A stretch of 64,000 nucleotides of DNA from Chondrosia reniformis (taxonomy: Eukaryota; Porifera; Demospongiae; Chondrillida; Chondrillidae): contig OX359192.1 of assembly GCA_947172415.1 (NCBI GenBank), forward strand, positions 4,528,501 to 4,592,500, written 5' to 3'. Below the pieces are notes generated by a model. That model saw nothing but the letters and a program-made list of their open reading frames with translations, was not told the origin of the DNA and did not search any database. The translations under genes and the position numbers were made by a program. Below, piece by piece: positions 1-64,000 of the stretch (position 1 is its first letter; each line of letters opens with the position of its first letter).

Positions 1-515
1 TTTCAGTGACAACACCAGTGTGTCAACATAAGTAATTGGGATGTCTGAATGCACAGACTGACTGCCAACCACCAATGGTTCAGATGTATACTCCTTGCCA
101 TGTGTCCCTTTATCCGCAATCTTAACATAAGATTGTGACATACACTTGTCATTGTGTACCAAAGCACTACTACCCGTTACTGCAGCACTTGATTTCTCCT
201 CATTTTGACTACAATTCTGGACAAAATGACCTGATTTTAGCTCCTCTTTTTCTGATTCCTCACCACTATGAGCAGATTCTTATCGTAGCCTTGCCATTTC
301 CTCATAGACTCTCTTGTTTGCTGTCATTTTCTTTGGCTGAAAGTTCAGGAGGGCCACTCCATTCAGTGTGCGTACACGACTAAGAGCTACATAGGCCATT
401 CCAGGTTCAAATACATCCTTCCCTAAATCCATGATTGCTGCATCAAGAGACAATCCTTGCACCTTGTGAACAGTTGCTGCCCAGGAATCTGTGTTCTCTT
501 CAGGAGTGTACCTTC
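1..515 (-). pseudogene. Helitron helicase C-terminus (motifs V/VI) and extension
   Basis: This continues the helicase after the frameshift near 515: SWAATVHKVQGLSLD, then GMAYVALSRVRTLNG, the motif VI region with its arginines. It ends at TAA 280-282 after EEMARLR. The same frame then stays open for 93 more codons to the window edge (beginning ESAHSGEESEKEE), with a Ser/Glu-rich composition. Either TAA is the natural end and the open stretch is chance, or the copy had a longer C-terminal extension cut by a nonsense codon. The length of open frame makes the second slightly more likely, but I recognise no domain in the extension. Confidence 0.75.
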
Positions 516-2228
516 CTTTCCATAGAAACGTGCAGAAATAGGCTGAATTGGTACAACATCCTGTTGCTCCGAGACAACTGGTATCTTTGACAATTTCCCT
601 ACATTGGGATCTAAGAATCCCACATATAACTCTGTGGGTAATTCACCAGGCATACTCTGATGCCTTGAATTTCTTGACCACTTGAAGCCTACAATTGTTC
701 CTCTGGAACCATTCACCAAGCCATCACCACAGTTAATGTTTCGTCGCAACATTACTCTAGCACCAACTGCTAGCTTCAGTATACGGGGGAGTGCAGCACA
801 GTCTTTATCATCTTGTAGAATGAGACGTTCTGGAACCTCATTGTATTCAATATTAGCATACATTTGCCCCCGATTCTCTAATATGGCATGCTCAGCATCA
901 ATACTATAGATTTGATGGCACTTAGCTAGACTTTTTATCTGCATTTCATTGAGCCCATCAACATCTACTGTACGAGGATACAATGTCAGAGCTGTATCAA
1001 ATGGGGAAGCCAGCAAATCCACAGTCTTACTCGAAACCAAACGTGTTTGCAGAACTTTCACATCTTCATTGGTGTGCACGCCCGTCCTGATCCGATTAAG
1101 TATCTCTGAGAATGAAGCATCATTCTGCTGACGCATGTTCACTTCCAGTTCAATCACCTTGAAGAAATCCCTCCAAAGGTGTGAAGCCAGTCGTCCCGAT
1201 GAGCGTCCAGGTTTCTGACTGAATATAAAACTACCATTCACTGGAGATAGCTGGTACAAGTCACCCACTGCAATGACATTCAAGCCACCAAAAATCTCAT
1301 CATTGCCATAAATCTCACACAGTCGACTGTGAACTGACTTCAGTATCTGGTAAGACACCATACTGATTTCATCAATGATGATGGTGTGCACTCCTTGCCA
1401 CAGATTCCTCAAGTCATGCAGGGCTAGGGCATTCAGCGGCAATTGATGAGCAGTTCTGCCATGCTCCACCTGAAGACGCAATGCTCTATGGATTGTGAGG
1501 CCTCCAATGTTGAAGGCTGCAACCCCGGTGGGTGCCATCAACATACAGGCATGCATCTCTTGACTCCCTGACATAGAACGTTCCATATGCTCTTTAATAG
1601 CCCTAATTACATGTGATTTTCCAGTGCCTGCTCCACCTGTCACAAACAGATGAAATGGTTCTGGAGGTTTCTGGCGTATTTTCATTCTGTGTTTGTGCAA
1701 CTCACGAGTGTAGTGCACAACAATGTCAAATGGAATACGCTGCTTTGTATTCAAACTTGCAATGAGTTGCCTAAATTCCCTATCTGTAAAGGAGTGTCTA
1801 CTCATAGCTCCAATGTCGTCATCATTGTCATTTAGGAGCATATGTTCTTCATCTATTGCACTCAGATTGTCGTCATCAAGGCATGCTGGGCCCATGAAAT
1901 GCTCTGGGTTCATCAACCCTCCTTCAGCCTCAATAAAGGGTTGTGCAGCATCCTCCCTTTGAGCCTGCTGTGCCATTGGGGCAACGACATCTAGGTAGGC
2001 ATCGTCTTCCAAGGCTTGTAATTGCACAACAGCTTTCTGCACTTCATCTGCAAAGGCATGATTGTGAGCATTCAAAACAACCATTTCTCCTTCTCGTACA
2101 ATGAAAGCCTCCATTGCAGAAGAGTGACCTTTCAACAGATCCTCAGGTTCCTTCCTCCAAGGGATGTATAGTAGCAGCAAACTGTAGTAATAGTCATCAC
2201 CATGACTTTCTACTGTCTGTATTGGGAT
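423..2228 (-). pseudogene. Helitron Pif1-like helicase domain
   Basis: A long open stretch encodes the SF1B helicase part. Visible motifs in order: Walker A (FVTGGAGTGKSHVI), motif Ia (MLMAPTGVAAFNIGG), Walker B (IIIDEISMVS), motif III (GGLNVIAVGDLYQLSPV), motif IV area (ELEVNMRQQNDASF) and GARVMLRRNINCGDGLVNG ahead of motifs V/VI. An acidic, low-complexity spacer separates it from the Rep part. Near 515 the frame shifts: the family-typical SWAATVHKVQGLSLD continues in another frame in the next fragment. The role is 5'-3' unwinding during rolling-circle transposition; this copy is dead. Confidence 0.92.
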
Positions 2229-2650
2229 TCAAAGACAGGCTTGCTTCCTTCTCAGACGAACCCATCCCATGTCATTCTGCAACTGGTTACGAGGCTGTGC
2301 TAGTCCATTTCCAGCTTTCCCAACACCTCGTGTATCTACATCATACCACACTGCAAAGTGAGCCAAGGTCATGCTTGCAAATTCTGGTGTGTCAGGTCTA
2401 GAGGCATATCTATCAAAGGTACCAGGGGCAAAAATATCAGAGGAATCATCCTCCAATTCAAGCAATTCAGACCTACTCTTGAGTAACGGTGTTCTCTTTT
2501 CTGGTCTGGCAGTGTTAAGGAATACAACTTTTCTTGAATTTTCTATCAAAGGCAAGTGACACAATAGATATGCTGCCTCCTGGGCACTCAACTCACGAGG
2601 TGTCAGCATTGTGTTTGCCAATCTTTGACAGACACTTTCTTGTTGAAGCC
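2229..2650 (-). pseudogene. Helitron middle region between Rep and helicase
   Basis: This frame continues the Helitron protein after the frameshift near 2650. It carries the linker typical of these proteins: NTMLTPRELSAQEAAYLL, then SRKVVFLNT, an acidic stretch, and TFDRYASRP. The residues read before the shift (right of 2650) are out-of-frame and should be ignored. The frame stops at TGA 2229-2231, then continues in the same frame directly into the helicase segment (HGDDYYYSLLLLYIPW), so this stop is a single nonsense codon rather than a natural end. Confidence 0.85.
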
Positions 2651-3895
2651 TGAGGAGGCAAGCTTTCCAATGCATCTCGGATAGCTTTCCTGACCTCTTG
2701 TGATTTACACATGTAGGAACATACATATGCAGCTGTGCCATATACTGATCCAATCAATTGTATATCCATATTAGCTTTCCATGCCTTCAGAAGGTGTGTA
2801 TTGTATGGATTGTAGTTTTCTTCCCCTGCTGATCTCTTCAAGACATAGAACCTGGACTTGTTTCCAGGATCATCATGGCTTTTTAGCCGTGTATCTTCTG
2901 AGAGAGGTTGAGGAAAATCAAATCGGCAGTCTGCCACATTTTTCCCCCTTAGTGTTGCTTTCCTGCAAGTTGATGTATGATGGTGCTGCTGCACTCTCAA
3001 CACCAATGAATGAAGTTCTTCATCTTTGCAACCTTGTGTTGGAATATTCACAGAAATGTACCTATCAATGTACTGTGGAGCAATCTGCCTTCCAGCTGTA
3101 GTATCTAAGTTTGGAGCATCCCTTATCCACCACATGGAATAGACATGTGGAGATCCCCTCAACTGGAATTCAATTCTCCAAATGTAGTCAACTACCTCAC
3201 CAATTGGTTGCCCAGATCCTTTAATCACTTCCCTAAGGAAGCACTGAAAGTGATGTGCAAAATGCCTAGCTGTAACAACTGGATTTGTCCTCATCAGTTC
3301 TCTCCTCTCACTGGCTGATAAATTAGCTGCCTGTTCCTCTGACAGATTCTGACCCATACTCCTGCTTAGCACTATCATCAAGTCCACCCAATTATTATCG
3401 TCAGCACTCAGTGTGACAAAGAATGTGGGAGGACCTAGGGTGCGAAACATGGCAAATAGCTGGATCTTTACTGAGTTCCAATAAGCCTGTGTGCCACGAA
3501 TATCTCTCATGAAGCTATAACAATTTTCGCAAAAGTGAGGGTTATTTTCCAGGCGTCCTCGCAGCAAACCAGCTGTGAGTAGCTCCTTCTCATTGGTTTC
3601 CTTGTTAGACTTCTCACAGTGGCCTATTCTGAATGATCGCATCCTCATAGCAATGGAAATGCTGCTCTGCAACTTCAGGGCTTCTACAATGTTACAGGCC
3701 CAAAAGATATAAGCAGAATGACATGCCCATCTTGAGTCAGCACTAAGCATTCTTGTTTGAAAATATTCTAGAGGTGTAACTTTGACTTCTCTGATGGTGC
3801 CAAAACCATTTTCACCATTGGGGTAAAGGGTCGGAAAAGCCAATACTTCTAAATCATTTTGATTCTCAAATATACTTAGTGGTGTGGTTGTTACT
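2593..3895 (-). pseudogene. Helitron Rep (HUH nuclease) domain fragment
   Basis: The frame is open from the minisatellite junction (about 3895) leftward to 2593. It matches the Helitron_like_N family: the AFPTLYPNG block, then PLEYFQTRMLSAD, a GPPTFFVTLSADD block, and RIEFQLRGSPHVYSMWW, which is the metal-binding HUH region. The expected second His of the H-x-H pair is Tyr here (PHVY). The catalytic two-tyrosine region is visible as AAYVCSYMCKSQ. A codon upstream of the LAFPTLYP block reads on in frame (FENQNDLEVL), so the true start lies further upstream and is missing. The frame shifts near 2650, and the continuation is in the neighbouring fragment. Inactive because of truncation, frameshift and the His-to-Tyr change. 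Confidence 0.9.
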
Positions 3896-4437
3896 ACAAA
3901 ATAACTATTACTAGTACATGCAACTAGTACAAAAACGAGAACATATTATCAGTACATATAACTAGACCATACACCTAGTAACTAGTATATACTACTAGTA
4001 TATACAACTAGTATATACAACTAGCACATATAACTAGTACGTACAACTAAAATTGACAACTAGTAAATGTAGCCAGTCCTAGTACATACAACCAGATCAC
4101 ACAACTAGCACATACAACCGGTACATACAATTTGTAACGACTACATACAACTAATACCAACAACTAGTCCGTACAGCTTGTGTATACAACTTGTAACGAG
4201 TAAATACAACTAGTACATACAGCTAGTACATACAACCAGGACATACAAATAGGACATACAAACTAGTATATACGTCTAGTACCTACCTAGTATAACCAGT
4301 ACTGAAACCTACAATTAGTACATACAACTACTACATACAACTTCTACATATAAATAGTACATACAACTAGTACATACAACTAGGACACACAACTTGTACA
4401 TATAACTAGCACATACATCTAGTACATACAACAATTA
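3896..4437 (+). repeat. 13-bp minisatellite, forward orientation
   Basis: Degenerate tandem copies of ACTAGTACATACA begin within a few bases of the truncated Helitron and run to the 9-bp target duplication of the next element. Units vary mainly by substitution, with occasional one- or two-base indels. No gene is visible. Confidence 0.95.
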
Positions 4438-4446
4438 CACACAACT

Positions 4447-5194
4447 GGGACAGTGGAAATGGCGGAAATGGTGGAAACCGTGAAAATGGCTGAGGAGGCT
4501 TGTCACGAATCCACGAAGCTAGCTTACTGAGTGCGTAAGGCTGCCTTATAGGGTGAACATCTAAAAAAGGCAACATAGACAGAAAAATGGCCGCGCACAA
4601 ACGAAAATTGTGAACAGTAAGGCGAGCTAAGACAGGTCAGCCTTAAGCGTATCATATCTAAATGCAGTGGAGTAAATCAGCTATATATTTTAATAGTACA
4701 TCTAACTAATGTCAATTGATAAGCTAGCTGGCTAATAAGCATGCCTGCAGCTAGTAGGAATCAAAGTTTAATCTAGTAGAAAGAAAGTAGTGATGCAGTG
4801 CTGATCCTTGGTCATGTCCAATGTCCACGTGTACTTCTGGTAATACAACCAATCTTCTTAAATCCTAACGCTACAAACGGGTTATCCCAAGCCTCTTTTA
4901 CCCAGGATCAGCCAAACGCAAAATTTTGCATCACACGGACATTATATTTTACGTCATATAAGGCCATTTTATCGTTTGCAGTCATTCGATAACGTCTCCA
5001 AACCTTTCTTTTAGATGTTGGCTCCAAAGGACGGCTTTAAGAGGCTCCATCCATTGCTGCTACTGCAGCGCTATTAGTTAGAAAGCTGCATGCAGTCCTC
5101 CTTACTAGTGGCTTTGAGACAATACCATTTTCACGCTTTCCAACTTTTCAGGTGTTGCCACCGTTTTCGCCTTATCCACTGTTTCCACTGCCCC
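4447..5194. mobile_element. 748-bp non-autonomous DNA transposon, 9-bp target duplication
   Basis: The ends form an inverted repeat: left GGGACAGTGGAAATGGCGG, right (complement) GGGGCAGTGGAAACAGTGG, with further similarity inside (GGTGGAAACCGTGAAAATGG against a related stretch near 5130-5160). The 9-bp direct repeat CACACAACT flanks it (4438-4446 and 5195-5203) and is itself minisatellite sequence, so the insertion went into a pre-existing array. There is no transposase. A 9-bp duplication with G-rich ends fits Mutator-like or Merlin elements; an 8-bp reading would allow hAT. The family is therefore left open. Short ORFs inside (for example near 4800-4990) show no domain. Confidence 0.8.
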
Positions 5195-8100
5195 CACACA
5201 ACTAGTACATAAAACCAGTACATATAACTACTATATACGACTATTTACATACAACTAGTACATATAACCAGTACATAAACATATAACTAGTACATATAAA
5301 TAGTACATACAACTACAACATACTACTAATACATTCAACGAGTACTACATTCAACTAGTACATCCAACTAGTACATCTAACTAATACATTTAACTATTTT
5401 ACACAGCTGGTATATAACTTTAGTACATATAACTAGCACATAAACCTAGTACATACAACTAGAACTAGTACATACAACTAGTACATACAACTAATACATA
5501 TAACTAGTACTTATAACTAGAACATACAACTAGAACATACAACTAATACATACAACTTTTACAGACAACTAGTACATATAACCAATAAATACAAATATAA
5601 CCAGTACATAAAACTTGTACATACAACTATATAGTACATATAACTAGAAACTAGAACATACAAAGAGTACATAGAACTAGTACATATAACTAGTAAATAC
5701 AACTATTACTTACAACTAGAAACTAGTAAATAGAACTAATACATAGAACGATTACATAAAACTAGCACATACAACTAGTATATACAACTAGAAACTAGTA
5801 CATAGAACTAGAACATATAACTACAACATACAACTACTACAAACAACTACCACCTATAACTAGTAAATATTACTAATACTAGTACATACAGCTAGTACAT
5901 ACAACTAGTTCATACAACTAGAAAGTGGTACATAGAACTAGTACCCACAACTACTACACAAAACTACTACATACAGTTAGTACCTACAACTAGAAAACAT
6001 TACTAGTACTAGTACATACAATTAGTACATACAACTAGTACATACACCTGGTACATAAAACTAGTACATACAAATAGTAGAAACAACTAGTAAATAAAAC
6101 TAGTACCTGCATAGTACCTATTATAACTAGTATTTGAACCTACAAGTAGTACTAACAGTTAGTACCTACAACTAGTACATAAAAGTAGTACATACAACTT
6201 GTACATATACCTAGTGCATACATATATAACTAGTACATATAAATAGTACACACAACTAGTACACGCAACTAGTAAAAACACCTAGTACATGCAATTAGTA
6301 CATAACAAGTACATACAACTAGTACATACAACTAGTACATAAAACGGGTAAATAGAGTTGTTACATTCAACTAGTACATACAACTAGTACATACACCTAG
6401 TACATAAAGCTAGTACATACAAATAGTACATACAACTAGTACTCACAACTAGTACATAAAACTAGTACATAGAAATAGTAAAAATAACAACTAATAAATA
6501 GAACTAGGACCTGCATAGTCCCTACTATAGCTAGTACTTGAACCTGCAAGTAGTTATAACAGTTAGTACCTACAACTAGTACATAAAAGTAGTACATACA
6601 ACTTGTACATATACCTAGTGCATACATATATAACTAGTACATATGAATAGTACACACAACTAGTACATTCAAATAGTACATACAGCTAGTACAAAAAACT
6701 AGTACAAACAACTAGTACATACAACTAGTACATAACTACTACATACAACGTGTACATACAACTAGTAAATACAACTAGTAAATACAACTAATACATACAA
6801 CTAGAACATACAATTAGTAACTAGTACATAAAACTAGTACATTTAACTAATATGTAGAGGTAGGACCTAAAACTAGTAAATATAACATATACTAGTACAT
6901 AAAACTAGTACATACAACTAGTACCAACAACAAGTAAATGTTACCATTACTAGTATATACAACTAGTTAAGACAACTAGTATATGCAACTAGTACATACA
7001 ATTAGTTCATACAACTATTACATTCAACTAGAACATACAACATAGTTCCTTCAACTATTATATAAATAGTACTGGTACATAGAACTAGTACATACAACTA
7101 GTACATTCAACTACGAACGTGTACAAACAAGCAGTACATACAACTAGTACACACAAAGAGTACAAACAATAGTAGATACAACTAATACCTGCCTAGTACC
7201 TACTATAACTAGTACTAGAACCTACCACTAGTACATAAAGCTAGTTCCTACAACTAATACGGATAACTAGTACATTCAACTAGTACGTATAGCTAGTATA
7301 TACATATATAACTAGCACATAAAAATTTTAAATACAACTAGTACATACAACTAGTACAAGCAACTAGTACATAGAACTAGTACATACAAGTAGTACATTT
7401 AACTAGTACACACAACTAGTACATACGACTAGTACACACAACTAGTACAAGCAACAAGTAAATACAACCACTAACTACCTAGTACATAACTAGTACATCC
7501 AACTAGTACATTAAACTAGTAAATACAATTTGTACATACAACTCTTCCATTGAACTAGTACATACAAACTGTACATTCAACTAGTACTTACAACTAGTAC
7601 ATACAGCAAGTACATACAACTAGTACTTAACTAGTACATACAACTAGTACATACAACTGGTAAATACTATTAGTACATTCAACTATTACATTCAACTAGT
7701 AGATTCAACTAGTAGATAAAACTAGTACATATAAGTAGGACTTACAACTACTTCATACAAATATATAGTAAATACAACTAGCTAGTAAATAACTAGTCCA
7801 TACAACTAGAACATAACTAGTACATACAACTAGTACATTAAACTAGTATATACAATTTGTACATACAACTACTACATTCAACTAGTACATACAACTAGTA
7901 CATACAAATTGTACACTCAACTAGTACTTTCAACTAGTACGTACAAAAAGTACATACAATTAGTAAATACAACTACTACATTAAACTAGTACATACAACT
8001 AATAGGTACAACTAGTAATTAAAAGTAGTACTTACAACTAGTACATACAACTTGTAACTAGTATATAAAACTAGAATATACTGCTAGTATGTACAAGTAG

Positions 8101-11100
8101 TACCTACAACTAGTTCAGATAACTAGTACATGCAACTAGTAAATAACTAGTACAAACAACTAGTACATCAAACTAGTATAAATAACTAGAACATAACTAG
8201 TACATACTACTAGTACATAGAACTAGTACATACAATTAGTAATACAATTATAACATTCAACTAATACATACAACATAGTTCCTTCAACTGGTAAATATAA
8301 CTACTACAGGTACATACAACTAGTACATACAACTAGTACATTCAACTAGTACATAGAACAAGTACAAACAAGTAGTACATACAAATAGTGTATTCAACTA
8401 GTACATATAATTAATTCATACAACTAGCACTTACAACTAGTACATACAACTAGAACATAGAACTAGTACTAACTAGTACATAAAACTAATACATATAACT
8501 AGTCTATACAAGTAGTTCCTACAATTAGTAAATATAATTTATATATACAACTAGTTCTTACAAATAGTAAATAAAACCATTAATAGTATATACAATTAGT
8601 TCAGACAACTAGTACATGCAACTAGTAAATAACTTGTAACCTACAACTTGTACATAAAACTAGTACATATAACTAGCACATATCTAGTATATACAACTAG
8701 TACATGCAACTAGTAAATAACTTGTAACCTACAACTTGTACATAAAACTAGTACATATAACTAGCACATATCTAGTATATACAACTAGTACATACAACTA
8801 GTGCATACAATAAGTATATTCAACTATTAAATTCAATAGTACAGGCAACTAGTACCTTCAAAGAGTAAATATAACTAGTACTAGTATATACAACTAGTCC
8901 ATACAACTAGTACCTTCAACTTGTAAATACAACTAGTGCATATACCAGTAACAAGTACATACATGTAGTACATACAATAGGTACATACAATGATTACATT
9001 CAGCTACTATGTGCAACTAGTTCCTTAAACTAGTAAATATTACGAGTTCCAGTATATACAACTATTACTTACAACATGTACATACAACAAGCAACCAGTA
9101 AAGACAACTAGTCCATACAACTTGTTCCTTCAACTAGTAAATATACCTGGTACTAGTGCATACAACTAGTAAAGTACATACAACTAGTATACACAACTAG
9201 TGCATATACTAGCAACGAGTATATACATGTAGTACACACAACTAGTAAATACAACTAGTATAAACAACCAGTAAATATGACTTATACTAGTAAATACAAC
9301 TAGTGTATACAGCTAGTACCTACAACTTGTAAATATTTTCATTACTAGTACATACAACTAGTTCAGACAACTAATGCATACATCCAGTAAATAACTAATA
9401 CATACAATTAGTAATACAACTATTACATTCAACTAATACATAAAACATAGTTCCTTCAACTAGTTAGTATAACTAGGATTGGTACATACAACTAGTACAT
9501 ACAACCAGTACATACAACTAGAAACGAGTAAATACAACTAGTATATTCAACTAGTACATACAACAAGTACAAACAAGTAGTACATACAAATAGTGTATTA
9601 AACTAGTTCAAACAACAAGTACATACAACTAATACAGACAACTAGCACATTCAATTTGTATATACAACAATTAAGGAGTACATACAGCCAGTACATTCAA
9701 CTAGTACATACAACTAGGCCATACAAACTAATACATAGAACTGGCATACACAACTAGTAGATACAACTAGTACTTATAACTAGTAACTGGTACATACATC
9801 TAGTACACACAACTAGTACATACAAATAGTACCTACAACTAGTAAGTATGACTAGTACAAGTACATACAACTGGTACATAAAACTAGTACCTACAATTAG
9901 TAAATATAATTAGTTCTGGATCATAAAATTCGAACATACGACAAGTACATACAAGTGGTACCTACTACTAGTACGTACAACTAACACATACAACTAGAAC
10001 TTCCAAATAGTAAATACAACTAGTTCAACCAACAAGTAATGAATACATACAACTAGTACATACATGTAGTACATATAACTTGGACATACATCTAGTACAT
10101 ACAACTAGTGCATATAACTACTTCATACAACTGGTACATACAACTAGAACATACAACTAGTACATAACTAGCATATAGAACTTAACATATACCTAGTACC
10201 TACAACTAGTGAATACAACTAGTACATACAACTCTTATGTTCAGCTAATACCTATAGCTGATACATGCAACTAGTACATACAAATAGTCCATGCAACTAG
10301 TACATACAACTACTACATACAAATAGTACATACAACTAGGACATACAACTAGGACATACAAATAGTGCATATAACTAGTTCATACAACTAGTAAATACAC
10401 TAGTACATACAACTTGTACATAACTAGCATATACAACTTGTACATATAACTGGTACATACAACAAGTACATATAACTAGGACATATAACAACTAGTAAAT
10501 TTAACTAGTACATTAACATAAAAGTAGTACATACCACTAGTACATAAAACCAGTATATACCACTAGTACATAAAACCAGTATATACAACTAGTACATACA
10601 ACAAGTTCTTACAATTTGTAAATATAACTAAAACTAGTAAATGCTACTAGTACCTACAATTAGTATATACAAACAACTAGTTACTTTTACAAACAACTAG
10701 TGTATACAACTAGAACATAGAACCAGTAAATACAACTAGTATATACAATTAATATGTATATTGTAACTTGTACTGTATTTAGAACAAGTACATACAACTA
10801 GTACAAACAACTAGTGCATACAACTAGTACAAACAACTAGTTCCTAAAACTAGTTAATATAACTATTACTATATAATTCTTACAACAGGTACATAAAACT
10901 ATTACACACAACTGGTAAGTAGTACATTCAACTAGGACATGCAACGACCACATACAGGGAGTACATACAACTAATAATTACAAGTAGTACATAAACTAAT
11001 AATTATAACTAGGACTAGTACATACAACTAGTACATTTAACAAGTATGTACAACTAGTACGTTCAACTGGTATATAACCAGCATTTTAAACTTGTACATA

Positions 11101-12900
11101 TACTTTGTACATACAACTAGTACATATATCTAGGACTTTTAATTCGTACATGCCACTAGTAAATATAACTAGCACATACACATAGAAGTAGTACATTCAA
11201 CTAGTACATACAACCACCACATATAACTAGTACATTTAACTAGTACTACAACTAGTACATATTACTAATACATAAAACTAGCACATATAATTATTACATT
11301 CAATTATGACATACAACTAGTTCCTACAACTAGTAAATATAACTATTACTAGTAAATAGAACTAGTACATATAACTGGTACATTCAAGTAGTACACAGAA
11401 ATAGTACATTAAACTAGTACATAGAACTAGTATACACTAGCAGTACCTACAATTAGTAATTAAATCTTGTACTAGTACATACAACTAGTACATTCAACTA
11501 GCACATACAACTAGTAAATATTACCAGTACTAGTAAATGCAACTAGTTCTAATATAAAACTTGTATTTACAACTAGTACATAACTACTGTATACAACTAG
11601 TTCATATAACTAGTAAATATAACTAGTACTAGTACATAAAACTAGTACATACAGCTAGTACCTACAACTGGTAAATATAACTAGGACTAGGACATAAAAC
11701 TGATACATACAACTAGGACATACAACAAGTACGTACAACTAGTACATACAACTAGTTCATACAACTAGTTCATACAACTAATACATACAACTAGAACATA
11801 CAAATAGGCCATACAACTAGTACATACAACTAGTACATGGAATTAGTACCTACAACCAGTAAATATAACTAGTACTAGTACACACAACTGGTAAAGTTCA
11901 TACAACTACTATGTCATACAACTAGTAACTAGTACATACAACTAGTACATACGAATAGTACATATAACAAGTACATATAATTAGTACATACCAGTAGAAC
12001 ATACAACTAGTACATAAAACAAATTAGTAGTATATAACACTTATGCATATAGCTAGTATATACAACCATTGTCTACAACTGGTAATTATAACTTGTACTA
12101 GTACATACAACTAGTACATTCAACTAGCACCTACAACTAGTAAATATTACCAATACTAGTAAATACAACTAGTTCAACTATACAGTTAATACATACAATT
12201 AGTCCATAACTAGTACATACAACTAGTTCATACAACTAGTACGTACAACTAGCCGATAGAACTAGTCAACACAACCAGTACAAACAACTAGTAAATTCAA
12301 CTAGTACTATCCCATACAACTAGTAGATACAACTAGTACATAGAGCTAATACATTCAACTAAGCCATACAACTAGTAATTAGAATTTTAAACTAGTACTT
12401 AAAACTAGTACATACAGCTAGTGCCTAAAACTAGTAAATATAACTAGTACTAAAACATACAACTTGTACATACAATTAGTACATACAACTAGTAAATATT
12501 ACCAGAATTAGTAAAAACAACTAGTTCAAATATACAACTAGTACATACAACTAGTACATACAACTAGCCCATAGAAATAGTATATACAACCAGTACATAT
12601 AACTTGTAACGAGTACATACAACTAATACAAAGAACTAGTACGTACAGCTTGTATATACAACTAGTAACGACTAAATACAACTACTGCATACAACTACTA
12701 CATACAACTAGTTGATTAAAGTACCACTACAACTTGTACATATAAATGGTACGTATAACTAGTAAATATAACTAGTACATACACATACAAGTAGTACATA
12801 GAAATAGTACATACACCTAATACACTCAGCTAGTACATACAACCAGTACATACAACTAGTACATACAACTAATGCATACAACTAGTACATACAAGTAGTG
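5195..12900 (+). repeat. 13-bp minisatellite, forward orientation, long uninterrupted block
   Basis: About 7.7 kb of degenerate ACTAGTACATACA units without any foreign insert I could see. Local higher-order structure is present: an 88-bp tandem duplication at about 8611-8790, and a recurrent composite block with a 6-bp ACTAGT insertion (see findings). No ORF longer than array noise exists; short ORFs such as the minus-strand one at 6436-6627 are translations of the repeat itself. Confidence 0.95.
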
Positions 12901-14508
12901 CATAGCCAACAATGATGATGATGATGGCATCTCCTCAGCTAATGAAACAAGCCCTGTGTCTAATGGCGAGTTTAGATTCCACAGAATAGAGGAGGAAGAT
13001 GTGCTCAACTTGTTGAAACGGGTGGATACCAACAAGGCAAGTGGTGTTGATCGGATCGGTGCTGGGGTTCTGCAGATGGCTGCCAAGGGAATAAGTCACA
13101 GCCTCACTTCCTTGTTTAACACCAGCCTGGATACTGGTCAGGTCCCTTCAGAATGGAAGTTAGCAGTCATTATTCCTGTCCCCAAATCAGGCACCTCTGA
13201 AAGTCTTGATAACTTTTGTCCTATATCACTGTTGCCAGTTGTGGCTAAGGTATTTGAGAGGCTTGTGCACCAGCAACTGTTTAGCCACCTGCAAAAGTAT
13301 AACATCCTACACCCCACACAGTCGGGCTTCAGACCCCGGCATACCACTCAGGATGTTCTGGTGGGTTTGGTAGATAGCTGGCGCAAGGCCCTGGATGCTG
13401 ACCTACTTGTTGGTGCAATTATGATGGATTTGAGTAAGGCATTTGATTGTGTGGACCATTCCATCTTGGTCAGGAAACTCAGAGTGTTATGGAGTGAATG
13501 GGGGGAGTTAAGGTGGTTCCAGGACTACCTTCATGGAAGAAAGCAGAGGGTCAGAGTTAGCAGTGCCTACTCGACATGGAGTGACATCCGCAGAGGGGTC
13601 CCACAGGGGTCAATCCTAGGCCCTCTGCTCTTTAACTTGTATGTCAATGACCTACCAGAGGCAGTTGGTGAGTGTAAGACAATGCAGTACGCTGATGACA
13701 CTACACTCTCTCTTGTTAGGGAGAACGCAAAGGATCTGGAGCATGGTCTGACTGAGGGTGCCGAGAAAGTAGCTGAATGGGTGCGAAAGAATAAGCTGAC
13801 TTTAATGTGAAGAAGACTCAGCTACTGTTGCTACAAAGAAAATGGAGAGAAGCAGATTTGAGCCAGGTGGAGGTGCAGATGGGGGAACAGGTGCTGCCCA
13901 GATGTAGCAGGGTGAGATGCCCGGGGGTGTGGATTGATGATAAACTTACATGGAAGGACCACATCTCCAGGGTGCATCAGAAGTGTTTCGGGGCCCTTAC
14001 CAAGCTGAGGAGGTACAGGGAGGTTCTGCCCACTGCCTTGAAAAAAAGCTTTTACAGGCTCTTGTATTGCCACATGCAGACTATTGTGCAGTTGCTTGGC
14101 ACGAATGTACTAATGAACTGCACGCAAAGGTGGAAAGGATACTCAACTATGGCATGAGACTGATCTTATCCCAGCCACCCAGGACACCCAGCGGGGAAAT
14201 GAGACGTACCTTGCATTGGATGCCCCTTGAAAGGCGGAGAGTAATGTTCCGCCTCATCCTCATGCACAGATGTATGAATCAACTGGCTCCGGCCTACCTC
14301 ACCGAGTCCATACACAGGAATTGCTCCTTAGGCTATATTAGGACAAGGGGCTCCAACAATCCCCACCTCTTCCCAGATTGATCTGAGTGGGGGAGGAGAT
14401 CCTTTATATTTAGAGCATCTGTGGAGTGGTCCAGTCTTCCTCCGGAGATCAGGAATATCAAGGCTGCATCATGATTTAAGAGCACGTTGAAATCTTATCT
14501 GATGAACT
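12901..14508 (+). pseudogene. LINE reverse transcriptase, frameshifted
   Basis: RT motifs are visible in order: KASGVDRIGAGVL, the PISLLPVVAKVFERLVH block, QSGFRPRHTTQD, motif A DLSKAFDCVDH with the catalytic Asp, motif B GVPQGSILGPLLF, and motif C MQYADDTTLSL with the YADD box. The next stretch (NKLTL, then VKKTQLLLL) changes frame near 13802, and again at the A-run near 14040, after which LPHADYCAVAW and PLERRRVMFRLILMHR mark the C-terminal domain. In-frame TGA codons at 14380-14382 and near 14470 precede the natural end about 14508. The expected Arg in the RPISLLP box is Cys. Only the target-primed reverse transcriptase is kept; the APE endonuclease part is lost by 5' truncation. Confidence 0.9.
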
Positions 14509-14735
14509 AGTTTCTTTTTTTCAAGACTTTGCATTGATATTCCCAATTTACATTCAATTCTTATCAATTTTTTATCGGACTTATGCATTGCTCATTACTC
14601 ATGCATGTGTATTATTGTATTCTTGTTTCAGGACTCCCAGGTAGACCAGCCACATGAGCTGATGGGACCATCCTGTTTAAATCAAATAACCTAACCTCCC
14701 TCATATGTACTATTGAAAAAATTATGGAATTTTCT
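12901..14735 (+). mobile_element. 5'-truncated LINE (CR1/L2/jockey group)
   Basis: A non-LTR retrotransposon fragment inserted in the forward array. It starts abruptly inside the coding region, upstream of the RT core, and includes the RT domain, the C-terminal thumb region and about 220 bp of 3' untranslated sequence. The 3' part contains GGACTCCCAGGTAGACCAGCC and ends near TCAAATAACCTAACCTCC, before array-like sequence resumes about 14740. No poly(A) tail is seen, which fits CR1/L2-type elements. Clade assignment is by motif style only. Confidence 0.9.
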
Positions 14736-14739
14736 TAAA

Positions 14740-17250
14740 AAACATGCATACATAACTAGTACATTTAAATATTACAAACAACTAGTACAAACAGCTTGTA
14801 CATACAACTAGTACATACAACTAGTACATAGCTAGTACATACAACTAGTACATAAAACTGGTACATAACTAGTATAAACAACTAGCACATTAAACTACTA
14901 CATATTATTAGTACATTCCACTATTACATTCAACAAGTACATGCAACTAGAACCCACAACTGGTAAATATAACTAGTACTAGTGCAAACCATTAGTACAC
15001 ACAACTTGTACATACAACTAGAACATACAAATAGTACCTATAACCAGTGAATATAACTAGGACTAGTACATACAACTAGTACATACAACTAGTACATAAA
15101 ACTAGTGCATACAACTAGTACATACAGCTAGTGCATACAACTAGTACATACAGCTAGTACATACAACTAGTACATAAAAGGAATACATAAAACTAGTACA
15201 TAAAACTAATACATACAACTAGTACATACAACTATTACATAAAGCTAGTATATACAACTGGTCCATACAACTAGTACATACAACTAGCAACTAGTACATA
15301 CAACTAGTATATTTAACTAGTATATACAACTAGTATATACGACTTGTAAATATAACTTGTACTAGTACATACAACTAGTACCTACAACTAGTACATACAA
15401 CTAGTTCATAAAACTAGTACATAAAACTAGTACATAACTAGTATATACAACTAGTCCATGCAACTAGTACATACGACTAGTACATACAATTAGTACCTTC
15501 AACTAATAAATATAACTAGTTCAAATACATACTACAAGTAAAGTACATACAATTAGTACATACAAAGAGAACATACAACTAGTAAATACAACTAGTACAA
15601 AGACCTAGTTCTATCAACTAGAACATACAACTAGTTCTTCCAACTAGTACATACAACTAGTCCATACAACTAGTCTATACAACTAGTACATACAACTATT
15701 ACATACCACTAGAACTTACAATTAGTAAATACAACTAGACCATACAACTAGTAACTAGTACATACAACTGGTATATGTAACTAGAAAATACAACTAGCAT
15801 AAAACTAGTACATACAACTAGTACATACAACTAGTATGCACAACTAGTACATAATCCTAGTTTATACAACTTGTTCGTACATCTAGTACAAAGACCTAGT
15901 ATATACAATGAGTACATATAACTTGGTCACACTACTTGTACATATAACTAATACATACAATTAGTTAATACAACTAGTATATAAATACAACTAGTCCATT
16001 CAATTAGGACATACAACTAGTTACACTAATACATGCAACAAGTACCAACGACTAGTAAATATAACTAGTCCTATTGCATAAAACTAGTATATACAACTAA
16101 TATATACCACTAGTAATGAGTACATACAACTAGTACCTATAACTAGTAAATATAACTAGTACTAGGACTTACAATTAGTACATACAACTAGTATCTACAA
16201 CTACTATATATAACCAGTCATAGTACGAACAACTTGATCATACAACTATTACATACAATTATTATATTCAACTAGAACATACAACTAGTAATTACCACTA
16301 GACCATACAATTAGTAACTAGTACATACAACTAGTATATACAACTAATACCTAAAACCAGTGAATATAACTAGTATATTTACATGCATCTAGGACATATG
16401 ACTAGTACATATACCCGGTTCATACAACAAGTAAATGTAACTAGTACATACTCATAGAAGTAGTACATAGAACTAGCACATACAACTGTTACACACAGCT
16501 AGTACATACAACTAGTTCATATAACTAGTACATGCAAATAATACATACAACTATTACATTAAACTAGTACAATAACTTGTACATATACCTATTACACACA
16601 ACTAGTACATACAACTAGTTGATGCATACAACTAGAATATACAACTTGCATATAAGACTACTAAATACAACTACTACATACAACTAGTACCTACAACTAG
16701 TAAATATAAATAGTACAGGTGCATAAAACTAGTATATACAAATAAAACATATAACTAGAACAAACTACTATATAGTACATACTACTAGTAAATAGTACTA
16801 AACTATACAACTAGTAACTAGTACATTCAACTAGTACATACAACTAGTATAAGCAACTAGTTCCTACAACTAGTAAATATAACTAGGACTAGTACATACA
16901 ACTAGTACATAATTCTAGTATATACATACAAATTGTACATACACCCAGTTCTTACACTAGTACATACAACTAGTACAAAGAACTAGTATATATAACGAGT
17001 ACATATAACTAGGTCACACTACTTGTACATATAACTAGTACCACAACTTGTACATATAACTAGTACATACAACTAATAAATACAACTAGTATATAAATAC
17101 AGCAAGTATATTCAATTAGTACATACAACTAATCCATATAACTAGTATATACAACTACAACATACACTAATCCATACAACTAGTTCCTAAGACTAGTAAA
17201 TACAACTAGTACTAGTGCATTCAACTAGTATATAAAACTAGTACATTTAA
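14740..17250 (+). repeat. 13-bp minisatellite, forward orientation
   Basis: About 2.5 kb of degenerate ACTAGTACATACA units between the LINE and the PLE-A fragment. The first 30 bases (about 14710-14740) are A/T-rich and only loosely array-like. No gene is visible. Confidence 0.93.
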
Positions 17251-17639
17251 TGGAATAAGGATTTCTTCTAACTGCGTCGAACTTATCTTTGTAAAGGTTC
17301 ATCTTTCGACTTTTAGAGCGTCTAGAGACGCAGTTTTTTCGATTCTTCTGTCTGCCAAACATTTCGACCTTGGGGGTCTTCTTCAGTGACTGGTGTTGGT
17401 CTTCAAGGTGTCTTCATTTATAGGCATCTTTTCCCGCCATTTTCGATTACCTCATCAATGATGTCATCGGTTACATCATTTCCTGAGGAAGGAGAGGTGA
17501 AGGGAGTATTCATTAAAAAGGGTTACCAACCACTTCTTAGTACAATTCCTTGATCTAAGTTCATTCTTACCTGACATTGTTGGATCTTCAGGGCTTCCTT
17601 AATTCTTCTTCTGTACCAGTTCTCTTCCCTCTCCACGTC

Positions 17640-18035
17640 GTTTACCAGATTCCCTGTTCTAGTTGCCCTGCATTGTACACTGGAGAAACTGGAAGATCAC
17701 TAAAAGTCAGGATGGCGGAGCACAAACGTGCCGTCAGGATGGGGGATGTGAACAATGGTTTAGCTGTTCACTCCCTAAAAACTGGTCATCCAATTGAGTG
17801 TAGCCAAGCCAGAGTGGTGGAGAGGGAAGAGAACTGGTACAGAAGAAGAATTAAGGAAGCCCTGAAGATCCAACAATGTCAGGTAAGAATGAACTTAGAT
17901 CAAGGAATTGTACTAAGAAGTGGTTGGAAACCCTTTTTTATGAATACTCCCTTCACCTCTCCTTCCTCAGGAAATGATGTAACCGATGACATCATTGATG
18001 AGGTAATCGAAAATGGCGGGAAAAGATGCCTATAA
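17640..18035 (+). pseudogene. PLE-A C-terminal GIY-YIG endonuclease domain
   Basis: The true coding part starts at VYQIPCSSC, just inside the 180-bp spacer. The preceding 20 or so residues of the open frame come from the inverted arm and are antisense noise. Motifs: VYQIPC..C....YTGETGRSL (the GIY and YIG strands), KVRMAEHKRAVR (catalytic Arg region with His), then DVNNGLAVHSLKTGH and a Glu-rich helix (VVEREENWYRRRIKEAL) that supplies the metal-binding Glu. This nuclease nicks target DNA for reverse transcription in Penelope-type elements, where it sits C-terminal to the RT. The RT itself is absent. Confidence 0.88.
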
Positions 18036-18060
18036 ATGAAGACACCTTGAAGACCAACAC

Positions 18061-18095
18061 CAGTCACTGAAGAAGACCCCCAGGGTCGAAACGTT
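18061..18095 (+). ncRNA. hammerhead-like motif in PLE-A copy 1
   Basis: The order CTGAAGA, then A, then a strong 5-bp stem (GACCC/GGGTC, loop CCA), then GAAAC, matches the layout of hammerhead ribozyme cores reported for PLE ends, with CTGAAGA in place of CTGATGA. I could not identify a convincing cleavage triplet and stem III, so it may be a degenerate or inactive version. The inverted arm carries the complement near 17351-17387. Confidence 0.4.
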
Positions 18096-18169
18096 TGGCA
18101 GACAGAAGAATCGAAAAAACTGCGTCTCTAGATGCTCTAAAAGTCGAAATATGAACCTTTACAAAGATA

Positions 18170-21100
18170 GTACATATAACTAGTAATGTGTACATACAAC
18201 TAGAACATACAACTAGTACAAAGAACTAGTAGATACCACTAGTACATACAACTAGCACATATAACTATTACATACAACTATTACATACAACTAGAACTTA
18301 CAACTAGTAAATACAACTAGACCATACAACTAGTACTTAAAACTAGTCCATACAACTACTGCCTTGAACTAGTAAATATAACTATATAGAACTAAAACAT
18401 ACAACTTGTACATATAACTAGTACATACAACTACTACATACTCCTAGTACATACAACTAGTAATGAGTTCACACAACTAGTAAATACAACAAGTACTTTT
18501 AACTAGTACATAGTACTCATACATATAACTAGTACATACATATAGAACTAGTACATAAAACTAATACATACAACTAGGACATACAACTATTAACATTAAA
18601 GTAGTACTACAACCTGTACATATAACTAGAACATAAAACTAGTAGATATGACTGGTACATACAACTAGTACATAGAACTGGTACATACAAGTATATACAC
18701 AAAGCTAGTATTTATAATTAGTACATACAACTAGTACCAGAAATTAGTACCTAGAACTAGTAAATATATCTAGTACTAGTACACACAACTGGTAAAGTAC
18801 ATACAACTAGTAACTAGTACAAACAACTAGTACACACAAATAGTACACACAAATAGTACATACAAATAGTACATACAAGTAGAACATAAAACTATTATAT
18901 ACAACTTGTACACAAAACTAAACCATACAACTGGTAAATAGAATATTTAACCAGTAATTAAAACTAGTACATACAACTAGTGCCTTGAACTAGTAAATAT
19001 AACTAGTACGAAAACATACAACTTGTACATATAACTAGTACATACAACTACTACATACAACTTGTACCTACAACTATATAGTACATACAACTAGTACATA
19101 CAACTAGACCATAGAAGTAGTACATACAACCATTGCAACCAACTAGTAAATACAACTAGTATATACACCTAATACATACAACTGGTACCTACAACTAGTA
19201 AATATAACTAGTACTAGTACATACAACTAGTACATACAACTAGTACACACAACTACACCATAAGACTAACACATACAACCAGTACAACCAACTAGTAAAT
19301 ACAACTAGTACATACAACAAGTACATGTAACTAGTACATAGTACTTGTACATATAACTAGTACATACATATAGGACTAGTACATACAACTAATACATCCA
19401 ACTAGGACATGCAACTATTAACATTAAAATAGTACTACAACTTGTACATATAACTAGAACATATAACTAGTACATATTACCGGTACATACAACTAGTACA
19501 TGTAACTAGTAGATACACCATAGAAGTAGTTCATATAAGTAGTACATACAAGTATTACAAAAGCTAGTACATATAACTAGTACATACAACAAGTACAAGA
19601 AATTAGTACCTACAACTACTAGTACTAGTACACACAACTGGTAAAGTACATACAACTAATAACTAGTACAAACAACTAGTACACACAAATAGTACATACA
19701 ACTAGTACATACAACTAGTACATATCACCAGTACATATAACTATTACATACAACTAGAACATATAACTATCATATACAACTTGTACACAAAACTAAACCA
19801 AACAACTGGTAACTAGAACATTCAACTAGTACTTAAAACTAGTATATACAACAAGTGCCTTGAACTAGTAAATATAACTAGTACTAAAACATACAACTTG
19901 TACATATAACTAGTACATACAACTACTACATACAACTAGTATCTACAACTATATAGTACATACAACTAGTACATACAACCTAGTACACACAACTAGACCA
20001 TAGAACTAGGACATACAACCATTGTAACCAAGTAGTAAATAGAACTAGTACATACAACTAATACATACAACTTGTACCTACAACTAGTAAATATAACAAG
20101 TACTAGTACATACAACTAGTATATATAACTATATAGTACATACAACTAGTACATACAACTAGTACATACAACTAGTACACACAACTAGACAATAAAACTA
20201 ATACATACAACCAGTAAAACCAACTAGTAAATACAACTAATACAAACAACTAGTACATACAACTGGTACTTACAACTAGTAAATATAACTAGTACAAATA
20301 CAAACAACTAGTAGATACCACTAGTACACACAACTAGTAGATACCACTAGTACACACAACTATCCCATACAACTATTATATACAACTTGTACACAAATTA
20401 ACCATACAACTGGTAACTAGAACATTTAGCTAGTTCTTAAAACTAGTACATACAACTACTTCCTTGAATTAATAAATATAACTATACACTGCTAAAACAT
20501 ACAACTTGTACATATAACTAGGACATACTACCACCACATACAACTAGGACATACTACCACCACATACAACTAGTACATACAACTAGTAATGAGTTGATAC
20601 AACTAGTACATACAACAAGTACATGTAACTAGTACATAGAACTTGTACATATAACTAATACATACAACTAATACATCCAACTAGGACATACAACTATTAA
20701 CATTAAAGTACTTTTACATATAACTAGAACATTTAACTAGTACATAATACCGGTACATACAACTAGTACATATAACTAGTACATACACCATAGAAGTACT
20801 ACAAACAACTAGTTCATACAACTAGTACATATAACTAGTACATAGAACTAGTACATAGAACCAGTACAAACAACTAGTTCATAAAACTAGTACATGCAAC
20901 TAGTACATACAACTAACCAATAGAACTAGTACATACAACCGGTACAAACAACCAGTACATACAACTAGAACAATCAAATAGTACTAGTACATACAACTAG
21001 TACATAAGTACAGACAACTAGTACATACAACTAATATATATAACTAGTACTAATACATAAAACTAGTACACACAACTAGTGCCAAGAATTAGTAAATGCA

Positions 21101-21497
21101 ACTAGTGCATTCAAGTAGTACTATAGCTAATGAATAGAACTGGTGTATACAACTAGTAAATACAAAGAGTACACACGACTAGTACATTCAATTAGAACAT
21201 ACTACTAGTACTTACAAGTAGTAACTAGTACGTACAACTAATAACTAGTATATTCTACTAGAACATACAACTAGTTCCTACAATAAGTAAATATAACTAG
21301 TATATGAAATTACTATATACAACGAGTACATTCAACTAGTAACGAGTACATACAACGAGTAAATGCCACTAGTTCATACGACTAGTATATACAACTAGTT
21401 AATACAACTAGTTCATACAAATAGCACATAAAACTACTACATACAACTAGTACCTACAGCTAGTAATTCTAATTAGTACTGGTACATATAACTACTT
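18170..21497 (+). repeat. 13-bp minisatellite, forward, with about 0.85-kb higher-order repeat
   Basis: Degenerate ACTAGTACATACA units. Within about 18500-20800, distinctive variant strings recur at offsets near 830-860 bp; for example GGTAAAGTACATACAACTA occurs at 18791 and 19640. This indicates segmental duplication of array blocks. No gene is visible. Confidence 0.93.
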
Positions 21498-21889
21498 AAA
21501 ACAAGTATTTCGAGTTTTAAAACTTGTGGGGCTGCCGCCCCCCGAATCACCTCGAACTACTTGGCCGTATCGTTGGCTTTTAATATATATTTTCGTAATA
21601 CTAACGATTGAGGACGCTTAAGTGTCCTGAACATTATAAATAGCGACAGAAAAGCTTGGTTAGCTAAAGCTTCCTGAACGCCACCATTTGCAAAACGATG
21701 TATTGATGTATAAATTAAGTTATAATAGTATAATTAAGTTATAATAGTATAATAGTTATGTTATAATAGTTGCGTATCAACCCGTATTATATATATATAT
21801 ATATATATATATATCTTTCCGTAACATGAAGCCATACAACGTAATCGGCAAATGGAAACAATATAAGGGGCTGCCTATGGCAGCCCCTC
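21498..21889 (+). mobile_element. Family M element, copy 1 (about 392 bp, hairpin ends)
   Basis: An interspersed repeat shared with 46669-47711 and 60488-60894. The left end is a hairpin-like region: AAGTA.TTCGAG at the outside, CTCGAACTACTT on the inside, with GGGGCTGCCGCCCCCC between. The right end is a second hairpin, AGGGGCTGCC-TAT-GGCAGCCCCT. Both ends share GGGGCTGCC as a short inverted repeat. The interior has a palindromic box (AGGAC-CTTAAGTGTCCT) and an (AT)n run at about 21789-21813. It is non-coding and flanked by AAAAC on both sides, a possible short target duplication. The transposon class is unknown. Confidence 0.8.
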
Positions 21890-23065
21890 AAAACTAGTAC
21901 ATACAACTAGTACATACAACTAGTACATACAACTAGTACATACAACTGGTACATACAATTAGTATATACAACTAGTATATACACCTATTTGAAACAACTA
22001 GTACCTACAACTAGAACATAGAACTCCTACATACAACTAGTACATGCAACTAGTAAATACAAGTAGTACTACAGTTAGTGGAGAGAACTGGTGCATACAA
22101 CTAGTTATTACAAAGAGTACACACAACTATTACAAACAACTAGTACTTTCAACTAGTACGAGTACACAGAAGGATTACATACAACTAATAACGGGTATAT
22201 AGAACGAGTACATATAACTAGTACATACAAATAGTACATAAAACTAGTGCATAAAACTAGTTCATAACTAGTATATATGATTAGTACACATACCTAGTAC
22301 ATACAACCAGTACATACAAATAGTACATAAAACTAGGACATACAACTAGTACATAAAACTAGTTCATACTACTAGTCATTACAATGAGTACCTTCAACTA
22401 GTACATAAAACTAGTAAATGCAATTTGTACATACAACGAGGACATACTACTAGTAAAGAGTACATACAACGACTAAATGCATCTGGTTCATACAGCTAGT
22501 ACATACAAATAGTTTATACAAATAGTCCATACAACTGGTACATTCGACTAGTACATGCAAGTAGTACATACAACTATTATTATTGCTAGTACATAAAACT
22601 AGTACATACAACTAGTACTACAGCTAGTACATAGAACGGGTGTATAAAACTAGTAAATTCAAATAGTACATACAATATACAATATACAATATATAGTGAA
22701 TACAACTAGAACATAAAAATAGTAACGTCTACATACAAGAAGTACATGATATTAGTAACGTGTACATTCAAGGAGTACATACAACTAGTTCATAAAACTA
22801 GTACCTACCACTAGTAAATCTAACTATTACTAGTACATACAACTAGTTCAAAGAACTAGTACATACAACTAGTAACGATTTCACACAACGAGTACATACA
22901 ACTAGGTCATACAATTAGTATATACAACAATTAGTACATATGACTAGTACATTAAATAGAACCTACAACTAATACAATCAACTAGTACCTCCAACAAGTA
23001 AATATAACTAGTACTAATACATACAACTAGTACATACAACTGGCACATAAAACTTGTACATGCCA
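21890..23065 (+). repeat. 13-bp minisatellite, forward orientation
   Basis: Degenerate ACTAGTACATACA units between family M copy 1 and PLE-B copy 1. A short ATACAATAT run lies near 22670-22690. No gene is visible. Confidence 0.93.
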
Positions 23066-24631
23066 TGTGAGTGTCACAAGTCCCCCTTCATTTACAAGCC
23101 CCTAGGCCATGTTTTAACAGGTGATCTACGTATTGTTAGTAACCCAAAACCTAGAAAACTTCTTAAGAAAGGACCAAAATTTCGAGAACCTAATAACTTT
23201 AATTGGGTAACTGCTTTAAAAATGTGTAAGGAAGGTCTTAGAAAATATAAGATTACCTGGGCAAATAGAGAAAATGTATCTATTTCTGTATTTAGTGAGT
23301 GGGAAAATGCTGTACTTAAGAAAATTAATGATAGGATCTCTAAGCTGTCTAAATCGTATACCAAATCCTCAGTAGCCAAGAAGACCCTTACTTGCCCTAA
23401 AATTAAGAAATTCTTAGCAGACCTACATGGTAAGTATGTTATAGCCCCTGCCGATAAGGCTTCTAATAATATAATTTTTATATGTAAGTCCTACTATAGA
23501 CAAATTATTAATGAAGAACTAGGCAGTACCTCCACTTATGCTAAATGTACAGTAGAACCCCAACAGTTAATTAGGAAACACATAGATTTCTTAAAACTAG
23601 AGAACTTAGAACCTAAACCAGACTGGTGTAACCTTCCCTCTTTTTACTGGATGCCTAAGCTACATAAGAACCCTTACAGTTACAGATTCATAGCTGCCTC
23701 TCACAAATGTACTACCAAACCCCTTTCAAGATTTCTAAATTCGGCACTCAGACTAATTCTCAAACATTTTAGAGAATACTGCCTTGGTATATATAGGAAT
23801 ACTGGTATTAATGCCTTTTGGATAGTAGAAAACTCACTAGAAGTCTTAGATAGTCTTAGGTCTATACCCACTAGAAAAGCCCAGCTAGCTAGTTTTGATT
23901 TTTCTACATTATATACAGCGATCCCCCATAACCTACTTAAAGATAAGATTACTAACCTAATTTATAATGCCTATACCTGTAGAAAGTCCCAATATATAGA
24001 TGTCTGTCAGGATAAAGCCTTTTGGTCTAACAATGTCTCCAATAAAGCAGTCACAGCTGTTCATTTAGTAGAGCTCTTTAATTACCTTATTGACAACATT
24101 TATGTATGTGTAGACGGTTCTGTATATAAGCAATGTGTAGGTATCCCTATGGGTACTGACTGTGCCCCTGTAGTTGCTAATCTTTTTCTGTTTGCCTATG
24201 AGTATGAGTTTATGAAAGGACTACTTAAGGATAACATCACCCTAGCTATTAAATTTTCCAATACTTATAGGTATATTGATGACCTTTTATGTATTAACAA
24301 CAAGGATTTTGAACTGTCAATTAGTGATATTTACCCCAAAGAACTTATTCTTAAAAAGACAAATACCAGCCCTAAAAAATCCCCCATTTTAGACTTAGAT
24401 ATAACCATTACTAACAATCAATTTATCACTAAAGTATATGATAACCGAGAGGACTTTAACTTTGATATAGTAAATTTCCCCCATTTAGATAGTAATATTC
24501 CTAATACCCCAGCCTATGGCGTCTTTATTTCACAACTAATTAGGTATTCTAGAATATGTAGTGAGTTCTCCAGTTTTCAGGCTAAAAGTTTGCAGTTATG
24601 CAGTAGGCTTATTAAGCAGGGTTACAAATAA
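23066..24631 (+). pseudogene. PLE-B reverse transcriptase, N-terminally truncated
   Basis: Encodes the RT of a Penelope-like element. Visible blocks: CECHKSPF, GHVLTGDLRIV, KKGPKFREP, ADKASNNIIFICK, SFYWMPKLHKNP, RFIAASHKCTTKPLS, motif A ASFDFSTLYTAIPH with the catalytic Asp, motif B GIPMGTDCAPVVANLFL, motif C YRYIDDLL (IDD box), and PILDLDITI. It ends at 24631, about 37 codons before the end seen in copies 2 and 3, so the C-terminus is cut short. The first few codons are array sequence and not native. PLE RTs are the closest known relatives of telomerase RT and use target-primed synthesis. Confidence 0.92.
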
Positions 24632-24958
24632 TTTAAGCTAAAATCAACCTTTAAAACCTATCCCGGCAGCCTCTAGTTAGAATCAAGTATAAGCAAAAAG
24701 TAGCTAGTATGCTTAAGGACTGTCTTGTGTTACCCCATATTGTGTTACCCCAACTCCAAAGAAATGTTACTACTAGGAGACCTAAGGGTAGACTTACGTA
24801 ATATGTCCTACTTGTGTCTATAGTTATGCTGAGTCTGTTTTACCTGTACAAGCAAAATTACTAATAGATTTATAATTAATTTATAAAAGTTAATTGGACC
24901 TACATTCCTTTCATAAAATTAAATTTCATCATGTGTCTTAGTTAACACCTTATTTAAC

Positions 24959-24984
24959 TTTTGGCGCCAAAATAGTGTATATAA
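24959..24984 (+). promoter_or_regulatory. PLE-B 3' module: E2F-like palindrome plus TATA box, copy 1
   Basis: A perfect 14-bp palindrome TTTTGGCGCCAAAA, which matches the consensus for E2F sites, is followed five bases later by TATATAAG. The arrangement is identical in all three PLE-B copies. Promoter function in PLE terminal regions is known for the group; here it is inferred from motifs only. Confidence 0.6.
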
Positions 24985-25048
24985 GGCCCCTAGATTTAGC
25001 ATAGTGACCCAAGGATTCACAGAAGATCAAGATAAAGAAAAAGACAAA

Positions 25049-25111
25049 GACTCCCAGGATCACTGATGAAGCGTGGAATTCCCAGAAACGGCTGTCTGAC
25101 CCAGTGGAGAA
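25049..25111 (+). ncRNA. hammerhead-ribozyme-like motif, PLE-B copy 1
   Basis: CTGATGA (25063-25069), a short stem II region, GAAAC (25085-25089), a four-base loop, then GTC (25094-25096), with pairing of TCA just before CTGATGA to TGA just after GTC, and a second short helix further out (CTCC..A/TGGAG). The very short stem III is what has been described for PLE hammerheads. Stem II is weaker here (GCG/CCC) than in copies 2 and 3 (GGG/CCC), so this copy may be impaired. Confidence 0.6.
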
Positions 25112-25251
25112 GAAGATGAAAGAAGGGAAAAGAAGGAAGAAAAGACTACTGTATCTTCATCTAAAGCTCTCTTTAGGTTTAGTTCCCCTATAGGCTCTTT
25201 TTACAGAATAGGCATATAGCATGTAGGAAAATGGTATCTTAGATTTTTCAT

Positions 25252-26666
25252 ACAACTAGTACATACAACTACTACTAAAGCTAGTACATAGAACTGGTGC
25301 ATACAACTAGTAAATACAAATATTACCAACTACATACAACGAGTACATGCAATTAGTAACATATATATACAAGGAGTCCATACAACTAGTTGACTAGAAA
25401 CTAGTGCATATAACTATACCTACAACATATACATACAAGTACTACATACAACTAGTACATGCAATTAACACATACTGACTAGTACTGTTGCTAGTATATA
25501 ACATTTTTGTGCATAAAACTAGGAAATACAAAGAGTAGATACAACTAGTATATACAACTAATAGATACAACTAGTATATAAAACTAGTACATATAACTAG
25601 AACATGCAACTAATATATTCAACTATTAACTAGTATATCTCGCTATTACATACAACAAGTACTTATAACAAGAATACAAAACTAGTACATACAAGTAGTA
25701 CAGACAAGTAGTAAGTATAACTAGTACTAGTACATACAAGTAGTACACACAACAAGTGCATACAACAAGGACCACAGTTATTATTGGTGCATACAACTAC
25801 TTATCACAAAGATTACATACAACTAGTACATGCGACTAGTACATACCACTAGTACTACAAAGAGTTCATTGAACTGATTCAAGCAACTAATACTTGCAAC
25901 TAGTATATACAACCTGTACATACAACTAGTCCATAACTAGTACATATGACTAATACACATACCTAGTAGTTACAACTAGTACATAAAACAAGTACATACA
26001 ACTAGTACATAAAACAAGTACATACAACTAGTAAATACAACTAATACATACCACTGGAACCTACAAGTAGTACATAGAACAAGGACATACAACTAGTGCA
26101 TACAACTATTACCTACAACTAGTAAATATAACTAGTAAATGCAATTTGTTCATACAACTAGTACATACAACTAGTAAAAACAAGTAGTACATGCATCTAG
26201 TTCATACAGCTAGTACATAAAACCACTTCATACAACTAGTCTATACAACTAGAACCTCCAACTAGTACAAACCACTAGTACCTATAATTAGTAAAAACAA
26301 GTAGTACTAGTAGATTCAACTAGTACATATAACTACTTACAAGTTCATATAACGAGTAGCTGGAACTAGTTCATACAACTAGTACATACAACAAATACAT
26401 ACAACAAGTACATACAACTAGTACATATCACCAGTACTTACAACTAATATATATAACTATTACTAGTACATACGACTAGTATCGAGTACATAAAACGAGT
26501 ACACACAACTAGTTATGAGTGCATACAACGAGTACATGCAACTAGTTCGTACAACTAGTACATAGAGCTAGTTAATACAACTAGTACATACAAGTGGTAC
26601 ATACAACCAGTTCATAAAACTAGAACAAAAAACTTGTACTACAACTAGTACATACAACTAGGACAT
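25252..26666 (+). repeat. 13-bp minisatellite, forward orientation
   Basis: Degenerate ACTAGTACATACA units between PLE-B copy 1 and the first orientation switch. No gene is visible. Confidence 0.93.
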
Positions 26667-26709
26667 TAAAGATGTATGTACTATGTCAATGTACTATATA
26701 CTTACTAGA
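26667..26709 (+). repeat. Core A, copy 1 (F-to-R junction), interrupted
   Basis: Conserved non-repeat junction (GATGTATGTACTATGTCAAT, then GTACTATATACTT) found wherever the array turns from forward to reverse. Here the family E fold-back begins right after it, and the reverse array resumes only at about 27456. Confidence 0.8.
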
Positions 26710-27455
26710 GAACAATTAACATTCTCTACAAAAATTGTGAAGATGTAAGGATGGCACAAAAAGCACAGAAACAAGAAAGGGATGTTACACATTGAAGCAT
26801 TAGCTAAATATGCATGAATCATACAATACCCTTGCTTGAAGGATTCATGCATAGCTAATGCTTAACTGTGTAATATACCTTTCTTGTTTCTGTGCTTATT
26901 GTGCCATCCCTACATCTTCACTCATTTTGTAGAAAATTTTTATTGTTCTTTAGTTTCTGTATTTTTTATGGGGCATAAGCTAGGAATTCGTTGTATTTTA
27001 AGCCACTTTGGTTTCGCAATTTTCAACTGAATATGACATCATTAAAATAGCGAATTTATTGAAGTTTTGCCTCTGGGGCAATCAAAAACGTCATACTCAA
27101 TAATAGCATTTTTGCTCTCGCTTCTACAAGAGAATACAGTTCGGAAAATTTAGAGTATTTTCGTTTAAGAAGTAGTCCGAAGGCTTATTTTGTTTTTTAG
27201 TTACAGCGGGTGAAGAAGATGAAGAAGATGAAGATGAAAATGAAGAAGAAAACGAAAATGGGAGATTTTAAAGTTCGTTCATTAGCCAACGATACATGGT
27301 CGCTTACCTTCAAGGCCTATTTATAGCATAGCTGTTCTATATTTAACTCTACATAGTCTCGTTTTGGCTATTTTCAGCCTAATTCGGAATTTCGCTCCTG
27401 TATCAATGTACGGCGAAAACAAATTAACCAGTAACTTCACTACATAGGGTTGTAT
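26705..27455 (+). mobile_element. Family E element, copy 1, with 115-bp fold-back
   Basis: Non-array insert. The left part is a large hairpin: about 26705-26820 pairs with about 26838-26953. The rest matches a second copy nested in family M (about 46990-47640), including the stretch around GACATCATTAAAATAG and CGTCATACTCAATAATAGC. At 27205-27265 there is a purine-rich GAAGAAGATGAAGAAGATGA run that would encode an acidic peptide, but no convincing ORF surrounds it. Class unknown; it could be a retro-element remnant with an inverted 5' end or a fold-back DNA element. Confidence 0.65.
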
Positions 27456-27535
27456 GTACTAGTTCTACGTGTAAAAGCTAGTTATATGTATTAGTTGTAT
27501 GTACCAGTTATATGTACTAGTTATATGTATAAGTT
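27456..27535 (-). repeat. 13-bp minisatellite, reverse orientation, short arm
   Basis: About six units of the complement (TGTATGTACTAGT). The series of variant units matches, in inverted order, the arm that lies just right of core B copies 2, 4 and 5. Confidence 0.88.
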
Positions 27536-27660
27536 GTGACAGGAAAGGTTGTCTTAATGACTACGTAGTTTTTTTAATTTTAGGTATGTCATTTTAAACA
27601 ATAAAATTAGCTATTTAAACTATATGATGTTGTTTGGCATATACAATTGTATTCACTGCA
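27536..27660 (-). repeat. Core B, copy 1 (R-to-F junction)
   Basis: A 125-bp non-repeat segment starting GTGACAGGAAAGGTTGTC and containing GGTATGTCATTTTAAACAAT and ATATGATGTTGTTTGG, ending TTCACTGCA. It is the reverse complement of copies 2, 4 and 5 and co-linear with copies 3 and 6. It is A/T-rich and I see no coding potential. Confidence 0.85.
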
Positions 27661-28220
27661 CAACTAGTACATACAACTAGAACATATAACGAGTACCTAC
27701 AATTAGTACATACAACTAGTACAAGCAACTATTAACAAGTACATACACCTAGTACGTGGAACTAGTATATACATCTAGTGCATACAACTAGTACATACAA
27801 CTAGTTCAAACAACTAAGACATAGAACTGGTACATACAACTAGTCCCTAACACTAGTACATGCAGCTATTACAAAGAACTGGCACATACAACTAGACCAT
27901 ACAACTAGACCATACAACTAGTAACTAGCATATAAAACTAGTTCATACAACTAGTACATACAAGTAGTACATACAACTAGTACATACAGCTAGTAACGTG
28001 TAAACAAAAATAGTACATACAACTAATACATACAATTAGTACATACATCCAGAACATACAACTAGTATATACAACTAGTAACGAGGACATACACATAGTA
28101 CATAGAACTAGTGCATACAACTAGTAAATAAAACTAGTACATACAAATAGTATATAAAACTAATACATACAACTAGTACAAAAAACTATTACTACAACTA
28201 GTAGAAACAACTAGTACATA
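27661..28220 (+). repeat. 13-bp minisatellite, forward arm
   Basis: Degenerate ACTAGTACATACA units between core B copy 1 and core A copy 2. The last 80 bp (ACTATTACTACAACTAGT and following) resemble the arms preceding the other core A copies. Confidence 0.93.
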
Positions 28221-28279
28221 CAAGATATATGTACCATGTCAATTTACTATATACTTGTAGTTCTAGTCTAATGTACTAG
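28221..28279 (+). repeat. Core A, copy 2 (F-to-R junction)
   Basis: CAAGATATATGTACCATGTC, then TATATACTTGTAGTTCTAGT, at the point where the array turns from forward to reverse. Similarity to the other core A copies extends about 80 bp left and 180 bp right into the arms. Confidence 0.85.
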
Positions 28280-29269
28280 TTTTATGTACTAGTGGGTTAC
28301 ACTGTTTTTATGTACTAGTTCTTTGTGTATGTACTAGTTCTACCTACTAGTTGTAGTACTAATTTAATGTGCTAGTGGTATGTACTTATTGAATGTACCA
28401 GTTCCATGTTATAGTTAGATTAGACAAGTTGTATGTACTAGTTGTAGGTACTAGTTGTTTGTACTAGTAGTACGTATATTTACTAGTTGTAGGTACTAGT
28501 TGTGTGGACTAGTTGTGTGAATTAGATGTATGTACTAGTTGTTTGTGCCAGTTGTATTTACTAGTTGTATGTACTCAATACTAGTTTTATGTCCTAGTTC
28601 TATGTACTAGTTGTATGTCCTACTACTAGTTCTATTTACTAGTTGTAGGTACTAGGTGTATGTACTAGGTACTTCTTATATGTACTGGTTGTATTTACTA
28701 GTTGTATGTACTACTTCTTTGCACTAGTTCACTGTACTAGTTGAAGTACTAGTTGTATGTTCTAGTTGTATATACTAGATATTTGTACTAGTTGTATGGA
28801 GTAGTTGTATCAACTAGTTGCATGTACTAGTTGTATGTACTCGTTACTAGTTGTATGTACTAGTTGTGTGTACTAGTTGTATGTACTAGTACTGGTTATA
28901 TTTACTAGTTGTAGGCAAAAGTTGCCTGTACTAGTTATATGTAACAGTTACTAGTTGTGTGGTCTAGTTATATATACTAGTATATATACTGTATGTACTA
29001 ACTCTAGGTACTAGTTGTATGGACTAGTTTTATGTACCAGTCCTATGTACTAAAGTTGTTTGTACAAGCTTTATGTTCTACTTGTATGTACTAGTTGTAT
29101 ACACTAGTTCTATGAACTAGGTGTATGTACTCATTAATAGTTGTATGTCCTAGTTGTAGGTATTACTTTTAGGTACTAATTGTATGTACTATTTGTATGT
29201 ACTAGTTGTCTGTACAAGTTGTCTGTACTAGTTGTCTGTACTAGTTGTCTGTACTAGTTTTATGTACTT
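28280..29269 (-). repeat. 13-bp minisatellite, reverse arm
   Basis: Units read as the complement, TGTATGTACTAGT. The first 180 bp follow the same order of variants as the arms right of core A copies 4, 5 and 6, including AGTTAGATTA near its end. Confidence 0.93.
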
Positions 29270-29390
29270 GAAAAAATTGAATGTGAAAACGACATCATAT
29301 GGTTAAAATAACAGGTAATTTTATTGTTTCAAATGACATACCTTAAATTAAAACACCTAACTTGTGGTTATAACAACCATACCTGCCTCA
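29270..29390 (+). repeat. Core B, copy 2 (R-to-F junction)
   Basis: The orientation opposite to copy 1: CATCATATGGTTAAAATAAC, TTTTATTGTTTCAAATGACA, ending ACCTGCCTCAA. The arm on the right matches those of copies 4 and 5 for at least 200 bp. Confidence 0.85.
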
Positions 29391-31130
29391 ACTAGTACAT
29401 ATAACAAGTACACATAACTGGTACATACAACTAAAACATAAAACTAGTTTTTACACGTAGAACTAGTACATCCAACCAGTACATAGAACTGGTACTACAA
29501 CTACAACATACAACTAGGACATACTACTAGTATATACAACTACTACAAACAACTAGTACATACAACTAATATTACAACTAGAACATAGAACTAGAGTATG
29601 CAACCAGTAGATACAACTAGTACATACAATTAGTACATACAACTAGCACATACTACTAGTTCATACAACTAGTACATACATCTAATGCATACAACTAGTA
29701 TATCAAATTGCTACTTCAACTACTACATACAACTAAGACATACAACTAGTATTACAACTAGTACATAGAAGTAGAGTATTCAACTAGCAGATACAACTAG
29801 TACATACAGCTAGTACATACAACTAGTACAAGCACCTAGTGCTACAACTAGTTGATACAACTAATACAAACAACTAGTATTATAACTAGTATATTAAATT
29901 AGAGTATATGGCTAGTATATACTAATATACTACTAGTACATATATCTACTACTTACAACTAGTACATGCAACTACCACATGTAATATACAACTAGTTCAT
30001 ATGACTAGTATTTACACATAGAATTAGTACATATAGCTAGTCCATTCAACTGGTACACACAACTAGTACATACAACTAGTACATATAACTATAACATATA
30101 ACTAATGCATAAAACTAGAACATACAACTAGTACATCCAAATAGTAAATGGTACATACATCCAGTAAATATAACTACTACTAGTACATACAACTAGTTCA
30201 TACAACTAGTACATACTACTAGTTCATACAACTAATACACACAAGTATTAAATACCACTAGTACATAGAACTTTTACATGCAAGTAGGTCATACAACTAG
30301 GCCCATAGCTAGAATATAGAACTGGTCCATACAACTAGGAAATTCAAAGAGTACATATAACTAATACAGGCAACTAGTACATAACACTAGAAAATATAAT
30401 TGGTACATACAACTAGAACAAGCAACTAGTACATTCAACTAGTTACTAGTACATCCAACTACTACATGCAACTACTCCTACTACTATGCACAATTAGTTA
30501 AGGCAACTAGTACCTATCACTAGTAAAAATAACTAGTCCTAGTACATACAACTAATTCAGGCAACTGGTACGTAAAACTAGTACATGCAACTAGTACATA
30601 CAACTAGTACCTACAACTAGCACCTAAAACCAGTTTATAAATATAACTAGTACTAGTACATACAACTAGTTCATACAACTATACATACAACTGTTTCATA
30701 CAACAAGTAAATACAACTAGTACATACAACTAGTACTTGCAATAGGTATATACAACTGGTACAAACAACTAAAACATGCAACTATTACATACAGCTTGTA
30801 CTATAGCTAGTGCATAGAAGTGTTGCCTACAACATGTACATACAATAACTACATACAACTAGTACATACAACTGGTACATACAACTAGTATTTGCAATAG
30901 GTATATACAACTAGTAGAAACAACTAAAACATGCAACTATTACATACAGCTTGTACTATAGCTAGTGCATAGAACTGTTGCCTACAACATGTACATACAA
31001 TAACTACATACAACTAGTACATACAACTGGTACATACAACTAATACACACCACTAGTTCATACAACTAGAACCTACACGTAGTAAATATAAATAGTCCTA
31101 TTACATACACATACAACTAGTACATGCAAC
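29391..31130 (+). repeat. 13-bp minisatellite, forward, with 155-bp tandem duplication
   Basis: Degenerate ACTAGTACATACA units. A block containing GCAATAGGTATATACAACT is repeated at about 30739 and 30894, offset 155 bp (about 12 units). No gene is visible before the Tigger terminal repeat. Confidence 0.93.
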
Positions 31131-31462
31131 TACAGTAAAACCTCTAATAGCGGACTCTCCGAAAAGCGGACAAACTCTTTACAGCGGACAAATCTTACGC
31201 CCCCATTGACTTTCCCATAGAACTAGTACATTTTGAACCTCCGAGTAGCGGCACCTCTGAACTCCGAACAACGGACTCTCACCAAGCCTCAGACTGATCT
31301 CTGACAATACACACTGACGTCCGAAAGCAGGCCGTGACGAAACCAAATCACCCGTAATATACGGACATGGCGTCGATTTGCTAACTAATACGATAAAACT
31401 TGTCAATAGTTACAGTGAACAAAATTAATGTATAGTCATAAGTATCTAGCTATATAAAATAG

Positions 31463-31861
31463 CTACAGATGTCCAGCGGATCGTACGGAGTCAACGAATT
31501 CCTTCATTTTATTAACTTGGGCCTTGGGTTCATACAAACGGTAGGTACATGGGACCTCTGGTCCATACCCAGCTCCTCGGTTGACTTTGTCTCCAGTGAC
31601 CTCAGCAAAACCCTTGTTGATGTCCCTCCTCAGAAATGCTGACACCTTTGGCGCTATATTGTAAGGAATATGCCCAACAATGTGGTTATCATAATATACA
31701 GCCACTGCATGTACATCGTGGATATTGGTTGGTTCTCTCTTCAGTACAAGTGCCTGTCCAGCATTGGGAGTCCAACTCTCCACACAGGCATGGTAGCCCC
31801 TCACGCATGACTGAAATTCTACAACATGCAGCTCTCCAGTAGCGGCGATTTGACTAGCCAT
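31463..31861 (-). CDS. HIRAN-domain-like protein inside Tigger, copy 1
   Basis: An uninterrupted 132-aa ORF with ATG start (MASQIAATGELHVVEFQSCV). The body resembles HIRAN domains: VRGYHACVESW, then LVLKREPTNIHD.HAVAVYYD, HIVGHIPYNIAPKVSAFL, EVTGDKVNRGAGYG and PEVPCTYRLYEP. In the protein HLTF the HIRAN domain binds single-stranded 3' DNA ends; small stand-alone relatives are common in invertebrate genomes. It lies head-to-head with the transposase, 131 bp between the start codons, suggesting a shared bidirectional promoter. It has no disabling change, unlike its neighbour. Domain call is by motif pattern from memory; function within the element is unknown. Confidence 0.72.
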   Translation of the reverse strand: MASQIAATGELHVVEFQSCVRGYHACVESWTPNAGQALVLKREPTNIHDVHAVAVYYDNHIVGHIPYNIAPKVSAFLRRDINKGFAEVTGDKVNRGAGYGPEVPCTYRLYEPKAQVNKMKEFVDSVRSAGHL

Positions 31862-31992
31862 TTCTTCATCAGATCAATATTATGCACTTTGCATATCCTG
31901 GCCTTTGACCCCTGCAGGTTTCAAAATAACCTAAGCCACGTGTTAGCCTCCAGGACGTTTTTGTGTAGAGTTTTGTAACGCCTGTGTGCAGT
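31862..31992. promoter_or_regulatory. divergent intergenic region, HIRAN ORF and transposase, copy 1
   Basis: The 131 bp between the two divergent start codons contain CACGTG (an E-box) and the partly palindromic ATGCACTTTGCATAT, but no clear TATA box for either gene. A bidirectional promoter is inferred only from position. An identical segment precedes the second pair (34078-34208). Confidence 0.35.
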
Positions 31993-33583
31993 ATGGCTTC
32001 AAAGCCCAAGAGTAACTACCTGAACCTAAAGAAGAAAGTAGAAGTTATAAAGACAGCTGAGAAGAATCGAGGTATGAGCATACGAGAATTGGCAGAACAG
32101 TTTGATTGTGAAAAAACTCAAATTGCAAAAAAATTTAAAGACAAGGAGTCCACACTGTCTTCTATACGAGCCCAAAGCTTAAAGAATCCGGGTACTTACC
32201 AGTAAAACATATGGTCGGCAATCTGAGTATGCTGATGTTAATAAATCCCTTTATGATTGGTATATCCTTGCTTGTTCTAAAAACATCTTTCCTATGGGTC
32301 CTCAGCTAGCCGAAAAGGCAAGACAGATTGCTACTTGTCTTGGAAAGCATGATTTTAAGGGGTCTAATGGCTGGTTAGAAAAGTGGAAAAAAATATAAAA
32401 CAGCTAGAATCAGTGGAGAATCAGGGGATGTACAAGGGCCTACTGTTGATTCCTGGGAGAGAGGCTTCCTAAACTTGTTGCAGGGTATGCTAGAGATGAT
32501 ATAGGGAACATTGATGAGACAGGGCTATTTTGGAAAGCATTACCAGACCATGGGTTTGGGGTAAAGGGAAAAGAATGTAGGGGAGGAAGGAAAAGCAAAC
32601 AATGATTTACAGTTGCCTTTTTCGTCACTGCATCTGGGAAAAAAGAGAGGTCAGTTGTGATTTGGAAAGCAGAAAATCCAAGATGCCTAAAGAGATTTGA
32701 CAAAGTTCTTTTACCTGTTGATTATTATAGCTAGAAAAAGGTATGGATGGATGGTAAGATCTTGGAATCAATTCTCACTAAATTAAATCATCGCTTGTCC
32801 AGTAGTAGCCGTTCTATCATCTTACTGATGGATAATGCTGTATAATAAACAAAGTTTAGCAACATAAAAGTCTGCTTTCTTCCAGCCAATACAACATCAA
32901 AGCTCCAGCCGCTTGATCTTGGGATAATCCAAAATTTCAAAGTCCACTATCGCAACCTTTTTTTGAGGTACATTCTTGCTAAGATTGACGAGTGTGATAG
33001 TGCTAGTGATGTTAGTAAATCAATTAATGTTCTTGTAGCAGTTAGGTGGATTGCCATGGTATGGTCTTTAGTTGAAGAGGAAACAATCCGGAAATGTTTT
33101 CGTAAGGCTGGTATTCTTGATTTGGACATGGCTGTTGTTGAACGTGATGAGGAAGACCCATTTTCAGAAGCTGATCAGTGTGTGGTACTTCAGAGTCTCA
33201 TTGATAAAACCATGAGTGGTCATGAAGCTTGTCCATTGCAGGAGTACATTAATGGGGATGAAGATCTAGCAGTATGTAGTAACATTAATGACCACAGCTG
33301 GGAAAGCACTTTCTTCAAAAATCTTGGTCAGGAGGATGAAGAAGTATCAGACAATGAGGAGCAAGAGGAGCAAGAAGATATGGATGATAATCCCCCACTG
33401 TAGTTAAAGATATATAAGGAAGCAAATGAATTTTTAGAAGAAGTTCAATGGTTTTTGGAAACTAAAGCACATGTTAAAGAGGCTCTGACAGTAGGGTCTG
33501 TTGTAGACAACGTTTCAAGTTTACAACTAGCAGTGGCCAGACAAACCACCCTCACCTCCTGGCTCAGTAGTGTTAACAATTGA
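31993..33583 (+). pseudogene. Tigger transposase, copy 1, decayed
   Basis: Starts at ATG 31993 with a CENP-B-type helix-turn-helix (LKKKVEVIKTAEKNRGMSIR, then LAEQFDCEKTQIAKKFKD). The frame breaks near 32195, and the second DNA-binding and catalytic parts lie in other frames: YDWYILACSKNIFPMGPQLA, NGWLEKWKK, then the DDD catalytic triad in IDETGLFWK, LLMDNA and NTTSKLQPLDLG. The C-terminus carries an acidic stretch and the family-typical ARQTTLTSWLS ending at TGA 33581-33583. I count about three frameshifts and five in-frame stops, including TAG at 33401-33403. The same defects are in copy 2, so decay preceded the duplication. Confidence 0.88.
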
Positions 33584-33678
33584 TGGCGTCCATTTGCTAA
33601 CTAATACGATAAAACTTGTCAATAGTTACAGTGAACAAAATTAATGTATAGTCATAAGTATCTAGCTATATAAAATAG

Positions 33679-34077
33679 CTACAGATGTCCAGCGGATCGT
33701 ACGGAGTCAACGAATTCCTTCATTTTATCAACTTGGGCCTTGGGTTCATACAAACGGTAGGTACATGGGACCTCTGGTCCATACCCAGCTCCTCGGTTGA
33801 CTTTGTCTCCAGTGACCTCAGCAAAACCCTTGTTGATGTCCCTCCTCAGAAATGCTGACACCTTTGGCGCTATATTGTAAGGAATATGCCCAACAATGTG
33901 GTTATCATAATATACAGCCACTGCATGTACATCGTGGATATTGGTTGGTTCTCTCTTCAGTACAAGTGCCTGTCCAGCATTGGGAGTCCAACTCTCCACA
34001 CAGGCATGGTAGCCCCTCACGCATGACTGAAATTCTACAACATGCAGCTCTCCAGTAGCGGCGATTTGACTAGCCAT
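33679..34077 (-). CDS. HIRAN-domain-like protein inside Tigger, copy 2
   Basis: A second 132-aa ORF, identical to the one 2216 bp upstream except for one Asn-to-Asp change (QVDKMKEF against QVNKMKEF). Same HIRAN-like motifs and the same divergent placement next to a transposase copy. Being intact twice reflects the recent duplication, not independent selection. Whether it is expressed cannot be told from sequence. Confidence 0.7.
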   Translation of the reverse strand: MASQIAATGELHVVEFQSCVRGYHACVESWTPNAGQALVLKREPTNIHDVHAVAVYYDNHIVGHIPYNIAPKVSAFLRRDINKGFAEVTGDKVNRGAGYGPEVPCTYRLYEPKAQVDKMKEFVDSVRSAGHL

Positions 34078-34208
34078 TTCTTCATCAGATCAATATTATG
34101 CACTTTGCATATCCTGGCCTTTGACCCCTGCAGGTTTCAAAATAACCTAAGCCACGTGTTAGCCTCCAGGACGTTTTTGTGTAGAGTTTTGTAACGCCTG
34201 TGTGCAGT

Positions 34209-35799
34209 ATGGCTTCAAAGCCCAAGAGTAACTACCTGAACCTAAAGAAGAAAGTAGAAGTTATAAAGACAGCTGAGAAGAATCGAGGTATGAGCATACG
34301 AGAATTGGCAGAACAGTTTGATTGTGAAAAAACTCAAATTGCAAAAAAATTTAAAGACAAGGAGTCCACACTGTCTTCTATACGAGCCCAAAGCTTAAAG
34401 AATCCGGGTACTTACCAGTAAAACATATGGTCGGCAATCTGAGTATGCTGATGTTAATAAATCCCTTTATGATTGGTATATCCTTGCTTGTTCTAAAAAC
34501 ATCTTTCCTATGGGTCCTCAGCTAGCCGAAAAGGCAAGACAGATTGCTACTTGTCTTGGAAAGCATGATTTTAAGGGGTCTAATGGCTGGTTAGAAAAGT
34601 GGAAAAAAATATAAAACAGCTAGAATCAGTGGAGAATCAGGGGATGTACAAGGGCCTACTGTTGATTCCTGGGAGAGAGGCTTCCTAAACTTGTTGCAGG
34701 GTATGCTAGAGATGATATAGGGAACATTGATGAGACAGGGCTATTTTGGAAAGCATTACCAGACCATGGGTTTGGGGTAAAGGGAAAAGAATGTAGGGGA
34801 GGAAGGAAAAGCAAACAATGATTTACAGTTGCCTTTTTCGTCACTGCATCTGGGAAAAAAGAGAGGTCAGTTGTGATTTGGAAAGCAGAAAATCCAAGAT
34901 GCCTAAAGAGATTTGACAAAGTTCTTTTACCTGTTGATTATTATAGCTAGAAAAAGGTATGGATGGATGGTAAGATCTTGGAATCAATTCTCACTAAATT
35001 AAATCATCGCTTGTCCAGTAGTAGCCGTTCTATCATCTTACTGATGGATAATGCTGTATAATAAACAAAGTTTAGCAACATAAAAGTCTGCTTTCTTCCA
35101 GCCAATACAACATCAAAGCTCCAGCCGCTTGATCTTGGGATAATCCAAAATTTCAAAGTCCACTATCGCAACCTTTTTTTGAGGTACATTCTTGCTAAGA
35201 TTGACGAGTGTGATAGTGCTAGTGATGTTAGTAAATCAATTAATGTTCTTGTAGCAGTTAGGTGGATTGCCATGGTATGGTCTTTAGTTGAAGAGGAAAC
35301 AATCCGGAAATGTTTTCGTAAGGCTGGTATTCTTGATTTGGACATGGCTGTTGTTGAACGTGATGAGGAAGACCCATTTTCAGAAGCTGATCAGTGTGTG
35401 GTACTTCAGAGTCTCATTGATAAAACCATGAGTGGTCATGAAGCTTGTCCATTGCAGGAGTACATTAATGGGGATGAAGATCTAGCAGTATGTAGTAACA
35501 TTAATGACCACAGCTGGGAAAGCACTTTCTTCAAAAATCTTGGTCAGGAGGATGAAGAAGTATCAGACAATGAGGAGCAAGAGGAGCAAGAAGATATGGA
35601 TGATAATCCCCCACTGTAGTTAAAGATATATAAGGAAGCAAATGAATTTTTAGAAGAAGTTCAATGGTTTTTGGAAACTAAAGCACATGTTAAAGAGGCT
35701 CTGACAGTAGGGTCTGTTGTAGACAACGTTTCAAGTTTACAACTAGCAGTGGCCAGACAAACCACCCTCACCTCCTGGCTCAGTAGTGTTAACAATTGA
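34209..35799 (+). pseudogene. Tigger transposase, copy 2, decayed
   Basis: The tandem copy of the transposase, ATG at 34209, end at TGA 35797-35799, with the same CENP-B-like N-terminus, the same DDD residues (IDETGLFWK, LLMDNA, LQPLDLG), and, as far as I can read, the same frameshifts and stops as copy 1. It adds no functional transposase. The element would need a transposase in trans to move. Confidence 0.87.
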
Positions 35800-36032
35800 T
35801 GTTTTCATTAATCTACTGTAACATGCATGTATTTGTCACGTACTTCTGAAACATCTGTTAAAATTATTTCACATGAAAGTTAATATCATTATATATGTAT
35901 GATTTTATTATAATATCACATTTCAAGGACATTCTAGTAGGTTATAGACAAACCTCTGAGAAGAGGACAACCTCTCTACAAAGGACAAATCGCCGTCCCC
36001 TGATTTGTCCTTTGTTCGGAGGTTTTACTGTA

Positions 36033-39000
36033 GTAGTGAGTACCTACAAGGAGTACATAAAACTAGTAACGAGTACATACAACTACTACATACAACTAGA
36101 ACATACAATTAGTACATAGACCTAGTAAATACAACTAGTACATACAACTAGTAAATACTACTAGTACATACACCTAGAAAATACAACTAGTACAAACAAC
36201 TAGTACATACAACTAGTACATACAGCTAGTGCATACAACTGGTACATACAACTGGTACATTCAACTAGTACATGCAATTAGTACTACAGCTACCACATAG
36301 AACTGGTGCATACAACTAGTAAATACAAAGAGTACATACAACTAGTCCATTCAACCAGTACAAATAATTAGTATGTATATAGAATTAGAATCTACATCTA
36401 GTAATTAAAACTAATACTAGTACATACAACTAGTACATACTACTAGCACTTTACAACTAGTAAATATAACTAATACTAGTACATACAACTAGTACATACC
36501 AACTGGTACATACATGTAGTACATTCAACTAGTACATGCCACTAGTACTACAGCTACTACATAGAACTGGTGCATACAACTAGTAAAGAGTAGTACAACT
36601 AGTACATGCAATTAGTACATACAACTAGTACATACAACTAGTACATACAATTAGTACATACAACTAGTACCTACAACTAGTACCTACAACTAGTAAATAT
36701 AACTAGTACTAGTACATATAACTAGTTAAAACAACCAGTACATACCACTAGTACATAGTACCGGTAACAAGTGCATACAATGAGTTCAAACAACTAGTAA
36801 CGAGTACTTACAACGAGTACATACAACTAGTTCATACAACTAGTACAACAAGTAGTACATAGAAGTAGTTTAAGCAACTAGTACATACAACTAGTACATA
36901 CAACTAGTTCATAACCAGTATATATGACTATTACACATACCTAGTACAGACAACAAGTACATGCAACTAGGACATGTAAACTAGTACATACAAATAGTAC
37001 ATAAAACCAGTTCATACTACTAGTCCATATAACTAGTACATAGAACTAGTACATATACCTAGTACATACATCCAGTACATACAACTATTACATGTAACTA
37101 GTACATTCAACTGGAACTGCAGTTAGTATGCATAATTTGTGCATACACCTAGGCAATGCAATAAAACTAGTACATATAACTAGTACATGTTACTAGAACA
37201 TACAACTAGTACATACAAGTAGAAACTGGTACATATAACTAGTAACTAGTACATACAATTAGTACATACAATTAGTACATACTATTAGTACATACAACTA
37301 GTACCTACAACTAGTATATATAACTAGTACTAGTACATACAACTTGTACAAACAACTGGTAATGAGTATATACAACGAGTTCATACAACTATCACATACA
37401 ACTACTACATGAAACTAGGACATACACCTAGTATATAAAACTAGTACACACACTAGTCCATACAACTAGTACATACAACTAGTTCATGCAACTGGTACAT
37501 ACAACCAGTACTAAAGTTAGTACATAGAACTGGTACATACAACTAGTTATTACAAAGAATACATACAACTAGCACATACGACAAGTACATTCAACTAGTA
37601 ACAAATACACACAAGGAATACATACAACTAGTAACGAATACATAGAACGAGTACATACAATTAGTACATACAACTAGTACACACAATTAGTAAATACATC
37701 TAGTACATTCAACCAGTACCTACAACTAGTGCGTACCACTAGTTCCTACAAATTGTAAATATGACTAGTACTAGTACATACAACTAGTTCAAATGACTAG
37801 TACACACAACTAGTACATACAACTAGTAACGAGTACATACAACCAGTACATACATCTAGCAAATAAACCTGCTACATAAAACTAACACTTGCAACTGGTA
37901 CAAACAAATAGTACCACAGCTAGTTCATACAACTGGTGAATACAACTAGTAAATACGAAGGGTACAAACAACTAGTACATACAACTAGTACATACAAATA
38001 GTAAGGAGTACATACAATAAGTACATACAACTAGTAACATGTACATACAACGATTACATACAACTAGTACAAACAACTAGCACATACAACTAGTACAAAC
38101 AACTAGTACCTACAAATAGTAAATATAACTAATACTAGTACAAAAACTAATTCAAACAATTTGTAACGAATTCATTCAATGAGTACATCCAACTAGTAAC
38201 GAGTACAGACAATGGACACATACAACTGGTTCATACAACTAGTATACACAACAAGTACAAACAACTGGTACATACAACTAGTGCATACAATTAGTACATA
38301 CGACTAGTACTTAAAACTAGCACATTCAACTAGGACCACAGCTAATACATGGAACTGGTGCATACAACTAGTAAATACAAAGAGTACACACAACCAGTCC
38401 ACACAATTTGTACATACAATTAGTACGTGCAACTAATACATAGAAATAGTTCTATAGCTAGTACATAGAATTGGTGTATACAACTAGGATATATAAGAGT
38501 ACATACAACTAGTTCATAATCCTAGTACATACAAACAGTATTTATGACTGGTACATACAACTATTACATTCAACTAGTATGTACAACTAGTACCTACAAC
38601 TTTTAAATATAACGTACAAAATAGTACGTACAATTAGGAAATATAACTAATAATTGTACACATACTACTAGTAAATATAACTAGCACTAATAAACATACA
38701 ACTAGTACATACAACTAGTACTCACAACCAGTACATACCAGTAGTTCATAAAACTAGTACGTTCAACAAATATTTACCACTAGAACATACTATAATACAT
38801 TAAACTATTAACTAGAACATCCCATTTGTATATACAACTATTACTTACAATTAGTAAACACAACCAGTACAAACAACTAGTACATACATCTAGTGTGTAC
38901 AAGTAGGACCTACAACTAGTAAATAAAACCAGTACTGGTAAATACAACTAGTACACACAACTAGCTCACACAACTAATACATAAAACTAGTAAATATTAC

Positions 39001-40291
39001 TAGTTCTAGTACATGCAACTAGTACACACAACTAGTACATACAATTAGTATAAGCAAGCAGTGCATTAAACTAGGACCACAGCTAAAACATAGAACTGGT
39101 GGATACAACTAGTAAATACAAAGAGTAAACAAAACTAGTACATACAACTAGAACATACAGCTAGAACATACAACTAGAACATACAACTAGAATATACAAC
39201 TAGTACATACAACTAGTAACTAGTTCATACAAGAAGTATATAAAACTAGTACCTACTACTAGTAAATTCATCTGGCAAATGCAATTAATACATATATCGA
39301 GTACATACATTTAGTAACGAGTACATACAACAAGTTCTTACAACTAGTAACTATTACATACAATGAATACATACAACTAGTTCATACAAAGAGTACATAC
39401 GACTACTACATAAAACTAGTACATACACCTAGTATATACAACTAGAACATACACCTATTTCACAGAACTAGTACATACAACTAGTACATACAATTGCTAC
39501 ATACAACTAGTTCATGCAACTAGTACATACAACTACTACATACAACTAGACCATACAACTAGTACATACAATTAATACATACAACTAATACATATAACTA
39601 GTACATGAAACTAGTTTAAGCAACTACTACGTCCAACTAGTACTACAACTTGTAAATAGAACTAGCAGTAGTACAGACAACTAGTACATACAACTAGTAC
39701 ATTAAACTAGTACCTACAACTAGTTTATACAACTAGTAAGGAGTACATGCAAATAGTAAATACAACTAGTGAATACAACTAGTACATACAACTATTACAT
39801 ACGACTAGTAAGTATTACATACAACTAGTACATACAAATAGTACCTGCAACTACTTCATACAACTAGTACTTTTACCTAGTACATTCAACTAGCACCTAC
39901 AAGTAGTACATACAGCTAGTACTACAACTAGTAGAGACAAATAGTCCATTCTACCAGTACATAGAACCTACAACTAGTCAATATAACTAGTACTAGTTTA
40001 TGCAACTACTTCATACAACTAGTATACACAACTAGTACAGAGAACTAGTAAATATAATTAGTACTAGTTCACATACTACTAGTACAAAGAACTAGTACGC
40101 ACATCCCTTACATAAAACGGGTACATACAACTAGTACATGCACCTAGGACATAAAACTAGTACATACAACTAGTAACGAGTACATACAACGACTATATAC
40201 AACAAGTAATGAGTATATACAATGAATACATACAACGAGTACATACAACAACTATATACAACTAATACAAAAAACTAGTAAATATATATAT
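36033..40291 (+). repeat. 13-bp minisatellite, forward orientation, rich in signature blocks
   Basis: About 4.3 kb of degenerate units. A composite block (AGCTA..ACATAGAACTGGTG, then CATACAACTAGTAAATAC, then AAAGAGTACA) recurs near 36290, 36548, 37510, 38340, 38455 and 39080, showing higher-order duplication. The first 40 bp right of the Tigger end (GAGTACCTACAAGGAGTAC) are ordinary array. No gene is visible. Confidence 0.93.
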
Positions 40292-40767
40292 GGTCCCTCT
40301 CAATAAACCTGGCCGTTTCACAAGTTACATACGGATGTACGGACGGGTTTGATACGGGGAGTTAAAACAGATAACGTATGGAATTTGAATGCCTTATGGC
40401 CTCATGTCAACGGGTTTAGTACAGATGGATCAAAGCCAATAAGTTTACGTGGTAGGAGGCGAAAATATTTGACTGTCATTATTGCTAAAATAACATTCCG
40501 AAAAGGCGGTAATTTACTAGCTAATATGATTCGTGCTGTGTGTGCTTTGCTTCGAACATTAAAATTCCCCACTTCCTCACAGCCCTGTGGTATCCTTTAT
40601 AATAACAGACTGTGAAGATACCTACGGGTATGGGTGGGTGAACGGGTTTCTTCTATTATGATGAACGGGTTACTGACGAGTCTCGTACTGGTTCGTAAGT
40701 GTGTCTGTGCATAAAAAAACGGTTACGGGTACAGGCGTAGAACGGCCAATTTTTATTGAAAGGTACC
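40292..40767. mobile_element. 476-bp non-autonomous element with about 30-bp terminal inverted repeats
   Basis: Left end GGTCCCTCTCAATAAACC, right end (complement) GGTACCTTTCAATAAAAA, both followed by TGGCCGTT. ACGGGT occurs repeatedly in the interior, clustered near both ends (near 40346, 40408, 40624, 40641, 40666 and 40717), like subterminal binding motifs. No target duplication is clear; the left flank is an (AT)n expansion of the array. An 88-aa open frame at 40349-40615 has no recognisable domain and I do not call it a gene. Superfamily unknown. Confidence 0.7.
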
Positions 40768-41340
40768 GAAACTAGTACTAGTACATACAACTAGTACATA
40801 CACCTAGTACATACAATTAGCACATATTACTATTACATTCAACTAGTACATACAACTAGTACATACAACTAGTAACATAGCTAGTACATAGAACTGGTTC
40901 ATACAACTAGTAAATACGAAGAGTACATACAACTAGTACATACAACTAGTACATAAACCTAGTTCATACAACTAGTACATACATTTAGTACATACAACTA
41001 GTACATACCACTAGTACCTAAAACTAAGAAATATAACTATTACAAGGACATACAACTTGTTCATACAACTAGTAAGTACAACTAGTAAATCCAACTAGTT
41101 ACGAGTACATAAAACGAGTACATACAACTAGTACATGCAACTAGTTCATGCAACTATTACATACAACTGGTTAATACAAAAAATACAACAAGTGGTACAT
41201 ACAACCAGTTCATAACACTAGAACAAAAACTAGTACATATAGCTAGTAAATATAACTGAAACATAGAAATAGTAGTGAATACACATAGAACAACTAGTAC
41301 AACAACTAGAACTACAACTAGTTCATACAACTAGTACATA
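40768..41340 (+). repeat. 13-bp minisatellite, forward arm
   Basis: Degenerate ACTAGTACATACA units between the 476-bp element and core A copy 3. The end (ACAACTAGAACTACAACTAG) resembles the arms that precede other core A copies. Confidence 0.92.
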
Positions 41341-41400
41341 CAAGATGTATGTACTATGTCAATGTACTTTAATGTACTTATAGGTCTAGTCTAATGTACA
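41341..41400 (+). repeat. Core A, copy 3 (F-to-R junction)
   Basis: CAAGATGTATGTACTATGTC, then ATGTACTTATAGGTCTAGTC. Compared with copies 2 and 4 it has a short extra TTTAATG stretch. The array turns from forward to reverse here. Confidence 0.83.
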
Positions 41401-41657
41401 AGTAGTATGTACTAGTTGTATGCACTATTTGTATGTACCAGTTCTAAATGTATGCACTGGTTCTGCGTACCAGTTGTAGTTCTAGTTTAATGTACTAGAT
41501 GTAAGTATTAGTTATATGTACTAGTTGTATGTACTAGGTATATGTACTAGTAATATGTACTAGTTATGTACTATTTGTAAGTACTAGCTGTGTGTACTAG
41601 TTGTTTTGTATTAGATTTAAATACTATTTGTATGTACTAGTTTTATGTACCAGTTCT
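41401..41657 (-). repeat. 13-bp minisatellite, reverse arm, left of PLE-B copy 2
   Basis: Units in reverse orientation (TGTATGTACTAGT). The same arm resumes at 44800 after the PLE-B insertion. Confidence 0.9.
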
Positions 41658-41744
41658 TTATAATGGATGTAAGAGTTCAGTTACTGGCAGGACCTATCAA
41701 GTCCGTAGCCTTGTGGTCCCCTAGGATGCCAGAGTAGGAATGTT

Positions 41745-43442
41745 GTGTATCTTATTACTTGTAAACAATGTGATGTACAGTATGTAGGAGAAACCTCTCA
41801 GATGCTTAGGAGTAGAATGAACAACCATAGGACTAGTACCAAAGGTTTTAAGCCACTGTATCTTTACAATCACTTTAATTCTGATAACCATAGTTTTGAT
41901 GATGCCTTGATTATGCCCATAGAACAGACACCTGAGACACCTAATTCTACTAGCCTCACACTACTGAGAGAAGCGTTCTGGTACAAGGAACTCTGCTCTA
42001 TTTACCCATATGGACTTAACGATAACATTAAAGGCGTTGGCAATATTTCGAAACTTAAAAAAGAAATTATCGTATGGAACCTTTTTAATCGCTTATCTCA
42101 TAAAAGACGGCATCGGCGCTCCAATCTAAAATCGACAGGCAGTAGTAATAACGCTACCTTCGACCCTGAATGGCTCAAAGAACGACTACCACTTTACAAG
42201 AACGTGGGCTTTCTAGCCAAACTTAAACGCGATACTTTTGCATTACAAGCTCGACACCTTCATCGTTTGTTAAACTCGGTACAATGTCTCATCGATACCC
42301 CAGAAACACCTTTTCCACTTAGACTTATGCTAATGATTAAAGACGTTATTAATGCACGCGCTTCAGTCAGCCTTCCCAAACACCCAACGAAAACGACAAG
42401 TCCAGAAGGGTTTCTTAAAATCGTGTTTCATAATAAAGGTGTAGAAAAAATAGGCCTCTCAGGTATCTTAAACCAAAAGTTAGTGTTAGAAACTGTCCCA
42501 CCCTTTATACAAAACAAAGAGCCCCCATGTGTATTATATAAGTATACCCAACCAATAGGACCTCAAATCTTTAACTTTTCAAAAGCCTCTAAGTCAGATG
42601 TTATTAGAAAACCAGAACCCTGTGAGTGTCACAAGTCCCCCTTCATTTACAAGCCCCTAGGCCATGTTTTAACAGGTGACCTATGTATTGTTAGTAACCC
42701 AAAACTTAGAAAACTTCTTAAGAAAGGACCAAAATTTAGAGAACCTAATAACTTTAATTGGGTAACTGCTTTAAAAATGTGTAAGGAAGGTCTTAGAAAA
42801 TATAAGATTACCTGGGCCCATAGACAAAATGTATCTATTTCTGTATTTAGTGAGTGGGAAAATGCTGTACTTAAGAAAATTAATGATAGGATCTCTAAGC
42901 TGTCTAAATCGTATACCAAATCCTCAGTAGCCAAGAAGACCCTTACTTGCCCTAAAATTAAGAAATTCTTAGCAGACCTGCATGATAAGTATGTTATAGC
43001 CCCTGCCGATAAGGCCTCTAATAATATAATATTTATATGTAAGTCCTACTATAGACAAATTATTAATGAAGAACTAGGCAGTACCTCCACTTATGCTAAA
43101 TGTACAGTAGAACCCCAACAGTTAATTAGGAAACACATAGATTTCTTAAAACTAGAGAACTTAGAACCTAAACCAGACTGGTGTAACCATCCCTCTTTTT
43201 ACTGGATGCCTAAGCTACATAAGAACCCTTACAGTTACAGATTCATAGCTGCCTCTCACAAATGTACTACCAAACCCCTTTCTAGATTTCTAAATTCGGC
43301 ACTCAGACTAATTCTCAAACATTTTAGAGAATACTGCCTTGGTATATATAGGAATACTGGTGTTAATGCCTTTTGGATAGTAGAAAACTCACTAGAAGTC
43401 TTAGATAGTCTTAGGTCTATACCCACTAGAAAAACCAGTTAG
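41745..43442 (+). pseudogene. PLE-B GIY-YIG nuclease, linker and first half of RT
   Basis: Residues 1-110 form the nuclease: VYLITCKQCDVQYVGETSQ (GIY-like and YVG strands with a C-x2-C pair), LRSRMNNH (Arg region), YNHFNSDNH (two His) and REAFWYKEL with the putative catalytic Glu, then YPYGLND. The native frame begins a little upstream (QSRNVVYLI). A basic linker (HKRRHRRS) follows, then CECHKSPF, GHVLTGDL, KKGPKFREP and ADKASNNIIFICK, ending at RSIPTRK just before RT motif A. The C-x2-C and His pair suggest a zinc knuckle within the nuclease. The frame is interrupted at its end; the catalytic RT half is in the downstream piece. Confidence 0.9.
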
Positions 43443-43702
43443 CTAGTTTTGATTTTTCTACATTATATACAGCGATCCCCCATAACCTACTTAAAGATAA
43501 GATTACTAACCTTATTCATAGTGCCTATACCTGTAGGAAGTCCCAATATATAGAAGTCTGTCAGGATAAAGCCTTTTGGTCTAACAATGTCTCCAATAAA
43601 GCAGTCACAGCTGTTCATTTAGTAGAGCTCTTTAATTACCTTATTGACAACATTTATGTATGTGTAGACGGTTCTGTATTTAAGCAATGTGTAGGTATCC
43701 CT

Positions 43703-44359
43703 ATGGGTACTGACTGTGCCCCTGTAGTTGCTAATCTTTTTCTGTTTGCCTATGAGTATGAGTTTATGAAAGGACTACTTAAGGATAACATCACCCTAGC
43801 TATTAAATTTTCCAATACTTATAGGTATATTGATGACCTTTTATGTATTAACAACAAGGATTTTGAACTGTCAATTAGTGATATTTACCCCAAAGAACTT
43901 ATTCTTAAAAAGACAAATACCAGCCCTAAAAAATCCCCCATTTTAGACTTAGATATAACCATTACTAACAATCAATTTATCACTGAAGTATATGATAAGC
44001 AAGAGGACTTTAACTTTGATATAGTAAACTTCCCCCATTTAGATAGTAATATTCCTAATACCCCAGCCTATGGCGTCTTTATTTCACAACTAATTAGGTA
44101 TTCCAGAATATGTAGTGACTTCTCCAGTTTTCAGGCTAAAAGTTTGCAGTCATGCAATAGGCTTATTAAGCAGGGTTACAAATACTTTAAGCTAAAATCA
44201 ACCTTTAAAACCTTCCTATCCCGGCAGCCTCTAGTTAGAATCAAGGATAAGCAAAAAGTAGCTAGTATGCTTAAGGACTGTCTTGTGTTACCCCATATTG
44301 TGTTACCCCACCTCCAAAGAAATGTTACTACTAGAAGACCTAAGGGTAGACTTACGTAA
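43703..44359 (+). pseudogene. PLE-B RT catalytic half and C-terminus
   Basis: Open from the motif B methionine: GTDCAPVVANLFLFAYEYE, then motif C YRYIDDLL, PILDLDITI, NIPNTPAYGVFISQLIRYSR, RLIKQGYKYFKL and the basic end RRPKGRLT. Motif A (FDFSTLYTAIPH) lies just upstream, readable in this frame before 43703. It ends here with no further domain, so there is no C-terminal endonuclease, consistent with the N-terminal one in the same element. Confidence 0.88.
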
Positions 44360-44506
44360 TATGTCCTACTTTTGTCTATATTTATGCTGAGTCTGTTTTA
44401 CCTGTACAAGCAAGTTTACTAATAGATTTATAATTAATTCATAAAACCTACATTCCTTTTATAAAATTAAATTTCATCATGTGTCTTAGTTAACACCTTA
44501 TTTAAC

Positions 44507-44532
44507 TTTTGGCGCCAAAATAGTGTATATAA
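44507..44532 (+). promoter_or_regulatory. PLE-B 3' module: E2F-like palindrome plus TATA box, copy 2
   Basis: TTTTGGCGCCAAAA (44507-44520) followed five bases later by TATATAAG, as in copies 1 and 3. About 80 bases further on lies the hammerhead-like core. Confidence 0.6.
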
Positions 44533-44596
44533 GCCCCCTAGATTTAGCATAGTGAGCCAAGGATTCACAGAAGATCAAGATAAAGAAAAAGACAAA

Positions 44597-44659
44597 GACT
44601 CCCAGGATCACTGATGAAGGGTGGAATTCCCAGAAACGGCTGTCTGACCCAGTGGAGAA
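44597..44659 (+). ncRNA. hammerhead-ribozyme-like motif, PLE-B copy 2
   Basis: CTGATGA (44611-44617), stem II GGG/CCC with loop TGGAATT, GAAAC (44633-44637), four-base loop, GTC (44642-44644). Stem I is TCA/TGA plus an outer helix. Stem II is better paired than in copy 1. An extra A after CTGATGA and before GAAAC departs from the textbook core. Confidence 0.62.
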
Positions 44660-44799
44660 GAAGATGAAAGAAGGGAAAAGAAGGAAGAAAAGACTCCTGT
44701 ATCTTCATCTAAAGCTCTCTTTAGGTTTAGTTCCCCTATAGGCTCTTTTTACAGAATAGGCATATAGCATGTAGGAAAATGGTATATTAGATTTTTCAT

Positions 44800-45218
44800 G
44801 TATGTACTGGTTGTATGTCCTTTTTGTATGTAGTAGTTGAAATACTAGTTTAATATACTAGTTGCATGAACTAGTTGTATGTACTAATTGTATGAACTAG
44901 TAGTTTGTACTAGTTGTATGTAGTAGTTTTATGTACTTATTATATGTACTAGTTGTTGTTACTAGTTGTATCGACTAGTTGTATCTACTAATTGCATACT
45001 CTAGTTCTATGTACTAGTTGTTATATTAGTTATTTGGACTACTTGTTAGTACTAGTTGTATTTATTAATTGTATGTCCTAGTTGTATGTTGTAGTAGTAG
45101 TTCTAGTTTAATGTACTAGTTGTATGTGCTAATTATACATACTAGTTCTATGTGTAAGTACTACTTATATGTACTAGTTGTATGTACCAGTTATATGTAC
45201 TAGTTATATATATTTGTT
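44800..45218 (-). repeat. 13-bp minisatellite, reverse arm, right of PLE-B copy 2
   Basis: Continuation of the reverse arm that begins at 41401. The last 100 bp match, variant by variant, the arms left of core B copies 1 and 6. Confidence 0.92.
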
Positions 45219-45253
45219 TTGACAGGAAAGGTTGTCATAAGGACTACCTACGG
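45219..45253 (-). repeat. Core B, copy 3, truncated (R-to-F junction)
   Basis: Only the first 35 bp remain (GACAGGAAAGGTTGTCATAA, GGACTACCTA), then forward array begins. It still sits exactly at an R-to-F switch. Confidence 0.8.
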
Positions 45254-45992
45254 CTAGTAAATTTAACTAGTACTAGTACATACATCTAGTATATACAACT
45301 AGTACATACAGATAGGAACGAAAACATACATGTATTACGTTCAACTAGTGTATACAACTAGTACATACAACTAATAAAAACAACTATTACATAGAACTGG
45401 TACATACGACTAGTCCATACAACAAGTGAAGGCAGCTATTACATAAAATTGGTACATACAACTACACCATACTAGTAACTAGTATATACAACTAGTAACG
45501 AATACAAACAAGTAGTACATACAATTAGTACTTACAACCAGAACATACAATTATTACATATATACAACTAGTAACGAGTACCTACACCAAATACATAGAA
45601 CTAGTGAATACAACTAGTACATACAACTACATCCTAGAACTAATAAATATAACTAGTACTAGTACATAAAACTAGTGGATACAATTACAACATACAACTA
45701 GTACATACAATTAGTACATACATCTAGTACATGCAATTATTACATACAACTAGTACTAAAACTAGTACATAGAATTAATGCATAGAACTAGTATATACAC
45801 TAGTACAAACAACTAGTATATACAACTAGAACAGATAACTAGTACATATACCTAGGACATGCAACTAGTATATATAACTATTACTAGTACAAACAACTGG
45901 TATTTAAAACTAGTAAATATAAGCAGCAGTAGTACATACAACTAGTACATTAAACTAGTACTTATAAGTAACGAGTACAAACAATAGTACAC
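45254..45992 (+). repeat. 13-bp minisatellite, forward orientation
   Basis: Degenerate ACTAGTACATACA units between truncated core B copy 3 and the LINE/SINE-like tail. No gene is visible. Confidence 0.92.
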
Positions 45993-46280
45993 AATTCAAT
46001 TCAATTCAATTTAATTTAATTCAATTCAATAAGCATTATTTAGACTGGGGAGCCTCTCAGCCATTGGCTACTTTACAGTGGTCCCAGATTAGATTACAAA
46101 AAACAAATGAAGGGGGTGTGAGGGGGGAGTACAGGTTAAGGGGGAAAATAATGATAAAATTATATAAATAGATAAATTAGTATATACAGTGAAAATATAA
46201 TGTGTATGCCTCAATTAAGAAACAAAATTTAATCATGAGTTAATATAGTTCAAGTAGAGGTTTGGTTTATGATATGAGTT
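45993..46280 (-). mobile_element. retroposon 3' end with (TTGAA)n tail, minus strand
   Basis: Non-array insert. On the minus strand it ends in a short (TTGAA)n microsatellite (45993-46031 on plus as TTCAA units), preceded by GGGACCACTGTAAAGTAGCC and AGCCAATGGCTGAGAGGCTC. The layout, a short unique body with a simple-repeat tail and no poly(A), is that of CR1/L2-like LINE ends or their SINEs. It shares the style but not obvious sequence with the end of the LINE at 14735. No coding part is present. Confidence 0.6.
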
Positions 46281-46668
46281 GTATGTACAACTAGTACATA
46301 CAACTACTACTTACAACTAGTACATACAACTAGTTCATACAACTACTCCCTACAACTAGAACATAAAACTACTAACTAGTACATACAATTAGTACAGATA
46401 ATTAATATATACAACTAGTTTATACAACTAGTAAATATAACTAGTGTTATTACATACAACTAGTACATACAACTAGTACATACTCATAATACATACAACT
46501 AGTAACGAGCACATACAACAAGTATATATGACTAGTACATACAACTTGTACATACAACTAGTACATAACACTAGTACATATAACTAATACATACAACTAG
46601 AACATACTATAACTAGTACATACAACTAGTACCTACGACCACTAAATTCTACTAGTACTACTATATAC
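46281..46668 (+). repeat. 13-bp minisatellite, forward orientation
   Basis: Degenerate ACTAGTACATACA units between the retroposon tail and family M copy 2. Confidence 0.92.
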
Positions 46669-47711
46669 AAACAAGTAGTTCAAGTTAAAAAAGTCGTTGG
46701 GCTACCTCCCCCCAGAATTTACTCGAACTACTTGGCCACATCGTTGGGCTCTGTCATACTATTCTTAATCCTAACGATTGAGGACCTTTAAGTGTCCTGA
46801 AAATTATAAATAGTGACAGGAAAACTTCGTTAACTAAAGCTCCCTGAACGCCGCCATTTGCAAAAACAATGTATTGACGTATAAATTAAGTGTTACAATA
46901 GTTGTGTATGAACTCATATTATACATATATCGACGTATAAAATGTGTTATAATAGTTGTGTATATATGAACTCGTATTATATATATATTTATATTTGCTT
47001 GTAGGATTCATGTATAGCTAATGCTTCACTGTGTAACATCCCTTTCTTGTTTCTCTACTTTTTGTGCCATCCCTACATCTTCACTATTTTTGTAGAAAAT
47101 TTTTAATATTTCTAGTTTGTGTACTTTATATGGAGTATGGGCTAGGAATTATAATTTTATACCATTTTGGTTTCGCAAAGTTCGACTGATTATGACGTCA
47201 TTAAAATGGCAAAATTATTGAGGCCTTCACTCTTGGGCCATGAAAACCGTCATACTCAATAATAGCGTTATCGCTCTCGCTTCGGCAAAAAAATTACAGC
47301 TCGCAAAATTTGCAATAATTTCGTTTAACAATTAGTCCAAAAGCTTATATACTTTTTAGTTATGGCTGACAAAGAATAAGAAGAATAAGTAGAATAAGAA
47401 GAATAAGAAGAAGAATATGAAGGAGACGAAAATGGAATTTTTAAAGTTTATTATTTCACCAGCGGGACATATTCGCTTGCCTTTAAGGTCTATTTAGAGT
47501 ATGTATATTATATATTTAGCTATACATAGCCTTGTTTTGTTGATTTTCGGCCTATTTCAGGATTTTGCTCCTATATCGATGTATTGGGAAAACGAAAAAA
47601 CCGTGTCATCCCTACTAGGGAGTACTACCGTCCTCCCTGATATCCGTAACATGAAGCCATACATAAATTGCGTTATGAAAACAATAGAGGGAGCTGCCTG
47701 CGACAGCCCCT
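46669..47711 (+). mobile_element. Family M element, copy 2, interrupted by family E
   Basis: Left part (46669 to about 46989) and right part (about 47640-47711) align with M copies 1 and 3: AAACAAGTAGTTCAAG start, CTCGAACTACTTGGCC, TAACGATTGAGGAC, AACGCCGCCATTTGCAAAAA, and the right hairpin near GACAGCCCCT. The (AT)n region is where family E inserted. A 70-aa open frame at 47501-47713 crosses the E/M boundary and is not a gene. Confidence 0.78.
46990..47640 (+). mobile_element. Family E element, copy 2, nested in M
   Basis: Matches E copy 1 from the middle of its hairpin onward (GGATTCATGTATAGCTAATG; TTGTGCCATCCCTACATC; GACGTCATTAAAATGGC; CGTCATACTCAATAATAGCG). The left hairpin arm is missing. 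A (GAAGAATAA)n-type purine run at about 47375-47425 corresponds to the GAAGAAGATGA run of copy 1. No ORF with recognisable domains. Confidence 0.68.
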
Positions 47712-48150
47712 AAAAACTAATGGATGCAACTAGTACCTACAACTAGTATATATAACTTGTATTAGAACATACAAGTAGTACATAAAATTAGTACATGCAA
47801 CTAGTACATAGAGTAGTAACGAGCACATACAGCTTGTACATACAATTAGTAAATAAAACTAGTACATACAACTAGTATATACAATTAGTACATAGAACTA
47901 GGATATATAACTAGTACAGACAACTAGTATATACATTGAACAAGTACATACAACTAGTACATACAACTAGTACTTACAGTTAGTAAATATGACTGGTAAT
48001 AGTATCATACAACTTGTATATTCATATAGTACATAAAAGTGGAACTACAACTACTACATAGAACTAGTACATACAATTAGTGCATAAAACTAATAAATAC
48101 AACAAGTACAAACAACTAGTACTACAACTAGTTAATACAACTAGTACATT
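47712..48150 (+). repeat. 13-bp minisatellite, forward arm
   Basis: Degenerate ACTAGTACATACA units leading into core A copy 4; the last 60 bp (ACAACTAGTACTACAACTAG) match the other pre-A arms. Confidence 0.92.
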
Positions 48151-48210
48151 CAAGATGTATGTTCTATGTCAATGTACTATATACCTGTAGTTCTAGTCTA
48201 ATGTACTAGG
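48151..48210 (+). repeat. Core A, copy 4 (F-to-R junction)
   Basis: CAAGATGTATGTTCTATGTC, then CTATATACCTGTAGTTCTAG. The array turns from forward to reverse. Confidence 0.85.
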
Positions 48211-48349
48211 TTTAGGTAGCAGTCGGTTGCACTATTTGAATGTACTAGTTCTATGTGTATGTATTAGTTCAACGTTCTAATTGGAGTACTACTTTAATGT
48301 GCTAGTGGTAAGTACTAGTTCTATGTATTAGTTCTAAGAACTAGTTAGA
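48211..48349 (-). repeat. 13-bp minisatellite, reverse arm
   Basis: Reverse-oriented units with the same variants as right of core A copies 2 and 6, ending at AGTTAGA just before the inserted TTAA-type element. Confidence 0.9.
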
Positions 48350-48353
48350 TTAG

Positions 48354-48808
48354 CCCTTTATGTCCTGAAGACCACTTTTGTGGCTCAAAAAGTTTAAACC
48401 GTTATTGACAGCGAAGTTAAATAATCGTACCATCTTTCTGAAATTCATATTAATCCATAGCGCTTATACAGTGTAATATACGTGTAAATTATTATAGGTT
48501 TCTACAGTAGTATAACTGTTTTATGAAGAAAAGTATGACATATGGCAAATATAGGGATTATGCAGTGTTATAGGAAAAACGCAAAATGGCCGTCAAGAGG
48601 AAAACCTATTTTCTTGCCCAGTTTTCATCAATATTCTATATTTTCGTCTACTAACTTCAGCAAAGGTTTTTTGGATGTTATGCTAGCCAACAAAAGTACA
48701 AATGGAACTTAAAAAGGTTATAAGTGGTAGTTTTTACACTTGTGCCACAAAAGTGGTCTTCAGGACATAAGGGGATTGCGGTAACAATTTCACGCAGTCG
48801 ATAAAAGG
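48354..48808. mobile_element. piggyBac-like non-autonomous element, 455 bp
   Basis: Compared with the uninterrupted arm near 62230-62245 (AGTTAGATTAAACTAG), this insert sits at TTAA: TTAG on the left (48350-48353), TTAA on the right (48809-48812). Ends are CCCTTTAT and (complement) CCTTTTAT. A 30-bp internal inverted repeat (48354-48384 with 48743-48773, containing GTCCTGAAGACCACTTTTGT) lies at the left end and 35 bp in from the right end, the asymmetric layout known for piggyBac. No transposase. The left target copy would have one change. Confidence 0.68.
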
Positions 48809-50071
48809 TTAAACTAGTTGTACGAACTAGTTGTATGTACTAGTTGTATTTAGTAGTTATATGTACTAGTTGTATGTACTAATTGTATGTACTAGTTGTA
48901 TGTACTAGTTGTATTTCTAGTTTAAAGTACTAGTTGTAAGTACTCCTTATATGTAGTAGTTGTATGCAATAGCTGTATGTACTAATTGTTTGTACTAGTT
49001 ATATGTATTACTTATATGTACTTGATGTATGTGTTAGGTTTATGTACTAGTCCTATGTACTAGTTATGTAAGAGTTGTATGTACTAGTTGTGTGTAATTG
49101 TTGTAATTACTAGTTGTATGTACTAGTTGTGTTGCTAGTTGTGTGTATTAGGTTTATGTACTATTCATATGTACTAGTTGTATGTACTAGTTGTATGTAC
49201 TAGTTGTATGCACTAGTTATAACTAGTTGAAGGTACTAGTTGTATGTACTAGTTGTATATATTAGTTGTATATAATAGTTATATTTACTAGTTGTATGTA
49301 CTAGTTGTGTGTACTAGTTGTATGTACTAGTTGTATGGACTAGTTGTAAGTACTATTTTAGGACTAGTTGTATGTACTAGTTGCATGTATTAGTTGTATG
49401 TACTAGTTGCATGTACTAGTTGTATGTATTAATTGTATAAACTGGTTGAATGTCCTAGTTGTATGTACTAGTTGTATGGACTAGTTGTATGTACTAGTTT
49501 TAGTACTAGTTGTATGTACTAGTTGCATGAATTAGTTGTATATACTATTTGTATATACTAGTTGTATGTATTAATTGTATGTAATGGTTGTATGTCCTAG
49601 CTGTACGTAATAGTTGTATGTACTAGTTGTATGTACTGGTTGTGTGTGCTCGTTACTAGTTGTATGTACTAGTTGTATGGACTAGTTGTATGTACTATTT
49701 TAGGACTAGTTGTATGTACTAGTTGCATGTATTAGTTTTATGTACTACTTGCATGTACTAGTTGCATGTATTAATTGTATGCACTGGTTGAATGTCCTAA
49801 CTCTATGTAATAGTGGTGTGTACTAGTTTTATGTGCTGTTTGGGAGTGCTCATTACTAGTTTAATGTACTAGATGCGTTTACTAGTTGTATGAACTAGTG
49901 CTAGTTATATTTACTAGTTAAAGGTACTAGTTGTTTGTACTAATAGTAGGTATACTTACTAGTAGTAGGTAGTAGTTGTATGGACTAGTTGTGTGTATTA
50001 AATGTATGTACTAGTAACTAGTTGTATATAGTACTTGTAAGAACTAGTTGTATGTACTAGTTCTATATGTA
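48809..50071 (-). repeat. 13-bp minisatellite, reverse orientation
   Basis: Well-preserved reverse units; long runs of near-perfect TGTATGTACTAGT, for example about 49150-49420, suggest a recently homogenised stretch. Confidence 0.94.
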
Positions 50072-50503
50072 CATTGGAACTTTGATTTTATGTACTAATT
50101 GGGGATTGACCTTGCCATAAAATCAAATTGTTCATTAAATCCAACAATGTAAGAATAGATACACAGACAATTGGGTTAACCATGAAAAAGGCATCATCTA
50201 GAGTAGTATCTTTTGCGGATTTCATAGTGCCCTACTTAGTTGAACTATTTCAAATATTTCAAAGTAAACTGTTTTAATTTGACTTCATTACGCTAAATAT
50301 AGACTTTTCTACCTCCTATTCTTGGGATAGTAATGTTGCCGTACCTCCACTCGACATTCGTTCGCAAATATTTAGTTTTCCGTAAATATCAGCACCGTTT
50401 GTTTCCATTTAGCAGTAGTCATATTGGTATTATGCAATACTAAAAAACATTCGGATAACTTTCCGTTCGGTTAATCGACGTTCGGATACTCGACGTTCCA
50501 CCG
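50072..50503. mobile_element. pogo-like MITE candidate, 432 bp
   Basis: Non-array insert with degenerate terminal repeats: left CATTGGAACTTTGATTTTAT, right (complement) CGGTGGAACGTCGAGTATCC, 15 of the first 24 bases matching. Both resemble Tigger-type ends. The right end has tandem subterminal motifs (GTTCGGTTAATCGACGTTCG). TA precedes the left end; the right target copy is not clear. Many differences at CpG-like positions suggest an old copy. No ORF. Confidence 0.55.
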
Positions 50504-51517
50504 AATATATTAGCTATATGTAGTAGTTGTATGTACTAGTTGTAGGTACTAGCTGTAATACTAGTTGTATGTACTAGTTGTACGTTCTAGTTGTATATAC
50601 TAGTTGTAGTACTAGTTGTATGTATTAGTTGGACATTCTAGTCGTATGTAGTAATTGTATGTGCTAGTTGTATGTACTAGTTGTATGTTCTAGTTGTATG
50701 TAGTAGTTGTATGTGCTATTTATATGTACTAAATGGTTATACTAGTTGAATATTGTCGTTGTATGTTCTAGTTGTATGTAGTAGTTGCATGTGCTGGTTG
50801 TATGTACTAGTTGTATGTACTCGTTACTAGTTGTATGTACTAGTTGTATGTACTAGTTGTATGTCCTACTACTAGTTATATTTACTAGTTGTAGGTACTA
50901 GTTGTATGTACTTGTGTGTATTAGATGTATGTACTAGGTAGGTCTTATATGTACTAGTTGTATGTACTAGTTATATGTATTAGTTCTATGTACTAGTTCT
51001 ATGTACATGTTGTAAAATTAGTTGATGTACTATTTGTATGTACTAGGTCTATGTACTAGCTGTAGTAATAGTTTAATGTACTAGTTATATTCACTACTTG
51101 TAAGTACAAGTTGTATGCACTAGTTCTATATGCATGTACTAGTTATATAAACTTATTGAATGTACTAGGTAAATGAACTAGTTATATTTCAAAGTTATGA
51201 ATTAGTTTTAGAACTAGCTGTTTGTTCTAGTTGTATTAAACTAGATGTATGTCCTAATTGTATGTTGTAGTTGCATGTACTAGTTGCATGAACTAGTTGT
51301 ATGTTCCCGTTACTAGTTGTATATACTAGTTCTATATACTAGTTGTATGTACTAGTTGGATGTACTAGTTGTATGTACTAGTACTAGTTATATTTACTAG
51401 TTGTAGGTTATAGTTGCCTGTACTAGTTGTATGTATTACTTGTAGGTACTAGTTGTATGTACTATTTGTATATACTAGTTATATGTACTAGTTGTATGTA
51501 TTAGTTGTATGTACTTG
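50504..51517 (-). repeat. 13-bp minisatellite, reverse arm
   Basis: Reverse-oriented units up to core B copy 4. No gene is visible. Confidence 0.93.
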
Positions 51518-51646
51518 TTGTAGAGTGAAACATTTTTATATTAAAACCGCATTATATGGTTAAAATAACAGCTAATTTTATTGTTTAAAATGACATACAA
51601 AAACTTAAAACAACTATGTAGTGGTTATAACAACCAAACCTGTCAC
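51518..51646 (+). repeat. Core B, copy 4 (R-to-F junction)
   Basis: CGCATTATATGGTTAAAATA, GCTAATTTTATTGTTTAAAA, GTGGTTATAACAACC, ending CCTGTCACAA. The same orientation as copies 2 and 5. Confidence 0.86.
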
Positions 51647-54387
51647 AACTAGTACATATAACTAGTACATATAACTGGTACATACAACTAGTGCATATAA
51701 GTAGTACTTAGAAATAGAACTAGTACACACATCCAGTACAAAGAACTAGTACTACAACTACAACATACAACTAGGTCTTATTACTTGTATATACAACTAC
51801 TACAAACAACTAGTGCATACAACTAATATTGCAACAAGTACATAGAATTAGAGTATGCAACTAGTAGATACAGCCAGTACATACAATGACTACATACAAC
51901 TAGGATATAAAACTAGTACATACAACTAGTACATGCAACTAATGCTACAACTAGTTGATACAACTAGTACAAACAACTGGTATTATTACTACTATACTAA
52001 CCGACAGTATATGACTAGTACATAGTACTAGTATATATAATTAGTACTTACAAACTAGTACATACAACTACTACATATAATTGTTATATACAGCCAGTTC
52101 ATTTAACTTGTATTTACACATACAACCAGTACATATAACTAGTACATTCAACTGATACACACAACTAGTACATACAAATAGTACATATAACTATAACATA
52201 TAAGTAATGCATACTACTAGAACATACAACTAGTACATACAATTAGTACATACAACTTAGTACATACAACTAGTTCATATATACAAGGAGTACCCACAAC
52301 CAGTACACACAGCTAGTACATACAACTAGCACCTACAACTAGCACATACAACTAGTACATACTGCAGCTAATATATAGAACTGGTGCATACAACTAGTAA
52401 ATACAAAGAGTACATAAAACATGTACATACAATTAGTAAATATACCTAGTTCATATAACTAGGACATACAACTAGAACACACAACTAGTACATACAACCA
52501 GTAACTAGTACATACAACTAGTACCTATAACTGGGATCTAAAACTAGTTTATAAATATAACAAGTCCTAGTACATACAACTTATTCATACAACTATACAT
52601 ACAACTAGTTCATCCAACTAATACATGCAACGAGTACATACAACTAGTACCTACACGGAGTAAATATAACTAGTCCTAGTACATACAATGTAGTTCAAGC
52701 AACTGCTACATAGAACTAGTACATGCAACTAGTAATGAGTACATGAAAGGAGTACATAAAACTAGTAACGACTACATACAACAAGTAGATACAACTAGTA
52801 CCTACAATTAGTACATACACCTATTAAATACAACTAGTACATACAACCAGAACATACAACTAGTACATACAACTAGTAAATATAACTAGTACTAGTACAT
52901 ACAACTAGTTCTTATGATTAGTACAAATAACTAGTACATTTAACTGGTACATACAACTACTTCATTCAATTAGTACATACAACTAGCACTTCAGCTACTA
53001 CATAGCACAGGTGCATACAACTTCCAAATACAAAGAGTAAATACAACTAGTCAATACAATTAGCACAAACAACTTGTATGTACAACTAGAACCTTCAACT
53101 AGTAAATATAACTAATTCTAGTACTTAGAAGTAGTACATACTACTAGTACACACAACTAGTAAATATAACTAGTACTATTACATTCAACTAGCACATACA
53201 ACTAGTACATACAACAAGTATGTACGTATAGTACCTACAACTAGTAAATATACCTAGTACTTATACATATAACTAGCACTTACAACTAGTATATACAACT
53301 ACTACATGCAACTAGTACACACAACTTGGTAGTATATAGAATTGCTGCATACAACCAGTAAATAGAAAGACTACATACAACTAGGGCAGACAATTAGTTC
53401 ATACAACTATACCATAGAACTAGTGCATACAATTAGTAACTAGTGCATACGCTTAGTACAATTAGTACCTACAAATAGGAAATACAACTGGTACTAGTAC
53501 ATGAAACTATTACATACAACTAGAACATACAACTAGTACATACAACTAATACATACAACTAGTACATACAACTAGTACATACAACTAGTACTACAGCTAG
53601 TAAACAGAGCTGGTGCATACAACAAGCAAATACACAGAGTACAAACAACTAGTATATACAACTAGCACATACAACTAGTACCTACAACTAGTAAATATAA
53701 CTAGTGGCAATAAATAAAACTAGTTCATACAACTAGTACAAACAACTAGCCGTAAATAGAAAGAGTACATACAACTAGTTCATACAACTGGTTCATACAA
53801 TTAGTATTAACAACTAGTACCTAAAAGTAGTATATACAATTAGTAAATACAACTAGTACTTACAACTAGTAAATATAACTATTACTAGTACATACAACTA
53901 GATAAAACAACTACTAATGAATTCACACAACGAATACATGCATCTAGTAACAAGTACATACAACGAGTACATACAACCAGTTCATACAATTAGTACACAC
54001 AACTAGTACTTACAACTGGTACAGACAACTAGTACATACAACTAGTGTGTACAACTATGTAGTGCCTACAATTATTACATACAAATAGTAAATATAACTA
54101 GTAATAGTACACATACAACGAGTATATACAATTAGTACACACAACTAGAACTGTAGCTAGTACATAAAATTTGTGCATACAACTAGGAAATACAATGAGT
54201 ACATACAACTAGTATATACAACTAGTACATACAACTAGTACATATAACTAGTAAATACAGCTAGCACATACAACTAGTACATACAGCTAGTGTGTACAAC
54301 TATAAATTGCCTACAACTATTACATATAACTAGTAAATATAACTAGTAATAGTACATATACAACTAGTAAATAAAACAATAGTTCGA
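51647..54387 (+). repeat. 13-bp minisatellite, forward arm
   Basis: Degenerate units. The first 200 bp match the arms right of core B copies 2 and 5. Near the right end, a block with GTGTGTACAACTAT recurs about 255 bp apart (about 54045 and 54300). It ends at PLE-A copy 2 instead of at a core A. Confidence 0.92.
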
Positions 54388-54411
54388 GTTGTTCACATCC
54401 CCCATCCTGAC

Positions 54412-54816
54412 ACAACCACCTATGGATATCAAGGGTGTAGTTTACCTAATTCCTTGCTCTGAGTGTTATGCAGTCTACATTGGTGAAACTGGAAGGACCC
54501 TGAAAGTGAGATTGGCAGAGCACAAGCGAGCAGTCAGGATGGGGGATGTGAACAACGGTATAGCTGTTCACTCCCTCAAGACTGGCCACTAAATTGCTTG
54601 GGACAAGGCCAAGATTACAGACAGGGAAACCCACTGGCAAAGGAGAAGGGTCAAAGAAGCCATCAGGATCCAGAAGAGTCAGGTGAGAATGAATTTAGAT
54701 CAAGGCATTGTGTTACATCAAGGCTGGAGACGATTTAATATTCATACTTCCTGTTTTTCTCATTCTGCTGAGGGTCACATGACAGGAAGTGGAAATGGCG
54801 GGAACAATCCTCTATA
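54412..54816 (+). pseudogene. PLE-A GIY-YIG endonuclease domain, copy 2
   Basis: GVVYLIPCSEC...VYIGETGRTLKVRLAEHKRAVR shows the GIY-like and YIG strands, the C-x2-C pair and the Arg/His region; DVNNGIAVHSLKTGH follows, then KITDRETHWQRRRVKEAI with the Glu-containing helix. The frame is interrupted after KTGH (54590-54592) and then continues open to about 54816. Better preserved at its N-terminal side than copy 1. The RT is absent. Confidence 0.87.
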
Positions 54817-54845
54817 AATAGAGGCAATTCTTCCACTCAACCATC

Positions 54846-54880
54846 AGTCACTGAGGAAGACCCCCAGGGTCAAAACGTTT
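54846..54880 (+). ncRNA. hammerhead-like motif in PLE-A copy 2
   Basis: CTGAGGA, A, stem GACCC/GGGTC with loop CCA, then AAAAC where copy 1 has GAAAC. The strong stem is conserved, but two core positions differ from the hammerhead consensus, so it is probably inactive if it ever was a ribozyme. Confidence 0.35.
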
Positions 54881-54990
54881 GACCAAGAATTGAAAAAACC
54901 AACTGCGTTTTTAAACGCTCAAAAGTCGAAGGATGTACCATCCCAAAGATAAGTTCGATGCTGTTATAAGGAATCCTTATTTTATTATTG

Positions 54991-56314
54991 TAAGTACTAG
55001 TTTAATGAACTCGTTGTATATACCACATGTATGTACTAGTTGTGTGTATTCGTTACTAGTTGTATGTACTTGTGCTAGTAATATTTGTTTGTATTAGTAG
55101 TAGGTATATTTACTAGTTGTATGTACTAGTTGTGTGTATTAGATGTATGTACTAGTTACTACTTATATGTACTAGTTGTTGTGCTATTTTAATGTTCTAG
55201 TTTTATATACTACTTTTTAGAACCAGTTGTATGTACTAGTTCGATATGTATGTACTAGCTATATGTACCAGTTGTGTGTACTAGTTGTATGTACTAGTAG
55301 TAGTTCTAGTTGTATGTTCTATTTGTGTGTATTAGTTGTATATACTAGTTGTATGTACTATATATATTTACTTGTTGTATGCTCTATTTGCATGTTCTAG
55401 TTGTATGTAGTAGTTGTGTGTAGTAGTTGTATTTACTAGCTGTTTGTATTTGTTGTATGTACTAGTTCTATGTGCTAGTTGTAGGTATTAGTTGTATTTA
55501 TTAGTTGCATTTACTAGATGTATGTACTCGTTACTAGTTGTATGTACTAGTTTTATGTACTAGTTGCATGTCCTACCCCAAGTTATATTTACTAGTTGTA
55601 AGTACTAGTTGCTTGTACTAGTATTAGTTATATTAACTAGTTGTAGGTACTAGTTGAATGTACTAGTTGTGAGTATTAGATGTATATATGAACTAGATAC
55701 TTCTTATATGTACTAGTTGTATGTACTAGTTCTATGTACAAGGAGTAGAATTAGTTGATGTACTATTTGTATGTACTAGGTATATGTACTAGTTGTAGAA
55801 TTAGCTTAATGTACTAGTTATATTTACTACTTGTAAGTAGAAGTTGTAAGTACTAGTGATATATGTATGTACTAGTTATATGTGCTAATGGAATGTACTC
55901 GTTAAATGAACTAGTTATATGTCCGACTTATGTATTAGTTGTAAGTTCTAGTTGTATGTACTAGTTGTATGTACTAGTTGCATGTACTAGTAGTATGTAT
56001 TCGTTACTGGTTGCATGTACTAGTTCTATATACTAGTTGTATGTACTAGTTGTATGTCCTAGTTGTATGTACTAGGACTAGTTATAATTACTAGTTGTAG
56101 GTAATTGTTGCCTGTACTAGTTATATGTACTAGTTGCATGTACCAGTTACTAGTTGTATGGTCTAGTTGCATATATTAGTTCTATGAACTAGGTGTATGT
56201 ACTCATGAATAGTTCTATGTACTCGTTCTAAGTACTACTTGTAGGTACTAGTTGGGTGTATTATTTGTAGGTACTAGTTGTGTGTATTATTTGTATGTAC
56301 TATTTATATGTACC
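54991..56314 (-). repeat. 13-bp minisatellite, reverse arm
   Basis: Reverse-oriented units from PLE-A copy 2 to core B copy 5. No gene is visible. Confidence 0.93.
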
Positions 56315-56441
56315 TGTTGTACAGTTAAATATTTTATGTCACAACATCATATGGTTAAAATAACATCTAATTTTATTGCTTAAAATGATATACCAAAAAT
56401 TAAAACAACTAGCTGGTGGTAATAATAACAATACCTGTCAC
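56315..56441 (+). repeat. Core B, copy 5 (R-to-F junction)
   Basis: CATCATATGGTTAAAATAAC, ATCTAATTTTATTGCTTAAA, ending ACCTGTCACAA. The right arm repeats the variant order seen after copies 2 and 4. Confidence 0.86.
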
Positions 56442-59398
56442 AACTAGCACAAATAATTAGTACATATTACTGGTACATACAAATAGTACAAATAACTAGT
56501 ACTTAAACATAGAACTAATGCATACAACCAGTACATAGAAATAGTACTACAACTATAACATACAACTAGGACATACTAGTAGTATATACAACTACTACAA
56601 ACAACTAGTTCGAACAACTAATATTACAACTAGTACAAACAACCAATATTCCACCTATTACATAGAACTAGATTATGCAACTAGTAGATACAACTAGTAC
56701 ATACAATTAGTACATACAAGTGGCACATACAACTAGTACTACAACTAGTACATACAACTTGTCCATACAACTAGTACATACTACTAGTTAATACACCTAC
56801 TACATACAACTATTACATACAACTAGTACATATAACTAGTACACACAACTAGTACATGGAACTAGTGCTACAACTAGTTGATACAACTAGTACAAACAAC
56901 TAGTATTATAATTAGTATATTAACCTAGAGAATATGACTAGAACATACTACTAGCACATATAGCTAGTACTTGCAACTTGTACATACAACTACTACACAA
57001 AATTGTTATATACAACTAGTTCATATAACTTGTATTTACATATAGAACTAGTATATATAACTAGTACATTCAACTGGTGCACATAACTAGGACATATAAC
57101 TAGTACATATAACTATAACATATAACTAATGCATACAACTAGAACAGACAACAAATACATACAAATAGTAACTAGTACATACACCTTTAGCATACAACTA
57201 GTACCTACAACTAGTAAATATAACTACTACTAGTACATACAACTAGAACATGCAACTAATACATACAACCAGTACATACAACTAGTACATACAACTAGTC
57301 CTGTACCTAGTTTATAGAACCGGTGCATACAACTAAAAAATACCAAGAGTACATACAACTATACATGCAACTAGTACATACAACTAGTAACGAGCACATG
57401 CAACGAGTACAAACAGCTAGGTTATACAACTAGTAAATACAACTAGTACATGCAACTAGTACATGCAATTAGTATATACAACTGGTACAAACAATTTGTA
57501 CATGCAACTAGCCCATCCAGCTAGTACTACAGCTAGTGTATAGAACTAGTGCATACAACTAGTAAATACAACAGTCCGTTACAGGTACATACAACGAGTA
57601 CATACAACCTGTAACGAGTACATACAACGTGTATATACAACTAGTTCATACAACTAGTACATACAACTAGTATATACACATAGTAAATATAACTAGTCCT
57701 AGAACATACAAGTATTTCAAACAACTACTACATACAACTAGCACATTCAACTAGTAATGCGCACATAAAAGGAGTACATAAAACTAATAACGAGAATATA
57801 CAACTAGTACATACAACTAATATATACAATTTGTCCATACCACTAGTATATACACGTAGTTAATACAATTAGTACATACAACTAGTACTACTGCTACTCC
57901 AAAGAACTGGTGCATACAACTAGTAAATACAAAGAGACCGTACAACTAGTCCATACAACCAGTACAAACTAGAACCTACAACTAGTAAATATAACTGATA
58001 CTAGTACATACAACTAGTACATACAACTAGTACATATAACTAGTACATACTACTAGTTCTTCCAACTAGTCCATACAACTAGTATAATAAATTTCTACTT
58101 CAACTACTACATACAACTAATAAACACAACCAGAACATGCAACTAGAACTAACAAAGAGTAACTAGTACATACAACTTTTGCGTACAACTAGTACATGCA
58201 ACTAGTACAATCAACTAGTATCAAACAACTAGTGTGTACAATTAGTACCTACACCTTGTAAATATAACTACTACTAGTACATACAACTAGTACATACAAC
58301 TAGTACATACAACTAGTACATACAACTAGTACATACTACTAGTTCTTCCAACTAGTCCATACAACTAGTATAATAAATTTCTACTTCAACTACTACATAC
58401 AACTAATAAACACAACCAGAACATGCAACTAGAACTAACAAAGAGTAACTAGTACATACAACTTTTGCATACAACTAGTACATGGAACTAGTACAATCAA
58501 CTAGTATCACACAACTAGTGTGTACAATTAGTACCTATACGTGGTAAATATAACTACTACTTGTACATAAAACCAGAACGTACAACTAGTACATTCAACT
58601 CGTACAAATAACAAGAACTACTACCTTCAACTAGTTCATACAATTTGTACTTGCAACTAGTTCATACAAGTTGTAAATATAACTAGTACATAAAACTAGG
58701 ACATAAAACTAGTACACACGACTAGTACATACAACTAATACTTTAAACTAGTACATACAACTAGTCCAAACAACCAGTACATACAATTAGTATATACAAT
58801 CAGTACATGCAACTAATAGATACCAACCGTTCTAAAGCTAGTATATAGAATTGGTGTATACAACTAGGAAATATAACATAAACATAACACAGTATGTACA
58901 ACTAGTATATATAGCTAGTTCATACAACTAGTACATACAGCTAGTATTTATGATTAGTACATACAACTATTACATACAACTAGTATGTACAACTTTTACC
59001 TAAAACTAGTAAATATAACTAGTAAATATAACTAGTACTACTACTAGTATATAAAACTAGTACACACAACTAGTACACACAACTAGTACATACAACTAGT
59101 ACCATTTCTAGGACATAGAACTAGTACATACAACATGTAAATACAACAAGTACATACAAAGGGTACATACAACCAGTTCATGAAACTTGAACAAACAGTA
59201 CATATAGCTAGTATATATAACTGGTACATAGAACTAGTAGTGAATACACATAGAACTTGTATATACAATTAGTACATACAAAAAGTACATTAAACTGGAA
59301 CTACAACTACTACATAGAACTATTACAAACAATTAGTACATAAAACTAATACATGCAACTAGTACAAACAACTAGTACATACAAATAGTACATAAATA
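56442..59398 (+). repeat. 13-bp minisatellite, forward, with 286-bp tandem duplication
   Basis: Degenerate units. A block beginning near 58020 is repeated about 286 bp later (TACTAGTTCTTCCAACTAGT at 58051 and 58337); 286 is exactly 22 units of 13 bp. No gene is visible. Confidence 0.93.
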
Positions 59399-59455
59399 CA
59401 AGATGAATGAACTATGACAATGTACTAAATACTTATAGGTCTAGTCTAATGTACT
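59399..59455 (+). repeat. Core A, copy 5 (F-to-R junction)
   Basis: AAGATGAATGAACTATGACA, then ACTTATAGGTCTAGTCTAAT. More diverged than copies 2 and 4; shares ATAGGTCTAGTC with copy 3. Confidence 0.82.
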
Positions 59456-60368
59456 ACTTGCATGTACTAGTTGTATGCACTATTTCTATGTACCAGTTCT
59501 ATGTGTATGAACTAGTTCTACGTACTAGTGGTAGCCCTAGTTTCAAGTATTAGTGGTATGTTCTAGTTGTATGTACTAGTTCCATGTACTAGTTTTATTA
59601 AACTAGTTGTACATGCTAACTGTCTGTACTAGTTGAATATAGTAGTTATATGTACTAGATGTATGTACTAGTTGTATGTACTAGTTGTATGTAATAGTTG
59701 TATGTACTAGTTGTATGTACTAGTTATATGTTTTAGTTATATGTACGTACTAGTTGTAAGTACTAGGTATATATACTAGTAATATGTACTAGTTATGTAA
59801 TAGTTGTAAGTACTTGATGAGTGTGCTAGTTGTAAGGACTAATTGAATGTACTAATTGTATTGTGTATTAGGTTTAAGTATTTTTATATGTACTAGGTAT
59901 ATGTACTAGTCTTATGCACTACTTATATTTACTAGTTCAAGGTATTTCTTGTATATACTAGTTGTATATAATAATTGTACGTACCAGTAGTATGTCCTTG
60001 TTGTATGTAGTAGTTGAAGTACTAGTTTAATATATTAGTTGCATGAACTAATTGTTTGTTCTAGTTGAATGAACTAGTAGTTTGTATGAGTTGTATGTAG
60101 TAGTTGTATGTACTTGTTGTATGGACTAGTTGTATGTACTAGTTGCATACTCTAGGTCAATGTACTAGTTGTAATATTAGTTGTTTGGACTAGTTGTTAG
60201 TACTAGTTGGTTATACTAGTTGTATTTCCTAATTGTATGTTGTAGTAGTCGTACTATTTAAATGTACTAGTGGTATCTACAAATTATATGTACAGGTTCT
60301 GTGTGTAAGTACTTCTCATATGTACTAGTTGGAGGTACCAGTTATATGTACTAGTTATAAGTATTAGT
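59456..60368 (-). repeat. 13-bp minisatellite, reverse arm
   Basis: Reverse-oriented units from core A copy 5 to core B copy 6; the last 100 bp match the arms left of core B copies 1 and 3. Confidence 0.93.
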
Positions 60369-60487
60369 TGTGACCCGAAAGGTTTTCAAAACGACTACCT
60401 AGTTGTTTTAATTTTGGATATGTCATTTTAAACAATAATATTAGCTGCTATTTTAACTATATGATGTTGTTTTGATATACAATTTTT
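60369..60487 (-). repeat. Core B, copy 6 (R-to-F junction), split by family M
   Basis: GTGACCCGAAAGGTTTTCAA, GGATATGTCATTTTAAACAA, TATGATGTTGTTTTGATATA. The terminal few bases (TTCACTGTAC) continue at about 60893-60902 after the family M insertion. Confidence 0.84.
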
Positions 60488-60894
60488 AGGGGCTGCCACA
60501 GGCAGCCCCTTATATTGTTTTCATTTGCCGATTACGTTGTACGGCTTCGTGTTACGGAAAGATATATATATATATATCTATATATATAATACGGGTTCAT
60601 ACGCAACTATTATAATACTTATTTAATATGTCAATATATGTATAATATGAGTTAATACGTAACTATTGTTACACTTAATTTATACGTCAATATATCGTTT
60701 TTGCAAATGGCGGCGTTCAGGAAGCTTTAGTTAACGAAGCTTTTACATCGTTATTTATAAAGTTCAGGACACTTAAGCATCCTCAATCGTTAGCATTACG
60801 AATATATATATTAAATCCCAACGATGTGGCCAAGTAGTTCGAGTTAATTCGGGGGCGGCAGCCCCACGAGTTTTTAAACTCAAACTACTTGTTT
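60488..60894 (-). mobile_element. Family M element, copy 3, inverted
   Basis: Minus-strand copy of the element at 21498: right hairpin AGGGGCTGCC-ACA-GGCAGCCCCT at 60488, (AT)n at about 60561-60592, AACGCCGCC complement near 60710, left hairpin with GGGGGCGGCAGCCCC near 60852, ending AAACTACTTGTTT. It interrupts core B copy 6, so the core predates it. Confidence 0.82.
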
Positions 60895-60961
60895 CACTGT
60901 ACAAACTAGTACATTCAACTTGAACATACAACTAGTACATACAACTAGAACTTACAACTGG
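60895..60961 (+). repeat. 13-bp minisatellite, forward, short
   Basis: The last bases of core B copy 6 and then about four forward units before the pogo-like element. Confidence 0.88.
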
Positions 60962-60963
60962 TA

Positions 60964-61317
60964 CAGTACAACCTTGGTTATCCGAACCTCAATTAACCGG
61001 CTGCTCGGATTATCCGGACTCAAAGGTCGCATAATCTTATTAACGCCCAACCTTTTTTTGCGAAGTAATGGCTAGTTCGAGTGGCTCTGCGAGGAAAAGG
61101 AAGCGCTTAGTTCTTCCCCTAGAGAGCAAGATAGCTATACTGGAGCGACTGAAGGCTGGAGCAACCCAAGCGCAGCTTGCAGAGGAGTACGGGATCAGAA
61201 GTTTGACCGCTGGCGATATCAAAATTACATATTTATTAGGATGATTCACATATCCGGCCGTTTCACTATTCGGCCATAGCTTGGTCCCATTGAGGCCGGA
61301 TAAACGAGGTTCTACTG
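60964..61317 (+). mobile_element. Tigger/Jerky-type deletion derivative, 354 bp
   Basis: Ends CAGTACAACCTTGGTTATCC (left) and, complement of right, CAGTAGAACCTCGTTTATCC; a TA precedes the left end (60962-60963), while TT follows the right. Subterminal TTATCCG/CGGATAA motifs recur. It keeps the first 50 or so codons of a transposase fused by internal deletion to the 3' end, a typical origin for MITEs. Its ends differ from those of the 4.9-kb Tigger, so it belongs to another subfamily. Confidence 0.82.
61068..61244 (+). pseudogene. transposase N-terminal remnant (CENP-B-like helix-turn-helix)
   Basis: A 58-codon ORF from ATG 61068 to TGA 61242-61244: MASSSGSARKRKRLVLPLES, then KIAILERLKAGATQAQLAEE, then YGI. 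This is the start of a CENP-B/Jerky-type DNA-binding domain with a basic N-terminal patch. After YGIR the sequence jumps to unrelated residues where the internal deletion lies. It could at most make a truncated DNA-binding peptide. Confidence 0.72.
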
Positions 61318-61319
61318 TT

Positions 61320-62043
61320 TCTACAATTAGTACTTACAACTAGTACAAACAACAATTAATGAGTATATAAAACTAGTACCTGGAACTAGTATATAAAACT
61401 AGTAAATGCAACTATTACATACAACTAGTACAAACAACTAGTACATAAAACTGGTACATACAACTAGTCCATACCACTAGTACATGGAGCTATTACATAG
61501 AACTGGTACCTACGACTAGACCATACAACTAGTAACTAGTACATACAACTGGTACATACAGCTAGTACCTATAACTAGTAAATAAGACTAGTACTAGTAC
61601 ATACAACTAGTACAAACAACTAGTACATAAAACTGGTACATACAACTAGTCCATACCACTAGTACATTCAGCTATTACATAAAACTGGTACATACAACTA
61701 GTCCATACACCTAGTACGTACAACTGGAACATACAACTAGTACCTACAATTAGTACTTACAACTAGTACAAACAACAATTAACGAGTATATACAACTAGT
61801 AAATGCAATTAGTACATACAACTAGTACAAATAACTAGTACATAGAACTGGTACATACAACTAGTACTTACAATTTGTAAATATTACTAGTAATAGTAGA
61901 TACAACTAGTATATACAAATAGTACACTAAACTGGAACTACAACAATTACATAGAACTAGTACATAAAATTAGTACATAAAACTAATACATACAACTAGT
62001 ACAAACAACTATTACTACAACTAGTACATACAACTAGTACATA
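61320..62043 (+). repeat. 13-bp minisatellite, forward arm
   Basis: Degenerate forward units, with an internal near-duplication of about 240 bp (ACAACTAGTACAAACAACTA and following near 61425 and 61605). It leads into core A copy 6. Confidence 0.92.
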
Positions 62044-62100
62044 CAAAATGTATGTAATATATCAATGTACTATATACTTGTAGTTCTAGTCTATTGTACT
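62044..62100 (+). repeat. Core A, copy 6 (F-to-R junction)
   Basis: CAAAATGTATGTAATATATC, then TATATACTTGTAGTTCTAGT. The array turns from forward to reverse. Confidence 0.84.
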
Positions 62101-62987
62101 GGTTTTATGTACTAGTTGGTTGCACTATTTGTATGTACTAGTTCTATGTGTATGCACTAGTTCTACGTACTAGTTGTTGTACTAGTTTAATGTGCTAGTG
62201 GTGTGTTCTAGTTGTATGTACTATTTCCATGTTCTAGTTAGATTAAACTAGTTGTACGTACTAGTTGTATGTACTAGTTGTATATAGTAGTTACATTTTC
62301 TATATGTATGTACTATTTGTATATACTAGTTGTATGTACTAGTTTTATGCACTAGTTATATTTACTAGTTGAAGGTACTAGTTGTATGAACTAGTTGTAT
62401 GGACCAGTTGTATGTACTAGTTTTGGTAGTAGTTGTATGTACTACTTCAATGCACTAGTTCTGTGTAGTAGTTGAATATAATTCAGTTTGATGTACTAGT
62501 ATAGTAGGTGTATATACAAGTTCTATGTGTATGCACTAGTTATATGTACTGGGTCTATGTACCAGTTTTAGGTACTAGCTACATGTACAAGGTGTTTGTA
62601 CTAGTTTTGTGAACTAGTTGTATATACCACCTGTATGTACTAGTTGTGTGTACTCGTCACTACTTGTATGTACTAGTTGTATGAACTAGTACTAGTAACA
62701 TTTACTAGTTGTAGGTACTAGTTTTTTGTACTAGGACTACTTATGTTTAGTAGTTGTAGGAACAAGAGGTATCTACTGGTTGTATGCACGAATTGTATTC
62801 GCTTCTATGGACTAGTGGCATGTACTAGTTTTATGTCCTAGTTGTATGTACTACTTGTAAGAATTTCGTTTATGTATAGTTCTATATGTACATGCTAGTC
62901 ATATGTACTAGTTGCATGTACTAGTTATGTCCTAGTTGCCTGTTCTAGTTGTATGTACTAGTTATATATACTATTTCTATGCTATGT
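62101..62987 (-). repeat. 13-bp minisatellite, reverse arm
   Basis: Reverse-oriented units; its first 180 bp match the arms right of core A copies 2, 4 and 5. It contains AGTTAGATTAAACTAG, the empty counterpart of the piggyBac-like insertion site at 48350. Confidence 0.93.
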
Positions 62988-63017
62988 CTATGGTGTCTTT
63001 ATTTCACAACTAATTAG

Positions 63018-63502
63018 GTAGTGATATTTACCCCAAAGAACTTATTCTTAAAAAGACAAATACCAGCCCTAAAAAATCCCCCATTTTAGACTTAGATATA
63101 ACCATTACTAACAATCAATTTATCACTGAAGTATATGATAAGCAAGAGGACTTTAACTTTGATATAGTAAACTTCCCCCATTTAGATAGTAATATTCCTA
63201 ATACCCCAGCCTATGGCGTCTTTATTTCACAACTAATTAGGTATTCCAGAATATGTAGTGAGTTCTCCAGTTTTCAGGCTAAAAGTTTGCAGTTATGCAG
63301 TAGGCTTATTAAGCAGGGTTACAAATACTTTAAGCTAAAGTCAACCTTTAAAACCTTCCTATCCCGGCAGCCTCTAGTTAGAATCAAGTATAAGCAAAAA
63401 GTAGCTAGTATGCTTAAGGACTGTCTTGTGTTACCCCATATTGTGTTACCCCACCTCCAAAGAAATGTTACTACTAGAAGACCTAAGGGTAGACTTACGT
63501 AA
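63018..63502 (+). pseudogene. PLE-B RT C-terminal fragment
   Basis: Covers the residues after motif C: PKELILKKTNTSPKKSPILD, FNFDIVNFPHLDSNIPNTPA, YGVFISQLIRYSR, RLIKQGYKYFKL, and RRPKGRLT at the stop. The catalytic motifs are absent because of 5' truncation, so it is inert as an enzyme. The full C-terminus confirms where PLE-B coding ends. Confidence 0.85.
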
Positions 63503-63659
63503 TATGTCCTACTTGTGTCTATAGTTATGCTGAGTCTGTTTTACCTGTACAAGCAAGATTACTAATAGATTTATAATTAATTCATAAAAGTTAATTGGAC
63601 CTACATTCCTTTCATAAAATTAAATTTCATCATGTGTCTTAGTTAACACCTTATTTAAC

Positions 63660-63685
63660 TTTTGGCGCCAAAATAGTGTATATAA
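63660..63685 (+). promoter_or_regulatory. PLE-B 3' module: E2F-like palindrome plus TATA box, copy 3
   Basis: TTTTGGCGCCAAAA (63660-63673), five bases, then TATATAAG, as in copies 1 and 2. Confidence 0.6.
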
Positions 63686-63749
63686 GGCCCCTAGATTTAG
63701 CATAGTGAGCCAAGGATTCACAGAAGATCAAGATAAAGAAAAAGACAAA

Positions 63750-63812
63750 GACTCCCAGGATCACTGATGAAGGGTGGAATTCCCAGAAACGGCTGTCTGA
63801 CCCAGTGGAGAA
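63750..63812 (+). ncRNA. hammerhead-ribozyme-like motif, PLE-B copy 3
   Basis: CTGATGA (63764-63770), stem II GGG/CCC, GAAAC, four-base loop, GTC. The core matches copy 2 base for base as far as I can read. Confidence 0.62.
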
Positions 63813-63952
63813 GAAGATGAAAGAAGGGAAAAGAAGGAAGAAAAGACTACTGTATCTTCATCTAAAGCTCTCTTTAGGTTTAGTTCCCCTATAGGCTCTT
63901 TTTACAGAATAGGCATATAGCATGTAGGAAAATGGTATCTTAGATTTTTCAT

Positions 63953-64000
63953 ATGCACTAGTTGTATGCACTAGTTGTGTGTACTCGTTACTTGTTGCAT
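63953..64000 (-). repeat. 13-bp minisatellite, reverse, to the right edge
   Basis: About four reverse-oriented units (TGTATGCACTAGT) follow the end of PLE-B copy 3; the array continues beyond the window. Confidence 0.88.

What the first reader, a model, noticed from the sequence alone, without database searches (positions are those of the whole stretch)
26667..62100. Alternating forward and reverse 13-bp arrays with two dedicated junction sequences
The minisatellite changes strand at least twelve times. Every F-to-R switch except the one now occupied by PLE-A copy 2 carries core A, and every R-to-F switch carries core B. The region is a chain of long imperfect palindromes. Tandem-repeat turnover alone does not give inverted arms or conserved, type-specific junctions. 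This fits a Foldback-like mobile or amplifying unit whose inverted arms consist of short tandem repeats, or a satellite that grows by inverted duplication. I know of no described family with this unit and these cores.
Basis: partly seen in the sequence, partly recalled or inferred. Interest (0 to 1): 0.85.

Follow-up and report, generated by a model that had tools for sequence, protein, structure and literature searches.

The report
Mirror-image satellite DNA near sponge centromeres
A sponge chromosome carries a 13-letter repeat that keeps flipping direction, and the special sequences at the flips look like heirlooms copied along with larger blocks of the repeat, not like the ends of a jumping gene.

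Summary
In the window the 13-bp satellite changes strand 13 times. Core A sits at 6 of 7 F-to-R switches, core B at 6 of 6 R-to-F switches, one B truncated. Over 264 kb of contiguous C4 there are 16 + 16 switches; 14 of 14 A hits lie at F-to-R and 15 of 16 B hits at R-to-F switches.

The Foldback-element reading is not supported: the cores were not found dispersed. They fall into subtypes that recur in the order [A1-Bα-A2-Bβ], four times plus a partial copy. Arms at the same position are more alike. One insertion sits at the same base of three A copies. A mirror duplication is centred on one A2 core. So the junctions are inherited by higher-order tandem and inverted duplication.

The genome matches Chondrosia reniformis. 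Satellite hits lie mid-chromosome on all 14 chromosomes, so it is probably (peri)centromeric; that is inferred. One C2 F-to-R switch shares a different junction with 16 other places. Closest known case: macro-dyad satellites of Tribolium madens with conserved inversion sites (PMC13081366).

The parts
3912..26652 (+). F-strand 13-bp arrays (unit ACTAGTACATACA), interrupted by other DNA including mobile elements; no strand switch mapped
   Evidence: strand map; TRF
26669..26704 (+). core A, subtype A1, left half; cut by an insertion of about 740 bp (26,705-27,440) found at the same base of two other A copies
27537..27648 (+). core B, subtype alpha, at R-to-F switch
28222..28275 (+). core A, subtype A2, at F-to-R switch
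29274..29387 (-). core B, subtype beta, at R-to-F switch
29389..41335 (+). F arm between B-beta and A1 (6.5 kb of satellite; carries a duplicated DDE_1 transposon)
41342..41398 (+). core A, subtype A1
41379..45205 (-). R arm between A1 and B-alpha, interrupted by a Penelope-like element (41,656-44,797)
45210..45262 (+). core B, truncated, groups with subtype alpha
   Evidence: missed by the profile search
48152..48205 (+). core A, subtype A2
51534..51645 (-). core B, subtype beta
54360..54994 (+). F-to-R switch occupied by a PLE 3' fragment, no core A; its two neighbouring B cores are both beta in the same orientation, as if part of a unit were missing (inference)
56331..56440 (-). core B, subtype beta
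59400..59453 (+). core A, subtype A1
60371..60485 (+). core B, subtype alpha
62046..62098 (+). core A, subtype A2
62077..64000 (-). R arm running out of the window to B-beta at 64,849 (264-kb coordinate), interrupted by a PLE piece (62,973-63,948)

Best explanation
This is part of the (peri)centromeric satellite of the sponge Chondrosia reniformis. At some point the 13-bp array folded back on itself and gave an F-to-R junction (core A); an R-to-F junction (core B, about 115 bp of AT-rich DNA that is not array-like) was also in place. A block holding both became a higher-order repeat, [A1 - R arm - B-alpha - F arm - A2 - R arm - B-beta - F arm], and was amplified in tandem (four full copies and a partial one between 26.7 and 124.5 kb of the 264-kb stretch). 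Later a segment holding several of these junctions was copied in mirror orientation about one A2 core. The junctions recur because they are inherited with the copied block, while the 13-bp units between them keep turning over. Shown: positions, subtypes, order, shared insertion, mirror chain. Inferred: that fold-back template switching or break-induced copying made the inversions, that B flips arose by exchange between inverted arms, and that the block lies at the centromere.
For: Order and subtypes: the B tree splits alpha (5 copies, all +) from the rest, UFBoot 97. The A tree splits A1 from A2, UFBoot 87, 92 when the interrupted rows are trimmed to core letters and 97 when they are left out. 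Positions of the hits give the order A1-Ba-A2-Bb four times, then Ba-A2-Bb. The two B cores beside an A are in opposite orientation in 10 of the 10 cases where one A lies between two B cores (read off; the cases are not independent). Arms at the same position are more alike than arms at different positions: 1 of 126, 2 of 126, 17 of 462 and 1 of 462 label partitions reach the observed difference. The same insertion sits at the same base of A at 26,704, 72,337 and 187,416. Mirror: five left-right core pairs are sisters in the trees with UFBoot 79-100, in reverse order about 138,847; nine collinear inverted blocks, 22.5 kb at 87.5%. The one of 20 random centres that scored as high as A2 lies at 138,981, 0.1 kb from it. 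Genome: satellite hits mid-chromosome on all 14 chromosomes. One C2 F-to-R junction matches full length at 16 other places on C2, C3, C4 and C6, three of them spaced exactly 7,651 bp. A C2 R-to-F junction was matched full length only by itself, while its two halves abut un-inverted at 17 other places on six chromosomes.
Against: Arms beyond about 100 bp of a core fall to array background when all copies are pooled, so homology of whole units is weak and rests on subtype-aware tests. F arms at the A end give only 17 of 462; arms next to core-less switches, and the F arm left of A2 138,847, were placed by their B core. Three F-to-R switches lack A and one R-to-F switch lacks B. The unit order is broken once inside the four copies (a second B-beta at 56,331) and does not hold to the right of 124.5 kb. 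Of eight left-hand cores from 64,849 to 124,471, three (73,882; 82,818; 105,998) have no partner found on the right, and the mirror arms differ in length. Another nine of 20 random centres, and four of 20 other switches, scored 6,447-8,590, about half of A2's value, because of the further inverted pairs near 196-204 kb. No centromere mark (CENH3) was available. How the first junctions arose is not shown.
Confidence: 0.82

Rival explanations
1. A Foldback-like DNA transposon: inverted terminal arms made of 13-bp repeats, A or B as its middle, moved by a transposase.
For: Anatomy: inverted arms of short tandem repeats around a core. Foldback elements can seed satellites, as reported for Tetris of Drosophila virilis (PMC4079207, abstract seen).
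Against: Cores found on C4 with a few B copies on C3 and C11. The C3/C11 copies share one PLE junction. The isolated C12 array has one strand only and no core. Two C2 switches have no core B and no A-grade match. Subtypes predict position.
Confidence: 0.05
2. Each switch is an independent fold-back event at a preferred sequence: core A (a snap-back tip) and core B are hotspots.
For: The A tip AGTACATACA-AGA-TGTATGTACT is a perfect 10-bp snap-back at 41,344 (sequence). One of two A copies folded does clearly better than its shuffles (z -2.4). An inverted join without A or B exists on C2.
Against: Shared insertion at the same base of three A copies; subtype order and arm similarity by position. 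The second A copy folds with z -1.7 and two core B copies fold no better than shuffles (z 0.20 and 0.06).
Confidence: 0.08
3. Functional constraint keeps the junctions alike: cores bind a protein or form a structure needed for (peri)centromeric chromatin, and copies without them are lost.
For: A and B copies keep register in a region in which the array itself drifts. A function for inversion sites has been suggested in Tribolium (PMC13081366, passages).
Against: Core B copies are 79-89% identical to the query copy, not held tightly. Three of 16 F-to-R switches do without A. Another junction serves on C2, C3, C4 and C6. Common descent explains the likeness.
Confidence: 0.12
4. Assembly or library artefact (inverted chimeras, misjoins).
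For: Raw reads could not be checked. The published assembly has 42 contigs and manual curation corrected 20 joins.
Against: Inverted chimeras should give near-identical arms (general knowledge); here mirror arms differ by 8-19% and other arms more. No N in 264 kb. Separate places on several chromosomes share a junction. HiFi data at about 70x.
Confidence: 0.03

Closest known systems
Macro-dyad satellite DNAs of Tribolium madens (TmSat1, TmSat2; PMC13081366, abstract and passages seen)
   Same: Putative (peri)centromeric satellite whose kilobase subarrays change strand. Few inversion-site types, conserved within type; at the TmSat1 sites one of the two facing subunits is degenerate (compare core A). 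Symmetries of up to tens of kb. The authors allow that conservation may reflect how the blocks are spread.
   Different: Unit 13 bp instead of about 110 bp; a sponge, not a beetle. Core B copies here are 11-21% off the query copy instead of 1-2% diverged. Here the junction subtypes form an ordered higher-order repeat on one chromosome, and B is not array-like.
Foldback / Galileo / Tetris elements (PMC4079207 abstract; PMC3573991 and PMC4168063 listing only)
   Same: Long inverted arms with internal tandem repeats; Tetris repeats feed satellite arrays.
   Different: No dispersed core-bearing units found, no target-site duplication seen, no transposase tied to the cores.
Higher-order repeats of centromeric satellites, such as alpha satellite (recalled)
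   Same: Position-specific subtypes in a fixed order; local tandem amplification.
   Different: Both strands occur within one higher-order unit, and the subtypes traced here are junctions instead of monomers.

Membership tests
Foldback-type transposon | dispersed copies at unrelated sites | tested here: not met
   A on C4 only, apart from one 3-mismatch partial match on C3; B on C4 x14, C3 x2, C11 x2. Lower bounds: one search listed 9 of the 14 known A copies; the array-like left half of A cannot be told from array by pattern.
Foldback-type transposon | target-site duplications at unit ends in unique DNA | tested here: inconclusive
   No core-bearing unit in unique DNA was found. The one isolated array read (C12) has no core.
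Foldback-type transposon | inverted arms of short tandem repeats | tested here: met
Foldback-type transposon | transposase or a related autonomous element | not tested
   DDE_1, RT, GIY-YIG and PIF1 matches occur in the window, but no link to the cores was tested.
Macro-dyad satellite (as in Tribolium) | satellite subarrays in opposite orientation, kilobases long | tested here: met
   32 switches in 264 kb; some subarrays are shorter than 1 kb
Macro-dyad satellite (as in Tribolium) | few, conserved inversion-site types | tested here: met
   A 14 of 14 and B 15 of 16 hits at their own switch type; a third type at 17 places on four chromosomes. But one C2 R-to-F junction matched only itself.
Macro-dyad satellite (as in Tribolium) | on all chromosomes in putative (peri)centromeric blocks | tested here: met
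   Complete list of 47 perfect five-unit matches: C2-C13, mid-chromosome except one place on C3. C1; C14. Known exceptions: C3 6.98-7.16 Mb and C12 0.46 Mb. Lists were cut at 100. Strand switching was seen only on C1, C2 and C4 and in junction matches on C3 and C6.
Centromere DNA | CENH3 occupancy or kinetochore association | not testable with these tools
   No ChIP or Hi-C data at hand.
Higher-order repeat | position-specific subtypes in fixed order; same-position units more alike | tested here: met
   (weakest: F arms at the A end, 17 of 462; one break in the order at 56,331)

The most novel reading that the evidence does not exclude
Animal (peri)centromeres repeatedly converge on mirror-image satellite architecture: in a sponge, as in flour beetles, the satellite is kept as alternating strands whose fold points are distinct, copied modules that act as seeds for fold-back replication of whole arms, so that centromere DNA grows and is homogenised by palindromic copying instead of by unequal exchange alone.
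Probability: 0.22. Interest if true: 0.78.

Novelty: new variant of a known kind. Interest (0 to 1): 0.52.

Why it matters
I met no description of sponge centromere DNA, but the search was shallow: one paper search gave nothing, one on Chondrosia satellite DNA gave nothing, and one listed 12 of 26 papers that I did not read. If the block is centromeric, strand-switching satellites with conserved fold points occur in two distant animal lineages, which makes the proposed link between dyad symmetry and centromeres testable outside insects. The ordered junction subtypes also give a readable history: junctions are stable landmarks in an array whose 13-bp units have largely lost register, so tandem amplification, flipping and mirror duplication can be told apart and put in order.

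Tried and rejected
Whole-264-kb BLAST with short words timed out and was replaced by a stricter run. A pooled flank test showed homology over only about 100 bp and seemed to speak against higher-order units. It mixed subtypes; the subtype-aware test gave the opposite. One search kept the F arm left of A2 138,847 as a class of its own; one search grouped it with the other B-beta arms. Clean palindromes at every switch: rejected. A hammerhead-like motif in the PLE 3' fragment: no Rfam match. DNA folding of core B: nothing beyond shuffles. I first thought core B marked the outer ends of an element on C3 and C11; the DNA outside those copies is a PLE 3' end shared by all four, so that reading was dropped. 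I considered the C2 R-to-F palindrome as a clean snap-back with a short loop; the arms do not match right up to the switch, so only the weaker statement (halves un-inverted elsewhere) is kept. The C2 F-to-R switch in L047 shows no mirror arms in the 356 bp available (78% excluding gaps). The core A profile gives weak matches throughout C2 arrays (best 20.8 bits, one of 13.7 bits 43 bp from the L047 switch, against 32-59 bits for the 14 hits on C4), as expected if A is degenerate array. The inverted pairs near 196-204 kb were not resolved. C1, whose listed pattern hits run on one strand up to 4.237 Mb and on the other from 4.290 Mb, was not read. Paper searches gave 2 and 14 papers; of these only PMC13081366 was opened (passages).
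Full report
Setting. The window is C4:4,528,501-4,592,500 of a 117,379,552-base, 15-contig genome. Contig C13 is 6,903,244 bp long, exactly the scaffold N90 of the Chondrosia reniformis assembly odChoReni1.1, which has 14 chromosomes plus a mitochondrial genome, 117.37 Mb in all (PMC12181767; passages and one section seen). I therefore take the genome to be that sponge. A term search of that paper's main text finds no mention of centromeres or satellites.

Observation. A strand map of the unit ACTAGTACATACA gives 7 F-to-R and 6 R-to-F switches in the window. Core A (about 54 bp) is at 6 of 7 F-to-R switches; the seventh holds a PLE fragment. Core B (about 115 bp) is at 6 of 6 R-to-F switches, one of them truncated. 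I read a further 200 kb of C4 to the right. In the joined 264 kb, which has no N, satellite makes up 48% and there are 16 switches of each kind. All 14 core A hits lie at F-to-R switches and cover 13 of 16. Fifteen of 16 core B hits lie at R-to-F switches and cover 14 of 16, or 15 with the truncated copy. One B hit lies between two F arrays. Coordinates above 64,000 below are in this 264-kb frame.

What the cores are. Core A begins at a snap-back tip of the array, best seen at 41,344 as AGTACATACA-AGA-TGTATGTACT, and the rest is degenerate R-strand array: 9 of 14 copies were tested and score z 3.2-5.1 above shuffles for R units. Core B is AT-rich and not array-like. B occurs in both orientations; A is + in 11 hits and - in 3. 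Near the cores, pooled flanks are more alike than background over only about 100 bp, and the two arms of one switch are no more alike than unrelated arrays (12 B and 11 A copies). So most switches are not recent palindromes.

Inheritance of the junctions. A tree of B copies splits five copies, all in + orientation (27,537; 45,210; 60,371; 73,882; 105,998), from the rest with UFBoot 97. A tree of A copies splits A1 (26,669; 41,342; 59,400; 72,302; 187,416; 214,564) from A2 (28,222; 48,152; 62,046; 77,576; 107,840; 138,847; 170,342; 181,937) with UFBoot 87, 92 with the interrupted rows trimmed to core letters, and 97 without those three rows. Read along the DNA, the order is A1-Ba-A2-Bb four times from 26.7 to 82.8 kb, then Ba-A2-Bb to 124.5 kb. 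The only break inside the four copies is a second Bb (56,331) after the PLE-occupied switch. To the right of 124.5 kb the order does not continue. Arms at the same position in this unit are more alike than arms at different positions: among all label partitions, 1 of 126, 2 of 126, 17 of 462 and 1 of 462 reach the observed difference for the four arm ends (inserts left out of the arms; arms beside core-less switches, and the F arm left of 138,847, labelled by their B core). The two B cores flanking an A are in opposite orientation in 10 of the 10 cases with one A between two B cores; of the three F-to-R switches without A, one has opposite and two have like-oriented B cores (read off; not independent). 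The same insertion interrupts A at the same base at 26,704, 72,337 and 187,416, which shows common descent of those copies directly.

Mirror duplication. About the A2 core at 138,847, blocks of the left arm recur inverted on the right: 4,775 bp at 89.4%, 4,202 bp at 92.0%, 1,041 bp at 81%. Five right-hand cores have their sister on the left, in reverse order: 155,779 with 124,471 (UFBoot 100), 170,342 with 107,840 (93-95), 181,937 with 77,576 (79-83), 187,416 with 72,302 (84-88), 198,067 with 64,849 (100). Three left-hand cores in that range (73,882; 82,818; 105,998) have no partner found on the right. A collinear chain of nine inverted blocks covers 22.5 kb at 87.5%; its outermost block is a PLE and may be coincidence, and the arms differ in length. 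Of 20 random centres one scored as high as A2, and it lies 0.1 kb from it (138,981); nine others and four of 20 other switches scored about half as much, because of further inverted pairs centred near 196-204 kb. So there was at least one more inverted duplication.

Not a dispersed element. Core B gives 18 hits genome-wide: 14 on C4, two on C3, two on C11. Core A gives 9 BLAST hits, all on C4, and its right half 7 pattern hits, 6 on C4 and one 3-mismatch match on C3; these are lower bounds, since one search found 9 of 14 known copies. A pattern for the array-like left half gives 778 matches at up to 3 mismatches, of which the four with 0-1 mismatch are on C4; the rest cannot be told from array (list cut). 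The four B copies on C3 and C11 all abut the same PLE 3' end at the same base and group together with UFBoot 99, so they look like copies of one event. A perfect double unit far from the main block, on C12, belongs to a 350-bp one-strand array without core or inverted arm.

The satellite at large. The 26-bp double unit at up to 3 mismatches occurs 92,482 times on + and 97,737 on -, against 2,941 in the 264 kb read, which hold 126.5 kb of array. By proportion this gives about 8 Mb, a crude figure because younger arrays match better. Perfect five-unit matches (47, complete list) fall on C2-C13, mid-chromosome except one place on C3; C1 is seen, C14. Examples: C1 3.82-4.50 of 10.41 Mb, C6 3.98-4.72 of 8.73, C13 2.67-3.53 of 6.90. 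Known exceptions are C3 6.98-7.16 Mb and the C12 array; lists cut at 100 may hide others. A mid-chromosome block on each chromosome is what a (peri)centromeric satellite looks like; CENH3 data are lacking. Two C2 switches were read. They have no core B match, and only weak array-like matches to the A profile. The F-to-R one has 17 full-length matches, itself included, at 87-100% on C2, C3, C4 and C6, plus one at 77% on C14; three on C4 are spaced exactly 7,651 bp, the mark of a young higher-order repeat (40 of 1,561 candidates scored). The R-to-F one at C2:6.108 Mb has mirror arms (about 89% excluding gaps, score 1,296 against 899-991 in nine controls). Its full 161-bp junction was matched only by itself, while its two halves abut un-inverted at 17 other places with both halves at 89% or more, on C2, C3, C4, C6, C10 and C14 (my count; 40 of 2,949 candidates scored, list cut). 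That is an inversion whose parent arrangement is still common. The arms do not match right up to the switch, so the exact join is open.

Mechanism. Best supported: fold-back or template-switch copying creates inverted joins now and then; blocks that contain joins are then amplified as higher-order repeats and sometimes copied in mirror orientation; the joins are carried along. Copying by descent is shown; the biochemical step is inferred. Alternation of A and B follows from geometry: a join of one kind must be followed by a join of the other.

Comparison. The nearest described case is Tribolium madens, whose putative (peri)centromeric satellites form macro-dyad symmetries with conserved inversion sites, some holding a degenerate subunit (PMC13081366; abstract and passages). 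A search for the word macro-dyad gave two papers, both on insects (listing). Foldback elements share the anatomy of the arms but the test of dispersed copies was not met. I found nothing in print on this satellite in this sponge; one search listed 12 of 26 papers on sponges and centromeres that I did not read.

Verdict. Real, well ordered, and best read as a mirror-organised higher-order satellite in a sponge: a new variant of a known kind. The part that could matter most, a role of the fold points at centromeres, is untested.

Noticed in passing
window 31,367-35,801: Two head-to-tail copies of a DDE_1 (pogo/Tigger-like, recalled) transposon, 99.9% identical over 2,219 bp, inside an F array; CENP-B is recalled to derive from this transposase family.
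   Followed up: partly
window 41,709-44,359: Penelope-like element whose GIY-YIG match lies at the start of the reading frame, ahead of the part related to the RT frame at 23,051, as recalled for PLEs with permuted domains; related copies at 23,063-25,251 and 63,019-63,955.
   Followed up: no
window 54,780-54,990: PLE 3' fragment with a hammerhead-like motif (CTGAGGA...GAAAC in related copies, recalled); no Rfam match at E<=1.
   Followed up: partly
L014, L015, L021, L022: Core B copies on C11 and C3, two per chromosome in opposite orientation, all joined to the same PLE 3' end at the same base, 65 kb and 1.16 Mb apart.
   Followed up: partly
G000:C1:3.887-4.502 Mb: Listed pattern hits run on one strand up to 4.237 Mb and on the other from 4.290 Mb, with variants spaced 6,676 bp on the right: perhaps one chromosome-scale strand switch with a young higher-order repeat.
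   Followed up: no
G000:C4:3,973,083 / 3,980,734 / 3,988,385: A shared F-to-R junction repeats at exactly 7,651 bp; at 13 of 17 places my reading finds an inverted copy of its left part 2.6-2.8 kb away.
   Followed up: partly
G000:C3:6.98-7.16 Mb: A second satellite block far from the main one on C3: former centromere, insertion or misjoin.
   Followed up: no
window 423-2,228 (-): PIF1-like helicase frame, possibly a Helitron remnant.
   Followed up: no
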